A stretch of 64,000 bases of DNA from Roseateles sp. DAIF2 (GTDB lineage: Bacteria > Pseudomonadota > Gammaproteobacteria > Burkholderiales > Burkholderiaceae_C). The stretch lies in assembly GCF_015624425.1 (NCBI RefSeq), contig NZ_CP049919.1, positions 2,356,001 through 2,420,000 of the forward strand, written 5' to 3'. The translations under genes were made by a program, and so were the position numbers. This document shows positions 1 through 64,000 of this stretch, in pieces. Position 1 is the first letter of the stretch. The number at the start of each line of letters is the position of its first letter. The notes beneath the pieces were generated by a model, which saw only the letters and a program-made list of their open reading frames with translations, did not search any database and was not told the origin of the DNA.

Positions 1-585
1 GCGCTGCAGCGGCGCCAGCCAGTCCTCGTCGAGCCGGCCCAGGCCCTCGGCCAGCGCCGGCTGGCGCGCGGCCAGCAGGGCCTGCAGGCCCTCGGGCGGG
101 CTGATGCGGCTCAGGCGCTCCAGCACCAGGCCCTGCTGCGGCGCGCGCTGCAGCTGCTGCCACAGGCGCCGCCCCTGGCGCCGTGCCAGCCGCTCCAGCC
201 AGGCCGACAGGCCCTGGCCGCTGGGCGGCCGGGCCAGCTGCCAGGGCAGGCAGCCATGCAGCAGGAAATGCAGGAACTGCTGCAGCTCCAGCGCCGCGGC
301 GGGCAGGGCCACTGGCGGGCCGGCCGGGCCCAGGGCCCGCGCCAGCGCCGCGTCGATGCGCGCGCGCCAGCGCTCGGGCGGGTCGTCCAGCCGCAGGCGC
401 CCGAGCCGCAGCTCCAGGCGTTCGATGCGCCGGGTCCGGTCGGCCGGCGCCTGGGCATCGAGCGCCTCGGCCAGCAGCGGCAGCAGCCGGCCATGCAGCA
501 GCCGGGTCAGCGGCTCGGCCTGCTCGGGGCTGGCCAGCCGGGCCCGCAGGGCCAGGGTCTCGATCTGATGCCGGTGCGCGCTCAT
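1..585 (-). CDS. eCIS tape-measure protein, N-terminal part (cut by window edge)
   Basis: The frame opens at ATG 585, ten bases after the stop of the baseplate gene before it, and stays open for 195 codons to position 1. A GAGG ribosome site lies eight bases upstream of the start. The N-terminus has a helix with HQIETLALRARL, then RRIERLELRLGRL near residue 50. This matches what I recall of the contractile injection system tape-measure family (CIS_TMP, PF19268), whose N-terminus has an R(I/L)-x-x-LE-x-x-LG pattern. In that family the protein sets tail length inside the sheath and tube. The visible part is rich in Leu, Ala and Arg and looks helical. Only the start is in view, so full length is unknown. 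The AAA+ ATPase usually next to this gene would lie beyond the left edge. Confidence 0.75.
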   Translation of the reverse strand, partial: MSAHRHQIETLALRARLASPEQAEPLTRLLHGRLLPLLAEALDAQAPADRTRRIERLELRLGRLRLDDPPERWRARIDAALARALGPAGPPVALPAAALELQQFLHFLLHGCLPWQLARPPSGQGLSAWLERLARRQGRRLWQQLQRAPQQGLVLERLSRISPPEGLQALLAARQPALAEGLGRLDEDWLAPLQR

Positions 586-595
586 CGCCAGGGCC

Positions 596-3076
596 TCATG
601 CGTCCGAGACGCGGCCGCGCAGCCAGGCGACCAGGGTCGCCGCGCGCTCGTCGACGCGGCGCTGCGCGCCCGCCACGCCGGCATCCTCCAGCAGCGCCTG
701 GCAATGGGCCCGCTTGGCCAGCAGCCAGGCCTGCCACAGCGTCTCGAAGCGCTGCAGCGAGGCGGCGCCGAGCCACAGCAGCTGGCAGCGCAGCTGGGCC
801 GGCGCGGCCTCCAGCAGGCGCGCCTCGGCCAGGCTGCGCAGGCGCGGGTCGGCGCAGCGCGCGGTCCAGCCGGGCAGCACCAGGGTCAGGTGTTGCCGGA
901 AGAAGTCATCCAGGGTCTCGGGCCGCTGATCGGCCGCGCCGGGGCGCAGCAGCAGATGCTCGACCAGGTGCAGGCCCTCGCTGCGCAGCTGCAGCCGGCA
1001 CAGCGCGCGCAGCAGGGCCTGGGCGCGCCGGGCGGCCGCCTCGGCGCTGGCGAAGCGGCCCAGCGGCCAGCTCCGGCCCTCGGCATCGGGGCCAACGCGC
1101 AGCAGCCAGTGGCTGCCCTCGGCGCGGCAGGCAAAGGCCTGCGGCTGCGCCGCCGCGCGCAGCAGCGCGGCATCGCCGCCGGCCGCGCCCAGCCATTCGG
1201 CCAGCGGCACGGGTTCCGCCGGTTCCGCGCCATCGCCCGGGGTGAGGGTCAGGACTTGCCAGGCCTCGTCTTCGGGTTCGGTGAGAGTTGCGGGCGAGGG
1301 CGGGCGTGGCGGCGGCTCCAGCGGCAGCAGGCCGGCCTCCTGCAGCGGCTGGCTCAGCAGCGGCCCGCCCAGCAGGGCCAGCTGCAGGGCCAGGCGGCGC
1401 TGCAGCGGGGCGGCGCGTTCGGGTTCGCGCTCGGGGCCGGGCTGGCTGTAGTCGAAGCCGGCATGGCGCTCGCCGGTGAGGTCCAGCAGCAGGCGCGCGT
1501 AGCGGCGTTTGGCGTCCAGCAGGCGCAGCGCCCAGGCGCTCTCGTCCAGGTAGCGCGGCAGGTCCTGCAGCGGGGTCGGGTCCAGCTGTTCGCCATGCAG
1601 GGCCAGCAGCTGGTCCAGCGCGCGGGCGCGGCGCTCGGCGCCGGGCTCATGGCCGGCCAGCAGGTCGCTGCCGAAATGCGCCTCGTCCCCGGCCGGCGGC
1701 AGGTACAGGGCCTCGATGCCGGGCAGCTGCTGCGCGTTCAGGCGCTCGCACCAGTAGCTGCGCGGATCGGGGTTCTCGATGTCGTACAGCGCGTCCAGGT
1801 GCAGGCGCTGCGCGCGCAGCTGGGCCAGCGGATGTTCCAAGAGGGCCAGGTAGCCGGCCCATTGGGCGCGTTGGCCGGGCGGCAGATGGGTCGGCTGCTC
1901 GCTGCTCCAGCGCAGCGCCAGCGGCTCGCGGTAGACCTCGGGCAGCTGGCGGCTGGCGGGGTCGTAGCGCGGCACCGGCTCGGGCGCGACGGCCGGCCGT
2001 CCCGGCGTGCTTCCTGTCGCGACCGCGCCGTTGAGCGGCGCTGCGCCGGCCTTGCCGGCCCGGCGCAGGTCCTGCAGATGGTGCAGCAGCTCCTGGGCCG
2101 GCAGCGGCAGCAGGGCGCCGCCGCGCCGCACCTTCCAGCCTTCCAGATCGGCCGCGCGCTCCGGCCAGCACAGGCGCATGCCCCAGCCCGGGCCGCGCCA
2201 CAGCAGGGCCTGCGCATCCTCGGGCTCGGCCGCCGCGCCGGCCGGCGCGGGCGTCGGCTGCGCCGGGTCGACCGAGCTCAGCAGCAGGCGCTCGATGCTG
2301 CGCAGGCCCGGCACGCGGCGCAGCGCGCGCGCCAGGTCGCTGACATAGAGCCGGCCGGACTGCACGCGCAGCAGCTCGTCGGCCGGCGGCGGCAGATGCG
2401 GCCCGGCCGGCTCGGGCATCGCGGCGAGGAAGCGGTCGCAGCCCCGCACCAGCTCGCCCAGCAGGCCGATCAGCTCATGGTCCTCGTCCACCTCCAGCTC
2501 GACCTGCAACCGCACCCAATGCGGCCGCAGCAGTTCCGGCAGGCCGCACAGGTCCTCGCCCAGATTGCGCTGGCGCCAGTAGCGCTGCGCCAGCGCGGCG
2601 GCCTGGCGGCGCAGCGCGGCGGGCGGCTGCCGGTCCGGCCCCAGCTGGCGCCAGGACCACAGGCCCAGCGGCCGGCCGGCGCCGTCCTCCAGCGCGCTCA
2701 GATCGGCATGGCGCGGCGCGGGCTGCTGCGCATGCAGCCAGGCCAGCTGGTCCAGCGCGCTGCAGGGCCGGTGCCGCAGCACCGCCTCGGGCCCATGCAG
2801 CGCGAAGCGGCGCGCGGCCGCATCCGGGTCCTCCGCGCCCAGGCCCAGCAGGGCCGGCACCTCGTCCTGGGCCGCATAGATCTCCTCGGTCAGCGCGTAG
2901 ACCAGGGTCTCGAGCAGGGTGACGCCGGGGTCGTGCAGGTTGTAGTCGGTCCATTGCGCGCCGCTGGCCTGCTGCACCCAGTCCAGCGCCCGCGCGCGCA
3001 GGGTCGCGAAGCCGTAGGCGGGCTCGCCCTCGCTCGGCAGTCGGGCGATGCGCTGGACGGGCTGCACGGCGCTCAT
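596..3076 (-). CDS. eCIS baseplate protein, Afp12/Pvc12-like (826 aa)
   Basis: Large baseplate wedge component of an eCIS. Around residue 45 it has the motif YNLHDPGVTLLETLVYAL, the hallmark of Afp12/Pvc12-type baseplate proteins (usual form DYNxHDPGITLLE). The start ATG at 3076 overlaps the previous stop as ATGA, so translation is probably coupled. The C-terminal third has a segment ending in RSEGLHLVEHLLLRP, which is also typical of this family. The rest is Leu/Ala/Arg-rich and low in recognisable motifs. It lies between the 265-residue unknown and the tape-measure gene, the expected place. Function rests on family and context. Confidence 0.85.
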   Translation of the reverse strand: MSAVQPVQRIARLPSEGEPAYGFATLRARALDWVQQASGAQWTDYNLHDPGVTLLETLVYALTEEIYAAQDEVPALLGLGAEDPDAAARRFALHGPEAVLRHRPCSALDQLAWLHAQQPAPRHADLSALEDGAGRPLGLWSWRQLGPDRQPPAALRRQAAALAQRYWRQRNLGEDLCGLPELLRPHWVRLQVELEVDEDHELIGLLGELVRGCDRFLAAMPEPAGPHLPPPADELLRVQSGRLYVSDLARALRRVPGLRSIERLLLSSVDPAQPTPAPAGAAAEPEDAQALLWRGPGWGMRLCWPERAADLEGWKVRRGGALLPLPAQELLHHLQDLRRAGKAGAAPLNGAVATGSTPGRPAVAPEPVPRYDPASRQLPEVYREPLALRWSSEQPTHLPPGQRAQWAGYLALLEHPLAQLRAQRLHLDALYDIENPDPRSYWCERLNAQQLPGIEALYLPPAGDEAHFGSDLLAGHEPGAERRARALDQLLALHGEQLDPTPLQDLPRYLDESAWALRLLDAKRRYARLLLDLTGERHAGFDYSQPGPEREPERAAPLQRRLALQLALLGGPLLSQPLQEAGLLPLEPPPRPPSPATLTEPEDEAWQVLTLTPGDGAEPAEPVPLAEWLGAAGGDAALLRAAAQPQAFACRAEGSHWLLRVGPDAEGRSWPLGRFASAEAAARRAQALLRALCRLQLRSEGLHLVEHLLLRPGAADQRPETLDDFFRQHLTLVLPGWTARCADPRLRSLAEARLLEAAPAQLRCQLLWLGAASLQRFETLWQAWLLAKRAHCQALLEDAGVAGAQRRVDERAATLVAWLRGRVSDA

Positions 3077-3870
3077 TTGACGGCTCCGGGCGCGGCCTGG
3101 CCGCCTTCCATATGCGGGTCGAACCAGAGCTGGGTCAGGTGGGCCTGGATCAGCTGGCCCGGGCCGAAGTTGCAGCCGCTGCGGATCTGCAGCCGGTAGC
3201 TGGCGTCGCGGCCATGGCCGCCGAACCAGCGCAGCTCCAGCCGGTCGCAGCGCCGGCCCCACCAGGCCTGGGTCTGGCGGATGCCGCGGCGCCGCTGCAG
3301 CCAGCCGAGGAGGCCGCCGCCGGGGTTGTAGGCGCTCAGCGCGACCGCATGCAGCAGGCCGAAATGGCCGCTGCCGGGCTTGCCGGCGCCGGCCACCACC
3401 TCGAAGCCATGGCAGCCATGCAGGTCGCCGCTGAGGTCCTGCCAGCTGCCGTCGGCCAGCAGCGGCGCGCGCTGGGTCTCGCCCCAGCGGCCGCGCCGGC
3501 CCTCGCTGGCGGCCACGCCGGCGACGTCCAGCATGTCGCGCGGCTCGCTGCGGCCCAGGCCGACGCGCTGGCGGGCGTCCAGGTTCAGGAGCGGCTGCTC
3601 GGTCTCGCCGCCGCCGATCTGCAGCTGGTCCGCGGTGCTGCCCAGGCGCACCCGCCACAGCGCGGCGCCGGGGTTGCGGTCGCGGTAGAAGCTCAGCAGG
3701 GTGTCATGGCCGACCGCGGCATAGATCTCCTCGCCGTTCTCGACACTCTTGCGGAAACCCTCATCGCTCATATTGAGCATCGAGTCGATCAGGTCGACGA
3801 AATGGCCCTCGCTGGGCAGCTGGCCGGCGCGGAAGTAGCTGCGCAGGGTCTCGCGGTTGCGGCTGGTCAT
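3073..3870 (-). CDS. eCIS-associated protein of unknown function (265 aa)
   Basis: It starts at ATG 3870, overlapping the Afp11-like stop (ATGA), and its own stop overlaps the start of the Afp12-like gene. The N-terminus has TLRSYFRAGQLPSEGHF followed by LIDSMLNMSDEGF (residues about 8-38). The C-terminal half has a compact beta-rich module: DLHGCHGFEVVAGAGKPGSG, then LLHAVALSAYNP, then ending LTQLWFD. From memory, proteins with these two modules recur in eCIS loci of Bacteroidota and Proteobacteria, always beside baseplate genes, with no assigned function. Possible roles are a fibre/receptor-binding element or a baseplate accessory. The module order suggests an N-terminal anchor and a C-terminal globular domain. 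This is inference. Confidence 0.65.
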   Translation of the reverse strand: MTSRNRETLRSYFRAGQLPSEGHFVDLIDSMLNMSDEGFRKSVENGEEIYAAVGHDTLLSFYRDRNPGAALWRVRLGSTADQLQIGGGETEQPLLNLDARQRVGLGRSEPRDMLDVAGVAASEGRRGRWGETQRAPLLADGSWQDLSGDLHGCHGFEVVAGAGKPGSGHFGLLHAVALSAYNPGGGLLGWLQRRRGIRQTQAWWGRRCDRLELRWFGGHGRDASYRLQIRSGCNFGPGQLIQAHLTQLWFDPHMEGGQAAPGAVK

Positions 3871-6800
3871 CGGACGGCCTCCGCCGGCAGATCGTTGCCA
3901 TCGCCGCTGCCGATGATGAAGCTGGCGCCCAGCGCGAGCCGGCCCAGGCCGGTGCTGCGCGGGCTGCTGCTGCGGTCCTCGCCCTGCAGCTCCAGCAGAT
4001 GGCCGCGGGTCGGCAGGGCCAGGCTGCAGCGCTGCAGCGGGCGCAGCTGGGGCCGGCCCTGCGCGGCGCGGGCGGTGTCGTGCAGCTGGTAGACGCCGGC
4101 ATCGCTGCGCGTGATGTGCAGCAGCGACAGGCCCAGCACCGCGTCGACCCCGTCCTGGGCGCGCAGATGCGCCTCCAGTTCCTCGGTGCGCAGGGTCCAG
4201 TCGAAGCGCGCGGTGATGCCGCCGGGCCGCCAGGGCGAGAGGTAGTCGCGCAGGCTCTGGTTCAGCAGTCGCAGCCGCTCGCCGGCCTGCACGCCGGCGC
4301 TCAGGCGCAGGCGGCAGCGCACCTGGATGCGTTCGTAGGCCGGGTTGCGCACCAGCAGGCGTAGGCCCGGCGGGCAGCGCGCGGCGAGGAAATGGCGGAT
4401 GCGTGCCAGCGTGGCGGCGTCCAGGCGCGGCGCCTCGGTGCCGTCCACCTCCTGGCCCGGCGGCAGCGCCGGCACCACCACCAGGGTGACCAGCGCCTGG
4501 GCCGCGTCGGCCGGCAGGCAGACCAGCTTGAAGACCTCGGGAAACTCCTCCAGCACCAGGCGCTCGCAGTCCCAGGCGTTGACCGCGCGGCCGCGGTGGC
4601 GCAGGCGCTCGCTGGCGCGCACGCGCAGCGCGGCCTCGTCCTCGGCGGCGCGCCAGTCGAAGCCCGGCAGCGGCTGGCTCAGCCCGGCCAGGCCGGGGAT
4701 GGCCGGCACCGCGGCCTGCACGCAATGCGCGGGCAGCGGCTGGGCCTCGGCCGCATCGGCCAGGCGGCGCGCGCTGATCGCCTGGGCCCACAGACCCTGC
4801 AGCGGCGCCAGCTGCTCCAGCCGCGCATCGCCGGACAGGCGCAGCCAGTACAGCGCCTCGCCGGGGACCTCGCCCTGCGGCGCGCGGCCCTCCAGCGCCG
4901 GGCAGCCGGGTGTCAGGCCGTCGGGCAGGTCCAGCATCAGCAGGCCGGTGCGCAGCAGGCCCTCGGTGCCGTCCTGCAGCACCCGGTAGGGCTCCAGCGC
5001 GCGCCAGCCCTTGTCGGTCCAGGCGGCCCATTGCAGGCGCGGCGCGGCCTGGTCCAGCGCCTCGCGGGCCAGGCCGCGGTCGAGCTGGAACAGCAGGCTC
5101 AGCACCGAGTCCGGCTCCGGGCCGCGCAGGCCGATGTAGAGCTGGCCCTGGCCGGGCCACAGCGGCAGCAGGGCCGGCAGCGATTCACCGGGCGGCGGCC
5201 GCAGCGGCGTGCGGCCGAAGGGGCCCAGCTCGATCAGCTGCGGCTGGCTGCCGTCGCCCTGCTGGGGACCGACCGCCGGGATGCGCTCGGCGGCGCTGTA
5301 GCTCAGGCTCAGGCTTTCCAGCACCGGGGTGTAGGGCGGCTGCGGCAGCTCGCGCGGCACCAGGCGCCAGCCGCCGCGGCCGTTGTGGCTCAGCACCTCG
5401 GTCAGCAGCGGCGGGTACAGCGCATGGCCGAAGGCCGGCGCCAGCAGCTGCAGGCGGAAGAAGCCCTGGCGGCTGGCCGGGCCGTAGTCCGCCAGCGCCG
5501 CGGCCTGCGCCGGCGTGACCGCCTGCGGCCGGTGCAGGCGCAGCAGCCGCGCGTCGCCCAGCGCCAGCTGCCGCTGCGCCGCATCGCCCTCGAACAGCGC
5601 CAGCTCGCCGGCCTCGCGCCATTGGCCGTCGCTGAGCACGGCGGCACGCACCCGGAAGCGCTCCGGCAGCCAGGGCCCTTGCGGATAGGCGCGGTAATGC
5701 CGGGCCAGGCCGCCCGGCGGCAGGCCGGCCCAGCGCAGCTTCAGGCTCAGCGACTGCAACGGCTTGGTCAGCAACTCGGGGCTGCCGAACATCAGATAGG
5801 ACGCGGTGTCGGGCAGCGGGCCAAAGGGCGCGAAGGGCTTGCCGGCGTCGAGCCGGCCGAGCTGGTTGAACAGGCGCAGGTCGGTCAGCCCGACCACCCG
5901 CACCGCCAGCCGCAGCTCCTGCAGGCGCAGCTGCTGCAGCAGGCCCAGGCCGAACAGGCGGCTGCGCCCGCTCAGCAGCAGCTGCAGCACCGGCTGGGCC
6001 GGCCAGCCCGGGCCATGCAGGGCCGCACTGCAGGGCACGATGGCTGGCTGCTCGGGCCGCAGGCGCAGGCGCAGCTGCAGGCCCGCCGGGCCACCCTCGG
6101 CCGCATCGCGGCGCCGCACCTGCACCTCGTCCAGTTTCAGCCAGCCGCCGGCGGCGCTCAGCCGCGCCTGCCAGAGGCCGCGGAACACGCGGTCGAACAC
6201 CAGTTCGCGCTCCAGCGGCGCCTGGCCGGCCAGCAGGCTCAGCGGGTCGTCCACCGTGGCCGTCGCCGGCAGTGGCAGCACGCGCCGCGCATGGGTCTGC
6301 AGGGCCCGGCGCAGGCCAGTCGGGAAACGCTCATCGGTGGCGCAGAGCCAGAGCGCGAACAGCCGGCCCAGGCGCGGCGCCAGCAGCTCGGCCTCGGCGG
6401 TCTGCAGGCAGTCGGCGCACAGGGCCGCGAGCCCGGGGCTGGTCTCGAGCTCGGCGGCCGCGACGCCGGCCTCTTGCAGCAGCGCGCGCCGGGCCGGGTC
6501 GAGCGCTGAGGCATCGCCGGGGCCGGCCAGGCGCAGCTCCAGCTCGATGCCGCGCTCGCCGCCGGCCAGGGCCAGCAGGCCCGAACTCAGGGCCAGGCCC
6601 AGCTCGGCGTCCGGCGCGCTGCCGCCGCCCAGCACCGGCCAGCTGGGCGCGCGCGGCAGCGCGGCCTGCTGCGGCTCCGGCGGGGCCAGCAGCGCGGCGC
6701 GGGCGCGGCTGGGATAGCCATACTCGCGCTCCGGCGAGATCAGCGGGTCATGCTCGAGGCGCAGGCTCAGGAGGCGCGCGACCTGCAGCTGGCCCAGCTC

Positions 6801-7709
6801 CAACGCCTGCTCGGCGGCGAAGAAGCGGTTGCGGCCATCGGCGGTCTTGCCGGCCTGGAACAGCGCGCCGGCCTCGATGCGCACCGGCTGCAGGCGGCGC
6901 GGGTCGCGGCGCAGCAGCAGATGCACGCGGTCGCGGCCGGCCGGGCGCGGCGCGAACCCCAGGCGCTCGTGGTAGTAATGGCGGATCAGGCGCTCGCCGA
7001 AATCGTTCAGCGGCGCGCGGCCATGGTCCAGCAGGCGCAGCAGGCCCAGCAGCAGGCCGGTGGCCGGCTCGTGATGGCCGCCGCCCAGGCTCTCAACCAG
7101 GGTCTCGCGGGCCAGCGCGGCGGCCTCGGCCTGCAGCCGGCCCAGCACCAGCCAGAGCTCGCGCAGGCGCCGCGCCAGCAGCGCGCGCGGCGGCGGCTCG
7201 ACCGCCGCGCTGCTCTCCAGGCCCCAGGCCGGATGGCGCGGCAGCGCGGCCTGGCGTGGATCGTCGACGCGGCGAAAGGCCGCCGACAGGACCAGCAGCA
7301 GCGGGCCGGCGCGCTGGGCGATGCGCTGGCGCAGCAGGGCCTGCACGCGCGGCGCGGCGTCCAGCCCCTGCAGCCATTCGTCGAGCCGGCCGGCCAGGGT
7401 CAGGCATTGCTTCCATTGCTGGGCGGGGCCGAGGCGGGTCCAGTCGTCGGGCGCATCGGTGGCGGGCTGCGGGCCGGCCGGCGCGGCGGCCAGCTCGGCC
7501 AGCAGCAGGCTGGGGTCGGTGCGCAACACCGCGGCCCAGTCGCCGCGCGGGCTGCCGGCCTCGTCGACGAAGCGCAGGCGGCGCGCCAGCGCCAGGCTCA
7601 GGGCCAGGCGCTCGGCCAGGCTCCATTCGTCCGGCCGCAACCGGGCGCCGTCGGGCGCGGTGGCGCCGCGCTCGCGCTGCTCGGTGCCGCTGCGCATGCG
7701 GGTGATCAT
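3867..7709 (-). CDS. eCIS baseplate protein, Afp11/Pvc11-like (1280 aa)
   Basis: The largest protein of the cluster and the main baseplate wedge protein. The start ATG 7709 shares one base with the stop of the gp25-like gene (TGATG), and its stop overlaps the next start. The last 230 residues contain the recognisable baseplate J-like part: RLRHRGRAVNAWDCERLVL, a stretch like VCLPADAAQALVTLVVVP, and VRCRLRLSAGVQAGERLR. These match phage baseplate J/gp6-type assembly proteins (putative baseplate assembly family). The N-terminal thousand residues show the usual Afp11 layout but no distinct motif. In phage and Afp this protein links the hub to the sheath initiator. Length fits the Afp11 class, which commonly exceeds 900 residues. 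Confidence 0.85.
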   Translation of the reverse strand: MITRMRSGTEQRERGATAPDGARLRPDEWSLAERLALSLALARRLRFVDEAGSPRGDWAAVLRTDPSLLLAELAAAPAGPQPATDAPDDWTRLGPAQQWKQCLTLAGRLDEWLQGLDAAPRVQALLRQRIAQRAGPLLLVLSAAFRRVDDPRQAALPRHPAWGLESSAAVEPPPRALLARRLRELWLVLGRLQAEAAALARETLVESLGGGHHEPATGLLLGLLRLLDHGRAPLNDFGERLIRHYYHERLGFAPRPAGRDRVHLLLRRDPRRLQPVRIEAGALFQAGKTADGRNRFFAAEQALELGQLQVARLLSLRLEHDPLISPEREYGYPSRARAALLAPPEPQQAALPRAPSWPVLGGGSAPDAELGLALSSGLLALAGGERGIELELRLAGPGDASALDPARRALLQEAGVAAAELETSPGLAALCADCLQTAEAELLAPRLGRLFALWLCATDERFPTGLRRALQTHARRVLPLPATATVDDPLSLLAGQAPLERELVFDRVFRGLWQARLSAAGGWLKLDEVQVRRRDAAEGGPAGLQLRLRLRPEQPAIVPCSAALHGPGWPAQPVLQLLLSGRSRLFGLGLLQQLRLQELRLAVRVVGLTDLRLFNQLGRLDAGKPFAPFGPLPDTASYLMFGSPELLTKPLQSLSLKLRWAGLPPGGLARHYRAYPQGPWLPERFRVRAAVLSDGQWREAGELALFEGDAAQRQLALGDARLLRLHRPQAVTPAQAAALADYGPASRQGFFRLQLLAPAFGHALYPPLLTEVLSHNGRGGWRLVPRELPQPPYTPVLESLSLSYSAAERIPAVGPQQGDGSQPQLIELGPFGRTPLRPPPGESLPALLPLWPGQGQLYIGLRGPEPDSVLSLLFQLDRGLAREALDQAAPRLQWAAWTDKGWRALEPYRVLQDGTEGLLRTGLLMLDLPDGLTPGCPALEGRAPQGEVPGEALYWLRLSGDARLEQLAPLQGLWAQAISARRLADAAEAQPLPAHCVQAAVPAIPGLAGLSQPLPGFDWRAAEDEAALRVRASERLRHRGRAVNAWDCERLVLEEFPEVFKLVCLPADAAQALVTLVVVPALPPGQEVDGTEAPRLDAATLARIRHFLAARCPPGLRLLVRNPAYERIQVRCRLRLSAGVQAGERLRLLNQSLRDYLSPWRPGGITARFDWTLRTEELEAHLRAQDGVDAVLGLSLLHITRSDAGVYQLHDTARAAQGRPQLRPLQRCSLALPTRGHLLELQGEDRSSSPRSTGLGRLALGASFIIGSGDGNDLPAEAVR

Positions 7710-8116
7710 CAGCGGGCCTCCACCGGCTGGCTGGCCTGGTCCAGATAGAGCGGATAGACCAGGTTGTGGCGGGTGTTGGTGCTGCGGATGCGGTAATGCA
7801 GGTTCAGCTCCAGCCGCGCCATGTCGTCGGCGGCGATGCGCGCCTCGATCTGCTCCAGCTCGACCCGCGGTTCGTAGAACAGCAGGGCCTTCTCCAGCAT
7901 GTCCTTGATCGCGGTGAGGGTCTGCTCGTCGGCGTTCTCGAACAGCATCTGGTGCAGATGGGTACCGTAACCGGGCTGCATCACCCGCTCGCCGCAGCGC
8001 GTGGCCAGCAGTAGGCGCAGGCTCTCGGCCACGTCCTGCTCGTTCTCGACCAGCAGCGCCCGGCCCTCGGCATCGAAGCGCGGCGGAAAGCTCCAACCCC
8101 GGCCAAGGAAACTCAT
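7709..8116 (-). CDS. gp25/GpW-like baseplate protein (Afp9-like, 135 aa)
   Basis: Small baseplate protein that in T4 gp25, T6SS TssE and Afp9 starts sheath polymerisation. I chose ATG 8116 (MSFLGRGWSFPP). A frame-compatible ATG at 8146 would add ten unlikely residues. The family core is visible: GRGWSFPPRFD at the start, NEQDVAESLRLLLATRCGER near residue 25, and MQPGYGTHLHQMLFEN near 50. E-x-x-V-x-x-S-L followed by R-x-G-x-R-x-x-x-P-x-x-G is the gp25 signature. The stop overlaps the Afp11-like start. Upstream is a 142-base gap holding a palindromic repeat, the only sizeable gap inside the cluster. Confidence 0.9.
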   Translation of the reverse strand: MSFLGRGWSFPPRFDAEGRALLVENEQDVAESLRLLLATRCGERVMQPGYGTHLHQMLFENADEQTLTAIKDMLEKALLFYEPRVELEQIEARIAADDMARLELNLHYRIRSTNTRHNLVYPLYLDQASQPVEAR

Positions 8117-8162
8117 CTTGCTCGCTCCGTCATGTAGCGTGTCCATTGCGACGCGGCCGACG

Positions 8163-8251
8163 GATCAAGCCCAGCGGCGCCCGAGGATCCGGCTTTGCCG
8201 GGCCTGCGGGCGCGCCCCCTTGAGGGGGCCGGCGAAGCCGGTAGGGGGTGG
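8163..8251 (-). repeat. Palindromic 3' element, copy A
   Basis: Read on the minus strand it starts CCACCCCCTA seven bases after the PAAR stop. It then forms hairpin 1 (CCGGC TTC GCCGG), hairpin 2 (GCCCCCTCAAGGGGGC) and a third stem with arms GCGCCCG and CGGGCGC enclosing CCGGCAAAGCCGG. Three further copies with the same plan lie at 33172, 40359 and 46211. It separates the PAAR gene from the gp25-like gene. Confidence 0.85.
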
Positions 8252-8258
8252 TCCATCC

Positions 8259-8558
8259 TCAGCCTCCGATCAGGACGGTGAAGAAGCCGAGCACGATGCT
8301 GCCGCCATGGGCGGTGGTGTCGCCGACGCGGGCGGCCGGCTTGCCGCCGATCAGCACGGTGGCCGAGCCCTTGACGATGCTGTCCGGCGGACCGACGCAG
8401 ACCGCGTTGTCGCCGACCACCGCGGCCGGCAGCTTGCCGATCAGCACGCTGGGCACGCCGGGGCCGATCACTGGCCCGCCGACATGCGGAATCGGCGGCA
8501 GGCCCGGGGTCTGCATCGGGCAGCTGTGCATGTCGGTCAGACGGGCGGCGGGCGGCAT
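8259..8558 (-). CDS. PAAR-repeat spike tip protein (Afp10-like, 99 aa)
   Basis: Caps the spike with a sharp cone. It begins MPPAARLTDMHSCP and carries the PAAR motifs GGPVIGPGVPSVLIGKLPAA, VGDNAVCVGPPD, VLIGGKPAARVGDTTAHGG and VLIGG. His, Cys and His residues at the expected places (H12, C14, C54, H88) could bind the structural metal seen in PAAR proteins. Length is typical of a PAAR protein with no effector extension, so it carries no toxin domain. It follows the VgrG-like gene by 12 bases, which fits a spike-plus-tip pair. Confidence 0.93.
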   Translation of the reverse strand: MPPAARLTDMHSCPMQTPGLPPIPHVGGPVIGPGVPSVLIGKLPAAVVGDNAVCVGPPDSIVKGSATVLIGGKPAARVGDTTAHGGSIVLGFFTVLIGG

Positions 8559-8570
8559 GGCGGGCTCCGG

Positions 8571-10355
8571 TCAGTTGATCATCACCAGCGAGCCCTTGAC
8601 CGTGGTCTGGCCCGAGGCGGAGAGTTCGGCGCTGGCCGCGCCCTTGGCGGTGAGGCCCATCTGGGCCTCGCAGCTGATGTTCATGCCGCTGGCCTTGATG
8701 TCGGCCTTGGCGTCGAGCTTGATCGCGCCGCCGGCCTCCAGCGAGATGCCGCCCTGGGCGCTGAGCTTGATGTCCTTGGGGCTGTCCAGGGTGATGCCGG
8801 CGCTGTCGAGCTTGATGCTGTTGCCATGCTGGTCCTTGACCAGGATGCTCTTGTCCTTGTCGTCCAGCACCAGTTGGTTCTTGGCCGGTGTGGTCAGGGT
8901 GATGATCTTGTCGGCCTCGTTGAACTCGAAGCGGTGCTGGCAGCGGGTCACCAGGGCCTTGGTGTCGTTCTCGGCCGCTAGCGCATAGGGCGGGGTGCGG
9001 GCGCTGCTGTAGAGGCTGCCCAGCACGACCGGGTGGCAGGGGTCCTCGTTGAGATAGCCCAGCAGCACCTCGTCGCCGACCTCGGGCAGGAAGAAGGCGC
9101 CGAAGCCGCTGGAGGCGTGGAACTGCAGCAGCCGGGCCCAGACGCCCTCGGTCTCGCATTGCCAGGTCGGCAGGCTGACCTGGATCTTGTTCTCGCCCTC
9201 GGGGTCGCCGTCGAGCTTCAGCACCTTGCCGATCTGTAGGCCGCCGACGCCGGGCAGCAGGCCGGCGCCGGGCGGCACGCTGATGTCGGCGCGCTGCGCA
9301 TGCCATTCGGGATCGAGGCCGAACTCGGCCTGGGTGATCCAGTTGCCGTTCTCCAGCTGGTGCTCGACCGCGCTGAGGTAGACCGAGCCGGCGAAGCGTG
9401 CGCCGACGCCGGCCAGCTCCACCACCGCGCCGGGCTTGGCCAGGGCCGAGCCCTGGAAGCTCATGCGCCCGCGCACCCGCGCCAGCGCGGCGCGCAGCTG
9501 GGTGGCCTTGGCCCAGGCGTCCAGCATCTGCTGCTCCTGCGGCGCGCTGCTCTGCAGCTGCAGGCTGTCGGGCGCGGCGACCGCGGCCAGCTTGGCGCCG
9601 TCCAGATTGCCCTGCTGGCCGACGCTGGTGCTGGCGCTGCTGGCGCTCTGCACCAGGGCCTGGCTGTTCAGGCTCCAGGAGCTGGCCTGCACCGCGGTCC
9701 ATTGGCTGCGCGCGTCGATGTCGGCGCTGAAGTCGATCAGCTCGTCGCCCCAGGCCACGCTGAGCACCGCCGCCTCGGCCTTGGGCGGCTGGACGCTGAC
9801 CTGGCCGTCCGCCACCTGCACCACCAGGCCCAGCACCTGGGCGCGCGAGAGCATGAAGTCCCAGTCGCTGCAGTAGTACTGCACCAGCTCCTTGTGCGTG
9901 ACCGGGGTGTCGGCGACATCGGCGCCGAGGCCGGCGCGGCCGATCAGGTCCTGGATGATCGCGCTGTCCTTCTGGTCCACATAGTTGGCGCTGCGCCGGC
10001 CCAGGGTCATCTTGCAGGCCTTGTCGCGGCATTCCAGCACCAGGCGGGCCTCGTTGTTGCTGCCGATCTTCAGGCCGTGGCGCACCAGCAGGCCGCTGAA
10101 GATCTGGGTCTCGTCGTCGCCATAGCCGGCGCGGATCGAGATCTCGGCGCCGGGCTTGAACAGCGCGCCGTCGCTGAGCGGCATCTTGCCCTCGGGCATG
10201 TCGCCGTCGGCCAGGGTGATGCGGGCCCAGGGGATCGCGTTCAGCGCGCTGCGCACCGTGACGCCGAGCAGGGGCAGCCCCTCCTGCTCGCTGCCGTCGC
10301 AGCTGAGCACCAGGCGCAGCGCGCCGTCGCTGTGGTCGCTGGGTTTGGCGGCCAT
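8571..10355 (-). CDS. VgrG-like spike/hub protein (Afp8-like, 594 aa)
   Basis: Trimeric needle/hub of the contractile machine. The N-terminal part (about residues 10-330) is gp27-like, including FKPGAEISIRAGYGDD and IFSGLLVRHGLKI. A gp5-type OB domain follows near residues 390-460 (QVSLPTWQCETEGVWARL, then FFLPEVGDEVLLGYLNEDP, then PVVLGSLYS). The C-terminal 130 residues are a repetitive beta-helix built from I-x-L-x-x-x-x-x-I repeats (KDIKLSAQGGISLEAGGAIK). Length matches the Afp8/Pvc8 class, and no effector domain is fused to the end. It lies between the LysM adaptor and the PAAR tip. No T6SS core genes are nearby, so eCIS membership is favoured. Confidence 0.92.
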   Translation of the reverse strand: MAAKPSDHSDGALRLVLSCDGSEQEGLPLLGVTVRSALNAIPWARITLADGDMPEGKMPLSDGALFKPGAEISIRAGYGDDETQIFSGLLVRHGLKIGSNNEARLVLECRDKACKMTLGRRSANYVDQKDSAIIQDLIGRAGLGADVADTPVTHKELVQYYCSDWDFMLSRAQVLGLVVQVADGQVSVQPPKAEAAVLSVAWGDELIDFSADIDARSQWTAVQASSWSLNSQALVQSASSASTSVGQQGNLDGAKLAAVAAPDSLQLQSSAPQEQQMLDAWAKATQLRAALARVRGRMSFQGSALAKPGAVVELAGVGARFAGSVYLSAVEHQLENGNWITQAEFGLDPEWHAQRADISVPPGAGLLPGVGGLQIGKVLKLDGDPEGENKIQVSLPTWQCETEGVWARLLQFHASSGFGAFFLPEVGDEVLLGYLNEDPCHPVVLGSLYSSARTPPYALAAENDTKALVTRCQHRFEFNEADKIITLTTPAKNQLVLDDKDKSILVKDQHGNSIKLDSAGITLDSPKDIKLSAQGGISLEAGGAIKLDAKADIKASGMNISCEAQMGLTAKGAASAELSASGQTTVKGSLVMIN

Positions 10356-10361
10356 TGCGTC

Positions 10362-11057
10362 TCAGCCCAGCGGCGGGAAATGCAGGCGCTGGCCCGGCTC
10401 CAGCCGGCGGAACTCGCGCAGGCCGTTGAAGCGGGCCACCTGGGGGTAGTAGCGGCTGTCGCCATAGATGCGCAGGCACAGCAGGGGCAGGGTGTCGCCG
10501 GCGCGTACCTCGACCGAATGGCTCAGGTCGGGCGAGCTGCGGTTGGCGGTCAGCTGGCCCTGCCGGGCGGTGACGAAGCCGACGAAGCCGAGGTCGGACT
10601 TGGCGCGCAGCGGCGCGCCGCTGGGCTTGAACAGGGTGTACTGGGTGCTGATCTTCTGCAGCCGGCCGTAGAAGATCAGCGTGCCCCAGAGGATCTGCAC
10701 ATGGTAGGGCTCATGCTTGGCGCCGTCGTAGTCGTAGATGATGCGGCTGAGCGCCTCGATCTGGCCGGCCACCTCGGCCGGCGCGTCGTTGCCCGGCGGC
10801 ACCGGCACGACGCCGGTGCCGTCGAAGGTCAGCGAGAAGCTGATCTTGTCCGGCTGCACCGCCGAGAAGCGCGCCGGGTTGCCGGTCTGGCCCAGGGTCG
10901 GGCGGGTGTTGTAGCAGATGCGCCGCTCATGGCTGAACTCGGACGGGTTGATCACCAGCTTGTAGTTGCGCTTGTCCTCGACATAGACCTTGCCGTCGCT
11001 GCCGATGCTGCAGCGGGTGATCGTCATCGACTGCTTGGTGCCGTTCGCGGTCGCCAT
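10362..11057 (-). CDS. LysM-type hub adaptor (Afp7-like, 231 aa)
   Basis: Adaptor between inner tube and spike, equivalent to gp53/Afp7. The C-terminal 50 residues form a LysM-like fold: SVEVRAGDTLPLLCLRIYG, then YYPQVARFNGL, then LEPGQRLHFPPL. The N-terminal 180 residues contain FNPSEF-like VINPSEFSHE and a beta-rich segment. The start ATG 11057 lies one base past the stop of the DUF5908 gene. Neighbours on both sides are structural eCIS genes in the standard order. Confidence 0.88.
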   Translation of the reverse strand: MATANGTKQSMTITRCSIGSDGKVYVEDKRNYKLVINPSEFSHERRICYNTRPTLGQTGNPARFSAVQPDKISFSLTFDGTGVVPVPPGNDAPAEVAGQIEALSRIIYDYDGAKHEPYHVQILWGTLIFYGRLQKISTQYTLFKPSGAPLRAKSDLGFVGFVTARQGQLTANRSSPDLSHSVEVRAGDTLPLLCLRIYGDSRYYPQVARFNGLREFRRLEPGQRLHFPPLG

Positions 11058-11058
11058 C

Positions 11059-11265
11059 TCAGCGCTCTTTCAATTGCTGCAGCTGCTCCAGCAGCCAGAC
11101 CCGGCATTCGGCCAGGATGTCCTGCTTGAGCTGTTCGCGCTTGCCGTCGCCGTCGCCGCAGCAATCGTCGTCCTCGGGTTCCTCGTCCTCGTCGTCGGCC
11201 TCGGCGGCCTGGCGGCCGCGGGCGATCTCGGTGTCGAGCAGCAGTTGGCGGATCTCGAGCGGCAT
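11059..11265 (-). CDS. DUF5908-like small eCIS protein (Afp6 position, 68 aa)
   Basis: The first residues MPLEIRQLLLDTEI match the usual beginning of DUF5908 proteins (MPIEI+EL), which sit between tube and LysM genes in eCIS loci. The middle is unusual: residues about 22-40 form a strongly acidic run with two adjacent cysteines (DDEDEEPEDDDCCGDGDG). An amphipathic C-terminal helix then ends EQLQQLKER. The role is unknown; position suggests a tube-baseplate chaperone or adaptor. Confidence 0.75.
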   Translation of the reverse strand: MPLEIRQLLLDTEIARGRQAAEADDEDEEPEDDDCCGDGDGKREQLKQDILAECRVWLLEQLQQLKER

Positions 11266-11278
11266 GTCGGGTCGTCCT

Positions 11279-11767
11279 TCAGTCGGGGCTGCCCAGGGTC
11301 TGGTAGGCCAGCTCGATGGTCTCGATCGCGGCCTCGTTCTTGGTGGAGCCGAAGCCGTCCACCTCCCAATGCACCGGGTAGGCGTTGCGGCACCACCAGA
11401 CCAAGAGCGGCTGGCCGTTCTCGTTGAGCAGCTGCACCTTGACGCTGGCGAGCTTGATCGGCTCGGCGAAGCCGCCCTCCAGCACCTTGGCGCACCAGCG
11501 CAGCAGCGGCGACTTGCGCGCCACCAGCGCGCGCTTCAGGCTGAGCCGGCGCGCCTGCGGCTGGCCGGGCAGCTGATGCACGAAGCGGTTCTCGCCGCCC
11601 TCGGCCAGCTCCTCGACATCGAGCTGGCTGCCCAGGCCCGAGACCTCCTGGAAGGCGAGCTGCAGCGGGCCGCCCTGGTCGGGCAGGCCCATGAACTCGA
11701 CCTTGAAGGCGAAGGCGACCGGCAGCTTGTCGCCATCGGCGGCGGCCGCGGGGGCTCGGGTGGCCAT
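11279..11767 (-). CDS. Inner tube protein 2 (gp19-like, Afp5-like, 162 aa)
   Basis: Tail tube protein. Family features are FAFKVEFMGL near residue 20, FQEVSGLGSQLDVEELAEGG (the F-x-E-V-S-G-L core), and the C-terminal NAYPVHWEVDGFGSTKNE, ending IETIELAYQTL. The initial low-complexity MATRAPAAAADGDK is probably flexible. Compared with the other tube protein it has a longer loop around NRFVHQLPGQPQ. In Afp this paralogue forms the tube layer next to the spike. It begins 14 bases after the stop of the first tube gene. Confidence 0.9.
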   Translation of the reverse strand: MATRAPAAAADGDKLPVAFAFKVEFMGLPDQGGPLQLAFQEVSGLGSQLDVEELAEGGENRFVHQLPGQPQARRLSLKRALVARKSPLLRWCAKVLEGGFAEPIKLASVKVQLLNENGQPLLVWWCRNAYPVHWEVDGFGSTKNEAAIETIELAYQTLGSPD

Positions 11768-11781
11768 GGCGCGCCGCCCGC

Positions 11782-12240
11782 TCAGGCGTTGGCGATCGTC
11801 AGGCCCTCATGCGCGATCTCGATGGTCTCGACCGCAACCTCGTTGCCCTCGGCCTTCAGATCGGTGCCGGTGATCTTGGTCGGCCAGGCATTGGTCAGGG
11901 TCCAGACCATGGTCGGCTTGCCTTCCTCGTCGAGCAGGCTGATCGTCACCGGGACGCGCTTGACCGTGTTCATCTTGATCTTGTTGAACCAGTCCCAGAA
12001 CTTGTTGTCCGACTTGAAGACGCCCTTCTTCATCGTGACATTGCCGTACTTCTTCAGGCCCGGCATCTTGGTGGGCGCGAACACCGGGCTGTCGCCATGG
12101 CGGTATTCGATCGGCTGGGCCTCGACGTCGAGGCCCGAGACCTCCTCGAAGGACAGCACGGCCGAATCCCATTTGACCTGGAAGTAGAACTTGGGCAGGG
12201 GCCAGACATTGGTCGATTGCTTGGAGCCGTCATCAGCCAT
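11782..12240 (-). CDS. Main inner tube protein (gp19-like, Afp1-like, 152 aa)
   Basis: Major tail tube subunit. It carries WPLPKFYFQVKWDSAVLSFE, then EVSGLDVEAQPIEYRHG, then KYGNVTMKKGVFKSDNKFWD, which are the standard gp19/Afp1 blocks. It ends NEVAVETIEIAHEGLTIANA. A strong ribosome site (GGAGAA) lies seven bases before ATG 12240. It is separated from the sheath gene by 38 bases, the normal sheath-then-tube order. Confidence 0.93.
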   Translation of the reverse strand: MADDGSKQSTNVWPLPKFYFQVKWDSAVLSFEEVSGLDVEAQPIEYRHGDSPVFAPTKMPGLKKYGNVTMKKGVFKSDNKFWDWFNKIKMNTVKRVPVTISLLDEEGKPTMVWTLTNAWPTKITGTDLKAEGNEVAVETIEIAHEGLTIANA

Positions 12241-12278
12241 GAGATTTCTCCGTTGGGGGTTTCTTGTCGCTCAAGGCC

Positions 12279-13892
12279 TCAGGACTTGGGCATCTGCTGC
12301 TGGAAGGTGATCTCGATGAACTCGGCCGGCCTGACCATCGCCACCAGCACGGTGACGCGCAGGATGCCCTCGAGGATGTCGTCCGGGGTCATGGTCTCGC
12401 CCAGGCCCACATGTACGCTGAAGGCGTCCTCGGGCACCGCGCCCATCAGGCCGCCGCGCTTCCACACGCTGGTGAGGAAGTTGCTGATCATGCTTTTGAT
12501 CGTGACCCAGGTATTGGCCACATTGGGCTCGAACACCATCGCCTTGGCGGCCAGGCGGCAGCTCTCCTCCAGCATGATCATCGTGCGGCGCACGTTGACA
12601 TAGCGCCAGTCTAGGCTGTTGCCGTCCAGGGTGCGCGCGCCCCAGACCAGCACGCCCTCGCCGATGAAGGCGCGGATCGCGTTGATGCTCTTGCCCTGGG
12701 CGGTGACGTTCAGGTCCTCCTGCTGCTCGGAGGAGATGCTGACCGTCGGCGAGATCACGCCGGCCAGGCTGACGTTGGCCGGCGCCTTCCAGACGCCGCG
12801 CGTGTTGTCGACCATCGTGTAGATGCCGGCCATCGCCGGGCTGGGCGGCATCACGTTGAGCTGGCGTCGCGCCTCGGTCAGCACGGTGTTGAACAGCGGG
12901 CTGATGCGGGCCAGGGTCTTGTTCAGCAGGCTCTTGCGCGCCAGCACCGCGGCAGCCAGATCGTCGGTGCTCAGCGGCTTGGCGTCGGGCTTCTGCTCGG
13001 CCTTGACCTGGGCGGCAAAGTCGGTCGTGATGCCGTCCACCGCGTCGTACAGGGCCTTGATGGCCGGGCCGGTGTCGGCCGGCGCGGTGGCCTCCAGCTT
13101 CAGCTCGGCGCGCAGCAGGGTCTTCAGCAGCTCGGCGCTGTCGGGCGCGATGTTCTCGAAACTGAGCTCCTTCTCGCCGACCACCGTGGTGTTGAGCCAG
13201 GGGTAGTAGGACGAGGCGAAGTCGAGGAAGTTGATGCCCAGGCCGTTGCGGAACTGGGCCACCGGGTCGCCGCTGGGGAATTCGCGCGGCTTGTCGCCGT
13301 TCCAGACGTCCAGGATCGCGACGCGGTTGCGCATCACATAGCCGCAATGCGCGAGCATGGCCTCCTGCAGGTCGTAGCAGATGTTCTGGCCGAGGCGCAC
13401 CGCCTCGGGGATCAGCAGCATCGTCGGCTCCTGCTCCTTGATCAGCTCGGCGATGCCCTTCTTGAACTGGTCGGGGTCCAGGTCCTGGCTGTAGTCGCCG
13501 ACCGAGACGATGTAGCAGGGGCCGCCGCCGTTCTGGAAGAAATGGCGTAGCGCGTTGTACAGGCCGTAGCTGCCGCCGGCGCTGCCGTCGACCTGGGCCA
13601 GCGCATAGCCCTTGGCGCTCTCCGGCTTGTCGGGCAGGGTGAGGGCGCGGAAGTCGATCCGGTCGGTCGCCTCGGCCAGCTTGAACAGCGGCTTGGGCGG
13701 GCCGCCGAAGTACTGGTGGTACTCGGCCATCGAGCTGATGCGCCAGGGGCGCAGCAACAGCGGCGTGTTGCGGTTGTCCGCCTTCTCGGTGTAGCCGACG
13801 AAGGCCGGCACCGCGGTGGCCACCTCGACCACGGAGTTCGGAAAGGCGTTCTTCTCGACGATGTAGACGCCCGGAGTTTTCATCACACCCAT
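12279..13892 (-). CDS. Contractile sheath protein (537 aa)
   Basis: Sheath subunit. The N-terminus KTPGVYIVEKNAFPNSVVEV and VPAFVGYTEKA are diagnostic of Afp2-type sheaths. The C-terminal third carries the interlocking conserved part: WGARTLDGNSLDWRYVNVRR, TMIMLEESCRLAAKAMVFEP, and the final strand VLVAMVRPAEFIEITFQQQM. I chose ATG 13892 because AGGAGA sits at the right distance; ATG 13883 (MKTPG) is the alternative. Only one sheath gene is visible here, whereas Afp itself has three. Confidence 0.95.
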   Translation of the reverse strand: MGVMKTPGVYIVEKNAFPNSVVEVATAVPAFVGYTEKADNRNTPLLLRPWRISSMAEYHQYFGGPPKPLFKLAEATDRIDFRALTLPDKPESAKGYALAQVDGSAGGSYGLYNALRHFFQNGGGPCYIVSVGDYSQDLDPDQFKKGIAELIKEQEPTMLLIPEAVRLGQNICYDLQEAMLAHCGYVMRNRVAILDVWNGDKPREFPSGDPVAQFRNGLGINFLDFASSYYPWLNTTVVGEKELSFENIAPDSAELLKTLLRAELKLEATAPADTGPAIKALYDAVDGITTDFAAQVKAEQKPDAKPLSTDDLAAAVLARKSLLNKTLARISPLFNTVLTEARRQLNVMPPSPAMAGIYTMVDNTRGVWKAPANVSLAGVISPTVSISSEQQEDLNVTAQGKSINAIRAFIGEGVLVWGARTLDGNSLDWRYVNVRRTMIMLEESCRLAAKAMVFEPNVANTWVTIKSMISNFLTSVWKRGGLMGAVPEDAFSVHVGLGETMTPDDILEGILRVTVLVAMVRPAEFIEITFQQQMPKS

Positions 13893-13910
13893 CTGGTTCT
13901 CCTGGTTGGG

Positions 13911-14615
13911 TCAGCGACTGACAAAGATCTCGGTGACGGCGATATGGCCGCCCTGGGGACTGGGTTCGCGCTGCAGCCCGCGCGGGGCCGCCGCCGGCAG
14001 GCGCTGGCGCAGCAGCTTGGGCGGCTGGCTGGCCGCGTCGCGCAGCTGGAAGCGGTGCGGCGACTGCTCGGCCAGCGCGAGGGCCGAGCGAGAACGGATC
14101 ACGAGGGCCAGCCGGCCGTCGGGCAGCCGCTCCTCGCTGGGCGGCTCGAACTGCACGGCGGCGCCGGCATCGACCAGCTCCGGCCGGTGCTCGCGCCAGT
14201 CGCCCAGCAGCAGGTACTTCCAGACCGTGCGGCGCGCCGGCAGATCCAGCTCGACCGCGCCGCCGAGGCGGGCGCGCCAGACGGTCTCCTCCTCGCCATC
14301 GTCCGCCTCGAACAGCGGCAGGCTCAGCGCCGGCAGCTCGCCGGGCTCGGTGTAGAGCGCGAAGGCCGGGTCGGCGCAGTCCAGGCTGAAGCGCAGCGCG
14401 CGCGGCGCGCGCTCGATCCAGAGCCGCTCCAGCGCCAGCGCGTCCGCATGCACCGCCAGGCCATGGCCGTTGCAGCGCAGCAGCAGGCGGTGCGCCGTCA
14501 GCGCGCGCCAGGTCTGGGCGTCGGGTGTGAAGCGCAGGCTGCGCGCCAGGCCGTCGGCGAAATAGCCATGCCGCACGCGGGCGCTGCCCAGCAGGGTGTA
14601 GGTTATCGGTCTCAT
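13911..14615 (-). CDS. eCIS-associated protein of unknown function (234 aa)
   Basis: It starts at ATG 14615, overlapping the DUF4255 stop (ATGA), and ends 18 bases before the sheath start. No enzyme motif is visible. It begins MRPITYTLLGSARVRHGYFA and ends HIAVTEIFVSR. The pattern H-x-Y-F-A-D-G near residue 16, then LRFTPDAQTWRALTAHRLLL, recalls a family found beside CIS and phage-tail sheath genes, but I cannot name a domain. The middle is predicted as beta-rich with many Arg/Leu pairs. Coupled translation with the cap and closeness to the sheath suggest a structural or assembly role. Confidence 0.6.
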   Translation of the reverse strand: MRPITYTLLGSARVRHGYFADGLARSLRFTPDAQTWRALTAHRLLLRCNGHGLAVHADALALERLWIERAPRALRFSLDCADPAFALYTEPGELPALSLPLFEADDGEEETVWRARLGGAVELDLPARRTVWKYLLLGDWREHRPELVDAGAAVQFEPPSEERLPDGRLALVIRSRSALALAEQSPHRFQLRDAASQPPKLLRQRLPAAAPRGLQREPSPQGGHIAVTEIFVSR

Positions 14616-15193
14616 GAGCTCAGGCCCCGCGCGTCGAGCTCGCGCACCAGCGGTTCGCGGGTGTCGATATGCTGGCCGTCGACGCTGATCATGCGCACGC
14701 GGTACAGCACCGAGGGCAGGTAGCGCCCGCTGTGGATGCCCCAGAGGCTGTGCATCTCGGAGCTGCTGAGGTTCTCGATGTTCAGCACCAGGCGCTCCAG
14801 GCGCTTGTCCAGTCCCGGCGTGTTGTGCTGGTCCAGCACCGGATGGGACTGGAAGAAAGCGATCGCGCCGGACAGGAACTTCAGCGCCTCCGGGTAGCTG
14901 GTGCCGCTGAAGTTGGCCGCGCACATCACCAGCAGGTTCAGGTAGACCGGCGCCGGCATCAGCAGCTGACCCGGGCTCAGGCCCAGGTTCTGGCCCGTGC
15001 CGGCGCGGTGGGCCACGCTGTCGCGCTCGACACCGGCCAGGAACAGCACCAGCTTGTTCGCCACCAGCGGCACCAGGCCGCCGTTCTGCTCATGCAGGTT
15101 CGACAGCACCGCGAGGTCCTCGTCGACCTGGAAGCGGCGACGCAGGTGCTCGTTGAGTTGCCCGGCCATCTGGCTCAAGGCGGCGTCGATCAT
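14612..15193 (-). CDS. DUF4255 tail terminator/cap protein (Afp16-like, 193 aa)
   Basis: The first gene of the visible eCIS operon. It begins MIDAALSQMAGQLNEHLRRR, then AVLSNLHEQNG and NKLVLFLAGVERDSVAH, matching the Pvc16 N-terminal domain (DUF4255). The middle block LMPAPVYLNLLVMCAANFSG, then YPEALKFLSGAIAFFQSHPV, is also conserved there. In Afp/PVC the protein caps the distal end of sheath and tube and fixes particle length. It starts at ATG 15193 with GGAG about ten bases upstream. It overlaps the following gene by ATGA. Confidence 0.93.
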   Translation of the reverse strand: MIDAALSQMAGQLNEHLRRRFQVDEDLAVLSNLHEQNGGLVPLVANKLVLFLAGVERDSVAHRAGTGQNLGLSPGQLLMPAPVYLNLLVMCAANFSGTSYPEALKFLSGAIAFFQSHPVLDQHNTPGLDKRLERLVLNIENLSSSEMHSLWGIHSGRYLPSVLYRVRMISVDGQHIDTREPLVRELDARGLSS

Positions 15194-15399
15194 GGTGGCG
15201 GGTCTCCGGCGGGGCGTGGTGGCGATGCCGCAAACTTAGTGCCGCCGGCCGGCGCCGCCTATCGGCGCGCGGCTGATTCCGCATCGGCGATTTGCTGAGG
15301 GGGTATTCCCAGGGGTCAGGTCTTGCCTGCGGCGAGGCACGGGCCGATGCTGCGGGTCGACCCCTAGGAAAAATTCTGAGGCAGGAAGGGCCTTTCGGC
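15194..15399 (-). promoter_or_regulatory. Probable promoter region of the eCIS operon
   Basis: A 206-base gap without a gene. It holds a perfect 10-bp palindrome GGGTCGACCC (15354-15363), a pair of inverted AGGGGTC/GACCCCT boxes (15311 and 15359), the symmetrical block GGGTATTCCC (15301-15310), and a copy of the dispersed 15-mer GGGGTCAGGTCTTGC (15312-15326). The first visible gene has no other room for a promoter. No clear -35/-10 pair can be assigned by eye. Two-fold symmetric boxes next to a NarL-type regulator gene are suggestive only. Confidence 0.4.
15312..15326 (+). repeat. Dispersed 15-mer GGGGYCAGGTCTTGC, copy 1 (intergenic)
   Basis: GGGGTCAGGTCTTGC in the eCIS promoter region. The same string with T or C at the fifth position recurs at 21184, 22492 and, inverted, 31043. 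Confidence 0.7.
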
Positions 15400-16089
15400 T
15401 CAGCAATGCGGCGGCCGGGCATCCAGGCTGGAGAGGCCCTCGCGCAGCGCGAAGCGGGTCAGCTCGGCGATGCCCTGGATGCGCAGCTTGCTGAACACAT
15501 GCTCGCGGTGGGTGGCCACGGTCTTGGCGCTCAGGTGCAGCTGCTCGGCGATCTGCTGCGCGCTGTAGCCCTCGGACAGCAGCTGCACCATCTGGCGCTC
15601 GCGCGGCGTCAGCCGGCCCAGGGTCGAGGCGCCGGTCGGCGCCGACGCGGGATGGCGGTAGTTGTCCAGCACCGCGCCGACCAGCTCGCCGCTGAGGAAG
15701 AGCTGGCCGGCCATCACGCGGCGCACGCCGCGCGCCAGCTCGTCGAAGGAGTTCTCCTTCAGCACATAGCCGTTGGCGCCGGCGTCCAGCGCGGCCTGCA
15801 CCTGCTGCGGCAGCTGGTGCGCGGAGACGCATAGCAGCTTGCAGCTCAGGCCCGGCTCGGCGCGGATGCGGCGGATCGCCTCGATGCCATTCATGCGCGG
15901 CATCGCCAGGTCGACCAGGGCCACGTCGGGCTGAAGCTCGCGCACCAGGCGCACCAGCTCCATGCCGTCGCGGGCCTCGGCGACGACCGCGATGTCCGGC
16001 TCGCTGCGCAGCAGGGCGCACAGCCCCTCGCGCACCAGGCGGTGGTCGTCGGCGATGATGACGCGGGTCTGCAGGGCCGCGGGTCTCAT
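15400..16089 (-). CDS. NarL/FixJ-type response regulator (229 aa)
   Basis: Two-domain DNA-binding response regulator. The receiver domain (residues 8-125) has the acidic pair in VIIADDH, the phosphoacceptor Asp in VALVDLAMPRMNG, and the conserved Lys in NGYVLKE. The LuxR-type helix-turn-helix (residues about 160-215) reads LTPRERQMVQLLSEGYSAQQ, then LHLSAKTVATHREHVFSKL. ATG 16089 gives a normal N-terminus; an upstream ATG at 16134 would add 15 residues. No sensor kinase is adjacent. The gene lies 206 bases upstream of the eCIS operon on the same strand, so control of that operon is possible but unproven. Confidence 0.92.
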   Translation of the reverse strand: MRPAALQTRVIIADDHRLVREGLCALLRSEPDIAVVAEARDGMELVRLVRELQPDVALVDLAMPRMNGIEAIRRIRAEPGLSCKLLCVSAHQLPQQVQAALDAGANGYVLKENSFDELARGVRRVMAGQLFLSGELVGAVLDNYRHPASAPTGASTLGRLTPRERQMVQLLSEGYSAQQIAEQLHLSAKTVATHREHVFSKLRIQGIAELTRFALREGLSSLDARPPHC

Positions 16090-16231
16090 GGGGTGGCCGG
16101 GGCGCGAGCCCGCCCTGGACCGAAGGGCTGACATGCCAGCATGACTCTTTCTCCCTGATCTTGCACTGCAGCGTTGGCAATGCGGGCGCAAAGAGTAGGA
16201 GGCCGCGGCCGGCCCGGTCAATCTGTCAGGT

Positions 16232-16428
16232 CCTACAAGGTCGGCCCTGGCGGGTTTGGGGCAGAAAATCCGTTGTTGCTCCCGCCAGGGCCTCGGAGGC
16301 CGGGATCGCTTCCGTCGCGAGCCGGCGCCAGGCTAGGCGGCCGGAGCGCAGGGACCGGAACGTACTTCCTGTACGTGAGGATCCCGAGCATCCGGCCAAC
16401 GACGCATGGCGGCGGCGCAGTAGGAAGC
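16232..16428. other. Structured intergenic region downstream of acnA
   Basis: Part of a 339-base gap between acnA and the response regulator. It contains a perfect 12-bp inverted repeat (GGCCCTGGCGGG at 16243-16254 and its complement at 16281-16292), an overlapping GGCCTC-G-GAGGCC palindrome, and ACGTAC-TTCCT-GTACGT (16360-16376). From memory, the stretch from the last hairpin to the acnA stop resembles a short intergenic sequence recurring in many beta- and gammaproteobacterial genomes. No U-tract follows the hairpins. A 74-codon reading frame across it looks spurious. Confidence 0.45.
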
Positions 16429-19176
<2,748 letters not shown>

Positions 19177-19402
19177 GCGTTGCTCCTATGTGATGGCGTG
19201 CATTGTGGCCAAGTTGGGCACAATTTGGGATGAAACACGGGCGCTAAGCGCCGTCTTGCGGCAGCATCGCTACGTCGGCCGCCTCTTTGGGGTAGGGCGG
19301 CCCGGGCCTCGGGGCTGGTAAATCGGGTATCGAAAGGTTTCCAGCGTCCGCCAAAGGCCCTGGTTTCGCGTTCAATACGCACCCCGACAGGAGTCTTGAG
19401 TC

Positions 19403-19885
19403 ATGAAGAAACACCTAGTTCTAGCCACGGGCCTGGCGCTTTGCGCCCTGGCCGCGCAAGCCACCGACGTAGGCGTTTCCGTCAGCGTGGGGCAACCCGG
19501 CTTCTATGGCCGCATCGATATCGGCAATATGCCGCGCCCGCAGCTGATCTACGCGGAGCCGGTCTACATCCAGCGCCAGCCGCGGGTGGTGTACGAGCCG
19601 ATCTATCTGCGCGTGCCGCCCGGCCACGAGAAACACTGGGGCAAGCATTGCGGGCGCTACAACGCCTGCGGCCGCCCGGTCTACTTCGTGCGCGACAACT
19701 GGTACCGCGATGTCTATGTGCCGCAGTACCGCCGTGACCATGGCGACCGCCGCGACTGGGACGAGCGTCGCGACGGCCGGCGCGGTGACGACGACCGTGA
19801 CCACCGCGGCCATGGCAAGGGTCACGGCAAGGGCCATGACCGCGATCACGACCGCGGCAACCGGCACGGCCACCGCCACGACTGA
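19403..19885 (+). CDS. Secreted basic, His/Asp-rich protein of unknown function (160 aa)
   Basis: A signal peptide is clear: KKHLVLATGLALCALAAQA, with probable cleavage near residue 20. The mature N-terminal part has GQPGFYGRIDIGNMPRPQ and EPVYIQRQPRVVYEPIYL, which occurs in small periplasmic proteins of Burkholderiales with no known role. There are two cysteines near residue 95 (HCGRYNACG). The C-terminal 45 residues are low complexity, built from Arg, Asp, His and Gly (GHGKGHGKGHDRDHDRG), and could bind metal ions or polyanions. An AGGAG site precedes the start. It converges with the pyrimidine operon, with six bases between the stops. Confidence 0.75.
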   Translation: MKKHLVLATGLALCALAAQATDVGVSVSVGQPGFYGRIDIGNMPRPQLIYAEPVYIQRQPRVVYEPIYLRVPPGHEKHWGKHCGRYNACGRPVYFVRDNWYRDVYVPQYRRDHGDRRDWDERRDGRRGDDDRDHRGHGKGHGKGHDRDHDRGNRHGHRHD

Positions 19886-19891
19886 CGCCGG

Positions 19892-21151
19892 CTAGGCCAG
19901 GCCGGCTCGTTCCAGCATTGCGTGCAGCAGCACATTGCAGCCCGCGGTGATGTGCTCGGGCTTGGCATCCTCGATCTCGTTGTGGCTGATGCCGTCCTTG
20001 CAGGGGATGAAGATCATCCCGGCCGGCGCCAGCCGGGCCATGTAGACGGCGTCGTGGCCGGCGCCCGAGACGGCCGGCATGTTCGAGTAGCCCAGCGCCT
20101 CGGCCGACTTGGCGACGGCCGCCACGCAGTCCGGGTGGAAGGGCTGGGCCGGATAGGCGCTGACCGGCTGGATCTCGATGGCCAGGCCGGTCTGCTCCGA
20201 CAGCCTGGCCGCGACGCCGCGGATGTCGGCGTCCATCGCGTCGCACAGCGCGTCGCTGGCATTGCGCAGGTCGATGCTGAACTTGACCCGGCCCGGGATC
20301 ACGTTGCGGCTGTTCGGGTGTACCTGCACCATGCCCACCGTGCCGCGACCATGCGGCGGGTGGCGGTGCGCACAGGCGACCACTTCCTGCATCAGCGTGC
20401 TCGCGACCTGCAGCGCGTCCTTGCGCAGCGCCATCGGCGTCGGGCCGGCATGGGCCTCCATGCCGGTGACGGTGCAGTCGTACCAGCGGATGCCCAGCAC
20501 GCCGGTCACCACGCCGATGGTTTTGTCATGGTCCTCCAGCACCGGACCCTGCTCGATATGGGTCTCGAAATAGCTGCCGATCGGGTGCTCGCCCGGTTCC
20601 TCGGGGCCGATGTAGCCGATGCGCTCCAGCTCCTCCCGTACCGACTTGCCCTCGGTGTCTTTCGCCGCATAGGCATGCTCCAGGGTGAAGGCCTTGGCGA
20701 ACACGCCCGAGCCCATCATCACCGGCACGAAGCGCGAGCCTTCCTCGTTGGTCCAGAAAGCCACCTCGATCGGCGCCTCGGTCTCGATGCCGTGGTCGTT
20801 GAGCGTGCGCACCACCTCCAGCCCGGCCAGCACGCCGTAGTTGCCGTCGAACTTACCGCCGGTCGGCTGGGTGTCGATATGGCTGCCGGTCATCACCGGG
20901 GGGAGGGCGTTGTTGCGGCCGGGGCGGCGCATGAAGGCATTGCCGATCTTGTCCACCGTGACCGTCAGGCCGGCCTCGCGCGCCCAGCGCGTGACGAGGT
21001 CGCGGCCCTGCTGGTCCAGGCTGGTCAGGGCCAGGCGGCAGACGCCGCCCTTCTCGGTGGCGCCGATCTGCGCCAGCTCCATCAGCGAGGCCCACAGGCG
21101 CCCGCCATTGACGCGCAGCTTGTCGATCTCGGACTTGGTCTTCATGTCCAT
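19892..21151 (-). CDS. Beta-ureidopropionase-type M20 amidohydrolase (419 aa)
   Basis: Metal-dependent N-carbamoyl amino acid hydrolase. In this operon it probably converts N-carbamoyl-beta-alanine to beta-alanine, the last step of reductive pyrimidine breakdown. Dimetal ligands of the allantoate amidohydrolase/HyuC family are visible: GSHIDTQPTGGKFDGNYGV, FWTNEEGSRF, FETHIEQGPVLE, and the late AGHDAVYM, then KDGISHNE. The dimerisation domain contains GMEAHAGPTPM. It follows the dihydropyrimidinase gene by 13 bases. A use in hydantoin or allantoate breakdown cannot be excluded, but the preTA neighbours favour pyrimidines. Confidence 0.9.
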   Translation of the reverse strand: MDMKTKSEIDKLRVNGGRLWASLMELAQIGATEKGGVCRLALTSLDQQGRDLVTRWAREAGLTVTVDKIGNAFMRRPGRNNALPPVMTGSHIDTQPTGGKFDGNYGVLAGLEVVRTLNDHGIETEAPIEVAFWTNEEGSRFVPVMMGSGVFAKAFTLEHAYAAKDTEGKSVREELERIGYIGPEEPGEHPIGSYFETHIEQGPVLEDHDKTIGVVTGVLGIRWYDCTVTGMEAHAGPTPMALRKDALQVASTLMQEVVACAHRHPPHGRGTVGMVQVHPNSRNVIPGRVKFSIDLRNASDALCDAMDADIRGVAARLSEQTGLAIEIQPVSAYPAQPFHPDCVAAVAKSAEALGYSNMPAVSGAGHDAVYMARLAPAGMIFIPCKDGISHNEIEDAKPEHITAGCNVLLHAMLERAGLA

Positions 21152-21164
21152 GATGTACTGCTCC

Positions 21165-22634
<1,470 letters not shown>

Positions 22635-24086
22635 CTAGCGCTGCTTGGGCGCGGTCAGGTAGTAGTACAGGCCGGCCACGGCCAGGCTGAAGAACCAGCC
22701 GAAGTCGTACAGGTTCAGCAGCAGCGGCGGCACGCCTTCCTTCGCGATCACGCCGGACACCGCCAGATAGCCCGGCAGGCAGGGCAGCACGCCCAGCGCG
22801 AAGGCGATCACGGCCTGCAGGTTCCAGCCGCCGCTGTACTCGTAGGCGCCGCCGCGGCGGTACAGATCGTCCAGCTTCAGCTCGGTCTTGCGCACCAGGT
22901 AGTAGTCGACCAGCAGGATGCCGGCGATCGCGCCCAGCAGAGTGCCGTAGCCACCGAGCCAGGTGAACAGATAGGCGCCCGAGGTGGCGAGCAGCTTCCA
23001 GGGCATGAAGAGCAGGCCCAGCAGCGCGGCGATGAGGCCGCCCGTGCGGAAACTGATCTTGCTGGGCGCGCATTGGCTGAAGTCGTAGGAGGGCGAGACC
23101 AGGTTGGCCGCGACATTGGTGGTCAGATTGGCCAGCAGGATCACCAGCAGGCCCAGGCCGGCGGCGACCGGGCCCATCTGGGTCAGCAGGCCATCGGGAA
23201 ACAGTTGCGCCTTGCCATAGAGGATCGCCGAGGCCGAGAAACCGATGATGCCCACCATCGAGAACAGCGCCATCGGGATCGGCAGGCCGATGGCCTGGCC
23301 CAGCACCTGGTCCTTCTGGCTCTTGGCGAAGCGGGTGAAGTCGGGGATGTTCAGCGCCAGCGTGGCCCAGAAGCCGACCAGGCCGGTCAGCGCGGCCCAG
23401 GTCTTGGGCCCGCCTTCGACCACCTTGGCCGGCAGGTTGAACAGCTGGCCGGCCGGCACCTGGATCATCAGCACGACGACCAGCAGCAGCGAGGCCGCGA
23501 TCATCAGCGGCGCGGCGATCACCTCCAGCAGCCGGATCGACTCCAGCCCGCGCCAGATGAACCAGATGTGCAGGGCCCAGAAGGCCAGGAAGCACAGGAA
23601 CTGCGACTGGCTGATGGTCTCGCCCTCGGCCGGGCCGGCCAGGCTCATGCCCAGCACGTTGAGGAAACCATGCAGGGCCAGCGCGCCGAAATAGCAGTTG
23701 ATCGAGAACCAGCCGCAGGCGACCAGGCCGCGCAGCACCGCCGGCAGGTTGGCGCCCTTGACGCCGAAGGAGGCGCGCGCCAGCACCGGGAAGGGAATGC
23801 CATGCTTGGGGCCGACCTTGCCGATCAAGAGCATCGGCGCCAGCACGATCACATTGGCCAGGAACACCAGCCAGACCGCCATCTGCCAGGAGAAGCCCTG
23901 GTCCAGCATCGAGCTGGCCATGGTGTAGGTCGGCACGCAGACCACCATGCCCACCCACAGCGCCGCGTAGTCCTTCCAGCTCCAGTGGCGTTGGGCGGCG
24001 GTGGTGGGCAGCAGGTCCGCGTTGGCCAGCGGGTTGTGAGGGGCGGCGGGCTGGGCACCGGGCTTGGCGCTCGCGCTGAGGCTCAT
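22635..24086 (-). CDS. NCS1 nucleobase permease (483 aa)
   Basis: Inner-membrane importer of the nucleobase:cation symporter-1 family, here probably for uracil/thymine. I chose ATG 24086 (MSLSASAKP); the longer frame would add 15 charged residues. Family signatures are WSWKDYAALWVGMVVCVPTY near residue 35, PVLARASFGVKGANLPA, GLVACGWFSINCYFGALAL, and LANLTTNVAANLVSPSYDFS. About twelve hydrophobic segments are present. It lies between preA and dihydropyrimidinase, so uptake and breakdown are co-transcribed. Confidence 0.93.
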   Translation of the reverse strand: MSLSASAKPGAQPAAPHNPLANADLLPTTAAQRHWSWKDYAALWVGMVVCVPTYTMASSMLDQGFSWQMAVWLVFLANVIVLAPMLLIGKVGPKHGIPFPVLARASFGVKGANLPAVLRGLVACGWFSINCYFGALALHGFLNVLGMSLAGPAEGETISQSQFLCFLAFWALHIWFIWRGLESIRLLEVIAAPLMIAASLLLVVVLMIQVPAGQLFNLPAKVVEGGPKTWAALTGLVGFWATLALNIPDFTRFAKSQKDQVLGQAIGLPIPMALFSMVGIIGFSASAILYGKAQLFPDGLLTQMGPVAAGLGLLVILLANLTTNVAANLVSPSYDFSQCAPSKISFRTGGLIAALLGLLFMPWKLLATSGAYLFTWLGGYGTLLGAIAGILLVDYYLVRKTELKLDDLYRRGGAYEYSGGWNLQAVIAFALGVLPCLPGYLAVSGVIAKEGVPPLLLNLYDFGWFFSLAVAGLYYYLTAPKQR

Positions 24087-24202
24087 TCGGCTTCTCCTTG
24101 AGTTGAGGTCATCCGGATCGGGGTCATCCAATCAACAACAGGAAACGAGCAATCTTTGTGCCGGTGAGCGGGCCCCGCCATGCGGGAAACCCGGCCGCGG
24201 GT

Positions 24203-25510
24203 TCAGGCGCCGGCCACCCGCATCGGGTTGTTGGCATGGGTGGTCCAGTTGGCGTATTCGCCGCTGACCGGCCGCCCGGTGCGCAGGTCGATCTCGCCGG
24301 GCATCACGCGCCGCATCGTGATCGTGTCCGGCACCGGGCAGATCGAGACGCAGAGATTGCAGCCCACGCATTCGGCCTCGTTGACCTCGAAATGGCGTTT
24401 GCCATCCTTGCTTGCGAGGATGGCCTGGTGCGAGGTGTCCTCGCAGACGATGTGGCAGCGCCCGCACTGGATGCAGCTGTCCTGGTGGATGACCGCCTTC
24501 TCCACATAGTTCAGGTTCAGCTGGTTCCAGTTCTTCACCGTCGGCACCGCCAGGCCGCGCATCGCGTCGATGCTGGCGTAGCCCTTCTCGTCCATGTAGT
24601 TGGCGAGGCCGCTGCACATCTCCTGCACGATCTTGAAGCCGTAGACCATGGCCGCGGTGCAGACCTGCACCGTGCCGCAGCCCAGCGCGATGTACTCGGC
24701 CGCATCGCGCCAGGTCGTGATGCCGCCGATGCCGGAGATCGGCAGCCCCGCGGTCTCGGCGTCGCGCGCGATCTCGGCCACCATGTTCTGTGCGATCGGC
24801 TTCACCGCCGGGCCGCAGTAGCCGCCATGCGAGCCCCAGCCGTCGGTGCTGGGGTGCATCACCATGCGGTCCAGGTCCACGCCCATCACCGAGTTGATGG
24901 TGTTGATCAGCGAGACCGCGTCCGCGCCGCCGGCCTTGGCCGCGCGCGCCGGCTGCCGCACATCGGTGATGTTGGGCGTCAGCTTCACGATCACCGGCAG
25001 CCTCGAGTACTGTTTGCACCAGGCCGTCACCATCTGGATGTACTCGGGTACCTGGCCCACCGCCGAGCCCATGCCGCGCTCGCTCATGCCATGCGGGCAG
25101 CCGAAGTTCAGCTCGACGGCGTCGGCCCCGGTGTCCTCGACCTGGGGCAGGATGTGCTTCCAGCTGGCCTCGGTGCAGGGCACCATCAGCGAAACCACCA
25201 TCGCGCGGTCCGGCCAGGCGCGCTTGACGCGGGCGATCTCCTCCAGATTGGTGCTCAGCGGCCGGTCGGTGATCAGCTCGATGTTGTTCAGACCGATCAC
25301 GCGCCGGTCCTGGCTCATCAGGGTGCTGTAGCGTGGGCCTGACACATTGACGACCGGCGGGTCCTCGCCCAGGGTCTTCCAGACCACGCCGCCCCAGCCC
25401 GCCTCGAAGGCGCGCACGACATTGATCTCCTTGTCGGTCGGCGGCGCGGAGGCCAGCCAGAAGGGGTTCGGGCTCTTGATGCCGAGGAAGTTGCTGCTGA
25501 TGTCGGCCAT
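24203..25510 (-). CDS. preA: Dihydropyrimidine dehydrogenase (NAD+), catalytic subunit PreA (435 aa)
   Basis: Reduces uracil and thymine with NADH together with PreT. The N-terminal 300 residues are a dihydroorotate-dehydrogenase-like FMN barrel (SNFLGIKSPNPFWLASAPPT, ELNFGCPHGMSERGMGSAVG, IGGITTWRDAAEYIALGCG). The C-terminus carries two 4Fe-4S motifs, CIQCGRCHIVC and CVGCNLCVSICP. The catalytic Cys of the family lies in the GCPHG region. It begins three bases after the preT stop. Its 3' end overlaps a small hairpin (AACCCG-GCCG-CGGGTT) before the 116-base gap to the permease. Confidence 0.96.
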   Translation of the reverse strand: MADISSNFLGIKSPNPFWLASAPPTDKEINVVRAFEAGWGGVVWKTLGEDPPVVNVSGPRYSTLMSQDRRVIGLNNIELITDRPLSTNLEEIARVKRAWPDRAMVVSLMVPCTEASWKHILPQVEDTGADAVELNFGCPHGMSERGMGSAVGQVPEYIQMVTAWCKQYSRLPVIVKLTPNITDVRQPARAAKAGGADAVSLINTINSVMGVDLDRMVMHPSTDGWGSHGGYCGPAVKPIAQNMVAEIARDAETAGLPISGIGGITTWRDAAEYIALGCGTVQVCTAAMVYGFKIVQEMCSGLANYMDEKGYASIDAMRGLAVPTVKNWNQLNLNYVEKAVIHQDSCIQCGRCHIVCEDTSHQAILASKDGKRHFEVNEAECVGCNLCVSICPVPDTITMRRVMPGEIDLRTGRPVSGEYANWTTHANNPMRVAGA

Positions 25511-25513
25511 GGC

Positions 25514-26857
25514 TCAGCTCCTGCTCAGGAAGGCATCGATGGAAATGGCGGCCTGCTTGCCATGCTCGACGGCCTCGACCGTCAGGTCACGCCCGCCGAA
25601 GCGACAGTCGCCGCCGGCCCAGACCTTGGCATGGCTGCTGCGGCCCGCGGCATCGGTGGCGATGCGGCCGTTCTTCAGCTCGATCTCCGGCACCTCCCGC
25701 GCGACGAAGCTCTGGCCGATCGCCTTTAGCACCAGGTCGGCTTCGATCACGAAGCGCTCGCCGGTCTCGACCAGCCGGCCGTCCTGCTCGGCGGTGACGG
25801 CGAACTCGACACCGGTGACCCGGCCGCCCTCGGCCAGGATCTGCCTGGGCGCGGCCCAGGTGCGCAGGGTCACGCCATTCCTTTGCGCCCAGTCCTGCTC
25901 GTAGGGCGAGGCGGAGAGGGCCTCGACGCCGCGGCGATACACCATCGTGACCTCGCGCGCCCCGAGCTTGCGGCTCTGCACCGCGGCATCCACCGCGGTC
26001 ATGCCGCCGCCGATCACGACGACCCGGCGCCCCACCGGCACCGCGGCCGGATCGGACTGGCGCAGCTCGGCGATGAAGTCCACCGCCGCGCGTACGCCCT
26101 CGCATGGCGGCTCCGCGATGCCCAGCGCATTGACGCCGGCCAGGCCCAGGCCCAGGAACACCGCATCAAACTCGGCCGTCAGCTGCGCCAGCGTGATGTC
26201 GCGGCCCAGGCGCAGGCCGGTGCGCGGCGTGATGCCGCCGATGGCCAGCAGCCAGTCGACCTCGCGCTGCGCGAAGCCGCCGGTGGTCTTGTAGCTGGCC
26301 AGGCCGTACTCGTTCAGGCCGCCGAGCTTGTCGCGCGCCTCGATGAGGGTCACCTCATGCCCGCGTCGCGCCAGCCCGTGCGCCGCGGCCAGCCCGGCCG
26401 GGCCGGCGCCGACCACGGCGACCTTCTTGCCGCTCGGCGCGGCGCGGGTGAACAGGGGCTTGGCCTCGGGTTTGGCGGAGAAAAAAGCGTCGGTCGCGTA
26501 GCGCTGCAACAGGCCGATCTCGACCGGCTTGCTCTCGTTGGTGCTCCGCACGCAGCCCTGCTCGCACAGCACCTCGGTCGGGCAGACCCGCGCGCAGATG
26601 CCGCCCAGCGGATTCGCCTCCAGGATGGCCTGGGCCGCGCCGCGGAGGTTGTCCTGCGCGATGCGCTGGATGAAGCTCGGGATGTCGATGCCGGTGGGGC
26701 AGGCCGTCTGGCAGGGGGCATCGAAGCAGTAGTAGCAGCGCTCGGCCTCGATCAGGGCCTGGGTGCGGTTCAGCGGCGGATGGGCGTCGCCGAAGTTGAG
26801 CGCGTAATCCGCGGCCGAGAGGCGGCCGGCGGCAATGCCTGGCGTGTTGGTGTCCAT
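25514..26857 (-). CDS. preT: Dihydropyrimidine dehydrogenase (NAD+), electron-transfer subunit PreT (447 aa)
   Basis: Passes electrons from NADH to PreA. ATG 26857 (MDTNTPGIAAG) is preferred; an upstream in-frame ATG at 26920 would lie inside the operator region. The N-terminal domain has the cysteine blocks CYYCFDAPCQTACPTGIDIP and CARVCPTEVLCEQGCVR for 4Fe-4S clusters. FAD- and NAD-binding motifs follow: VAVVGAGPAGLAAAHGLA and VVVIGGGMTAVDAA. The end has AGGDCRFGGRDLTVEAVEHG. It is the first gene of the pyrimidine operon, transcribed away from a TetR-type regulator. Confidence 0.95.
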   Translation of the reverse strand: MDTNTPGIAAGRLSAADYALNFGDAHPPLNRTQALIEAERCYYCFDAPCQTACPTGIDIPSFIQRIAQDNLRGAAQAILEANPLGGICARVCPTEVLCEQGCVRSTNESKPVEIGLLQRYATDAFFSAKPEAKPLFTRAAPSGKKVAVVGAGPAGLAAAHGLARRGHEVTLIEARDKLGGLNEYGLASYKTTGGFAQREVDWLLAIGGITPRTGLRLGRDITLAQLTAEFDAVFLGLGLAGVNALGIAEPPCEGVRAAVDFIAELRQSDPAAVPVGRRVVVIGGGMTAVDAAVQSRKLGAREVTMVYRRGVEALSASPYEQDWAQRNGVTLRTWAAPRQILAEGGRVTGVEFAVTAEQDGRLVETGERFVIEADLVLKAIGQSFVAREVPEIELKNGRIATDAAGRSSHAKVWAGGDCRFGGRDLTVEAVEHGKQAAISIDAFLSRS

Positions 26858-26897
26858 CAAGGGCTCCGGTTCGCTGGGTATGCGGTGCTGTGAATAA

Positions 26898-26913
26898 TTT
26901 ACGCATTGGTAAA
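26898..26913. promoter_or_regulatory. Candidate operator 1 of the pyrimidine operon
   Basis: A 16-bp pseudo-palindrome, TTTACGCATTGGTAAA, lying 41 bases upstream of preT in the preT/TetR intergenic region. It has the layout TTTACS-N4-GGTAAA. The E. coli RutR site (TTGACC-A-N2-T-GGTCAA) has the same 6-4-6 spacing. Its centre lies 18 bases from that of operator 2. Confidence 0.6.
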
Positions 26914-26915
26914 AA

Positions 26916-26931
26916 ATCACCAGTCGGTAAA
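26916..26931. promoter_or_regulatory. Candidate operator 2 of the pyrimidine operon
   Basis: A 16-bp pseudo-palindrome, ATCACCAGTCGGTAAA, two bases from operator 1. It shares the right half GGTAAA and the ACC/GGT core. The 18-base centre-to-centre distance would put two dimers on nearly the same DNA face. It is the stronger match to the RutR-like ACC-N4-GGT core. Confidence 0.6.
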
Positions 26932-27000
26932 TTCCCTCGGTTCAAGTTTGCGCGCCTGTGCTGAGATCGGGACTCAGAAGCGGCTCGAGATAATCCCGCC

Positions 27001-27675
27001 ATGTCCGAACCGAGTGAATCCCTCGCACGCCGCACCAGGGCGGCGCCTTCCGCCCCGGCCGCGCCCCAACCGCGTGCGGCGCGGCTGAAGAAGGAGTCCG
27101 CCATCTGCGCCGAAGCGGAACGCCAGTTTGCGCAGTACGGCTTCGAGGGCGCATCGCTGGAGAACATCGCCGCGGCGGTCGGCATCAGCCGGCACAACCT
27201 GCTGTACTACTACCCCAGCAAGGAGGCGCTGTACCGCACCGTGCTGGAGGAGGTGCTGGCCGAGTGGCTGGCGCGCATGGCCGGCATCGTCTCGGGCACC
27301 GACCCCGAGGCCGCGATGCGTGAGTACATCGCCGCCAAGCTGCGCTTCTCGCGCGAGCGGCCGGCCGGCTCGCAGGTGTTCGCGCGCGAGGTGATGGCCG
27401 GCGCGCCGCGCTTTCGCGACGCGATCGAGGCCCTGGTGCTGCCGGCGCTGAATGCCGACGTCAAGACCTTCGAGCGCTGGGCGCGCGAGAAGCGCATCGC
27501 CCGGCTGGACTTCCGCCACCTGATGTTCAGCCTCTGGGCCAGCACCCAGGCCTATGCCGACCTGGGCCCGCAGTTCGCGATCCTGCTGGGCAAGCCGGCG
27601 CTGGAGGAGGGCGACTTCGAGGCGGCGCGCGAGTCGATCACGCACCAGGTGCTGGCGGCGCTGCGGCCGACCTGA
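27001..27675 (+). CDS. TetR-family regulator, RutR-like (224 aa)
   Basis: Probable regulator of the divergent pyrimidine operon. A 25-residue basic/Ala-Pro tail precedes the HTH domain (residues about 30-80), with FAQYGFEGASLENIAAAVGI then SRHNLLYYYPSKEALY. The C-terminal domain has SRERPAGSQVFAREVMAGAP and FSLWASTQAYADLGPQ, as in RutR-like regulators that sense pyrimidines. It lies 143 bases from preT, with two operator-like sites between them, so autoregulation is plausible. The ligand is inferred from context. Confidence 0.88.
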   Translation: MSEPSESLARRTRAAPSAPAAPQPRAARLKKESAICAEAERQFAQYGFEGASLENIAAAVGISRHNLLYYYPSKEALYRTVLEEVLAEWLARMAGIVSGTDPEAAMREYIAAKLRFSRERPAGSQVFAREVMAGAPRFRDAIEALVLPALNADVKTFERWAREKRIARLDFRHLMFSLWASTQAYADLGPQFAILLGKPALEEGDFEAARESITHQVLAALRPT

Positions 27676-27692
27676 GCTGCCTCTCGGGGCCG

Positions 27693-27720
27693 GCTGTACC
27701 GCTGCCGCGAGCGGTACAGC
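27693..27720. promoter_or_regulatory. Perfect 11-bp inverted repeat upstream of the LysE/MocR pair
   Basis: GCTGTACCGCT, six bases, AGCGGTACAGC: a flawless palindrome 64 bases before the LysE-type start and 18 bases after the TetR stop. No T-tract follows, so it is more likely an operator, perhaps for the neighbouring MocR-type regulator, than a terminator. Confidence 0.55.
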
Positions 27721-27784
27721 GTCACGCACGGCCGCCCCGGCTGTGGCTGGCCGGCGCTGCCGCGGCGGCCTACGCTTGATGCCC

Positions 27785-28369
27785 ATGAACGAGCTGCTGC
27801 CCCTGATGAGCTACTGCCTGCTGATGTCCAGCACGCCGGGGCCGAACAATGTGATGCTGACCAGCCTGGGGGCGAACTTCGGCTACCGCGCCGCGCTGGC
27901 GCCGATCCTGGGCATCAATGCCGGCGTGTTCGCCCAGACCTTCCTGGCCTGCCTGGGGCTGGCCAGCCTGTTCCAGGCCTATCCGCTGGCGCATCAGCTG
28001 CTGCGCATCGCCGGCGTCACCTACCTGCTGCTGCTGGCCTGGCAGCTGTCCGGCAGCCGCAGCGCCGATGGCGCACCGGCGCGGCGCCTGAGTTTCTGGC
28101 AGGCGCTGGCCTTCCAGGCGGTGAATCCGAAGAGCTGGATCAAGGCGATCACCCTGGCCTCGGTCTTCATGCCGGTCGGCATGGCGCCACTGCAGGGTGC
28201 GCTGCTGGTGGGCCTGGTCGGCTGGGTGATCGGCTTTCCCTGCAACTCGATGTGGGCGCTGTTCGGCGTCGCGATCCGCGGCTTTCTGAGCAATGCGCGG
28301 CGCCGCCGCATCTTCAACGGGCTGATGGCCGCGACCCTGGCGCTGCTGGCGCTGTCGCTGCTGCGGTAG
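27785..28369 (+). CDS. LysE-family exporter (194 aa)
   Basis: Inner-membrane amino acid or metabolite exporter. The signature STPGPNNVMLTSLGANFGYR near residue 16 is diagnostic of the LysE/RhtB family. FQAVNPKSWIKAITLASVFM fits the second half. There are about six hydrophobic segments. Start: ATG 27785 (MNELLPL) or ATG 27779, two residues longer; neither has a strong ribosome site. The MocR-type gene follows after 12 bases. MocR regulators next to LysE exporters commonly control them. Confidence 0.88.
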   Translation: MNELLPLMSYCLLMSSTPGPNNVMLTSLGANFGYRAALAPILGINAGVFAQTFLACLGLASLFQAYPLAHQLLRIAGVTYLLLLAWQLSGSRSADGAPARRLSFWQALAFQAVNPKSWIKAITLASVFMPVGMAPLQGALLVGLVGWVIGFPCNSMWALFGVAIRGFLSNARRRRIFNGLMAATLALLALSLLR

Positions 28370-28381
28370 GCTCGGGGCCTG

Positions 28382-29869
28382 ATGTTCTCGATCGACCGCC
28401 AATCCCCCATCCCGCTCGCCGACCAGGTCGAGGCCCGGCTGCGCGAGCTGATCCAGTCCGGCCAGTTGCCCCCCGGCGCGCGCCTGAGCTCGATCCGCCA
28501 GCAGGCCCAGCAGCTGTCGGTCAGCCCGCAGACCGTGATCACCGCCTACGACCGCCTGGTGGCGGCCGGGCTGATCGACTCGCATGGCACGGCCGGCTTC
28601 TTCGTCTGCGAGACGCGCCGCCTGGCGGCCGACGACGACGGCTTCCTGGAGGCGGCCGAGGAGCAGGAGCCGGTCTGGCTGGCCCAGCAGGCCAACGACC
28701 AGCGCGCCGGCGTGCTGCTGGCCAGCAGCGGCGCGCTGCCCGGGGCCTGGCTGGAGGACGCGGTGCCGGCGGTGACGGTGCAGCGCGCGCTGGCGCGCAG
28801 CACCGCCGGCATGGCCTCGCGCTGCCCGCCGCAGGGCCTGCCGGAGCTGCGCGAACGCATCGCGATGCTGCTGCGCTCGCAGGGCATTGCGGCCGATGCC
28901 GGGCGGGTGCTGACCACCTATGGCGGCAGCCACGCGATCGACCTGATCTGCCGCGGCTTCCTGCAGCCGGGCGACACGGTGCTGGTCGAGGACCCGGGCT
29001 ATTTCCTGATGTTCGGCCGGCTGCGCCAGGCCGGGGTGAACATCGTCGCGATCCCGCGCCGCGCCGACGGGCTGGACCTGTCCGCGCTGGAGGCCGCCTG
29101 CCGCGCGCCGCGCCCGCCGCGCCTGCTGTTCATCCAGAGCGTGCTGCACAACCCGACCGGCTGGGGCAGCAGCCCGGCCAATCTGCACAAGGTGCTGATG
29201 CTGGCGCAGCAGCATGGCTTCCTGATCGCCGAGGACGACGTGCAGGGCCATTTCCATCCCGGCCACGCCACCCGGCTGGCGGCTCTGTCCGGGCTGGACC
29301 GGGTGATCTACTACTCGAGCTTCTGCAAGGCATTGAGCCCGGCGCTGCGCCTGGGCTATGTGGCGGCGGCGCCGGAGCTGCTGAAGGTGCTGCTGCGCGA
29401 GAAGATCCTCAGCGTGCTGACGACCGCGGCGCTCAACGAGCTGGTGCTGCTGGAGCTGCTGGCCGCGGGGCGCTGGCGCAAGCATCTGGAGCGGCTGCAG
29501 CGCAAGCTGCTGGCGGCGCGCAATGTCACGATGCGCCAGCTCGGCGAGGCCGGCATCGCCTTCGACCAGCCGGGCGAGGGCGGGCTGTTCCTCTGGGGCC
29601 GGGTGCCGGAGGGCGTCGACGCGGCGCTGCTGGCCCAGGATGCCTACCGCAACAAGATCCTGCTGGTGCGCGGCGCCACCTTCCGCGCCGCGCCGCCGCC
29701 GGCCGGCGAGCCCGACGAGCATCTGCGCTTCAACGTGGTGTTCGGCCAGCATCCGCGCCTGGCCGACTATCTGCGCGAGCGCCTGGCGGCGCTGGTGCAG
29801 GCACGCTCGGTGCTGACCGGCGGCGGCCGCGCGCCGGCTGCGAGACAATCGGGGCATGCAAGCCCCTGA
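28382..29869 (+). CDS. MocR-type GntR regulator with PLP aminotransferase domain (495 aa)
   Basis: Pyridoxal-phosphate-dependent transcription factor. The N-terminal GntR winged helix (residues 1-75) contains PIPLADQVEARLRELIQSGQ, then QLSVSPQTVITAYDRLVAAG. The fold-type I aminotransferase domain (about 110-470) has VEDPGYF, VLHNPTGW, AEDDVQGHFH and the PLP lysine in YSSFCKALSPALRLGY. These domains usually sense PLP or an amino acid rather than catalyse. It probably controls the LysE exporter directly upstream. The 3' end overlaps the next gene by 14 bases. Confidence 0.93.
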   Translation: MFSIDRQSPIPLADQVEARLRELIQSGQLPPGARLSSIRQQAQQLSVSPQTVITAYDRLVAAGLIDSHGTAGFFVCETRRLAADDDGFLEAAEEQEPVWLAQQANDQRAGVLLASSGALPGAWLEDAVPAVTVQRALARSTAGMASRCPPQGLPELRERIAMLLRSQGIAADAGRVLTTYGGSHAIDLICRGFLQPGDTVLVEDPGYFLMFGRLRQAGVNIVAIPRRADGLDLSALEAACRAPRPPRLLFIQSVLHNPTGWGSSPANLHKVLMLAQQHGFLIAEDDVQGHFHPGHATRLAALSGLDRVIYYSSFCKALSPALRLGYVAAAPELLKVLLREKILSVLTTAALNELVLLELLAAGRWRKHLERLQRKLLAARNVTMRQLGEAGIAFDQPGEGGLFLWGRVPEGVDAALLAQDAYRNKILLVRGATFRAAPPPAGEPDEHLRFNVVFGQHPRLADYLRERLAALVQARSVLTGGGRAPAARQSGHASP

Positions 29870-30377
29870 CGAGCTCACCACCCCCCGCCCCGACGGTTTC
29901 CAACGCGTCAGCGCCGCGCTGCTCGCCCTGAGCCACGACCATCCGCCGCTGTGGCTGGAGGTCGCCGCGCGCACCTCGCAGGAGGCGGCCGACGCTTTAG
30001 GCGTCAGCCTGGGCCAGATCGCCAAATCGGTGGTGTTCCGCCGCAAGGCCGACGAGCAGGCGGTGCTGGTGATCGCCTCGGGCGACCGCCGCGTCGACGA
30101 GAAGAAGCTGAAGGAGCACACCGGCCCGCTGTCGCGCGCCGATGCCGACTATGTGAAGGCGCGCACCGGCTTCTCGATCGGCGGCGTCTCGCCGCTGGGC
30201 TTCGCGCCCATCGAGGGCGCGCCGGCGCCGCTGCTGTTCGTCGACCGCGAGCTGTTCCGCTTCGACATCATCTGGGCCGCCGCCGGCCATCCGAACGGCG
30301 TGTTCAAGATGACGCCGCAGCAGCTGGCCGCGCTGACCGGAGCGTCGGTGATCGACGTGGTGCAGGAGTCCGCATGA
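29856..30377 (+). CDS. YbaK/ProX-type aminoacyl-tRNA deacylase (173 aa)
   Basis: Free-standing tRNA editing domain that removes mischarged amino acids. The YbaK fold is recognisable in QIAKSVVFRRKADEQAVLVI, then SGDRRVDEKKLKEHTG, FSIGGVSPLGF, FVDRELFRFDIIWAAAGHPN and VFKMTPQQLAALTGA. The conserved Lys lies in IAKSVVF. Length is typical. The start overlaps the MocR gene, and the stop overlaps the DUF1289 start (ATGA). Whether it acts on Cys-tRNA(Pro) or Ala-tRNA(Pro) cannot be told from sequence. Confidence 0.9.
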   Translation: MQAPDELTTPRPDGFQRVSAALLALSHDHPPLWLEVAARTSQEAADALGVSLGQIAKSVVFRRKADEQAVLVIASGDRRVDEKKLKEHTGPLSRADADYVKARTGFSIGGVSPLGFAPIEGAPAPLLFVDRELFRFDIIWAAAGHPNGVFKMTPQQLAALTGASVIDVVQESA

Positions 30378-30628
30378 GCGTGACCTGCCCGCCGCCGCTC
30401 CCGGGCCAGGTCTTGAGCCAGGTGGCCTCGCCCTGCATCAACATCTGCCGCATGCACGCGCTGACCGGCCTGTGCGAAGGCTGCGCCCGCACCATCGACG
30501 AGATCGCCGCCTGGTCGCGCGCCGATGACGCGAGCCGCCTGGCCATCCTGGCGCGCCTGCCGGAGCGCCGCGCGCTGCTGGTGGAGCAGGGCGTGTTCAG
30601 CGCCGCCGAGTCCATCCAATCGCCCTGA
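30374..30628 (+). CDS. DUF1289 protein (84 aa)
   Basis: Small cysteine-containing protein. The pattern SPCINICRMHALTGLCEGCA (residues 19-38) gives four cysteines in the C-x3-C-x8-C-x2-C spacing of DUF1289, then the helix TIDEIAAWSRA. A metal or Fe-S site is suspected for the family but the function is unknown. It is translationally coupled to the YbaK-like gene (ATGA). Confidence 0.9.
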   Translation: MSVTCPPPLPGQVLSQVASPCINICRMHALTGLCEGCARTIDEIAAWSRADDASRLAILARLPERRALLVEQGVFSAAESIQSP

Positions 30629-30638
30629 GGCCCCCGCC

Positions 30639-31289
30639 ATGAAAAAACTGAGCTTCTACTTCGACCCCGTCTCCCCCTACGCCGCGCTGGCCTTCGAGCG
30701 CCTGCCCGAGGTGCTCGAGGGCTGCAGCTACGAGGTCGAGTACCGGCCGGTGCTGTTCGCCGCGCTGCTGCATGCGCTGGGCCAGAAGGGCCCGGCCGAG
30801 ATCGAGAGCAAGCGCCATTGGACCTTCCGCCAGGTGGCCTGGCTGGCGCATCAGCTGAACATCCCGCTGGACATTCCGGCCCAGCATCCCTTCAACCCGC
30901 TGCCGCTGCTGCGCCTGGCCTGGGCCGCCGGCTCCGGCCCGGCCGGCACGCCGAACCGGCTGGTGGTCGAGAAGCTGTTCCACCATGTCTGGCGCGCCGC
31001 CGGCGCCGATGCCAACGATCCGGCCCGCCTGGCCGCGCTGACGCAAGACCTGGCCCCGGCGCAGGATCCGGGCAGCGAGGCGATCAAGCAGCGCCTGCGC
31101 GAGAGCACCGAGGCCGCGATCCAGCGTGGCGTGTTTGGCGTGCCGACGATCGAGGTGGACGGCCGGCTGTTCTGGGGCCTGGATGCGCTGCCGATGCTGG
31201 CGGCCTATCTGAAGGGCGACCCCTGGTTCGCCAGCGGCACCTGGGAGGCCGCCGCCGCGCCGCGGCCCGGCGTCGTGCGCAAGCATTGA
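30639..31289 (+). CDS. 2-hydroxychromene-2-carboxylate isomerase-like, DsbA family (216 aa)
   Basis: Glutathione-dependent isomerase-like protein of the kappa-GST/DsbA thioredoxin fold. It begins KKLSFYFDPVSPYAALAFER, with the Ser of DPxSPY at the glutathione site instead of a CxxC. FRQVAWLAHQLNIPLDIP and GVFGVPTIEVDGRLFWGLDA match the family. It lies 10 bases after the DUF1289 stop, so probably in the same transcript. No other aromatic degradation genes are near, so the substrate is open. Confidence 0.9.
   Translation: MKKLSFYFDPVSPYAALAFERLPEVLEGCSYEVEYRPVLFAALLHALGQKGPAEIESKRHWTFRQVAWLAHQLNIPLDIPAQHPFNPLPLLRLAWAAGSGPAGTPNRLVVEKLFHHVWRAAGADANDPARLAALTQDLAPAQDPGSEAIKQRLRESTEAAIQRGVFGVPTIEVDGRLFWGLDALPMLAAYLKGDPWFASGTWEAAAAPRPGVVRKH
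31043..31057 (-). repeat. Dispersed 15-mer, copy 4 (in the isomerase-like gene)
   Basis: Plus-strand GCAAGACCTGGCCCC, the inverted form, encoding QDLAP in the isomerase-like protein. A partial copy (GGGCCAGGTCTTG) lies in the DUF1289 gene at 30403. Confidence 0.7.
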
Positions 31290-31302
31290 GCATCGAGGGC
31301 GT

Positions 31303-31324
31303 GGAAAGCCCCTCGGGGCTTTCC
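31303..31324 (+). terminator. Perfect 10-bp hairpin after the isomerase gene
   Basis: GGAAAGCCCC, loop TC, GGGGCTTTCC, starting 13 bases after the isomerase stop. The stem is strong, but no T-tract follows, so it may end transcription weakly or protect the 3' end. The rest of the 203-base gap to the MHS transporter holds only a small ACCACC-GGGC-GGTGGT hairpin and a weak ribosome site. Confidence 0.5.
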
Positions 31325-31492
31325 CGCAGCCGCGCCGCCATCTCACATCGAGAAATGGCGGCCTAGGGTTGCAACGGGTTTTGTCAGCCTCGATTCAGTC
31401 TCGCGTCAGAGACGGGTCAGAGGCGGCTCCGATAGTGCGCCCCATGGACCACCGGGCGGTGGTTCTGGGACAACATCAACGGAGACAACACC

Positions 31493-33163
<1,671 letters not shown>

Positions 33164-33171
33164 GTGACGGC

Positions 33172-33260
33172 CCACCCCCTACCGGCTTCGCCGGCCCCCT
33201 CAAGGGGGCAGCGCCGACCGCTCGGCAAAGCCGGATCGGCGCCGCTCGCTGGGATTCATC
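33172..33260 (+). repeat. Palindromic 3' element, copy B
   Basis: It starts CCACCCCCTA eight bases after the MHS transporter stop. Hairpin 1 is CCGGC TTC GCCGG, hairpin 2 is GCCCCCTCAAGGGGGC, and the third stem has arms GCGCCGA/TCGGCGC around CGGCAAAGCCG. It has the same orientation relative to the upstream gene as the other copies. Confidence 0.85.
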
Positions 33261-33330
33261 GGCGCTGCATGCGTCGAGACCCACGCGAATCGGGAGGGGC
33301 AACTAAGATGGCCTGAGTGTCATCAATCCC

Positions 33331-33360
33331 AAAGGGCGGCCATGGCCGCCCTTTTTCTTT
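33331..33360 (+). terminator. Rho-independent terminator before the PfkB kinase gene
   Basis: A perfect 24-bp palindrome AAAGGGCGGCCATGGCCGCCCTTT (33331-33354), followed by TTTTTCTTTCTC reading rightwards. It ends the MHS transporter transcript. It ends 24 bases before the next ATG, leaving almost no room for a separate promoter. Confidence 0.85.
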
Positions 33361-33378
33361 CTCTTTACCGCGACGACG

Positions 33379-34287
33379 ATGGACATCCTGGTGCTGGGCG
33401 AGGCCCTGGTCGACGAATTCGCCAGCGGCCCGGTGGCCGGCGGCGCGCCCTTCAACCTGGCGCGCTCGCTGGCGGCGTTGGGCCTGGCGCCGCTGTTTGT
33501 CGGCCGCATCGGCGCCGCCGACCCGGCGGGCGCGCTGTTGCTGGCCAGCCTGCGCCGCTTTGGCATGGACGAGTCCGGGCTGCAGTGCGACGCCGAGCAT
33601 GCGAGCGGGCGGGTGCGGGTGCTGGAGTCGCCCGGTGGCACAGATCATCGCTTTGTGATCGAGCCCGATGCGGCCTGGGACCATCTGGAATTGGCGCCGG
33701 TGCGCGCGCTGCTGGCGGGCCGGCCCGCGCCGCGCGCGCTCTGCTTCGGCACCCTGGCTCAGCGTGCGCCGGTCTCGCGCGCCAGCCTGCGGGCGCTGAT
33801 CGCCGACTTCCCGCGCGGCGGCGAGACCCTGCGCTACCTGGACCTGAATCTGCGCGAAGGTGCCGACGATCCCGAGCTGGCCGCCTGGAACCTGGCCCAC
33901 GCCGACTGGCTCAAGGTCAACGAGGAGGAGCTGGCGCGCCTGCTGGCCTGGTTCGCGCCCGATGTGCCGGCGCTGATGGCGCGCTTTGGGCTGCAGCGTC
34001 TGGTGCTGACGCGCGGCGCGGCCGGCTATGCCTGCTACGACGCCGCGGGCCGCTGCCTGGCCGAGGGGCCCGGCCTGCCGCTGGCGCGGCTGGTGGACAC
34101 GGTGGGCGCCGGCGACGGCTTCAGCGCGATGCTGCTGGCCGCGCATCTGCAGGGGCGGGCGCTGCCGGCCACATTGGAACTGGCCAACCGCTATGCGGCG
34201 GCGTTGTGCGAGGCGCGCGGCCCGCTGCCGGAAGCGGACGAGTTCTTCACCGCCTGGCGCTCAGCCTGCCGTCAGCAAGGCGGCTGA
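33379..34287 (+). CDS. PfkB-family carbohydrate kinase (302 aa)
   Basis: Ribokinase-fold sugar kinase, probably acting on fructose or a related sugar. It begins MDILVLGEALVDEFASGPVA, then GGAPFNLARSLAALGLAPLF (the N-terminal substrate motif). The ATP/anion-hole motif LVDTVGAGDGFSAMLL, with the catalytic Asp, lies near residue 240. KVNEEEL is the usual nucleotide-site block. Length is normal. The start is chosen by homology, with no strong ribosome site. The substrate cannot be settled from sequence. Confidence 0.9.
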   Translation: MDILVLGEALVDEFASGPVAGGAPFNLARSLAALGLAPLFVGRIGAADPAGALLLASLRRFGMDESGLQCDAEHASGRVRVLESPGGTDHRFVIEPDAAWDHLELAPVRALLAGRPAPRALCFGTLAQRAPVSRASLRALIADFPRGGETLRYLDLNLREGADDPELAAWNLAHADWLKVNEEELARLLAWFAPDVPALMARFGLQRLVLTRGAAGYACYDAAGRCLAEGPGLPLARLVDTVGAGDGFSAMLLAAHLQGRALPATLELANRYAAALCEARGPLPEADEFFTAWRSACRQQGG

Positions 34288-34357
34288 GAATCGGCCGCAG
34301 AGCAACCATCATCTATCTGTCGATCGATGCATCGACAAGCAGCAAGGAGACCCTGGT

Positions 34358-34519
34358 ATGTGGAAGATTCTGGTCGGTTTCGCGGTCTTCGCCGCGCTGG
34401 CGCTGTTCCTGCTGAGCAAGGGCGGCGACATCGACATGAGCGGCGAGAAGCATGGCATCGACCACGAGCCGGCCGCCTCGTCCCCCGCCGTGCCCGCGGC
34501 CTCGGCGGCCTCGAGCTGA
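34358..34519 (+). CDS. Small membrane-anchored protein (53 aa)
   Basis: Starts at ATG 34358 with AAGGAGA nine bases upstream, a strong ribosome site. One N-terminal membrane segment (WKILVGFAVFAALALFLL, residues 2-19) is followed by KGGDIDMSGEKHGIDHEP and an Ala/Ser/Pro tail. From memory, similar 50-60 residue proteins are common in Burkholderiales as hypothetical proteins. It has its own terminator directly downstream. Function is unknown. Confidence 0.7.
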   Translation: MWKILVGFAVFAALALFLLSKGGDIDMSGEKHGIDHEPAASSPAVPAASAASS

Positions 34520-34546
34520 GCGGTCCGCCCTAGCTGCTTCAAACGC

Positions 34547-34575
34547 AAGGCCGGGGTTTCCCGGCCTTTGTTTTT
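34547..34575 (+). terminator. Rho-independent terminator of the small membrane protein gene
   Basis: Stem AAGGCCGGG / CCCGGCCTT with loop GTTT, followed by TGTTTTT. The left end of the IS1595-like element starts at the next base. Confidence 0.85.
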
Positions 34576-35392
34576 GGCTTTTTGCGCATTGATTCGTGAT
34601 GGCTCACATGGTGAGCCTGAGAGAACGGATGTTGGCTCGCATGGCCCCGGAGGTCGGGCGACAGGAGCGACGGATGCGCAGCCGAGAGCTCAATAGGATG
34701 CTGGCCGAGGCATTGAAGCTGACGCCGGGGCAATGGCAGGAGTTGATGAAGGCCTTGAGCGGCACCGATGAGGTCGCACGGGTCGTGCAGACGGTGCAAT
34801 CGCGTCCGCTGGTCTGTCCGCACTGCCAAAGTGAGCGCGTGGTTGGCAATGGACACGCCAGCGGGTTGCAGCGCTACAAGTGCCGCAACTGCGACAGGAC
34901 CTTTAACGCACTGGCCGACACGCCGCGGGCTCGGTTGTGGCACAAGGGGAAATGGGAGCGCCAAGCCGAAGTGCTGCGCCAGGGCTTGAGCGTGCATCAG
35001 GCGGCCGAGACCTTATCGGTGGCGCCCAGCACGGCCTTCCGCTGGCGTCATCGCGTTGGCGCCAGTGCTAGCCCCGGACGTTGTGCTGTGCACGGATTGC
35101 AGTGGCTCGCTAGGAGCGGCCGCCAGGCATCTGGGCGTCGAGCACCACGCGCCGAATCTCGCCAGAGGTGAGCTGATGCAGGGCGCTTGGCACATCCAGA
35201 ACGCCAACGCGTATCACGCCAGGTTCAAGAACTGGGTACGCCGCTTCAACGGCGTGGCCAGTTCGTACTTGGCCAGCTATCTGGGCTGGTTCCGCGCCTT
35301 GGACCGGTCAGCCCAAACTCACCGCCAGCCCACGCCGTTCCTGGCTCTGGCTGTCGCGGCCTGACGCGTCATCATGCAATGCGCAAAGAGCC
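34576..35392 (+). mobile_element. Decayed IS1595-like insertion sequence (817 bp)
   Basis: Bounded by imperfect terminal inverted repeats: GGCTTTTTGCGCATTG (34576-34591) and, inverted, GGCTCTTTGCGCATTG (35377-35392), 15 of 16 matching. It contains a broken IS1595/ISXO2-type transposase gene. No matching 8-bp target duplication is visible, because T and A runs flank the ends. It lies exactly between two terminators and so disrupts no gene. Confidence 0.8.
34596..35364 (+). pseudogene. IS1595-family transposase, internally deleted and frameshifted
   Basis: The N-terminal part (to about 35060) has the zinc ribbon CPHCQSERVVGNGHASGLQR then YKCRNC, and the HTH-like GLSVHQAAETLSVAPSTAFR. The reading frame then changes. 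The C-terminal part, from about 35065, resumes in another frame with APDVVLCTDCSGSLG, then RHLGVEHHAPNLARGE and NAYHARFKNWVRRFNG, typical of the ISXO2-like transposase domain. The segment that normally joins them and carries the first catalytic acid (the V-E-x-D-E-T-Y type motif) is absent. Roughly 60-70 residues seem to be missing. The element cannot transpose by itself. Confidence 0.85.
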
Positions 35393-35424
35393 AAAAAAAA
35401 CCGCCAGGAGACTGGCGGTTTTTT
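35393..35424 (-). terminator. Rho-independent terminator downstream of rpmG (bidirectional shape)
   Basis: Stem CCGCCAG / CTGGCGG with loop GAGA, flanked by eight A on the left and six T on the right. It can stop transcription from rpmG (minus strand) and from the insertion sequence side (plus strand). Confidence 0.85.
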
Positions 35425-35450
35425 CTTGGGTCGCAAGACCTGAGGCCGAA

Positions 35451-35621
35451 TTACTTCAGCTTCACTTCCTTGAACAGGACATGCTTGCGGGCCTTGGGGT
35501 CGAACTTCATGAATTCCAGCTTTTCGGGCGTGGTCTTCTTGTTCTTGTTCGTGGTGTAGAAGAAGCCGGTGCCTGCGGTGGATTCCAGCTTGATCTTTTC
35601 GCGTCCGCCTTTGGATGCCAT
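35451..35621 (-). CDS. rpmG: 50S ribosomal protein L33 (56 aa)
   Basis: Short basic protein [20 protein letters not shown], then [20 protein letters not shown], and end EVKLK. It matches L33, cysteine-free type (no CxxC zinc pair). The start ATG 35621 follows rpmB by 35 bases. The stop TAA at 35451 is followed by the terminator after 26 bases. The gap carries GCAAGACCTGAGGCC, a diverged copy of the dispersed 15-mer. Confidence 0.97.
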
Positions 35622-35656
35622 GGTGATGCTCCTTGATTACTCGTGGACGGTTGAGA

Positions 35657-35890
35657 TTACAGCTCGCCCTTGGCGCGCAGATCGGCAACGACTTGGTCGA
35701 TGCCGACCTTGTCGATCAAACGCAGAGCGGCGTTGCTGATGCGCAGGCGGATCCAGCGGTTTTCGCTCTCCAGCCAGAAACGGCGGTACTGCAGGTTCGG
35801 CAGGAACCGACGCTTGGTTTTGTTGTTGGCGTGGGAGACGTTGTTCCCCACCATGGGCTTCTTGCCCGTGACTTGACAGACGCGTGCCAT
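35657..35890 (-). CDS. rpmB: 50S ribosomal protein L28 (77 aa)
   Basis: Sequence [20 protein letters not shown], then [20 protein letters not shown], is diagnostic of L28. I chose ATG 35890; the longer frame would add 21 residues. It forms the usual rpmB-rpmG pair. The 197-base region upstream (35891-36087) presumably holds its promoter; I see no other gene there. Confidence 0.98.
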
Positions 35891-36087
35891 GACGCTTCTC
35901 CGGTTTGACTTCTCTTCTATCCAGCCGCTCCGCGCACTGCGAAGCGACCACATGACCGCTCTATGCCTGCTAAGCCTGGCGCTGTCTCGGTGAACGAACT
36001 CTCGTCAACGGCGCCCGGGGCGGTCCATCCAGCAGGCAAGCCGGCGAGTATAGCCGCAAATGCGGGTCATGCCAAGGCTGGGCCGGA

Positions 36088-37098
<1,011 letters not shown>

Positions 37099-37234
37099 TT
37101 ATACGGCCTTGACCCTATAGAGTCACGTGATCTAGTTGGCACAATAGCCGCAATTCTAGGCAGGCGCGCCTCACATGCGCCTGGCGCCGCGAAACAAGCA
37201 CAAACCAAACGTTGCCAATCCGAGGAGTGAGTTC

Positions 37235-37903
37235 ATGGCCATGCTGTCCAATCTGGACCTGATCCGCAGGGTGCCCTTGTTCTCCCTGTTGACCACCGAC
37301 CAGGCGCAGTCGATCGCCGACAGCGTGGTCAAGCGCCGCTTCAAGCGCGGCGAGCTGATCGTCGAGCAGGGCACCAAGTCGAATGCCCTGTTCATCCTGC
37401 TGAACGGCCGCGCCCGCGTGCTGACCGCCGACACGCGCGGCCGCGAGGTCATCCTCGCGGTGCTGCAGCCGGGCGACTATGTCGGCGAGATGAGCCTGAT
37501 CGACAACGAGCCCCATTCGGCCACCGTGCGCGCCGAGGTGCAGACCGACATGCTGGTGCTGGGCCGCACCGAGTTCTCGCGCTGCCTGCCCGAGAGCAGC
37601 AGCCTGTCCTACGCGATCCTGCGCGGCCTGGTCGCGCGGCTGCGCAATGCGGACCGCCAGATCGAGTCGCTGGCCCTGCTGGATGTCTACGGCCGCGTGG
37701 CCCGCACCCTGCTGGACATGGCCGAGGACGAGAAGGGCCTGAAGATCATCCGCGGCAAGGTCTCGCGCCAGGACATGGCCAAGGTGGTCGGCGCCTCGCG
37801 CGAGATGGTCAGCCGGGTCATGAAGGACCTGGAGGACAAGGGCGTGATCGAGACCCTGGAAAACGGCTCCGTCGTCATCAAAGAACGCTTACAGCACGAT
37901 TGA
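37235..37903 (+). CDS. Crp/Fnr-family regulator (222 aa)
   Basis: One-component transcription factor. The N-terminal cyclic-nucleotide-binding beta-roll (residues about 12-130) has [20 protein letters not shown], then [20 protein letters not shown]. The C-terminal winged helix has [20 protein letters not shown] and [10 protein letters not shown]. There are no N-terminal Fnr cysteines, so it is not an oxygen sensor of that type. A CGAGGAG site precedes ATG 37235. The upstream 187 bases shared with trxB probably hold both promoters. Confidence 0.93.
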
Positions 37904-37937
37904 CGGTGGGGGTCATGTCATGCGCCACAATGGCGCC

Positions 37938-40358
37938 ATGAGTTTTCCCCTGGGATCCCTGATGGGCGGCGACGATGCCGCCGCCCCCAACGCCGCCCCC
38001 TCTGCCGCAAGTGGCGGCGCGAGCGCCGGCGGCGGCAAGACCTATCAACGCCAGCCCAAGAAGAAGGCCGCCCCGGCCGCGCCGGTGCGCAGCGCCAGCT
38101 CGCCACTGTGGCTGGTGGCCGGCGCGCTGCTGTGGGGCCTGACCCTGCTGGCGCTGCTCAGCCATGACCGCGCCGATGCCGCGTTCTCGATTTCCGGCAG
38201 CCGCGAGCTGTCGGCCAACTGGGTTGGCGCCCTGGGCGCCTGGATCTCTGACCTGCTGCTGTTCGCCTTCGGTTTCTCCACCTGGTGGCTGATGCTGGTG
38301 GGGCTGCGCACCTGGCTGGGCGCGCTGGCCGGGCGGCTGCGTGCCGATGGGCAGGTACAGCAGCAGGGCAAGACCTGGCGCGAGCGCAGCCTGTTCTGGG
38401 GCGGCGTGATCCTGCTGATGTGTGCGAGCTGCGCCCTGGAATGGTCGCGCCTGTACGCCTGGGAGACGCGCCTGCCCGGCCATGCCGGCGGCGTGCTGGG
38501 CTTCACCCTGGGGCCCTGGGGCATGAAGGCGCTGGGCTTTGCCGGCTCCGGCGTGGTCTGGATCGTTGCGCTGCTGGCCGGCAGCTCGATGGCGCTGCGC
38601 TTCTCCTGGCTCAACGTCGCCGAGTCGCTGGGCGCGCGGCTGGAGCGCCTGCGCGAGCGCAGCCAGGAGCGCCGCGAGATCAAGGAAGACCAGAAGGTCG
38701 GCAAGCAGGCCAAGCGCGAGCGCGAGCAGGTGGTCGAGGTCGAGCGCCAGGTGGTCGAGGAGCATCTGCCGATCGTGATCGAGCCGCCGGTGGTCGAGGT
38801 GCCCAAGTCCACCCGCGTCGCCAAGGAGCGCCAGACCCCGCTGTTCAGCGAACTCTCGGACACGAAGCTGCCGCAGGTCGACCTGCTGGACGCCGCGCCG
38901 GTGCGGGTCGAGAGCGTGACGCCCGAGTCGCTGGAAATGACCAGCCGCATGATCGAGAAGAAGCTGAAGGATTTCGGCGTCGAGGTGCGGGTGGTGGCGG
39001 CCTCGCCGGGCCCGGTGATCACGCGCTACGAGATCGAGCCGGCCACCGGCGTCAAGGGTTCGCAGATCGTCGGCCTGGCCAAGGACCTGGCGCGCTCGCT
39101 GAGCCTGACCTCGATCCGCGTGGTCGAGACCATCCCCGGCAAGAACTACATGGCGCTGGAGCTGCCCAATGCGCGGCGCCAGACCATCCGCCTGTCCGAG
39201 ATCCTCGGCTCCCAGGTCTATGCCGACGCCTCCTCGCTGCTGACCATGGCCCTGGGCAAGGACATCATCGGTGCGCCGCTGGTGGCCGACCTGGCCAAGA
39301 TGCCGCATTGCCTGGTGGCCGGCACCACCGGTTCGGGCAAGTCGGTCGGTATCAACGCGATGATCCTGAGCCTGCTCTACAAGGCCGAGGCGCGCGATGT
39401 GCGCCTGATCATGATCGACCCGAAGATGCTGGAAATGAGCGTCTACGAGGGCATCCCGCATCTGCTGGCTCCGGTCGTCACCGACATGAAGCAGGCCGGC
39501 AACGCGCTGAACTGGTGCGTCGGCGAGATGGAGCGGCGCTACAAGCTGATGTCCAAGATGGGCGTGCGCAACCTGGCCGGCTACAACAAGAAGATCGACG
39601 ACGCCACCGAGCGCGGCGAGAAGATCCCCAACCCCTTCAGCCTCTCGGCGGAAAGCCCCGATGGTGCCGAGCCGCTGGAGCGCCTGCCGCACATCGTGGT
39701 CGTGATCGATGAGCTGGCCGACCTGATGATGGTGGTCGGCAAGAAGATCGAGGAGCTGATCGCGCGCCTGGCGCAGAAGGCCCGCGCCGCCGGCATCCAC
39801 CTGATCCTGGCCACGCAGCGGCCCTCGGTGGACGTGATCACCGGCCTGATCAAGGCCAACATCCCGACCCGCATCGCCTTCTCGGTCGGCTCCAAGATCG
39901 ACAGCCGCACCATCCTCGACCAGATGGGCGCCGAAGCCCTGCTGGGCATGGGCGACATGCTCTACATGGCCAGTGGCACCGGCCTGCCGGTGCGCGTGCA
40001 CGGCGCCTTCGTCAGCGACGACGAGGTGCACCGCGTCGTCGAATACCTGAAGGCCCAGGGCGGCGAGCCCAACTACATCGAGGGCATCCTGGAGGGCGGG
40101 GTGCTGGAAGGCGATGGCGGCGGCGAGCCCCCGGCACCGGGTGAAGCCAATGGCGAGACCGATCCGATGTACGACCAGGCGGTCGGCATCGTGCTGCAGC
40201 ACCGCCGCGCCTCGATCTCGCTGGTGCAGCGCCATCTGCGCATCGGCTACAACCGCGCCGCGCGCCTCTTGGAGCAGATGGAGAAATCCGGCCTGGTCGG
40301 CGCGATGAACACCAACGGCAGCCGCGACCTCATCATCCCGAAGCGAGACGATGGTTGA
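37938..40358 (+). CDS. ftsK: DNA translocase FtsK (806 aa)
   Basis: Membrane-anchored DNA pump that acts at the division septum on chromosome dimers. Four N-terminal membrane segments lie in about residues 50-210. A short linker (about 230-330, charged, [13 protein letters not shown]) precedes the alpha/beta motor, with Walker [17 protein letters not shown] and Walker [16 protein letters not shown]. The gamma winged-helix (last 70 residues) reads [20 protein letters not shown], then [13 protein letters not shown], and binds KOPS-type sequences. ATG 37938 (MSFPLG) is chosen. The stop is directly followed by palindromic element C. Confidence 0.98.
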
Positions 40359-40448
40359 CCACCCCCTACGCGCTGCGCGTGCCCCCTCAAAGGGGCGAGC
40401 CCGCAGGCCCGGCGAAGCCGGATCCTCGGGCTCCGCGCGGCCCCAATC
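40359..40448 (+). repeat. Palindromic 3' element, copy C
   Basis: It starts CCACCCCCTA on the first base after the ftsK stop. Hairpin 1 is CGCG CTG CGCG, hairpin 2 is GCCCCCTCAAAGGGGC, and the third stem has arms GAGCCCG/CGGGCTC around CCGGCGAAGCCGG. It fills most of the 119-base gap to lolA. Confidence 0.85.
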
Positions 40449-40477
40449 GTGAACTTCACCCATAGACCCGATCACCG

Positions 40478-41080
40478 ATGAAACGTCTTGCGTCACTGCT
40501 GCTTGTCCTTGCTTCGGCGGCCCATGCCGACGCGGTGCAGACCCTGAAGGACTTCGGCCGCGAGGTGAAGAGCGGCAAGGCCGAGTTCACGCAGACCGTG
40601 AGCTCGCCGGATGGCCAGCGCAAGAAGACCTCCTCGGGCAGCTTCGAGTTCCAGCGCCCGAACCAGTTCCGCTTTGCCTATGCCAAGCCCTTCGAGCAGT
40701 TGATCGTCGGTGACGGTCAGAAGGTCTGGATCTACGACCCCGACCTGAAGCAGGCCAGCTCGCGCCGCATGAACCAGGCCCTGGGCGCCACGCCCGCGGC
40801 CCTGCTGGCGGGAGCCAACCTGGAGAAGGACTTCGAGCTGAAGGCCCAACCCAGCAGCGGCGGGCTCGACTGGGTGCAGGCCCAGCCGCGCCAGGCCGAC
40901 AACAATCTGCAAAGCCTGAAGATCGGCTTCAAGGGCAAGGAGCTGGCCGCCATCGAGGTGGTGGACGGCTTCGGCCAGCGCTCGCTGCTGCAGTTCAGCG
41001 GCGTGCAGGCGAATGCGCCGGTGGCGGCCGAGCGCTTTCGCTTCGTGCTGCCGCCCGGTGCCGACCTGATCGAGCAGTAA
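40478..41080 (+). CDS. lolA: Outer-membrane lipoprotein carrier protein LolA (200 aa)
   Basis: Periplasmic chaperone that carries lipoproteins from LolCDE to LolB. The signal peptide is KRLASLLLVLASAAHADA. The mature protein has GKAEFTQTVSSPDGQRKKTS, FEFQRPNQFRFAYAKPFEQL, IVGDGQKVWIYDPDLKQAS and a beta-rich C-terminus ending FVLPPGADLIEQ, all LolA-typical. It follows ftsK, a common arrangement, with rarA two genes further on. Confidence 0.97.
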   Translation: MKRLASLLLVLASAAHADAVQTLKDFGREVKSGKAEFTQTVSSPDGQRKKTSSGSFEFQRPNQFRFAYAKPFEQLIVGDGQKVWIYDPDLKQASSRRMNQALGATPAALLAGANLEKDFELKAQPSSGGLDWVQAQPRQADNNLQSLKIGFKGKELAAIEVVDGFGQRSLLQFSGVQANAPVAAERFRFVLPPGADLIEQ

Positions 41081-41092
41081 GGGCGGCACCGG

Positions 41093-42808
41093 ATGCCGCA
41101 TAACGTCAGCCTCATCTCCACGATCGCGGTCGGCTTCGGCCTGGCCATCATCCTCGGCCTGCTGGCCTCGCGGCTGCGCATGCCGCCGCTGGTCGGCTAT
41201 CTGCTCGCCGGTGTCGCGATCGGCCCGGCCACGCCCGGCTTCGTCGCCGACATCGACCTGGCGGGCCAGCTCGCCGAGATCGGCGTGATGCTGCTGATGT
41301 TCGGCGTCGGCCTGCATTTCTCGATGAAGGACCTGCTGGCCGTCAAGCGCATCGCGGTGCCGGGCGCGGTGGTGCAGATCATGGTCGCCACCGCGATGGG
41401 CTTCGGCCTGGCGCGCTGGTGGGGCTGGAACAATGGCGCGGCCCTGGTGTTCGGCCTGGCGCTGTCGGTGGCCAGCACCGTGGTGCTCTTGCGCGCGCTG
41501 GAGGCGCGGCAGCAGCTGGAGACCGCCAACGGCAGCATCGCGGTCGGCTGGCTGGTGGTCGAGGACCTGGTAATGGTGCTGGTGCTGGTGCTGCTGCCGC
41601 CGCTGGCCGGCCTGCTGGAGCCCGGCGCGGGACCGCAGGGCGCGGCGCGTCCGCATGGCAATGCCGACCTGCTGGCCACGGTGGGCTGGACCCTGACCAA
41701 GGTGGCGGCCTTCATCGCGCTGATGCTGGTGATCGGCCGGCGCGTCTTCCCGCGCCTGCTGTGGACGGTGGCCGGCACCGGCTCGCGCGAGCTGTTCACC
41801 CTGTGCGTGGTGGCGGTGGCGGTCGGCGTTGCCTATGGCTCGGCGGCGCTGTTCGACGTGTCCTTCGCGCTGGGCGCCTTCTTCGCCGGCATGATGATGC
41901 GCGAGTCGGAATACAGCCACCGCGCGGCCGACGAGTCGCTGCCGCTGCGCGACGCCTTCTCTGTGCTGTTCTTCGTCTCGGTGGGCATGCTGTTCGACCC
42001 GCAGGTGATCCTGCAGCAGCCGCTGAAGGTGCTGGCCGTGGTGGCGATCATCGTGGTCGGCAAGACCCTGGCCGCGATCGGCCTGGTGCTGGCGCTGCGC
42101 TACCCGCTCAACACCGCGCTGATCGTCGGCGCCAGCCTGGCGCAGATCGGCGAGTTCTCCTTCATCCTGGCCGGCCTGGGCAAGGCCCTGGGCCTGCTGC
42201 CGGCGCAGGGGCAGAGCCTGATCCTGGCCGGCGCGCTGATCTCGATCGCGCTGAACAGCCTGTTGTTCACGGCGGTGGAGCCGGCCAAGGCCTGGATCCT
42301 GCGCAAGTCGGCCTGGGCCCGCAAGATGGAGCTGCGCGACGACCCGCTGGCCGAGCTGCCCGCCAGCACCGACGAGTCCAAGCTCAGCGGCCAGGTGGTC
42401 GTGGTTGGCTACGGCCGGATCGGCAAGCAGGTGGCGGAAGCGCTGCTGGCCCAGGGGCTGCACCTGGTGGTGGCCGAGCAGGAGCGCGAGGTGGTCGAGG
42501 CGCTGCGCGCGCGCGGCGTCGCCGCGGTGGCCGGCGATGCCAGCGAGCCGGCGGTGCTGATCCAGGCGCATATCGCGCGCGCCGCGCTGCTGGTGATCGC
42601 CGGCGGCGACAGCCTGCAGGCGCGCCAGATGGTGGAGACGGCGCGCCAGCTCAACCCGGCGGTGCGGGTGCTGCTGCGTGCCCACAACGAGGACGAGGCC
42701 CGCCTGCTGCGCGAGGCCGAGCTGGGCGAGGTGTTCGTGGCCGAGCAATGCCTGGCCGAGGCGCTGACGCGCCGTGCCCTGGAGGGCATGGGCGCGCGCG
42801 CCGCCTGA
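41093..42808 (+). CDS. Kef/YbaL-type monovalent cation:proton antiporter (571 aa)
   Basis: Inner-membrane CPA2 antiporter. The N-terminal 400 residues carry about twelve membrane segments, with LLASRLRMPPLVGYLLAGVA, LMFGVGLHFSMKDL, and FALGAFFAGMMMRESEYSH near residue 260. The C-terminal RCK/TrkA-N domain has VVVVGYGRIGKQVAEALLAQ and VAGDASEPAVLIQAHIARAA. Length matches YbaL/KefB-like proteins. It lies 12 bases after lolA. The transported ion (K+ or Na+) is not resolvable. Confidence 0.92.
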   Translation: MPHNVSLISTIAVGFGLAIILGLLASRLRMPPLVGYLLAGVAIGPATPGFVADIDLAGQLAEIGVMLLMFGVGLHFSMKDLLAVKRIAVPGAVVQIMVATAMGFGLARWWGWNNGAALVFGLALSVASTVVLLRALEARQQLETANGSIAVGWLVVEDLVMVLVLVLLPPLAGLLEPGAGPQGAARPHGNADLLATVGWTLTKVAAFIALMLVIGRRVFPRLLWTVAGTGSRELFTLCVVAVAVGVAYGSAALFDVSFALGAFFAGMMMRESEYSHRAADESLPLRDAFSVLFFVSVGMLFDPQVILQQPLKVLAVVAIIVVGKTLAAIGLVLALRYPLNTALIVGASLAQIGEFSFILAGLGKALGLLPAQGQSLILAGALISIALNSLLFTAVEPAKAWILRKSAWARKMELRDDPLAELPASTDESKLSGQVVVVGYGRIGKQVAEALLAQGLHLVVAEQEREVVEALRARGVAAVAGDASEPAVLIQAHIARAALLVIAGGDSLQARQMVETARQLNPAVRVLLRAHNEDEARLLREAELGEVFVAEQCLAEALTRRALEGMGARAA

Positions 42809-42820
42809 GACAATCGGCGC

Positions 42821-44176
42821 ATGTCGTCTTCCTCCTCCGAATCGCTGTTTCCCGATCTCGATCCGCGGCCCGTGCCGGCCGCCACGCCCGGCGCGCGCGT
42901 GCCGCTGGCCGAGGCGCTGCGCCCGCGCAGCCTGGACGAGGTGATCGGCCAGAGCCATCTGCTCGGCGAGGGCAAGCCGCTGGCGCTGGCCTTCCGCTCC
43001 GGCAAGCCGCATTCGATGATCTTCTGGGGCCCGCCGGGTGTCGGCAAGACCACCCTGGCGCGCCTGACCGCCACCGCCTTTGACTGCGAGTTCATCGCGC
43101 TCTCCGCGGTGTTCTCCGGCGTTAAGGACATCCGCGCGGCGATGGAGCAGGCTCAAGCCTATCTGTCGCAGGGCAAGCGCACCATCCTGTTCGTCGACGA
43201 GATCCACCGCTTCAACAAGTCGCAGCAGGACGCGCTGCTGCCGCATGTCGAATCGGGCCTGTTCACCTTCATCGGCGCGACCACCGAGAACCCTTCGTTC
43301 GAGGTCAACTCGGCGCTGCTGTCGCGCGCCCAGGTCTATGTGCTGAAGTCGCTGGACGAGGCCGAGCTGCGCCAGCTGCTGCAGCGCGCGCGCGGCCAGG
43401 CGCTGGCGCATCTGCAGTTCGAGGACAAGGCGGTCGACACCATCGTCGGCTATGCCGACGGCGACGCGCGGCGCTTTTTGAACCTGCTGGAGCAATGCGA
43501 GATTGCGGCGGGTGCCGCCGGCATCGCGCAGATCGACGCCGAGTTCGTCAGCAATGCGCTGAGCCTGAACGCGCGCCGCTTCGACAAGGGCGGCGACAAC
43601 TTCTACGACCAGATCTCGGCGCTGCACAAGTCGGTGCGCGGCTCCAGCCCGGACGGCGCGCTCTACTGGCTCAGCCGCATGCTGGACGGTGGCGCCGACC
43701 CGCGCTACCTGGCGCGGCGCATCGTGCGCATGGCCTGGGAGGACATCGGCCTGGCCGACCCGCGCGCGATGCAGATCGCCAACGACGCGGCGCTGACCTT
43801 CGAGCGCCTGGGCAGCCCCGAGGGCGAGCTGGCGCTGGGCCAGGCGGTGATCTATCTGGCCATCGCGGCCAAGAGCAATGCCGGCTACAACGCCTACAAC
43901 GCGGCCCGCGCCTTCGTGAAGCAGGACGGCAGCCGCGAGGTGCCGGTGCACCTGCGCAATGCGCCGACCAAGCTGATGAAGGAGCTGGGCTACGGCCACG
44001 AGTACCGCTATGCCCACGACGAGCCGCATGCCTATGCGGCCGGCGAGACCTATCTGCCGGACGGCATGCCGGAGCCGGACTGGTATCGCCCGGTGCCGCG
44101 CGGGCTGGAGAGCAAGATCGGCGAGAAGCTGGCCTTCCTGCGCCGGCTCGACGAAGAGGCGGGCAAAAACGGCTAG
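42821..44176 (+). CDS. rarA: Replication-associated recombination protein A (451 aa)
   Basis: AAA+ ATPase of the clamp-loader family, acting at stalled forks. Walker A is [15 protein letters not shown], Walker B is [17 protein letters not shown], and sensor 1 is [20 protein letters not shown]. The C-terminal tetramerisation part has [20 protein letters not shown] and [19 protein letters not shown]. The start ATG 42821 lies 12 bases after the antiporter stop. Length is normal. Confidence 0.97.
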
Positions 44177-44259
44177 ACGCTTTCATCGCGGCATGTGATA
44201 AAGGCCTTGTCGCCAAGGACCGGAGGGAGGCCGGTCCTGGCTTTGAACAGGGGATTCGC

Positions 44260-45081
44260 ATGTGGTCCATGCCCCGGGTGCTGCTCGCGTCGCTGCTGTT
44301 AGGAATTGGCCTTTCGGTCCAGGCCGCGAATACCCAAGTCCCGAGTTCCCAGCCCTGCGGGCCCTATCGCGTGGCCTTCTACGAGTACGGCGCGATGTAC
44401 TTTCGCGGCGAGCAGGGGCAGGGCGAGGGCGTGGACAAGGAGCTGGTCGACGAGCTGGCGCGGCGCACCGGCTGCCGCTTCATCACCAGCGTGGTGTCCC
44501 GCGTCGCGACCTGGGTGCATCTGGCGCGCGGCACGGCCGACATCACGGTCTCGGCGGTGCGCACGCCGCAGCGCGAGCTGCACGCCGAGTTCGCGATCTA
44601 TCTGCGCGGCCAGCCCTCGGTCTATGTGCGCTCCGAGCTGGCCGGCACGGTCGATTCGCTGCAGACCTTCGTGACCCGCGGCCCTTGGAAGCTGGCGATC
44701 TCCAAGGGCTACAGCTACGGTCCGCAGATGGACGCGATCATCGCGGACCTGCGCCAGCAGGGGCGCGTCGGCGAATACGGCGATGCCAATGCGGTGGCGC
44801 GGGTGATTGGCAGCGGCAAGGCCGACGCCTTCATCGCCTCCAACCTGGCCTGGTCGCCGATCTTCAAGGCGCACAAGCTGGAGGGTCGGGTCGCCGTGCT
44901 GCCCGGCAGTCCGGAGATGACGATCGAGGCCGGCCTGGCCTTCTCGCGCGAGCGCGTGCGGCCGGCCGACATCGCGCTGATGACGCAGACGGTGGCCGAG
45001 ATGCGCGCCGATGGCCGCCTGAAGCAGATCCTCGGCCGCCATGGCTCGCCGGAGGTGGTGAAGAAGGCGATGCTGCCCTGA
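44260..45081 (+). CDS. Periplasmic solute-binding protein, family 3-like (273 aa)
   Basis: Secreted binding protein of the SBP_bac_3 type. The signal peptide is PRVLLASLLLGIGLSVQAAN. The mature part has GVDKELVDELARRTGCRFI, RGTADITVSAVRTPQRELH, AEFAIYLRGQPSVYVRSEL and GSGKADAFIASNLAW, the usual two-lobe pattern. The start is ATG 44260 or ATG 44269. No permease of the matching class is adjacent; livHMGF downstream use family 4 receptors. It may be a sensor-type or orphan receptor. Confidence 0.8.
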   Translation: MWSMPRVLLASLLLGIGLSVQAANTQVPSSQPCGPYRVAFYEYGAMYFRGEQGQGEGVDKELVDELARRTGCRFITSVVSRVATWVHLARGTADITVSAVRTPQRELHAEFAIYLRGQPSVYVRSELAGTVDSLQTFVTRGPWKLAISKGYSYGPQMDAIIADLRQQGRVGEYGDANAVARVIGSGKADAFIASNLAWSPIFKAHKLEGRVAVLPGSPEMTIEAGLAFSRERVRPADIALMTQTVAEMRADGRLKQILGRHGSPEVVKKAMLP

Positions 45082-45178
45082 GGCTCGACGATGTATCCGG
45101 GCCAACGGGTAAATCCCAGAAAGGGGGCGATCCCCGCACTCCTAGAATTTCCTTAGCCTGCAAGACCGATGGCCGATG

Positions 45179-45202
45179 GCCCGCCCCCTTGGTGGCGGGC
45201 CT
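45179..45202 (+). terminator. Hairpin in the region between the binding protein and livH
   Basis: GGCCCGCC, loop CCCTTGGT, GGCGGGCC, then TTCT; the short T-run makes it a weak terminator candidate. The 199-base region also holds a symmetrical GGGTAAATCCC block and CCTAGAATTTCC, and is likely the livH promoter region. Confidence 0.5.
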
Positions 45203-45280
45203 TCTGCCATCTGGCCCCTACCAGACCAGAACAAGACCGCCTTTTGCGCTCAGCGATCGGCGGCCGCAACGGAGATCGCG

Positions 45281-46204
45281 ATGGAGATTTTTTTCCAGCA
45301 AATCATCAACGGCCTGGTGCTGGGGAGCATGTATGCGTTGGTGGCGTTGGGGTACACGATGGTGTACGGGATCATCAACCTGATCAATTTTGCGCATGGC
45401 GAGATCCTGATGGTGGGAGCGCTGGTGGCGTGGACGGTGATCACGGCGCTGGAGGGTTCGGGGCTGCCGGGCTGGTCGCTGATGCTGATCGGGGCGGTGT
45501 GCGCGATCGTGGTGTGCACGGTCCTGAACTTCACGGTGGAGAAGATCGCGTATAGGCCGCTGCGCAACGCGCCGCGCCTGGCCCCGCTGATCACGGCCAT
45601 GGGCATGAGCCTGCTCTTGCAGACCCTGGCGATGATCATCTGGAAGCCCAACCCCAAGCCCTTCCCGCTGCTCTTGCCGACCACGCCGTTTGATCTGGGC
45701 GGCCCGGTGATCACGGTCACCCAATGCCTGATCCTGGGGCTGACGGTGATGATCCTGGCCGGACTGATCTATCTGGTGAACCACACCAAGCTGGGCCGCG
45801 CGATGCGGGCCACGGCGGAGAACCCGCGCGTGGCGGGGCTGATGGGGGTGAAGCCGGACTTCGTGATCTCGGCCACCTTCGTGATCGGCGCGGCGCTGGC
45901 CGCGGTGGCCGGCATCATGTGGGCGGCCAACTACGGCACGGTGCAGCACTCGATGGGCTTCCTGCCGGGGCTGAAGGCCTTCACCGCGGCGGTGCTGGGC
46001 GGCATCGGCAACCTGGCCGGGGCCATGGTGGGCGGCATCCTGCTGGGCCTGATCGAAGCCATCGGCGCCGGCTATCTCGGTGAGCTGACCGGCGGTGTGC
46101 TGGGCAGCCATTACGCCGACATCTTCGCCTTCATCGCGCTGATCCTGGTGCTGACCCTGCGACCGTCCGGCCTGCTGGGCGAACGCGTGGCCGACCGCGC
46201 CTGA
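45281..46204 (+). CDS. livH: Branched-chain amino acid ABC transporter permease LivH (307 aa)
   Basis: Membrane subunit of a HAAT-type importer. Signatures are FFQQIINGLVLGSMYALVAL, YTMVYGIINLINFAHGEILM, GRAMRATAENPRVAGLMGV and GIGNLAGAMVGGILLGLIEA. About eight membrane segments. ATG 45281 (MEIFFQQ) is chosen over upstream frame extensions that add nonmembrane sequence. No livK receptor gene is beside it. The first half uses GGG glycine codons more than its neighbours. Confidence 0.95.
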   Translation: MEIFFQQIINGLVLGSMYALVALGYTMVYGIINLINFAHGEILMVGALVAWTVITALEGSGLPGWSLMLIGAVCAIVVCTVLNFTVEKIAYRPLRNAPRLAPLITAMGMSLLLQTLAMIIWKPNPKPFPLLLPTTPFDLGGPVITVTQCLILGLTVMILAGLIYLVNHTKLGRAMRATAENPRVAGLMGVKPDFVISATFVIGAALAAVAGIMWAANYGTVQHSMGFLPGLKAFTAAVLGGIGNLAGAMVGGILLGLIEAIGAGYLGELTGGVLGSHYADIFAFIALILVLTLRPSGLLGERVADRA

Positions 46205-46210
46205 TATGAA

Positions 46211-46295
46211 CCACCCCCTACGCGCTGCGCGCGCCCCCTCAAGGGGGCAACACCGGCAGCCCGGCAAAGCCGGATCTGCGGTGTTCGCTTGGGAA
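46211..46295 (+). repeat. Palindromic 3' element, copy D
   Basis: It starts CCACCCCCTA six bases after the livH stop. Hairpin 1 is CGCG CTG CGCG, hairpin 2 is GCCCCCTCAAGGGGGC, and the third stem has arms AACACCG/CGGTGTT around CCGGCAAAGCCGG. It lies inside the liv operon, before livM. Confidence 0.85.
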
Positions 46296-46332
46296 TGCAA
46301 ATGGCTGCGAGGCCATCGCTGAGGAGTCTTCC

Positions 46333-47412
<1,080 letters not shown>

Positions 47413-47449
47413 TGACGAGCAACGAGCAGCAGCACCAGGAGCACCAGCA

Positions 47450-48235
47450 ATGACAACAACGACGGATACCGTGCTGAGCGTCAAGGGCGTGTCCAAGCGC
47501 TTCGGCGGCCTGCAGGCCCTCGCGGACGTGGGCATCGAGATCAAGGCCGGCCAGGTCTACGGCCTGATCGGCCCCAACGGCGCGGGCAAGACCACCTTCT
47601 TCAACGTTATCACGGGTCTCTACACCCCGGACGGCGGGAGCTTCGAGCTCGGCGGCAGCCCCTACACCCCGCAGGCGGTGCACCAGGTGGCCAAGGCCGG
47701 CATCGCGCGCACCTTCCAGAACATCCGGCTCTTCGCCGAGATGACCGCGCTGGAGAACGTGATGGTGGGCCGCCATGTGCGCACCCATTCGGGCCTGCTG
47801 GGGGCGGTCTTCCGCACCCCGGGCTTCAAGCGAGAGGAGGGCCAGATCGCCCAGCGCGCCCAGGAGCTGCTGGACTATGTGGGCATCGGCAAGTACGCGG
47901 ACTTCAAGGCCCGCACCCTGAGCTATGGCGACCAGCGCCGCCTGGAGATCGCGCGGGCCCTGGCCACCGACCCCAAGCTGATTGCGCTGGACGAGCCGGC
48001 CGCGGGCATGAACGCCACCGAGAAGGTCGTGCTGCGGGAGCTGATCGACCGCATCCGCAAGGACGGCCGCACCATCCTCTTGATCGAGCATGACGTGAAG
48101 CTGGTGATGGGCCTGTGCGACCGGGTCACGGTGCTGGACTACGGCAAGCAGATCGCCGAGGGCACGCCCGCGGACGTGCAGAGCAACCCCAAGGTGATCG
48201 AGGCCTACCTCGGCGCAGGCCATGCCGCGCACTGA
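47450..48235 (+). CDS. livG: ABC transporter ATP-binding protein LivG (261 aa)
   Basis: ATPase subunit. Walker A YGLIGPNGAGKTTFFNVITG, signature LSYGDQRRLEIARALATDP, Walker B KLIALDEPAAGMN. The LivG-type tail with VLDYGKQIAEGTPADVQSNP is present. ATG 47450 (MTTTTDTV) is chosen, preceded by a CAG-rich leader with AGGAG nine bases upstream. Confidence 0.96.
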   Translation: MTTTTDTVLSVKGVSKRFGGLQALADVGIEIKAGQVYGLIGPNGAGKTTFFNVITGLYTPDGGSFELGGSPYTPQAVHQVAKAGIARTFQNIRLFAEMTALENVMVGRHVRTHSGLLGAVFRTPGFKREEGQIAQRAQELLDYVGIGKYADFKARTLSYGDQRRLEIARALATDPKLIALDEPAAGMNATEKVVLRELIDRIRKDGRTILLIEHDVKLVMGLCDRVTVLDYGKQIAEGTPADVQSNPKVIEAYLGAGHAAH

Positions 48236-48251
48236 ACAGGAAGCAAAGAAC

Positions 48252-48977
48252 ATGGCTGAGAACAAAGAGATCCTGCTCAAGGTCAGCGGGCTGAAGGTGG
48301 CCTATGGCGGCATCCAGGCCGTCAAGGGCGTGGACTTCGAGGTGCGCCAGGGCGAGCTGGTGAGTCTGATCGGGGCCAACGGGGCGGGCAAGACCACGAC
48401 GCTGAAGGCGGTGACGGGGCTGCAGCCGGTGGCCGAGGGGCAGATCCACTTCATGGGCAAGCCCTTGAAGGGGCAGGGGGCCTGGGACCTGGTCAAGCAG
48501 GGGCTGGTGATGGTGCCCGAGGGGCGCGGCACCTTCACCCGCATGACCATCACCGAGAACCTGCAGATGGGCGCCTACATCCGCAACGACAAGGCCCAGA
48601 TCGAGGCCGACATCGAACGCATCTTCGGCATCTTCCCCAGACTCAAGGAGCGCAGGAACCAGCTGGCGGGCACGATGAGCGGCGGCGAGCAGCAGATGCT
48701 GGCGATGGGCCGCGCGCTGATGACGCAGCCCAAGGTGCTGCTGCTGGACGAGCCCAGCATGGGCCTGAGCCCGATCATGGTGGACAAGATCTTCGAGGTG
48801 GTCAACGACATCCACGGCCAGGGCGTGACGGTGCTCTTGGTGGAGCAGAACGCCAGCCGGGCGCTGCAGCTGGCCAACCGCGGCTATGTGATGGAGAGCG
48901 GGCTGATCACGATGACGGGGGAGGGCAAGACCCTGCTCAATGATCCCAAGGTGCGGGCTGCTTACCTCGGCGAATGA
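48252..48977 (+). CDS. livF: ABC transporter ATP-binding protein LivF (241 aa)
   Basis: Second ATPase subunit. Walker A SLIGANGAGKTTTLKAVTGL, signature MSGGEQQMLAMGRALM, Walker B VLLLDEPSMGLSP. LivF-type MVPEGRGTFTRMTITENLQM is present. It is the last gene of the liv operon and ends three bases before the convergent E1-like gene. Confidence 0.96.
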   Translation: MAENKEILLKVSGLKVAYGGIQAVKGVDFEVRQGELVSLIGANGAGKTTTLKAVTGLQPVAEGQIHFMGKPLKGQGAWDLVKQGLVMVPEGRGTFTRMTITENLQMGAYIRNDKAQIEADIERIFGIFPRLKERRNQLAGTMSGGEQQMLAMGRALMTQPKVLLLDEPSMGLSPIMVDKIFEVVNDIHGQGVTVLLVEQNASRALQLANRGYVMESGLITMTGEGKTLLNDPKVRAAYLGE

Positions 48978-48980
48978 GCC

Positions 48981-51461
48981 TCACGGTAGACCCAAGGCCT
49001 GTCGCACCAGCTCGCGCTGCTGCCGCTGGTGCAGGCCGGTCGAGGCGGTGGCGCCGGCGGCCGTGACCGCGCGCGACACCTCGACCAGACGGGCTTGCGG
49101 TGGGCAGAGCGCGGCCAGATCGTCGCGCACCTGGGCCCAGGCGCCCTGGTTGCGGGTCTCCTCCTGGGCCCAGACCAGGGTCTCGAGCCGCGGGTAGCGC
49201 GCCAGCAGCGCGGCCAGCTCCTGGTGTGGGAAGGGGTAGAGCTGCTCCAGACGCAGCAGGGCCAGGCCCTGGGCCATGTCCTCGCCCAGTGCGGCGCGCT
49301 CGCGCTGCAGCGCGTAGAACAGCTTGCCGCTGCACAGCAGCAGGCGGCGCACCTGAGCGGGCGCCGCCTCGGCATCGTCCAGTACCGGCCGGAAGCCGCC
49401 GTCCAGCAGCTCGGCCAGGCTGGCGCGGGCACCGGCTTCCTTGTGCAGCTGGGTCTTGGGTGTCATCACCACCAGCGGCTTGCGCTCGGGATCTAGGGCC
49501 TGGCGGCGCAGCAGATGGAACCATTGCGCGGCGGTCGAGGGGCAGGCCACACGCAGATTGTCGGCACCGCACAGCTGCAGGAAGCGGCTTATGAAGCCGC
49601 TCGAATGCTCGGGGCCGATGCCCTCGTAGCCATGCGGCAGCAGCACGGCCAGGGCCGAACGGTAGCCCCATTTCTCCTCGCCGGCGGCCAGGTACTGGTC
49701 GACGAAGACCTGGGCGCCATTGACGAAGTCGCCGAACTGCGCTTCCCAGAGGGTCAGGCCTTGCCGGTCCTGCACGCTGTGGCCGTACTCATAGCCCAGC
49801 ACCGCCTCTTCCGAGAGCGGCGAGTTGATTGCCTCGAAGCGGGCGGTCCCGGGGGCTACCTGCTGCAACGGCACGAAGACCGCCGGATGTTCCGCGTTCT
49901 GGCTGTGCCAGACCGCCTGCCGATGCATGAAGGTGCCACGGCCGACGTCCATGCCGGAGAGGCGCACGTCGATGCCGGCGTGCAGCAGCGAAGCATAGGC
50001 CAGGTTCTCGGCCAGGCACCAGTCGATGCGAGGCTCGGCAGCGTCGATCGCCAGCCGCCATTGTCCGATCAGCGCGGCGATCAACGGATGCGGCTCGAAC
50101 TGCGCGGGCAGCCGCGTCATTGCCTGTAGCAGGACAGCAAGCTGCGGCTGGGATAGCGGCGCCGCCGCGGCGGGGGGCGGGGCCATCTGTAGGTTGGCCT
50201 CGAGCCGGCCGGCACCCGGGATTGCGTCCGCAGTGCTGAACCGCCGCTGCCAGGCCAGGCGCCGCGCCGCCAGGTCGGCGTCGCCCACACCGCAGTCCCG
50301 CGCCTGCAGCTCCACCACCGTGGGGCGGCGCTGCAGCTGCGGGTACAGCCGCGGGCTGGTCAGCGCCGGCAGGTCATGCTCGGAATGGCCCAGGCGACGG
50401 CAGCCGATCAGGTCGATCAGCACATCGGCGCCGAAGCGCTGGCGGTAGTCGAGGGCCAGCCGCGCGGCTCGGGCCAGCAGAGCGGGCGCCTCGGCGTTCA
50501 GGCGCAGCACCGGCGCGTCGATCATGCGGGCCACATCGGTGCAGTAGCGCGCCGCGCGACCATCCATCGGGTTGGGCTCGGTGAAGCCGAGCTGGTTGTT
50601 GATGATCACATGCACCGTGCCGCCGACCGAGTAGCCGGGCCGCTGCGCCAGCATCAGGGTCTCCATCACGACGCCCTGGCCGGCGAAGGCGGCGTCGCCA
50701 TGCAGCACCAGGGTGGCGCAGCGGCGCTGGCGGCGCGCCGCTGCGCGCGCCATGCCCAGCACCACCGGATAGACGCTCTGCAGATGCGAGGGGTTGTGGG
50801 CCAGGGTCAGCATCAGCTCGCCGCGCTCGGTGCGCAGCCGGCTGCGGCCGCCCAGGTGATAGACCAGGTCGCGATGCGCCGCGTCCGCATCGGCGCCGAA
50901 ATGCGCCAGCGCCTGCGCCGGTGGCAGGCCCAGCAGGTTGACCAGCAGGTTGAGCCGGCCGCGGTGCGGCATGCCCATGAAGACCTCCTGCATGCCCTGG
51001 GACGCGGCGCGCGCCAGCAGCGCATCCAGCAGCGGCAGCAGGGCCTCGTGGCCCTCCAGCGAGAAGCGCTTGGCCTGCGGGTGCTGCTCCGCGACATGGT
51101 GCTCCCAGGCCTGGGCCTGCAGCAGGCGTTCCAGCAGGGGCCCGCCATGGTTCTGCGCCTCGTCATCTTCTTCTTCCATGCGCGCCTGCAGCCAGGCGCG
51201 GCGCTGTGGGTCACGCAGCGCGCTGGCATCCAGCGCCAGCGCGCCGCAGTAGATCGCCTTCAGGCGCCGGTCGAGTCCCTGCACGCTCGGATCGTCGGGC
51301 GCCAGGCCGAAGGCCGCCGGTGCCAGCAGTTCGGCCGCATCGGCGGTGGGCGCCAGCGCCAGCGGGTCGAGCGCGGCGCAGCGGTGGCCCTGCTCGCGAT
51401 GGGCATCGATGAAGCGCTGGATGGCGGAGCCGGGCGCCGGGCTGAGGTCATGCTGGGGCAT
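48981..51461 (-). CDS. Short, divergent 2-oxoglutarate dehydrogenase E1-like protein (826 aa)
   Basis: ThDP-dependent decarboxylase homologous to SucA. Recognisable blocks are MQEVFMGMPHRGRLNLLVNL, VYHLGGRSRLRTERGELMLT, LVLHGDAAFAGQGVVMETL, IINNQLGFTEPNP, and GHEYGxS-like VLGYEYGHSVQDRQGLTLWE. It is about 100 residues shorter than ordinary SucA: it begins at the HREQGH region and lacks the N-terminal E2-interacting segment. Conserved positions differ: GHNEADEP is GHSEHDLP, and the HRHAV block is HRQAV. No sucB or lpd is beside it. It may be a second E1 paralogue with another 2-oxoacid substrate, and SucA identity is not claimed. Confidence 0.8.
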   Translation of the reverse strand: MPQHDLSPAPGSAIQRFIDAHREQGHRCAALDPLALAPTADAAELLAPAAFGLAPDDPSVQGLDRRLKAIYCGALALDASALRDPQRRAWLQARMEEEDDEAQNHGGPLLERLLQAQAWEHHVAEQHPQAKRFSLEGHEALLPLLDALLARAASQGMQEVFMGMPHRGRLNLLVNLLGLPPAQALAHFGADADAAHRDLVYHLGGRSRLRTERGELMLTLAHNPSHLQSVYPVVLGMARAAARRQRRCATLVLHGDAAFAGQGVVMETLMLAQRPGYSVGGTVHVIINNQLGFTEPNPMDGRAARYCTDVARMIDAPVLRLNAEAPALLARAARLALDYRQRFGADVLIDLIGCRRLGHSEHDLPALTSPRLYPQLQRRPTVVELQARDCGVGDADLAARRLAWQRRFSTADAIPGAGRLEANLQMAPPPAAAAPLSQPQLAVLLQAMTRLPAQFEPHPLIAALIGQWRLAIDAAEPRIDWCLAENLAYASLLHAGIDVRLSGMDVGRGTFMHRQAVWHSQNAEHPAVFVPLQQVAPGTARFEAINSPLSEEAVLGYEYGHSVQDRQGLTLWEAQFGDFVNGAQVFVDQYLAAGEEKWGYRSALAVLLPHGYEGIGPEHSSGFISRFLQLCGADNLRVACPSTAAQWFHLLRRQALDPERKPLVVMTPKTQLHKEAGARASLAELLDGGFRPVLDDAEAAPAQVRRLLLCSGKLFYALQRERAALGEDMAQGLALLRLEQLYPFPHQELAALLARYPRLETLVWAQEETRNQGAWAQVRDDLAALCPPQARLVEVSRAVTAAGATASTGLHQRQQRELVRQALGLP

Positions 51462-51568
51462 TGAAGGAATCTCCCTGTCTGGGTCGGTAGATCACGCGGG
51501 CATGGCGCCGCCCGAGCCGGCGGCTGCCGGCCCTGGTGGGCTGGGGGGTGAGGCGGGCCGAGAGGGCC

Positions 51569-53110
51569 CTAGAGCTGGAAGGCGCGCACCACGTCGGTCA
51601 GCTGGCGCGCCTGATCCTGCAGCGCGCGGGCGGAAGCGGTGCTCTGCTCGACCATCGCGGCGTTCTTCTGCGTCGTGTCGTCCATCTGCACGATCGCGGT
51701 GTTGACCTGCTCGATGCCGCTGCTCTGCTCGTGGCTGGAGGCGGTGATCTCGGCCACCACATCGCTGACCCGCTTGATGCTGGCCACCACCTGCTGCATC
51801 GTCGCGCCGGCCTGCTCGACCATCTTGCTGCCGGTACCGACCTGGTCGACCGAGTCGTCGATCAGGGTCTTGATCTCCTTGGCGGCCTGCGCGCTGCGCT
51901 GCGCCAGGCTGCGCACCTCGGAGGCCACGACCGCGAAGCCGCGGCCCTGCTCGCCGGCGCGCGCGGCCTCCACCGCCGCATTCAGCGCCAGGATATTGGT
52001 CTGGAAGGCGATGCCGTCGATCACGCCGATGATCTCGACGATGCGTTTGGAGGAGGCGGAGATCGAGTTCATCGTGTCGATCACCTGGCCCACCACCTCG
52101 CCGCCCTGGGTGGCGACGCCCGAGGCCGAGCGGGCCGAGTTGTTGGCCTGGCTGGCGTTGTCGGCGCTGAGCCTGACCGCCGAGGTCAGCTGCTCCATCG
52201 CCGCGGCCGTCTGCTGCAGCGCGCTGGCCTGCTGCTCGGTGCGGGCCGACAGGTCGGAATTGCCCTGCGCCACATCGTGGGCGGCATTGACGATGGTGTC
52301 GGCGCCCTGGCGCACCTCGGAGACGATGCGGTGCAGGCTGTCCACCATATGCTGCAGCGCCGCGATCAGGCGGCCGACCTCGTCCTTGCCGACCGCCCGG
52401 ACCCGGTAGGTCAGGTTGCCGGCGGCGACCGATTCGGCCAGCTCGATCGCCTGGCGCACCGGGCCGGTGATCGAGCGGGTGATCAGCAGGGCGGTGCCGG
52501 CACCCAGCAGCACCGCCAGCACCGAGGCCGCGATCATCTTCAGCTTGGCCGTCTGCGACTGGCTCTTGGCCTCGGCCACATCGGCGCTCATGGCCTGGGC
52601 CTGGTGGTCGACCATCTTGTCGATCAGCGCGTAGTAGCGGGCCTGCGGGCCCGCCAGCTCGTCCTGGTAGAGCGCCATGGCCTCCTCGCGCTTGCCGGCG
52701 TTCAGCAGGTCGAAGATCTTGCGCACCACCGCGCCATAGGCCTTGCGGGCCTGGCTCTGCTCCTCGAAGATGGCCTTGCTGGCATCGGTGTGCAGCAGCT
52801 TTTCGAAGCGGGCCAGGTTCTCGGTGTTGGTGGCGCGGATCGTCGCGTACTCGTCGATATGGCGCTTCTGGCGTTCGGCGTCCTGGGCCAGCAGGATGCG
52901 GCCCAGGGTCAGGGCGCCGCGGTCGCCGACGCTCTTGATCTGGTTGCTCAGCGCGATCTGCGCGTAGCGGTCGTCGACCACCCGGTCCATCGTGTCCCCG
53001 ACGCCGTTCAGCACCGAGAAACCCACGCCCAGTATCACCAGCAACAACGCGATCACGACCGAGAAAGCCAAGGCCAGACGCGAACCGATAGGCAGGTTCG
53101 ACAATTTCAT
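51569..53110 (-). CDS. Methyl-accepting chemotaxis protein (513 aa)
   Basis: Transmembrane chemoreceptor. TM1 is at about residues 10-32 and TM2 near 190-210, framing a helical ligand domain (QIALSNQIKSVGDRGALTLG, then KRHIDEYATIRA). HAMP follows (ITGPVRQAIELAESVAAGNL). The signalling hairpin tip is IIGVIDGIAFQTNILALNAA, then EAARAGEQGRGFAVVA. The C-terminus ends DVVRAFQL with no CheR/CheB pentapeptide. No che genes are nearby. ATG 53110 is chosen for the signal-anchor MKLSNLPIGSRLALAFSV. Confidence 0.95.
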   Translation of the reverse strand: MKLSNLPIGSRLALAFSVVIALLLVILGVGFSVLNGVGDTMDRVVDDRYAQIALSNQIKSVGDRGALTLGRILLAQDAERQKRHIDEYATIRATNTENLARFEKLLHTDASKAIFEEQSQARKAYGAVVRKIFDLLNAGKREEAMALYQDELAGPQARYYALIDKMVDHQAQAMSADVAEAKSQSQTAKLKMIAASVLAVLLGAGTALLITRSITGPVRQAIELAESVAAGNLTYRVRAVGKDEVGRLIAALQHMVDSLHRIVSEVRQGADTIVNAAHDVAQGNSDLSARTEQQASALQQTAAAMEQLTSAVRLSADNASQANNSARSASGVATQGGEVVGQVIDTMNSISASSKRIVEIIGVIDGIAFQTNILALNAAVEAARAGEQGRGFAVVASEVRSLAQRSAQAAKEIKTLIDDSVDQVGTGSKMVEQAGATMQQVVASIKRVSDVVAEITASSHEQSSGIEQVNTAIVQMDDTTQKNAAMVEQSTASARALQDQARQLTDVVRAFQL

Positions 53111-53286
53111 TTCCGACTCCCTTACTGCTGCAACAACCCTGAACGCCGGATGACAGCCGGCGAAGACCTGGCGAGCCCGTGGCCGCTCACGTCTTGTCAC
53201 AAGGTAGTTCCTCGGGCACCGGATTTCGATGACAGTTGCCGCCGACTTTGCGGCGCCTTTCACGAAAGCGGGCCGGGCCGGCCAAG

Positions 53287-53310
53287 AAAAAGGCCCGGCA
53301 AAGCCGGGCC
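53287..53310 (-). terminator. Rho-independent terminator of the Bug receptor gene
   Basis: On the minus strand: GGCCCGGC, loop TTT, GCCGGGCC, then TTTTTC. It lies 27 bases after the stop. The rest of the 227-base gap to the chemoreceptor start shows no gene. Confidence 0.85.
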
Positions 53311-53337
53311 CGGGTCGGGAGAGCAGCGCGAAAACGC

Positions 53338-54375
53338 TCAGTCGAGCTTGGCGCCGGAGCGCTTGACCACACCCTCGTACTTGGCCAGCTCGCTACGCAC
53401 GAAGGCGCCAAACTGCTCGGGCGTGCTGGGCGCCGGCTCGGCCATCAGGCTGGCCATGCGGGTCTTCATCTCGGGCGAGTTCAAGGCTTCGACGAAGGCG
53501 GCGTTCAGGGTCTTGACGGTGTCCGGCGCCATCTTGGCCGGGCCGAACAGGCCGAACCAGGTGTTGATGTCGAACTTGGCCAGGCCCAGATTGGCCGGAC
53601 TTTCGGCGATCGCCGGGATTTCCGGCTGGGCGGCGGCGCGCTTGGCGGTGGTGACCGCGATCGCCTTCAGCTTGCCGGACTTGATATTGGCCGAGGCGCT
53701 GGCCAGGTTGTCGAAGTTCAGGTCCACCTGGCCGGAGACCAGGGCCAGCTGGGCCGGGTTGCCGCCCGAGTAGGGGATATGGGTCATGAACACGCCGGCC
53801 TGGGCCTTGAACATCTCGCCGGCCAGGTGGCCGGCGCTGCCGTTGCCGCCCGAGCCATAGTTCAGCTTGCCGGGGTTCTTCTTGGCGTAGGCGACCAGGT
53901 CGGCCACGCTGTCGATCTTCAGGCGCTGCGCGGCCTCGGCGTTCATCACCAGCACATTGGGCACGCGGGCGACCAGGGTGATCGGCGTGAAGTCGCGGAT
54001 CGGGTCGTAGGGGATCTTGGCGAACAGCCAGGGGTTGATCGCATGGGTCGCGACGGCGCCCATCACAATGGTCTGGCCATCGGGGGCGGCCTTGGCGACC
54101 TGGTCGGCGCCCAGATTACCGCCGGCACCGGCCTTGTTCTCGATGATCACGACGCCCAGCTTGTCCTTGACCCGCTCGGCCAGCGCGCGCGCGACGATGT
54201 CCAGCGGGCCTCCCGGCGCATAGGGCACGACCAGGCGGATCGGCTTGCCCTGCTGGGCCAGAGCGCCGGCGGACAGGCCGAAGGCGCCGAAAAGGCCAAG
54301 ACCCGCGAGCAGGGTCAGCCGGCGGGTCTTGCGAAGGGAAGAGGACAAAGAAGAGGTCGAGCGGGTGTGATTCAT
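53338..54375 (-). CDS. Bug-family tripartite tricarboxylate receptor protein (345 aa)
   Basis: Periplasmic solute-binding protein of the TctC/Bug class, abundant in Burkholderiales. The signal region is RRLTLLAGLGLFGAFGLSAG, with a long N-terminal extension. Family blocks are IRLVVPYAPGGPLDIVARAL, VIIENKAGAGGNLGADQVAK, NYGSGGNGSAGHLAGEMFKA and HIPYSGGNPAQLALVSGQVD. No TctAB membrane genes are adjacent, which is usual for orphan Bug proteins. The ligand is unknown. Confidence 0.93.
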   Translation of the reverse strand: MNHTRSTSSLSSSLRKTRRLTLLAGLGLFGAFGLSAGALAQQGKPIRLVVPYAPGGPLDIVARALAERVKDKLGVVIIENKAGAGGNLGADQVAKAAPDGQTIVMGAVATHAINPWLFAKIPYDPIRDFTPITLVARVPNVLVMNAEAAQRLKIDSVADLVAYAKKNPGKLNYGSGGNGSAGHLAGEMFKAQAGVFMTHIPYSGGNPAQLALVSGQVDLNFDNLASASANIKSGKLKAIAVTTAKRAAAQPEIPAIAESPANLGLAKFDINTWFGLFGPAKMAPDTVKTLNAAFVEALNSPEMKTRMASLMAEPAPSTPEQFGAFVRSELAKYEGVVKRSGAKLD

Positions 54376-54466
54376 CCCGCAAGCCTAGCAGGCCCGCATG
54401 GCGGGCCTGGCCGGATCCGGCGCACAGCGCACGCCGGGGCGAACCGGCGTGCGACCTTGTTCACGC

Positions 54467-55576
54467 TCAGGCCGGCTTGACCAGCTTGGCGCGCGCCCAG
54501 GCGTCGGCGACGCGGGCCGGCGTGCTCTGCTCGCGCTGCACGCGCTCCAGCAGCTCGGCCACGCGCTCTCGGATGCGGCCGACCTCGGCCATCACCGCGC
54601 TCTCCTCGCCCTCGCCGCGGTACTCGCGCGCCACCGAGATGATGCCGCCGGCGTTGACCAGGTAGTCGGGCAGGTAGGCGATGCCACGGGCCTGCAGTGC
54701 ATCGCCATCGGCCGCGGTGGCCAGCTGGTTGTTGGCGGCGCCGGCGATCAGCTTGGCGGCGATGGTCGGCACGCTCTGCGCGTTCAGCGCGGCGCCCAGG
54801 GCGCAGGGGGCCAGCACATCGGCCTCGGCGGCGATGATGGCCTCGATGCCGACCGCGGTGGCGCCGAACTGGGCCTGCGCGCGCTCGACCTTGGCCGCGT
54901 CGATGTCGGCGACGACCAGCTTGGCGCCGGCCTGGTGCAGATACTCGGCCAGATGCCAGCCGACCGCGCCCAGACCCTGGATCGCGACGCGGCTGCCTTC
55001 CAGCGAGGCGCGGCCCAGCACGCGCTTGACACCTTCGTCGATCGAGACGAACACGCCGTAGGCAGTCTTGGGGCTGGGGTCGCCGCCGAAGGCGCCATCG
55101 CGCGGGATGCCGCTGACGTACTGCGTCTGGCTCTGCATGCCGCGCATGTCGGCGGTGGTGGTGCCGACATCCTCGGCGGTGATGTAGTCGCCGGCCAGCG
55201 ACTGCACGGCGCGGCCGAAGGCGGCGAACAGCGCGGCGCGGTCGAAGTCACCTTGCGGCTTGATGATCACCGCCTTGCCGCCGCCGAAGGGCAGGTCGGC
55301 CAGGGCGTTCTTCAGGCTCATGCCCTGCGACAGGCGCAGCGCGTCGTTCAGCGCGGCCAGTTCGTTGTCGTAGCTCCAGAAGCGGCAGCCGCCGAAGGCC
55401 GGGCCGCGGGCGGTGCTGTGCACCGCGAGGATCGCGCGCAGGCCGGTCTGGGCATCGGCGGCCAGCAGCACCTTTTCATGCGGCGCCTGGTCGGGCAGAC
55501 CGAACAGGGAGGAGGGGAGCGAGGAAGCGGGGGCGGCCGCGAGGGCGCGCGCGAGATCGTTGGTGATCGCGTTCAT
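54467..55576 (-). CDS. Glu/Leu/Phe/Val dehydrogenase, leucine-type (369 aa)
   Basis: NAD-dependent oxidative deaminase of branched-chain or aromatic amino acids. The substrate/catalytic region is RGPAFGGCRFWSYDNELAAL, then GMSLKNALADLPFGGGKAVI with the two conserved lysines. TAEDVGTTTADMRGMQ and the Rossmann motif VAIQGLGAVGWHLAEYLHQA follow. The C-terminus has LPDYLVNAGGIISVA. Length (369) is close to leucine dehydrogenases. The neighbouring dioxygenase may act on similar amino acids. Confidence 0.9.
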   Translation of the reverse strand: MNAITNDLARALAAAPASSLPSSLFGLPDQAPHEKVLLAADAQTGLRAILAVHSTARGPAFGGCRFWSYDNELAALNDALRLSQGMSLKNALADLPFGGGKAVIIKPQGDFDRAALFAAFGRAVQSLAGDYITAEDVGTTTADMRGMQSQTQYVSGIPRDGAFGGDPSPKTAYGVFVSIDEGVKRVLGRASLEGSRVAIQGLGAVGWHLAEYLHQAGAKLVVADIDAAKVERAQAQFGATAVGIEAIIAAEADVLAPCALGAALNAQSVPTIAAKLIAGAANNQLATAADGDALQARGIAYLPDYLVNAGGIISVAREYRGEGEESAVMAEVGRIRERVAELLERVQREQSTPARVADAWARAKLVKPA

Positions 55577-55747
55577 GTCGGAGCGAAGAGGGCACTCGTG
55601 ATGCGTGAATGGGGTGGCGCGCGCCGCCAGGGGCGGGGCACCGCAAGCCGCGCTTGTGGCGCGGCCGGCATCCAGTTTAACGGGGCGAGATGCGCCCGGC
55701 CCTGCGGCATGGACATGGAGCCATGCCGCGCTTGCATCGGCGCAGGC

Positions 55748-56476
55748 TCAGGGCCCCTGGAAGCCGCCGGCGCGCAGGGTCACGACCAGGGTGTCGCGGT
55801 GGCCATGCTCGGCCGCCGGCTGGATCGGGGTGGTCTCGTGGATCATGCGCTCGTCGTCGAGCAGCAGCAGAGTCCAGGGCGCGCTCATCGTGAAGCGCTG
55901 GCCCTGCGGGCCGCGGGCCTCGAAGACGCGCGACTCGCCGCCCTTGATGCCCTCGCGCCCGATCAGGAACACCGCGACCAGGTCGACGCCGTCGCGGTGC
56001 GCGCCCTCGGGCGTCGGGCGGCCGATGCCGTCGGTGGTGTCGATGCGGAATTGGTGCGCCTCGATGAACCAGGGTTGAACCCCCTTCAGCGCCGAGGCCA
56101 CGCCGGCCAGGCCCTGCATCAGCGCGCTCCAGGCGGGCAGGGCGACGGCCTCCGCCTGCATCGGTTCGAACCAGCGCTCGATGCCGCCATGCAGCGCGTT
56201 GTAGTCCAGCGGCTGCCAATGCGCGCGGTGCTCGACCTGGCGCAAGGCCTGACCCTCGACGGCCTCGAAGCAGCTGTGGCGGCGAAAGCGATAACGACCG
56301 CCGTCGCGCAGATAGCCGTCCGGCGGCAGCTGGTTCCAGAACGGCTCCAGCGCGGCGAGCTGCTCCCCCGTGACGCCGAAGGCCCGCTGCACGCTTGCGG
56401 GCGAGATCACCGCATGACCTAGCTCCTTGAGCTGGGTCTCGAAACGGTCGACGGCGACATAAGGGGGCTCGAACAT
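55748..56476 (-). CDS. 2-oxoglutarate/Fe(II) dioxygenase, PF10014-like (242 aa)
   Basis: Non-haem iron dioxygenase. The metal triad is visible: GAHRDGVDLVAVFLIGREGI (H and D) and MIHETTPIQP (second H), with a likely 2-oxoglutarate Arg in HRDTLVVTLR. FIEAHQFRIDTTDG precedes the site. The layout fits the 2OG-Fe_Oxy family that includes bacterial L-isoleucine dioxygenase and related free amino acid hydroxylases. The start ATG 56476 shares one base with the reductase stop (TGATG), so it is translationally coupled. A leucine-type dehydrogenase follows. The substrate is inferred, not shown. Confidence 0.75.
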   Translation of the reverse strand: MFEPPYVAVDRFETQLKELGHAVISPASVQRAFGVTGEQLAALEPFWNQLPPDGYLRDGGRYRFRRHSCFEAVEGQALRQVEHRAHWQPLDYNALHGGIERWFEPMQAEAVALPAWSALMQGLAGVASALKGVQPWFIEAHQFRIDTTDGIGRPTPEGAHRDGVDLVAVFLIGREGIKGGESRVFEARGPQGQRFTMSAPWTLLLLDDERMIHETTPIQPAAEHGHRDTLVVTLRAGGFQGP

Positions 56477-57507
56477 CAATGCTTGTCTGCTTCGGAGGTG
56501 AATGAATCGGCGTAGAACTCGTCCGCCGGGAGCTTGCACTGTGCCACGAAGTCGCGCTGCGCCGATTCGACGACGATAGGCGCGCCGCAGGCATAGACCT
56601 GGTGGCCGGACAGGTCCGGGAAATCGGCCATCACCGCCTGGTGCACGAAGCCGGTGCGGCCGCTCCAGTCGTCCTCGGCCTTGGGCTCGGACAGGACCGG
56701 CACATAGCTGAGATTCGGAATCGCGCTGACGGCCTGCAGGGCCCAGTCGTGCAGATAGAGGTCGGCCTTGCTGCGGCAGCCCCAGTACAGCGTGGTGGGG
56801 CGCGTCAGACCCAGGTGCTGGATGCGCTCGACGATGGCCTTGATCGGCGCGAAGCCGGTGCCGCTGGCCAGCAGGATCATCGGCTTGTCCGAGTCCTCGC
56901 GCAGGAAGAAGCTGCCGAACGGGCCCTCCATGCGCAGGATGTCCTTTTCCTTCATCGCGCCGAACACATGGTCGGTGAACTTGCCGCCGGGCATGTGGCG
57001 GATGTGCAGCTCGATTGCGGCCGGCGTGCCCAGGTTGTGCGGCGCGTTGGCCATCGAGTAGCTGCGGCGCGCGCCGTCGCGCAGGATGAACTCGACATAC
57101 TGGCCGGCGTGGAACTGGAAGTTCTGCGTGGCCGGCAACTGCAGGCGCACGACGGCTACGTCGGTGGCGGGTTTCTCCAGGCTTAGCACGCGGCTGGGCA
57201 GCTTCAGCACCGCGAACTCGCCGGCGCCCGGCACGGTGCGGGCCTCCAGCACGCAATCGGTCTGCGGCGTTGCGCAGCAGGTCAGCACCAGGCCGGCGGC
57301 TTCCTCCTCCGGCGTCAAGGTCTTGGGCTGGTGCGCGCCGTGGATCACGCGGCCCCCCAGCAGCCGGCTCTTGCAGGAACCGCAGGCGCCGTCCTTGCAG
57401 CCATAGGGCAGGCCCACGCCCTGGCGGATCGCGGCACCCAGCATGGTTTCATCGCGTTCGACCTCGAAGACGCGGCCGCTGGGCTGGACGGTGACCTGGA
57501 AATTCAT
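56476..57507 (-). CDS. 2Fe-2S/FAD/NAD(P)H oxidoreductase, CDP-6-deoxyglucoseen reductase-like (343 aa)
   Basis: Electron-transfer reductase. The N-terminal plant-type ferredoxin (residues 1-90) has GVGLPYGCKDGACGSCKSRL with three cysteines, and the fourth in VLTCCATPQ. The FAD domain has FHAGQYVEFILRDGARRSYS, then SMANAPHN. The NAD domain has ILLASGTGFAPIKAIVERIQ and LYWGCRSKADLYL. ATG 57507 (MNFQVTVQ) is chosen. It resembles AscD-like and phenol/toluene reductase components. It could supply electrons to a partner not encoded here. Confidence 0.92.
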   Translation of the reverse strand: MNFQVTVQPSGRVFEVERDETMLGAAIRQGVGLPYGCKDGACGSCKSRLLGGRVIHGAHQPKTLTPEEEAAGLVLTCCATPQTDCVLEARTVPGAGEFAVLKLPSRVLSLEKPATDVAVVRLQLPATQNFQFHAGQYVEFILRDGARRSYSMANAPHNLGTPAAIELHIRHMPGGKFTDHVFGAMKEKDILRMEGPFGSFFLREDSDKPMILLASGTGFAPIKAIVERIQHLGLTRPTTLYWGCRSKADLYLHDWALQAVSAIPNLSYVPVLSEPKAEDDWSGRTGFVHQAVMADFPDLSGHQVYACGAPIVVESAQRDFVAQCKLPADEFYADSFTSEADKH

Positions 57508-57623
57508 GGCAATGAGGGTGCTGCGGGACGCAGGCGTGGCTGACAAAAACGCGGCCCGTCTCGTCGCGGAGCGGGCCGTACACTCGCCCTCTATTTTGCC
57601 CGAGCCCCGAAAGCCCTGCCCCC

Positions 57624-58508
57624 ATGACCCTGCGACGCAAGCCCCCTCGTCTGTTGATCGTCGGCTGCGGCGATGTCGGGATGCGTGTGCTGAGATTGCT
57701 GGGTGGGCGGCTGCCGGTGTTCGCGCTGAGCTCCAGCCCGGCGCGTTTCGCGGCGCTGCGCGCGGCCGGCGCGACGCCGCTGTGGGGCGACCTGGACCGG
57801 CCCGAGACCCTGGCCCGCCTGGCCGGGCTGGCCGACCTGGTGCTGCACCTGGCGCCGCCGCCGGGGCAGGGCGCGGAAGATGCGCGCATGCTGAACCTGC
57901 TGCGCGCGCTGGCGCGCGACCGGGCGCCGCGCGCCATTGCCTATGCCAGCACCACCGGCGTCTATGGCGATGCCGGCGGCGCGCGCTTCGATGAGACCCG
58001 CCCGGTCGCGCCGGCCACCGACCGGGGGCGCCGGCGCGTCGATGCCGAGGCGCGGCTGCGCTGGTTCGGCGCGAACTTCGGCAGCCGCATCAGCATCCTG
58101 CGCGTGCCGGGCATCTATGCCGCGGACCGCGCCGGCGGCCATCCGCGCGAGCGCCTGCAGCGTGGCACGCCGGTGCTGGTGCGGGACGAGGATGTCTACA
58201 CCAACCATATCCATGCCGATGACCTGGCGCGCGCCTGCCTGGCGGCGCTGTGGCGCGGCCTGCCGCAGCGCGTCGTGCATGCCAACGACGACAGCGAGCT
58301 GCTGATGGGCGATTACTTCGATCTGGCGGCCAAGCTCTGCGGCCTGGCGCCTGCGCCGCGCATCACGCGCGCCGAGGCGGCCGAGCGGATGTCACCGCTG
58401 CAATTGAGCTTCTGGAGCGAATCGCGCCGGCTCGACAACGGCCGGCTGAAGAAGGAGCTGAGGCTGAGGCTGCGTTACCCGCAGCCGGCCGACGGCCTGC
58501 TGGCTTGA
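57624..58508 (+). CDS. NAD-dependent epimerase/dehydratase family protein (294 aa)
   Basis: Extended short-chain dehydrogenase fold. The Rossmann motif is LLIVGCGDVGMRVLRLLGG. AYASTTGVYGDAGG holds the S/T and Y of the catalytic region. HIHADDLARACLAALWRGLP and VHANDDSELLMGDYFDLAA follow. The usual YxxxK Lys is not obvious: residues after the Tyr read VYGDAGGARF. Similar proteins occur widely in Burkholderiales without a defined substrate. It is divergent from the reductase. Confidence 0.85.
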   Translation: MTLRRKPPRLLIVGCGDVGMRVLRLLGGRLPVFALSSSPARFAALRAAGATPLWGDLDRPETLARLAGLADLVLHLAPPPGQGAEDARMLNLLRALARDRAPRAIAYASTTGVYGDAGGARFDETRPVAPATDRGRRRVDAEARLRWFGANFGSRISILRVPGIYAADRAGGHPRERLQRGTPVLVRDEDVYTNHIHADDLARACLAALWRGLPQRVVHANDDSELLMGDYFDLAAKLCGLAPAPRITRAEAAERMSPLQLSFWSESRRLDNGRLKKELRLRLRYPQPADGLLA

Positions 58509-58512
58509 ACGA

Positions 58513-59094
58513 TCAGCGGCGACGGCTGCCGCGCCAGTAGCGGATCAGCAGATAGGCGCCCAGCATGCCGCCCAGATGGGCGAAATGGGCGATGCCGCTG
58601 CGGCCCGACAGGCCCATCAGCAGTTCCAGCGCGCCGAAGATCGCGACGAAGTACTTGGCCTTCATCGGGATCGGCGGGAACAGCGGCATGATGATGCGGT
58701 CAGGGAACAGCATGCCGAAGGACAGCAGCAGGCCGAACAGCGCGCCCGAGGCGCCCACGGTCGGCGAGAGCGAGCCGATCAGCAGAGTGAAGACCAGCTG
58801 CATCGCGGCCGCGCTCAGGATGCTGGCGGCCAGCATCTGCATATAGCGCTTGCTGCCCCAGACCCGCTCCAGCTCCGAGCCGAACATCCACAGGCCCAGC
58901 ATATTGAAGAACAGGTGCAGCACGTCGCCGTGCAGGAAGGCGTAGGTGAGCGGCTGCCAGGGCAGGAAGTTGCCGCTGTTCACCGGCCACAGCGCGAAGA
59001 ACAGCTGCAGCGAGGGTGGCAGCAGGAGGAAGGCGCAGAACAGGCCCACGCAGGCCAGCATGAAGGCTTTGGTTACCGGGGGCAGGTGGGGCAT
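58513..59094 (-). CDS. Rhomboid-family intramembrane serine protease (193 aa)
   Basis: Six hydrophobic segments. The catalytic Ser lies in TVGASGALFGLLLSFGM, and the catalytic His in IAHFAHLGGMLGAY. The early motif DVLHLFFNMLGLWMFGSELE holds the H-x3-N pair near the oxyanion hole. I chose ATG 59094 (MPHLPPVTK); longer forms have no hydrophobic start. It converges with the epimerase gene, with four bases between the stops. Confidence 0.93.
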   Translation of the reverse strand: MPHLPPVTKAFMLACVGLFCAFLLLPPSLQLFFALWPVNSGNFLPWQPLTYAFLHGDVLHLFFNMLGLWMFGSELERVWGSKRYMQMLAASILSAAAMQLVFTLLIGSLSPTVGASGALFGLLLSFGMLFPDRIIMPLFPPIPMKAKYFVAIFGALELLMGLSGRSGIAHFAHLGGMLGAYLLIRYWRGSRRR

Positions 59095-59183
59095 GTCGGG
59101 GCAGCGGGCGCGTGAAAAGAAGTGGTGGGCCGGCTGTTCGTCGATGCCACCGGCGAGCGGCTGAGTGTATGCGCAAGCCGAAA

Positions 59184-59214
59184 CAAAAAAGCCGCTCGAC
59201 GGATCGAACGGCTT
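59184..59214 (-). terminator. Rho-independent terminator of tRNA-Leu
   Basis: On the minus strand an 11-bp stem AAGCCGTTCGA / TCGAGCGGCTT with loop TCCG, followed by TTTTG. It lies about 60 bases after the tRNA 3' end. Confidence 0.8.
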
Positions 59215-59274
59215 GCTTGTGCTGGCGCCGCGGGGCGCTGCTTCATGGCTCTTCTGCGCGGCCTTGCGGATCGC

Positions 59275-59359
59275 TGGTGCCCGGGGCCGGACTCGAACCG
59301 GCACACCTTGCGGCGGGGGATTTTGAGTCCCCTGCGTCTACCGATTTCGCCACCCGGGC
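59275..59359 (-). tRNA. tRNA-Leu (anticodon CAA)
   Basis: On the minus strand, an acceptor stem GCCCGGG/CCCGGGC followed by A and an encoded CCA. The anticodon arm is GGGGA-CTCAAAA-TCCCC, with CAA at the wobble to third positions. The T arm is GCCGG-TTCGAGT-CCGGC. A long variable arm (CCGCCGCAAGGTG) fits a type II leucine tRNA. Length 85 with CCA. A CATAAT-like -10 element lies just upstream (59360-59400). Confidence 0.97.
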
Positions 59360-59437
59360 CAGTTCGGCAAAGCACTATCGCTGCAGAGCAAAGGATTATG
59401 CCATGCAATGGCTTGTTTTGACTGCGACAATCGGTGC

Positions 59438-60346
59438 ATGAGCATCAAACCCTACCCGACTCTTGAGGATGTGATCGGCAACACGCCCCTGGTGCGCCTG
59501 CAGCGCCTGGGGTCAGAGCTTGCCTCGCGCGGCAATGTGATCCTCGCGAAGCTGGAGGGCAACAACCCGGCGGGCTCGGTCAAGGACCGGCCGGCGATCA
59601 GCATGATCCGGCGCGCCGAGGAGCGCGGCGACATCAAGCCCGGCGACACGCTGATCGAGGCCACCTCGGGCAATACCGGCATCGCGCTGGCGATGGCCGC
59701 GGCGATCCGCGGCTACCGGATGCTGCTGATCATGCCGGAGGATCTGTCGGTCGAGCGGGCTCAGACGATGAAGGCGTTCGGCGCGGAACTAGTGCTGACG
59801 CCGCGCTCCGGCGGCATGGAATACGCGCGCGACCTGGCCGAGAAGATGCAGGCCGAGGGAAAGGGCCGGGTGCTGGACCAGTTTGCCAATGAGGACAACC
59901 CGCGCATCCATTACGAGACCACCGGCCCCGAGATCTGGCGCGACACCAGCGGGCGCGTCACCCATTTCGTCAGTGCGATGGGCACGACCGGCACGATCAC
60001 CGGCACCTCGAAGTTCTTGAAGGAAAAGAACGCCAAGGTGCGCATCATCGGCGCCCAGCCCGAGGAGGGCTCGCGCATCCCGGGCATCCGCAAATGGCCC
60101 GAGGCCTATCTGCCCAAGATCTACCGCCCCTCGGCGGTGGACGAGCTGATCTATGTGAGCCAGAGCAACGCCGAGGAGATGGCACGCCGGCTGGCGCGCG
60201 AGGAAGGGCTGTTCGGCGGTATCTCGGCGGCCGGTGCCTGCTGGGCGGCGCTGCAGATCGCCCGCCAGGTCGAGAACGCGACCATCGTGTTCGTGGTCTG
60301 CGATCGTGGCGATCGCTATCTGTCCACCGGGGTGTTTCCGGCCTGA
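59438..60346 (+). CDS. cysM: Cysteine synthase B (302 aa)
   Basis: PLP enzyme forming cysteine from O-acetylserine and (thio)sulfide. The PLP lysine is in GNNPAGSVKDRPAISMI. EATSGNTGIALAMAAAIRGY, IGAQPEEGSRIPGIRKWPEA and LFGGISAAGACWAAL are CysM-type blocks. ATG 59438 (MSIKPYPT) is chosen. tusA follows after 51 bases. Confidence 0.95.
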   Translation: MSIKPYPTLEDVIGNTPLVRLQRLGSELASRGNVILAKLEGNNPAGSVKDRPAISMIRRAEERGDIKPGDTLIEATSGNTGIALAMAAAIRGYRMLLIMPEDLSVERAQTMKAFGAELVLTPRSGGMEYARDLAEKMQAEGKGRVLDQFANEDNPRIHYETTGPEIWRDTSGRVTHFVSAMGTTGTITGTSKFLKEKNAKVRIIGAQPEEGSRIPGIRKWPEAYLPKIYRPSAVDELIYVSQSNAEEMARRLAREEGLFGGISAAGACWAALQIARQVENATIVFVVCDRGDRYLSTGVFPA

Positions 60347-60397
60347 ACGAGGTCGGGGTCAGGGCCTAGAATCGGCCCCCATAAAGGAACCGATGCC

Positions 60398-60625
60398 ATG
60401 GACGCACACAAGGAACTCGACACCCGCGGCCTGAACTGCCCGCTGCCCATCCTGAAGGCCAAGAAGGCCCTGGCCGAAATGGAAAGCGGCCAGTTGCTGA
60501 AGGTGGTGGCCACCGACCCGGGCTCGATGCGCGACTTCCAGGCCTTCGCGCGCCAGACCGGCAACGAACTGGTCGAGCAGAGCACCCAGGCGGACGAATT
60601 CATCCATGTGCTGAAGCGCCGCTGA
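60398..60625 (+). CDS. tusA: TusA-family sulfurtransferase (75 aa)
   Basis: Small sulfur relay protein. It begins HKELDTRGLNCPLPILKAKK, with the CPxP motif whose cysteine carries the persulfide. FQAFARQTGNELVEQS completes the fold. Length is typical. The neighbour cysM fits a sulfur-related role. It has its own terminator downstream. Confidence 0.93.
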   Translation: MDAHKELDTRGLNCPLPILKAKKALAEMESGQLLKVVATDPGSMRDFQAFARQTGNELVEQSTQADEFIHVLKRR

Positions 60626-60645
60626 CCTCGGCGCCCTGCAATGAG

Positions 60646-60671
60646 AAAGGCCACCCTCGGGTGGCCTTTTT
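60646..60671 (+). terminator. Rho-independent terminator of tusA
   Basis: Stem AAAGGCCACC / GGTGGCCTTT with loop CTCG and a T5 run, 20 bases after the tusA stop. It may also help end galU transcription from the opposite strand, 18 bases away. Confidence 0.85.
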
Positions 60672-60688
60672 GTTTGGGGGAGAGCCCC

Positions 60689-61564
60689 TTAGATTTCCAG
60701 ATTCTGCAGGTACTCGCGGAAGCCGTTGCCTAGCTGCGGATGGGCCAGCGCCAGCTCGACATTGGCCTGCAGGAAGCCTTCCTTGCTGCCGCAGTCGTAG
60801 CGCTTGCCGTCGTAGCGGTAGGCGAACACCTTCTCGCGGCGCAGCAGGCCGGCGATGCCGTCGGTCAGCTGGATCTCGCCGCCGACGCCGCGCGGCTGGT
60901 TGGCGATCTCGTGGAACACGCCGGGCGTCAGGATGTAGCGGCCGGCCACGCCCAGGCGCGAGGGCGCGACATCGGGATCGGGCTTCTCGACGATGCGGCT
61001 GACATCCATCAGCTGGTTGTTGACCTGGGTGCCGGCGACGATGCCGTAGCGTTTGGTGTGCTCGGCCGGCACTTCCTGCACCGCCAGGATCGAGGCGCGC
61101 CATTCGGCGTACTGATCGACCATCTGCTTGAGCACGCCCGAGCCGCCTTGCGGGCCGACCATCAGGTCATCGGCCAGCAGCACCGCGAAGGGCTCGTTGC
61201 CGATCAGGCGCTGCGCGCAGAGCACCGCATGGCCGAGGCCGAGGGCCTGGGCCTGGCGCACATAGATGCACTCCATGTCGTCCGGCTTGACGCTGCGCAC
61301 GACCTCCAGCAGCTCGCGCTTGCCCGCTTGTTCGAGGGCTACCTCGAGCTCAAAAGTCATGTCAAAGTGGTCTTCGATCGGTCGCTTGTGGCGGCCCGTC
61401 ACGAAGATCATCTCGCGGATGCCGGCGGCATAGGCTTCCTCGACGGCGTACTGGATCAGGGGCTTGTCCACCACCGGCAGCATTTCCTTCGGCTGAGCCT
61501 TGGTCGCCGGCAGGAACCGGGTACCGAGGCCCGCCACGGGGAAGATCGCTTTGTTCACCATCAT
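60689..61564 (-). CDS. galU: UTP-glucose-1-phosphate uridylyltransferase (291 aa)
   Basis: Makes UDP-glucose for glycans. It has [71 protein letters not shown] and [20 protein letters not shown], all GalU-typical. Two adjacent ATG codons (61564 and 61561) are possible starts, with GGAGAG upstream. Length is normal. Confidence 0.96.
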
Positions 61565-61645
61565 TTCCGTACACTCTCCATTTTTCTCGCGTTCATTGTG
61601 GCATGGACGCCAGTATCGAAATTCGGGATTGCAAGGCCGTGAAAC

Positions 61646-62623
61646 ATGAGCCTGTTGATTGTTGAGCCGCTGGAAGCGGAGGTGATGCAGTGGCTGGCGG
61701 AGCGCCATGCCGTGCATTACGCGCCGGAGCTGGCGGCCGATGCCCAGGCGCTGCGGGCCGCTTTGCTGCAGGTGCAGGGGCTGGTGCTGCCGCCCAATGT
61801 GCCGCTGGACGTGCATCTGCTGCGCCAGGCGCCGAAGCTGCGGGTGGTCGCGCGCATGAGCGCCGGGCTGGAGAACATCGATATCGATGCCTGCCGGGCG
61901 GCGCGCATCGAGGTGGTGCGCAGCCTGACCGCCACCGCCAGCGCCGAGGCGGAGTTCGTGATCGGCGCCTTGCTGGCCCTGCTGCGGCGCGTGCCGGTGC
62001 AGGCCAGCGACGGCATGCTGGTCGGGCGCGAGCTGGGCTGCTCGACGATCGGCCTGATCGGCATGAGCCCGGCCGCGCGCATGCTGGCCCAGCTGCTGCC
62101 GGCCTTCGGCACCCGGGTGATCGGCTACGACCCCAGCCTGCACCAGAGCGAGCCGCTGTGGGCGCAATGGGGCATCGAGCCGCTGCCGCTGCGCGAGCTG
62201 ATGGAGCAGAGCGACGGCGTCAGCGTGCAACTGGGCTATTTCCTGCGCTACCGCGGCCTGATCGGCGAGCGGGTGCTGGGCTTTGCCAAGCAGGGGCAGG
62301 TGCTGGTCAGCATCGCCCATTCGGCCGTGTTCGACGAGCAGGCGCTGGCCGACGCGATGGGCAGCGGCCGCATCCTGGCGGCCTGGTTCGACAGCCTGGA
62401 GCCGGGCCTGCTGGAGCCCGGCCGGCCGCTGCATGGCCTGGCGGGCCTGCAGGTGACGCCGCGCCTGGCCAGCACGACGCGCGAGTCGCGCGTGCGTGCC
62501 GCCTGGGGCGTGGCGCGCCGCATGGACGAGCTGCTGGCGGCGCCACCGGCGCCGGTGGCGGAGTTCCGGCCTACTTACCCAGCCGATCTGCCTGAGCCCG
62601 CAGACGCGTCACGGTGGCGCTGA
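61646..62623 (+). CDS. D-2-hydroxyacid dehydrogenase homologue with altered catalytic residues (325 aa)
   Basis: Rossmann-fold member of the 2-hydroxyacid dehydrogenase family. [20 protein letters not shown] and [20 protein letters not shown] align with the family. Two catalytic positions differ. The Arg of N-x-A-R-G is His (SIAHS), and the His of T-P-H-x-A is Arg (VTPRLAST). The Glu is kept (FDSLEP). The nucleotide loop is [11 protein letters not shown] rather than G-x-G-x-x-G. An ordinary dehydrogenase activity is doubtful. ATG 61646 is chosen. Confidence 0.8.
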
Positions 62624-62629
62624 CCCGCT

Positions 62630-64000
62630 TCAGCGGGCCTGCAACTGATTCAGTTGCGCGCGTAAGCGCGTCACGGTGTTGCTGAAATCGGCGATGCGCT
62701 GACGCTCCTGCTCGACCACGGCCGCCGGCGCGCGCGCGACGAAGCTCTCGTTCGACAGCTTGGCGGTGGCCTTGCCGATCTCGCCGTCCAGTCGGGCGAT
62801 CTCCTTGGCCAGGCGGGCCTTCTCGGCCTCGACGTCGATCTCCACCTTCAGCGCCAGACGGGTGCCGCCCAGCACCAGCACCGGTGACATCGCGCTGGCG
62901 TCGTTGAAGGCGGCCTCGTCCTCGATCAACTGCACCTCGGCCAGCTTGGCCAGCACCTTCAGCGCCGGCGCGGCCTGGCGCAGGAAGTCCAGCTCGCCGC
63001 AGGCCAGCAGCGGCACGCGCTCGGCCGGCGAGAGGCTCATCTCGCTGCGCAGGCTGCGGCAGGTGCTCACCAGATCTTTCAGCTGTTTCACCCAGGCACA
63101 GGCGGCCTCGTCGATGCGCTCGGGCTGGGCTACCGGGTAGGGCGCGTTGACCAGGTACTCGCTGCCCTTACGCCCGGCGATCGGCGCGACGGTCTGCCAC
63201 AGCTCCTCGGTGATGAAGGGCGCGATCGGGTGCAGCAGGCGCAGGATGGTCTCCAGCACGCGGATCAGGGTGCGGCGGGTGGCGCGCTGCTGGCTCTCAT
63301 CGCCGGTCTGGATCTGCACCTTGGCGATCTCCAGGTACCAGTCGCAGTACTCGTCCCAGACGAAGGAGTAGATCGCGTTGGCGACGTTGTCCAGGCGGTA
63401 GTCGGCGAAGCCCTGAGTCACCGCGGCTTCCACCTTCTGCAGCTCGCTGACGATCCAGCGGTCGGCCTGCGAGAACTGGTTGTAGCCCGGCGGGCATTGG
63501 CCCTGCTCATGGGCCAGGCCGCAGTCCTGGCCCTCGGTGTTCATCAGCACGAAGCGGGTCGCGTTCCACAGCTTGTTGCAGAAGTTGCGGTAGCCCTCGC
63601 AGCGCTTGGAATCGAAGTTGACCGAGCGGCCCAGGGTCGCCATCGCCGCGAAGGTGAAGCGCAGCGCGTCGGCGCCGTAGCCGGGGATGCCCTCGGGGAA
63701 CTCCTTCTCGGTGGCCTTGCGCACCTTGGGCGCGGTCTCGGGCTTGCGCAGACCCTGGGTGCGCTTGTCCAGCAGCGGGGCCAGCTCGATGCCGTCGATC
63801 AGGTCCACCGGGTCCAGCACATTGCCCTCGGACTTGCTCATCTTCTTGCCCTGCGCATCCAGCACCAGGCCATGGATGTAGACATGCTTGAAGGGCACCC
63901 GGCCGGTGAAATGCTTGGTCATCATGATCATCCGGGCGACCCAGAAGAAGATGATGTCGTAGCCGGTCACCAGCACCGAGCTGGGCAGGAACAGGTCCTG
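62630..64000 (-). CDS. valS: Valyl-tRNA synthetase, C-terminal part (cut by window edge)
   Basis: Class I synthetase; the N-terminal part lies beyond the right edge. Visible parts: the end of the catalytic core with [20 protein letters not shown], the KMSKS loop in [17 protein letters not shown], then [20 protein letters not shown]. The anticodon-binding domain has [20 protein letters not shown] and [15 protein letters not shown]. The C-terminal coiled coil (last 70 residues) has [20 protein letters not shown] and [15 protein letters not shown]. It converges with the hydroxyacid dehydrogenase gene, with six bases between the stops. Confidence 0.97.

What the first reader, a model, noticed from the sequence alone, without database searches (positions are those of the whole stretch)
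1..15193. Near-complete Afp/PVC-type extracellular contractile injection system with a single sheath
Fourteen consecutive minus-strand genes, mostly joined by ATGA/TGATG overlaps, follow the eCIS order cap, sheath, tubes, LysM adaptor, VgrG spike, PAAR tip, gp25, Afp11, Afp12, tape measure. Only one sheath and no effector are visible. The spike and PAAR carry no fused toxin, so any cargo, the AAA+ ATPase and fibres must lie left of the window. This is the best candidate for the special system here.
Basis: partly seen in the sequence, partly recalled or inferred. Interest (0 to 1): 0.75.

Follow-up and report, generated by a model that had tools for sequence, protein, structure and literature searches.

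The report
Complete bacterial injection nanomachine with cargo
This is a complete gene set for a phage-tail-like molecular syringe in a Roseateles-like bacterium, with its own tail fibre, loading ATPase, candidate toxin cargo and an unusual membrane protein, so it is a good new example of a known kind of machine rather than a new kind.

Summary
In detail: 14 minus-strand genes (window 1-15193) encode an extracellular contractile injection system (eCIS). The flank left of the window completes it: rest of the tape measure, AAA ATPase, an 871-residue membrane protein, and three candidate cargo genes (a small basic protein, an ADP-ribosyltransferase, an eCIS_core/DUF4157 protein). 'No effector' was a window-edge effect. 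The tail fibre is inside the window (3073-3870), not to the left; 13911-14615 is the cap adaptor. By sheath sequence it is nearest recent PDB deposits of a 'SalCis', then AlgoCIS and the Anabaena CIS, ahead of PVC/Afp. The island sits between ribE and aconitase, which are adjacent in a congener without it.

The least ordinary part is the 871-residue protein: a chitinase-fold (GH18) domain without the intact GH18 motif, plus three C-terminal hydrophobic segments. Its family follows the ATPase in 38 of 80 sampled loci (32 of 35 Pseudomonadota, 0 of 32 Bacteroidota) and in one family sample never occurred strongly without that ATPase. I found no paper describing it, but a relative has a solved structure (PDB 9r9a). 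Its role is inferred: envelope docking or release. Verdict: new member of a known kind, with one poorly understood component worth testing.

The parts
15400..16089 (-). NarL/LuxR-type response regulator upstream of the cap gene; candidate regulator of the operon
   Evidence: Response_reg 1.5e-26 and GerE 7.7e-18; a homologue (E 5.3e-78 to 5.6e-110) lies just upstream of cap in 8 of 9 family loci read, L123-L131 (in L126 and L128 a second, weaker partial hit lies between; L130 is the exception); none beside the cap in the two other-class-genome loci L132, L133
14612..15193 (-). cap protein (Cis16A / Pvc16 N-terminal domain only, 193 aa)
   Evidence: Pvc16_N 7.6e-28
13911..14615 (-). cap adaptor (Cis16B, Alg16B-like, 234 aa)
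   Evidence: profile of 12 homologues matches SalCis16b (9r9n_C, 2e-12), AlgoCIS cap adaptor (7adz, 7.7e-5) and, weakly, Anabaena All3326 (0.032); the single sequence matched nothing relevant
12279..13892 (-). single contractile sheath (537 aa)
   Evidence: Phage_sheath_1C 1.2e-10; PDB 9r9h_T 1.8e-197, AlgoCIS 7adz 6.2e-103
11782..12240 (-). inner tube 1
   Evidence: Phage_T4_gp19 1.7e-49
11279..11767 (-). inner tube 2
   Evidence: Phage_T4_gp19 6.3e-35
11059..11265 (-). small DUF5908 protein (68 aa)
   Evidence: DUF5908 1.8e-10
10362..11057 (-). CIS_tube protein (Cis7 position, tube-to-spike adaptor)
   Evidence: CIS_tube 1.2e-39; no LysM model matched
8571..10355 (-). VgrG-like spike (Cis8), no fused toxin domain found
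   Evidence: Phage_base_V 3.1e-19, Phage_GPD 5.4e-6 (below its cut-off)
8259..8558 (-). PAAR tip
   Evidence: PAAR_motif 3.4e-25
7709..8116 (-). gp25-like baseplate protein (Cis9)
   Evidence: GPW_gp25 2.6e-22
3867..7709 (-). baseplate protein Cis11 / Afp11-like (1280 aa)
   Evidence: TIGR02243 partial match 1.1e-10, below its cut-off; homologue in the same place in relatives
3073..3870 (-). tail fibre (Cis13), mini-fibre type: helical anchor 6-36, beta shaft 39-105, beta-sandwich head about 123-257
596..3076 (-). baseplate protein Cis12 / Afp12-like (826 aa)
   Evidence: PDB 9rce_B 'SalCis12' 5.9e-29, Anabaena All3315 3.3e-19, Alg12 1.4e-12
1..585 (-). N-terminal part of the tape-measure protein (CIS_TMP; 796 aa, continues about 1.8 kb left of the window). 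Further left on the same strand, L002 coordinates (L002 position minus 20000 = window position): ATPase 16744-18075, GH18-like membrane protein 14120-16735, 123-aa basic protein 13785-14156, ADP-ribosyltransferase 12511-13749, eCIS_core protein 10366-12495
   Evidence: CIS_TMP 1.8e-70 on L004:195-2585; flank genes

Best explanation
A complete, probably functional eCIS island, by sequence similarity nearest the AlgoCIS/'SalCis' systems, in a Roseateles-like bacterium. Shown from sequence: cap, cap adaptor, one sheath, two tubes, spike with PAAR tip, baseplate, mini-fibre, tape measure, AAA ATPase, three candidate cargo genes and a membrane protein, all on one strand. Inferred: particles assemble in the cytoplasm; the Pvc15-type ATPase helps load cargo into the tube; the mini-fibre head binds a (perhaps glycan) receptor on the target; sheath contraction injects an ADP-ribosyltransferase and an eCIS_core protein. 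The GH18-fold protein with three C-terminal hydrophobic segments most likely sits in the producer's inner membrane with its large part in the periplasm, and serves as an envelope station for the particle, for docking/firing or for release (about 0.45 and 0.3 respectively; neither shown). A LuxR-type response regulator probably controls the operon.
Against: No expression, particle or secretion data. The ADP-ribosyltransferase itself lacks an eCIS_core domain, and a leader-motif pattern that I made from relatives was found in none of the three cargo proteins here. No sigma-70-like promoter was found upstream, which means little at this G+C content. A short kinase-type gene that lies beyond the regulator in 7 of 8 family loci is missing here. 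Cis11 rests on position, homology to relatives and a sub-threshold NCBIfam match. Seven ATPase-positive family genomes and one Pseudomonadota locus (L107) have no match to the membrane protein, so it is not universal.
Confidence: 0.85

Rival explanations
1. The system acts inside or at the envelope of the producing cell: the GH18-like membrane protein recruits cytoplasmic particles to the inner membrane and triggers firing, as proposed for CisA in Streptomyces, so the particle is not mainly an extracellular weapon.
For: The only clear multi-pass membrane protein of the cluster directly follows the ATPase (12 of the cluster's proteins were scored) and is kept in that place in 32 of 35 Pseudomonadota loci. 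12 of 39 family members carry a peptidoglycan-binding-like motif of my own making and 2 of 38 match PG_binding_1. CisA precedent: PMC12237407, abstract and Discussion read.
Against: The cluster has a fibre without a hydrophobic segment, which fits target binding from outside. The window's own protein carries the Ig-type N-terminus, not the peptidoglycan-binding-like motif. CisA is described as bitopic with a cytoplasmic N-terminus; no homology test was made.
Confidence: 0.35
2. The membrane protein is a release or lysis factor that lets finished particles out through the peptidoglycan.
Against: The GH18 motif DGx[DN]x[DN]xE is intact in 0 of 39 members; position 4 is T in 33 of 39, and the Glu column is N, K, P, Q, V or R in 15 of 39, so classical GH18 catalysis is unlikely for the family. 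The register was set by sequence motif, not by structural alignment.
Confidence: 0.25
3. A T6SS fragment, tailocin or prophage remnant rather than an eCIS.
For: VgrG, PAAR and gp25 also occur in T6SS (recalled); the genome does hold a T6SS marker, TssK.
Against: Pvc16_N cap, CIS_TMP, CIS_tube, DUF5908, eCIS_core and an AAA ATPase are present; TssK is about 2.8 Mb away; no capsid family matched among the 20 cluster and 8 neighbouring genes scanned; all cluster genes are open.
Confidence: 0.03
4. The ADP-ribosyltransferase is an independent gene that merely lies next to the eCIS.
For: It has no eCIS_core domain of its own and no match was found in the nearest relative's island.
Against: It lies between the small basic gene and the eCIS_core gene with gaps of 35 and 15 nt, and three homologues are fused to eCIS_core.
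Confidence: 0.12

Closest known systems
'SalCis' PDB deposits 9r9h, 9r9i, 9r9n, 9rce, and 9r9a (no paper found)
   Same: best sheath, Cis12 and cap-adaptor matches (the label 'SalCis' is printed for chains of 9r9n and 9rce); 9r9a, labelled 'Uncharacterized protein', is a solved relative of the membrane protein (E 7.2e-103 with the family profile). That 9r9a belongs to the same study is my guess from its number
   Different: source organism, cargo and functional claims unknown to me; the window's own membrane protein alone did not match 9r9a by phmmer, only the family profile did
AlgoCIS (Algoriphagus machipongonensis, subtype Ib)
   Same: short cap of about 195 aa plus a separate cap adaptor, related sheath and baseplate Cis12 (PMC8894135 passages)
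   Different: the word 'transmembrane' does not occur in the AlgoCIS main text; the 32 Bacteroidota loci sampled here lack the GH18-like protein by phmmer and by profile at E 0.01
Anabaena thylakoid-anchored CIS (tCIS)
   Same: fibre N-terminus (Cis13), Cis12 and sheath are related
   Different: [quoted passage not shown] here Cis12 and Cis13 have no hydrophobic segment
Afp and PVC
   Same: overall eCIS plan and cap N-terminal domain
CisA of the Streptomyces CIS
   Same: a conserved membrane protein encoded with a CIS (PMC12237407, abstract and Discussion)
   Different: no GH18 fold mentioned in the parts read; not homology-tested

Membership tests
eCIS | contractile sheath, inner tube, baseplate, spike with PAAR tip | tested here: met
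   Pfam matches; Cis12 by PDB sequence match
eCIS | Pvc16-type cap, CIS_TMP tape measure, CIS_tube adaptor | tested here: met
eCIS | Pvc15/Afp15-type AAA+ ATPase in the cluster | tested here: met
   AAA 6.8e-28; the gene lies beside CIS_TMP as in relatives; not compared directly with Pvc15
eCIS | tail fibre at the baseplate | tested here: met
   attachment itself not testable
eCIS | DUF4157/eCIS_core or other effector genes near the operon | tested here: met
eCIS | no phage head and no T6SS membrane complex in the cluster | tested here: met
   Pfam scans of the 20 cluster genes and 8 neighbouring genes; TssK is 2.8 Mb away; TssJLM were not searched by their own models
eCIS | particle released from the producer and injecting a target cell | not testable with these tools
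   needs electron microscopy and assays
AlgoCIS-like subtype Ib | short cap and separate cap adaptor | tested here: met
   compared with PMC8894135 passages
AlgoCIS-like subtype Ib | phylogenetic placement in clade Ib | not tested
   only an ATPase tree without subtype reference labels was built
T6SS | trans-envelope complex TssJLM encoded with the tail genes | tested here: not met
   no such Pfam match among the 20 cluster genes
tCIS-type anchoring | membrane segment in Cis13 | tested here: not met
   maximum 19-residue Kyte-Doolittle mean 1.02
GH18 chitinase (the 871-aa protein) | GH18 barrel fold | tested here: met
   [not shown]
GH18 chitinase (the 871-aa protein) | DGx[DN]x[DN]xE catalytic motif | tested here: not met
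   0 of 39 members, the window's protein included; both GH18 chitinases farther left have it (motif recalled)
ADP-ribosyltransferase (R-S-E class) | Arg, STS and ExE motif residues | tested here: met
   invariant in 11 of 11; the class assignment is from recall

The most novel reading that the evidence does not exclude
Many Gram-negative 'extracellular' CIS of Pseudomonadota may in fact be envelope-stationed: a GH18-fold, probably catalytically dead, wall-facing protein with three inner-membrane helices, encoded next to the loading ATPase, would dock or license particles at the producer's inner membrane. That would make a membrane adaptor a general feature of this CIS branch and not a Streptomyces speciality.
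Probability: 0.35. Interest if true: 0.75.

Novelty: new member of a known kind. Interest (0 to 1): 0.5.

Why it matters
It gives a complete, compact eCIS with cultured close relatives (for example Roseateles asaccharophilus DSM 25082), a defined fibre and a candidate ADP-ribosyltransferase cargo that can be assayed. The GH18-like membrane protein travels with the Pseudomonadota-type system, yet of the 19 database relatives listed those with a source name are called 'Ig domain-containing', 'hypothetical' or, once, 'transposase'. Knowing whether it docks, fires or releases particles bears on an open question: how eCIS that assemble in the cytoplasm meet or cross their own envelope.

Tried and rejected
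T6SS or prophage origin: rejected on gene content and on the distant T6SS locus. Cargo as VgrG/PAAR fusions: no toxin domain above cut-off; a sub-threshold Tox-PAAR-like match (0.084) covers the PAAR region itself. A shared cargo leader motif: a pattern I composed from relatives' sequences was in 15 of 48 eCIS_core proteins, 6 of 130 other downstream genes and 2 of 679 others (one of those 2 being a relative of the 123-aa protein), against shuffled means of 0.4, 0.6 and 1.45, but in 0 of 3 cargo proteins here; the pattern was tuned by eye on the same data after a first version hit 5 of 48, 5 of 130 and 4 of 679. A lead only. Promoter scan: none found. Papers: searches for 'SalCIS', the PDB codes, glycoside hydrolase or GH18 with CIS terms gave no paper describing the membrane protein; none of the 15 listed of 23 papers held 'GH18'. 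The library lacks most subscription journals and preprints. 9r9a was not among the 50 rows shown by the fold comparison, whose library ends 8 April 2026; I presume later release but could not check. The deposit's organism was not identified. Foldseek searches of the PDB could not be started because the machine was busy; VIA-align was used instead, which re-ranks Foldseek's own top 1000. A search for remnants of the short kinase in the window and left flank gave nothing below E 0.24.

In the tree (79 loci plus the window) I left 5 rows unlabelled because the contig ended near the ATPase (L038, L078, L079, L094, L103), and L083 was not in the tree because its ATPase and tape measure were merged in my gene call; L044 and L084, weak profile matches, were labelled as lacking the gene. 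The tree is a quick one with weak deep branches; the label needs 6 changes against a shuffled mean of about 25.

Full report
What is there. The window is bases 2356001-2420000 of a single 6.01 Mb contig. Codon-usage gene calls over the window and 34 kb to its left, with the cargo frames taken from the ORF list, give on the minus strand from right to left: LuxR-type regulator, cap, cap adaptor, sheath, tube 1, tube 2, DUF5908, CIS_tube, VgrG, PAAR, gp25, Cis11, Cis13, Cis12, tape measure, AAA ATPase, an 871-residue membrane protein, a 123-residue basic protein, a 412-residue ADP-ribosyltransferase and a 709-residue eCIS_core protein. Pfam supports most of these; it found nothing above cut-off for Cis11, Cis12, Cis13, the cap adaptor and the 123-residue protein. 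From cap to the eCIS_core gene all lie on one strand; gaps are mostly under 40 nt, the largest being 142 and 119. Among named relatives the ATPase is closest to Roseateles asaccharophilus (86%).

Cargo. The eCIS_core/DUF4157 domain is a known marker of eCIS effectors (PMC11297309, passages and one section read), and this is the only match in the genome. The part of that protein after the domain has two other relatives among the candidates scored in a very large protein database (72% and 36% identical; a further 99% hit is taken to be the gene itself), one in Ascidiimonas aurantiaca, which suggests a rare and mobile cargo. The ADP-ribosyltransferase had 11 hits, one of them this gene itself; three of the others carry an eCIS_core domain as well, the best evidence that this enzyme is eCIS cargo. 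Motif residues R313, S340-T341-S342 and E384 are invariant in all 11 aligned sequences. ADP-ribosyltransferase effectors of eCIS are already in print: EAT1 of Rhizobacter sp. Root29 (PMC8213781, passages). The 123-residue protein has relatives in two Roseateles islands, L032 and L034, and no known domain. So cargo seems to turn over between close relatives.

The membrane protein. In a sample of 80 named ATPase loci (the best 80 of 562, itself a capped list), a phmmer match to it is the next gene after the ATPase in 38: 32 of 35 Pseudomonadota, 2 of 3 Thermodesulfobacteriota, 2 of 4 Fibrobacterota, the one SAR324 and the one Manganitrophaceae, 0 of 32 Bacteroidota, and none of the four remaining single loci (Chloroflexi, Balneolota, Cyanobacteria, unclassified). 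Of the three Pseudomonadota misses, L038 ends about 0.4 kb after the ATPase, L083 has the gene but my ATPase call was merged, and L107 lacks a match. A profile search adds weaker matches directly after the ATPase in L044 (8.7e-24) and L084 (5.5e-7), and elsewhere in the cluster in L045 (4.7e-6). In 399 genomes of the family (the window's own included), the family profile matches 18, 17 of them strongly (G587 only at 3.9e-4); all 17 are among the 24 with the ATPase at 1e-100, and the 7 others of the 24, at 49-56% ATPase identity, have no match, apparently another eCIS subtype. In a class-wide sample of 274 genomes its C-terminal half was found in 4 besides the window's own, all directly after the ATPase; 14 further genomes matched only the Ig-type region.

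Regulation and mobility. A response regulator homologous to 15400-16089 lies just upstream of the cap in 8 of 9 family loci (in two of these a second partial hit lies between), and beyond it in 7 of those 8 there is a gene of 213-241 aa; five of these were read and look like short soluble histidine kinases, one was tested (HisKA_3 and HATPase_c). Here that gene is missing and only distant kinases exist elsewhere (28-35% identity). The regulator is not beside the cap in the two loci of more distant class members, L132 and L133. In a congener without the system, ribE and aconitase end next to each other; in this genome and in G274 the island lies between them, and G274 keeps a 73-residue duplicate of the aconitase C-terminus on the ribE side, absent here. 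Of 3 genomes of the genus, the window's own included, 2 have the sheath. The island is therefore an accessory insertion, with G+C of 71.9% against 68.3% for both flanks.

How it probably works. Shown: the parts. Inferred from characterised eCIS: cytoplasmic assembly, ATPase-assisted cargo loading (Pvc15 precedent, PMC11495950, abstract start in a search listing), fibre-mediated target binding and injection. Unresolved: how the particle leaves or meets the producer's envelope. Because Cis12 and Cis13 here have no hydrophobic segment, the tCIS way of anchoring seems unavailable, and the GH18-fold protein is the only clear multi-pass membrane component among the 12 proteins scored. CisA in Streptomyces is a precedent for a membrane protein needed for firing (PMC12237407, abstract and Discussion read). 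I favour docking over release because the catalytic signature is gone, but only moderately.

Verdict. A complete eCIS with fibre, candidate cargo and regulator; a new member of a known kind, with one conserved, poorly understood envelope component.

Noticed in passing
L002:1878-6529 and the L003/L002 junction (about 13.5-20.2 kb left of the window): Cluster of chitinases: two GH18 with intact motif (one with ChiC domain by Pfam, the other by motif only) and one GH19. Probably unrelated to the eCIS.
   Followed up: partly
L122:2621-2842 (G274): 73-residue duplicate of the aconitase C-terminus beside ribE, followed by short pieces resembling a REP-type transposase (recognised by eye; Pfam found no family for the one piece tested): a possible trace of how the island integrated.
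   Followed up: partly
L082, L083 (= G071) and L090 (= G201), after the GH18-like gene: Gammaproteobacterial islands carry extra genes of about 473-488, 693-705 and 366-369 aa (the last two with N-terminal hydrophobic stretches by eye); G242 and G128 have a gene of similar size to the second (694 and 716 aa). None is in the Roseateles-type island; possible further membrane components.
   Followed up: no
eCIS_core and neighbouring cargo proteins in L032-L111: Recurrent N-terminal motif of the type DNRxxxxAQRxL or NSPRxxAQRxxL, shared by some cargo with and without the eCIS_core domain; a possible loading signal, though not found in the three cargo proteins here.
   Followed up: partly
L044, L046, L049, L052, L055, L064, L073, L082, L089, L090: A methyltransferase-like gene of about 200 aa (DxGCGxGD motif, by eye; cut by the contig end in L049) sits after the GH18-like gene or nearby; not in the window's island.
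   Followed up: no
G000:C1:5181481-5182755: A T6SS marker (TssK, 1.0e-153) elsewhere in the genome, so the bacterium probably has both machine types.
   Followed up: no
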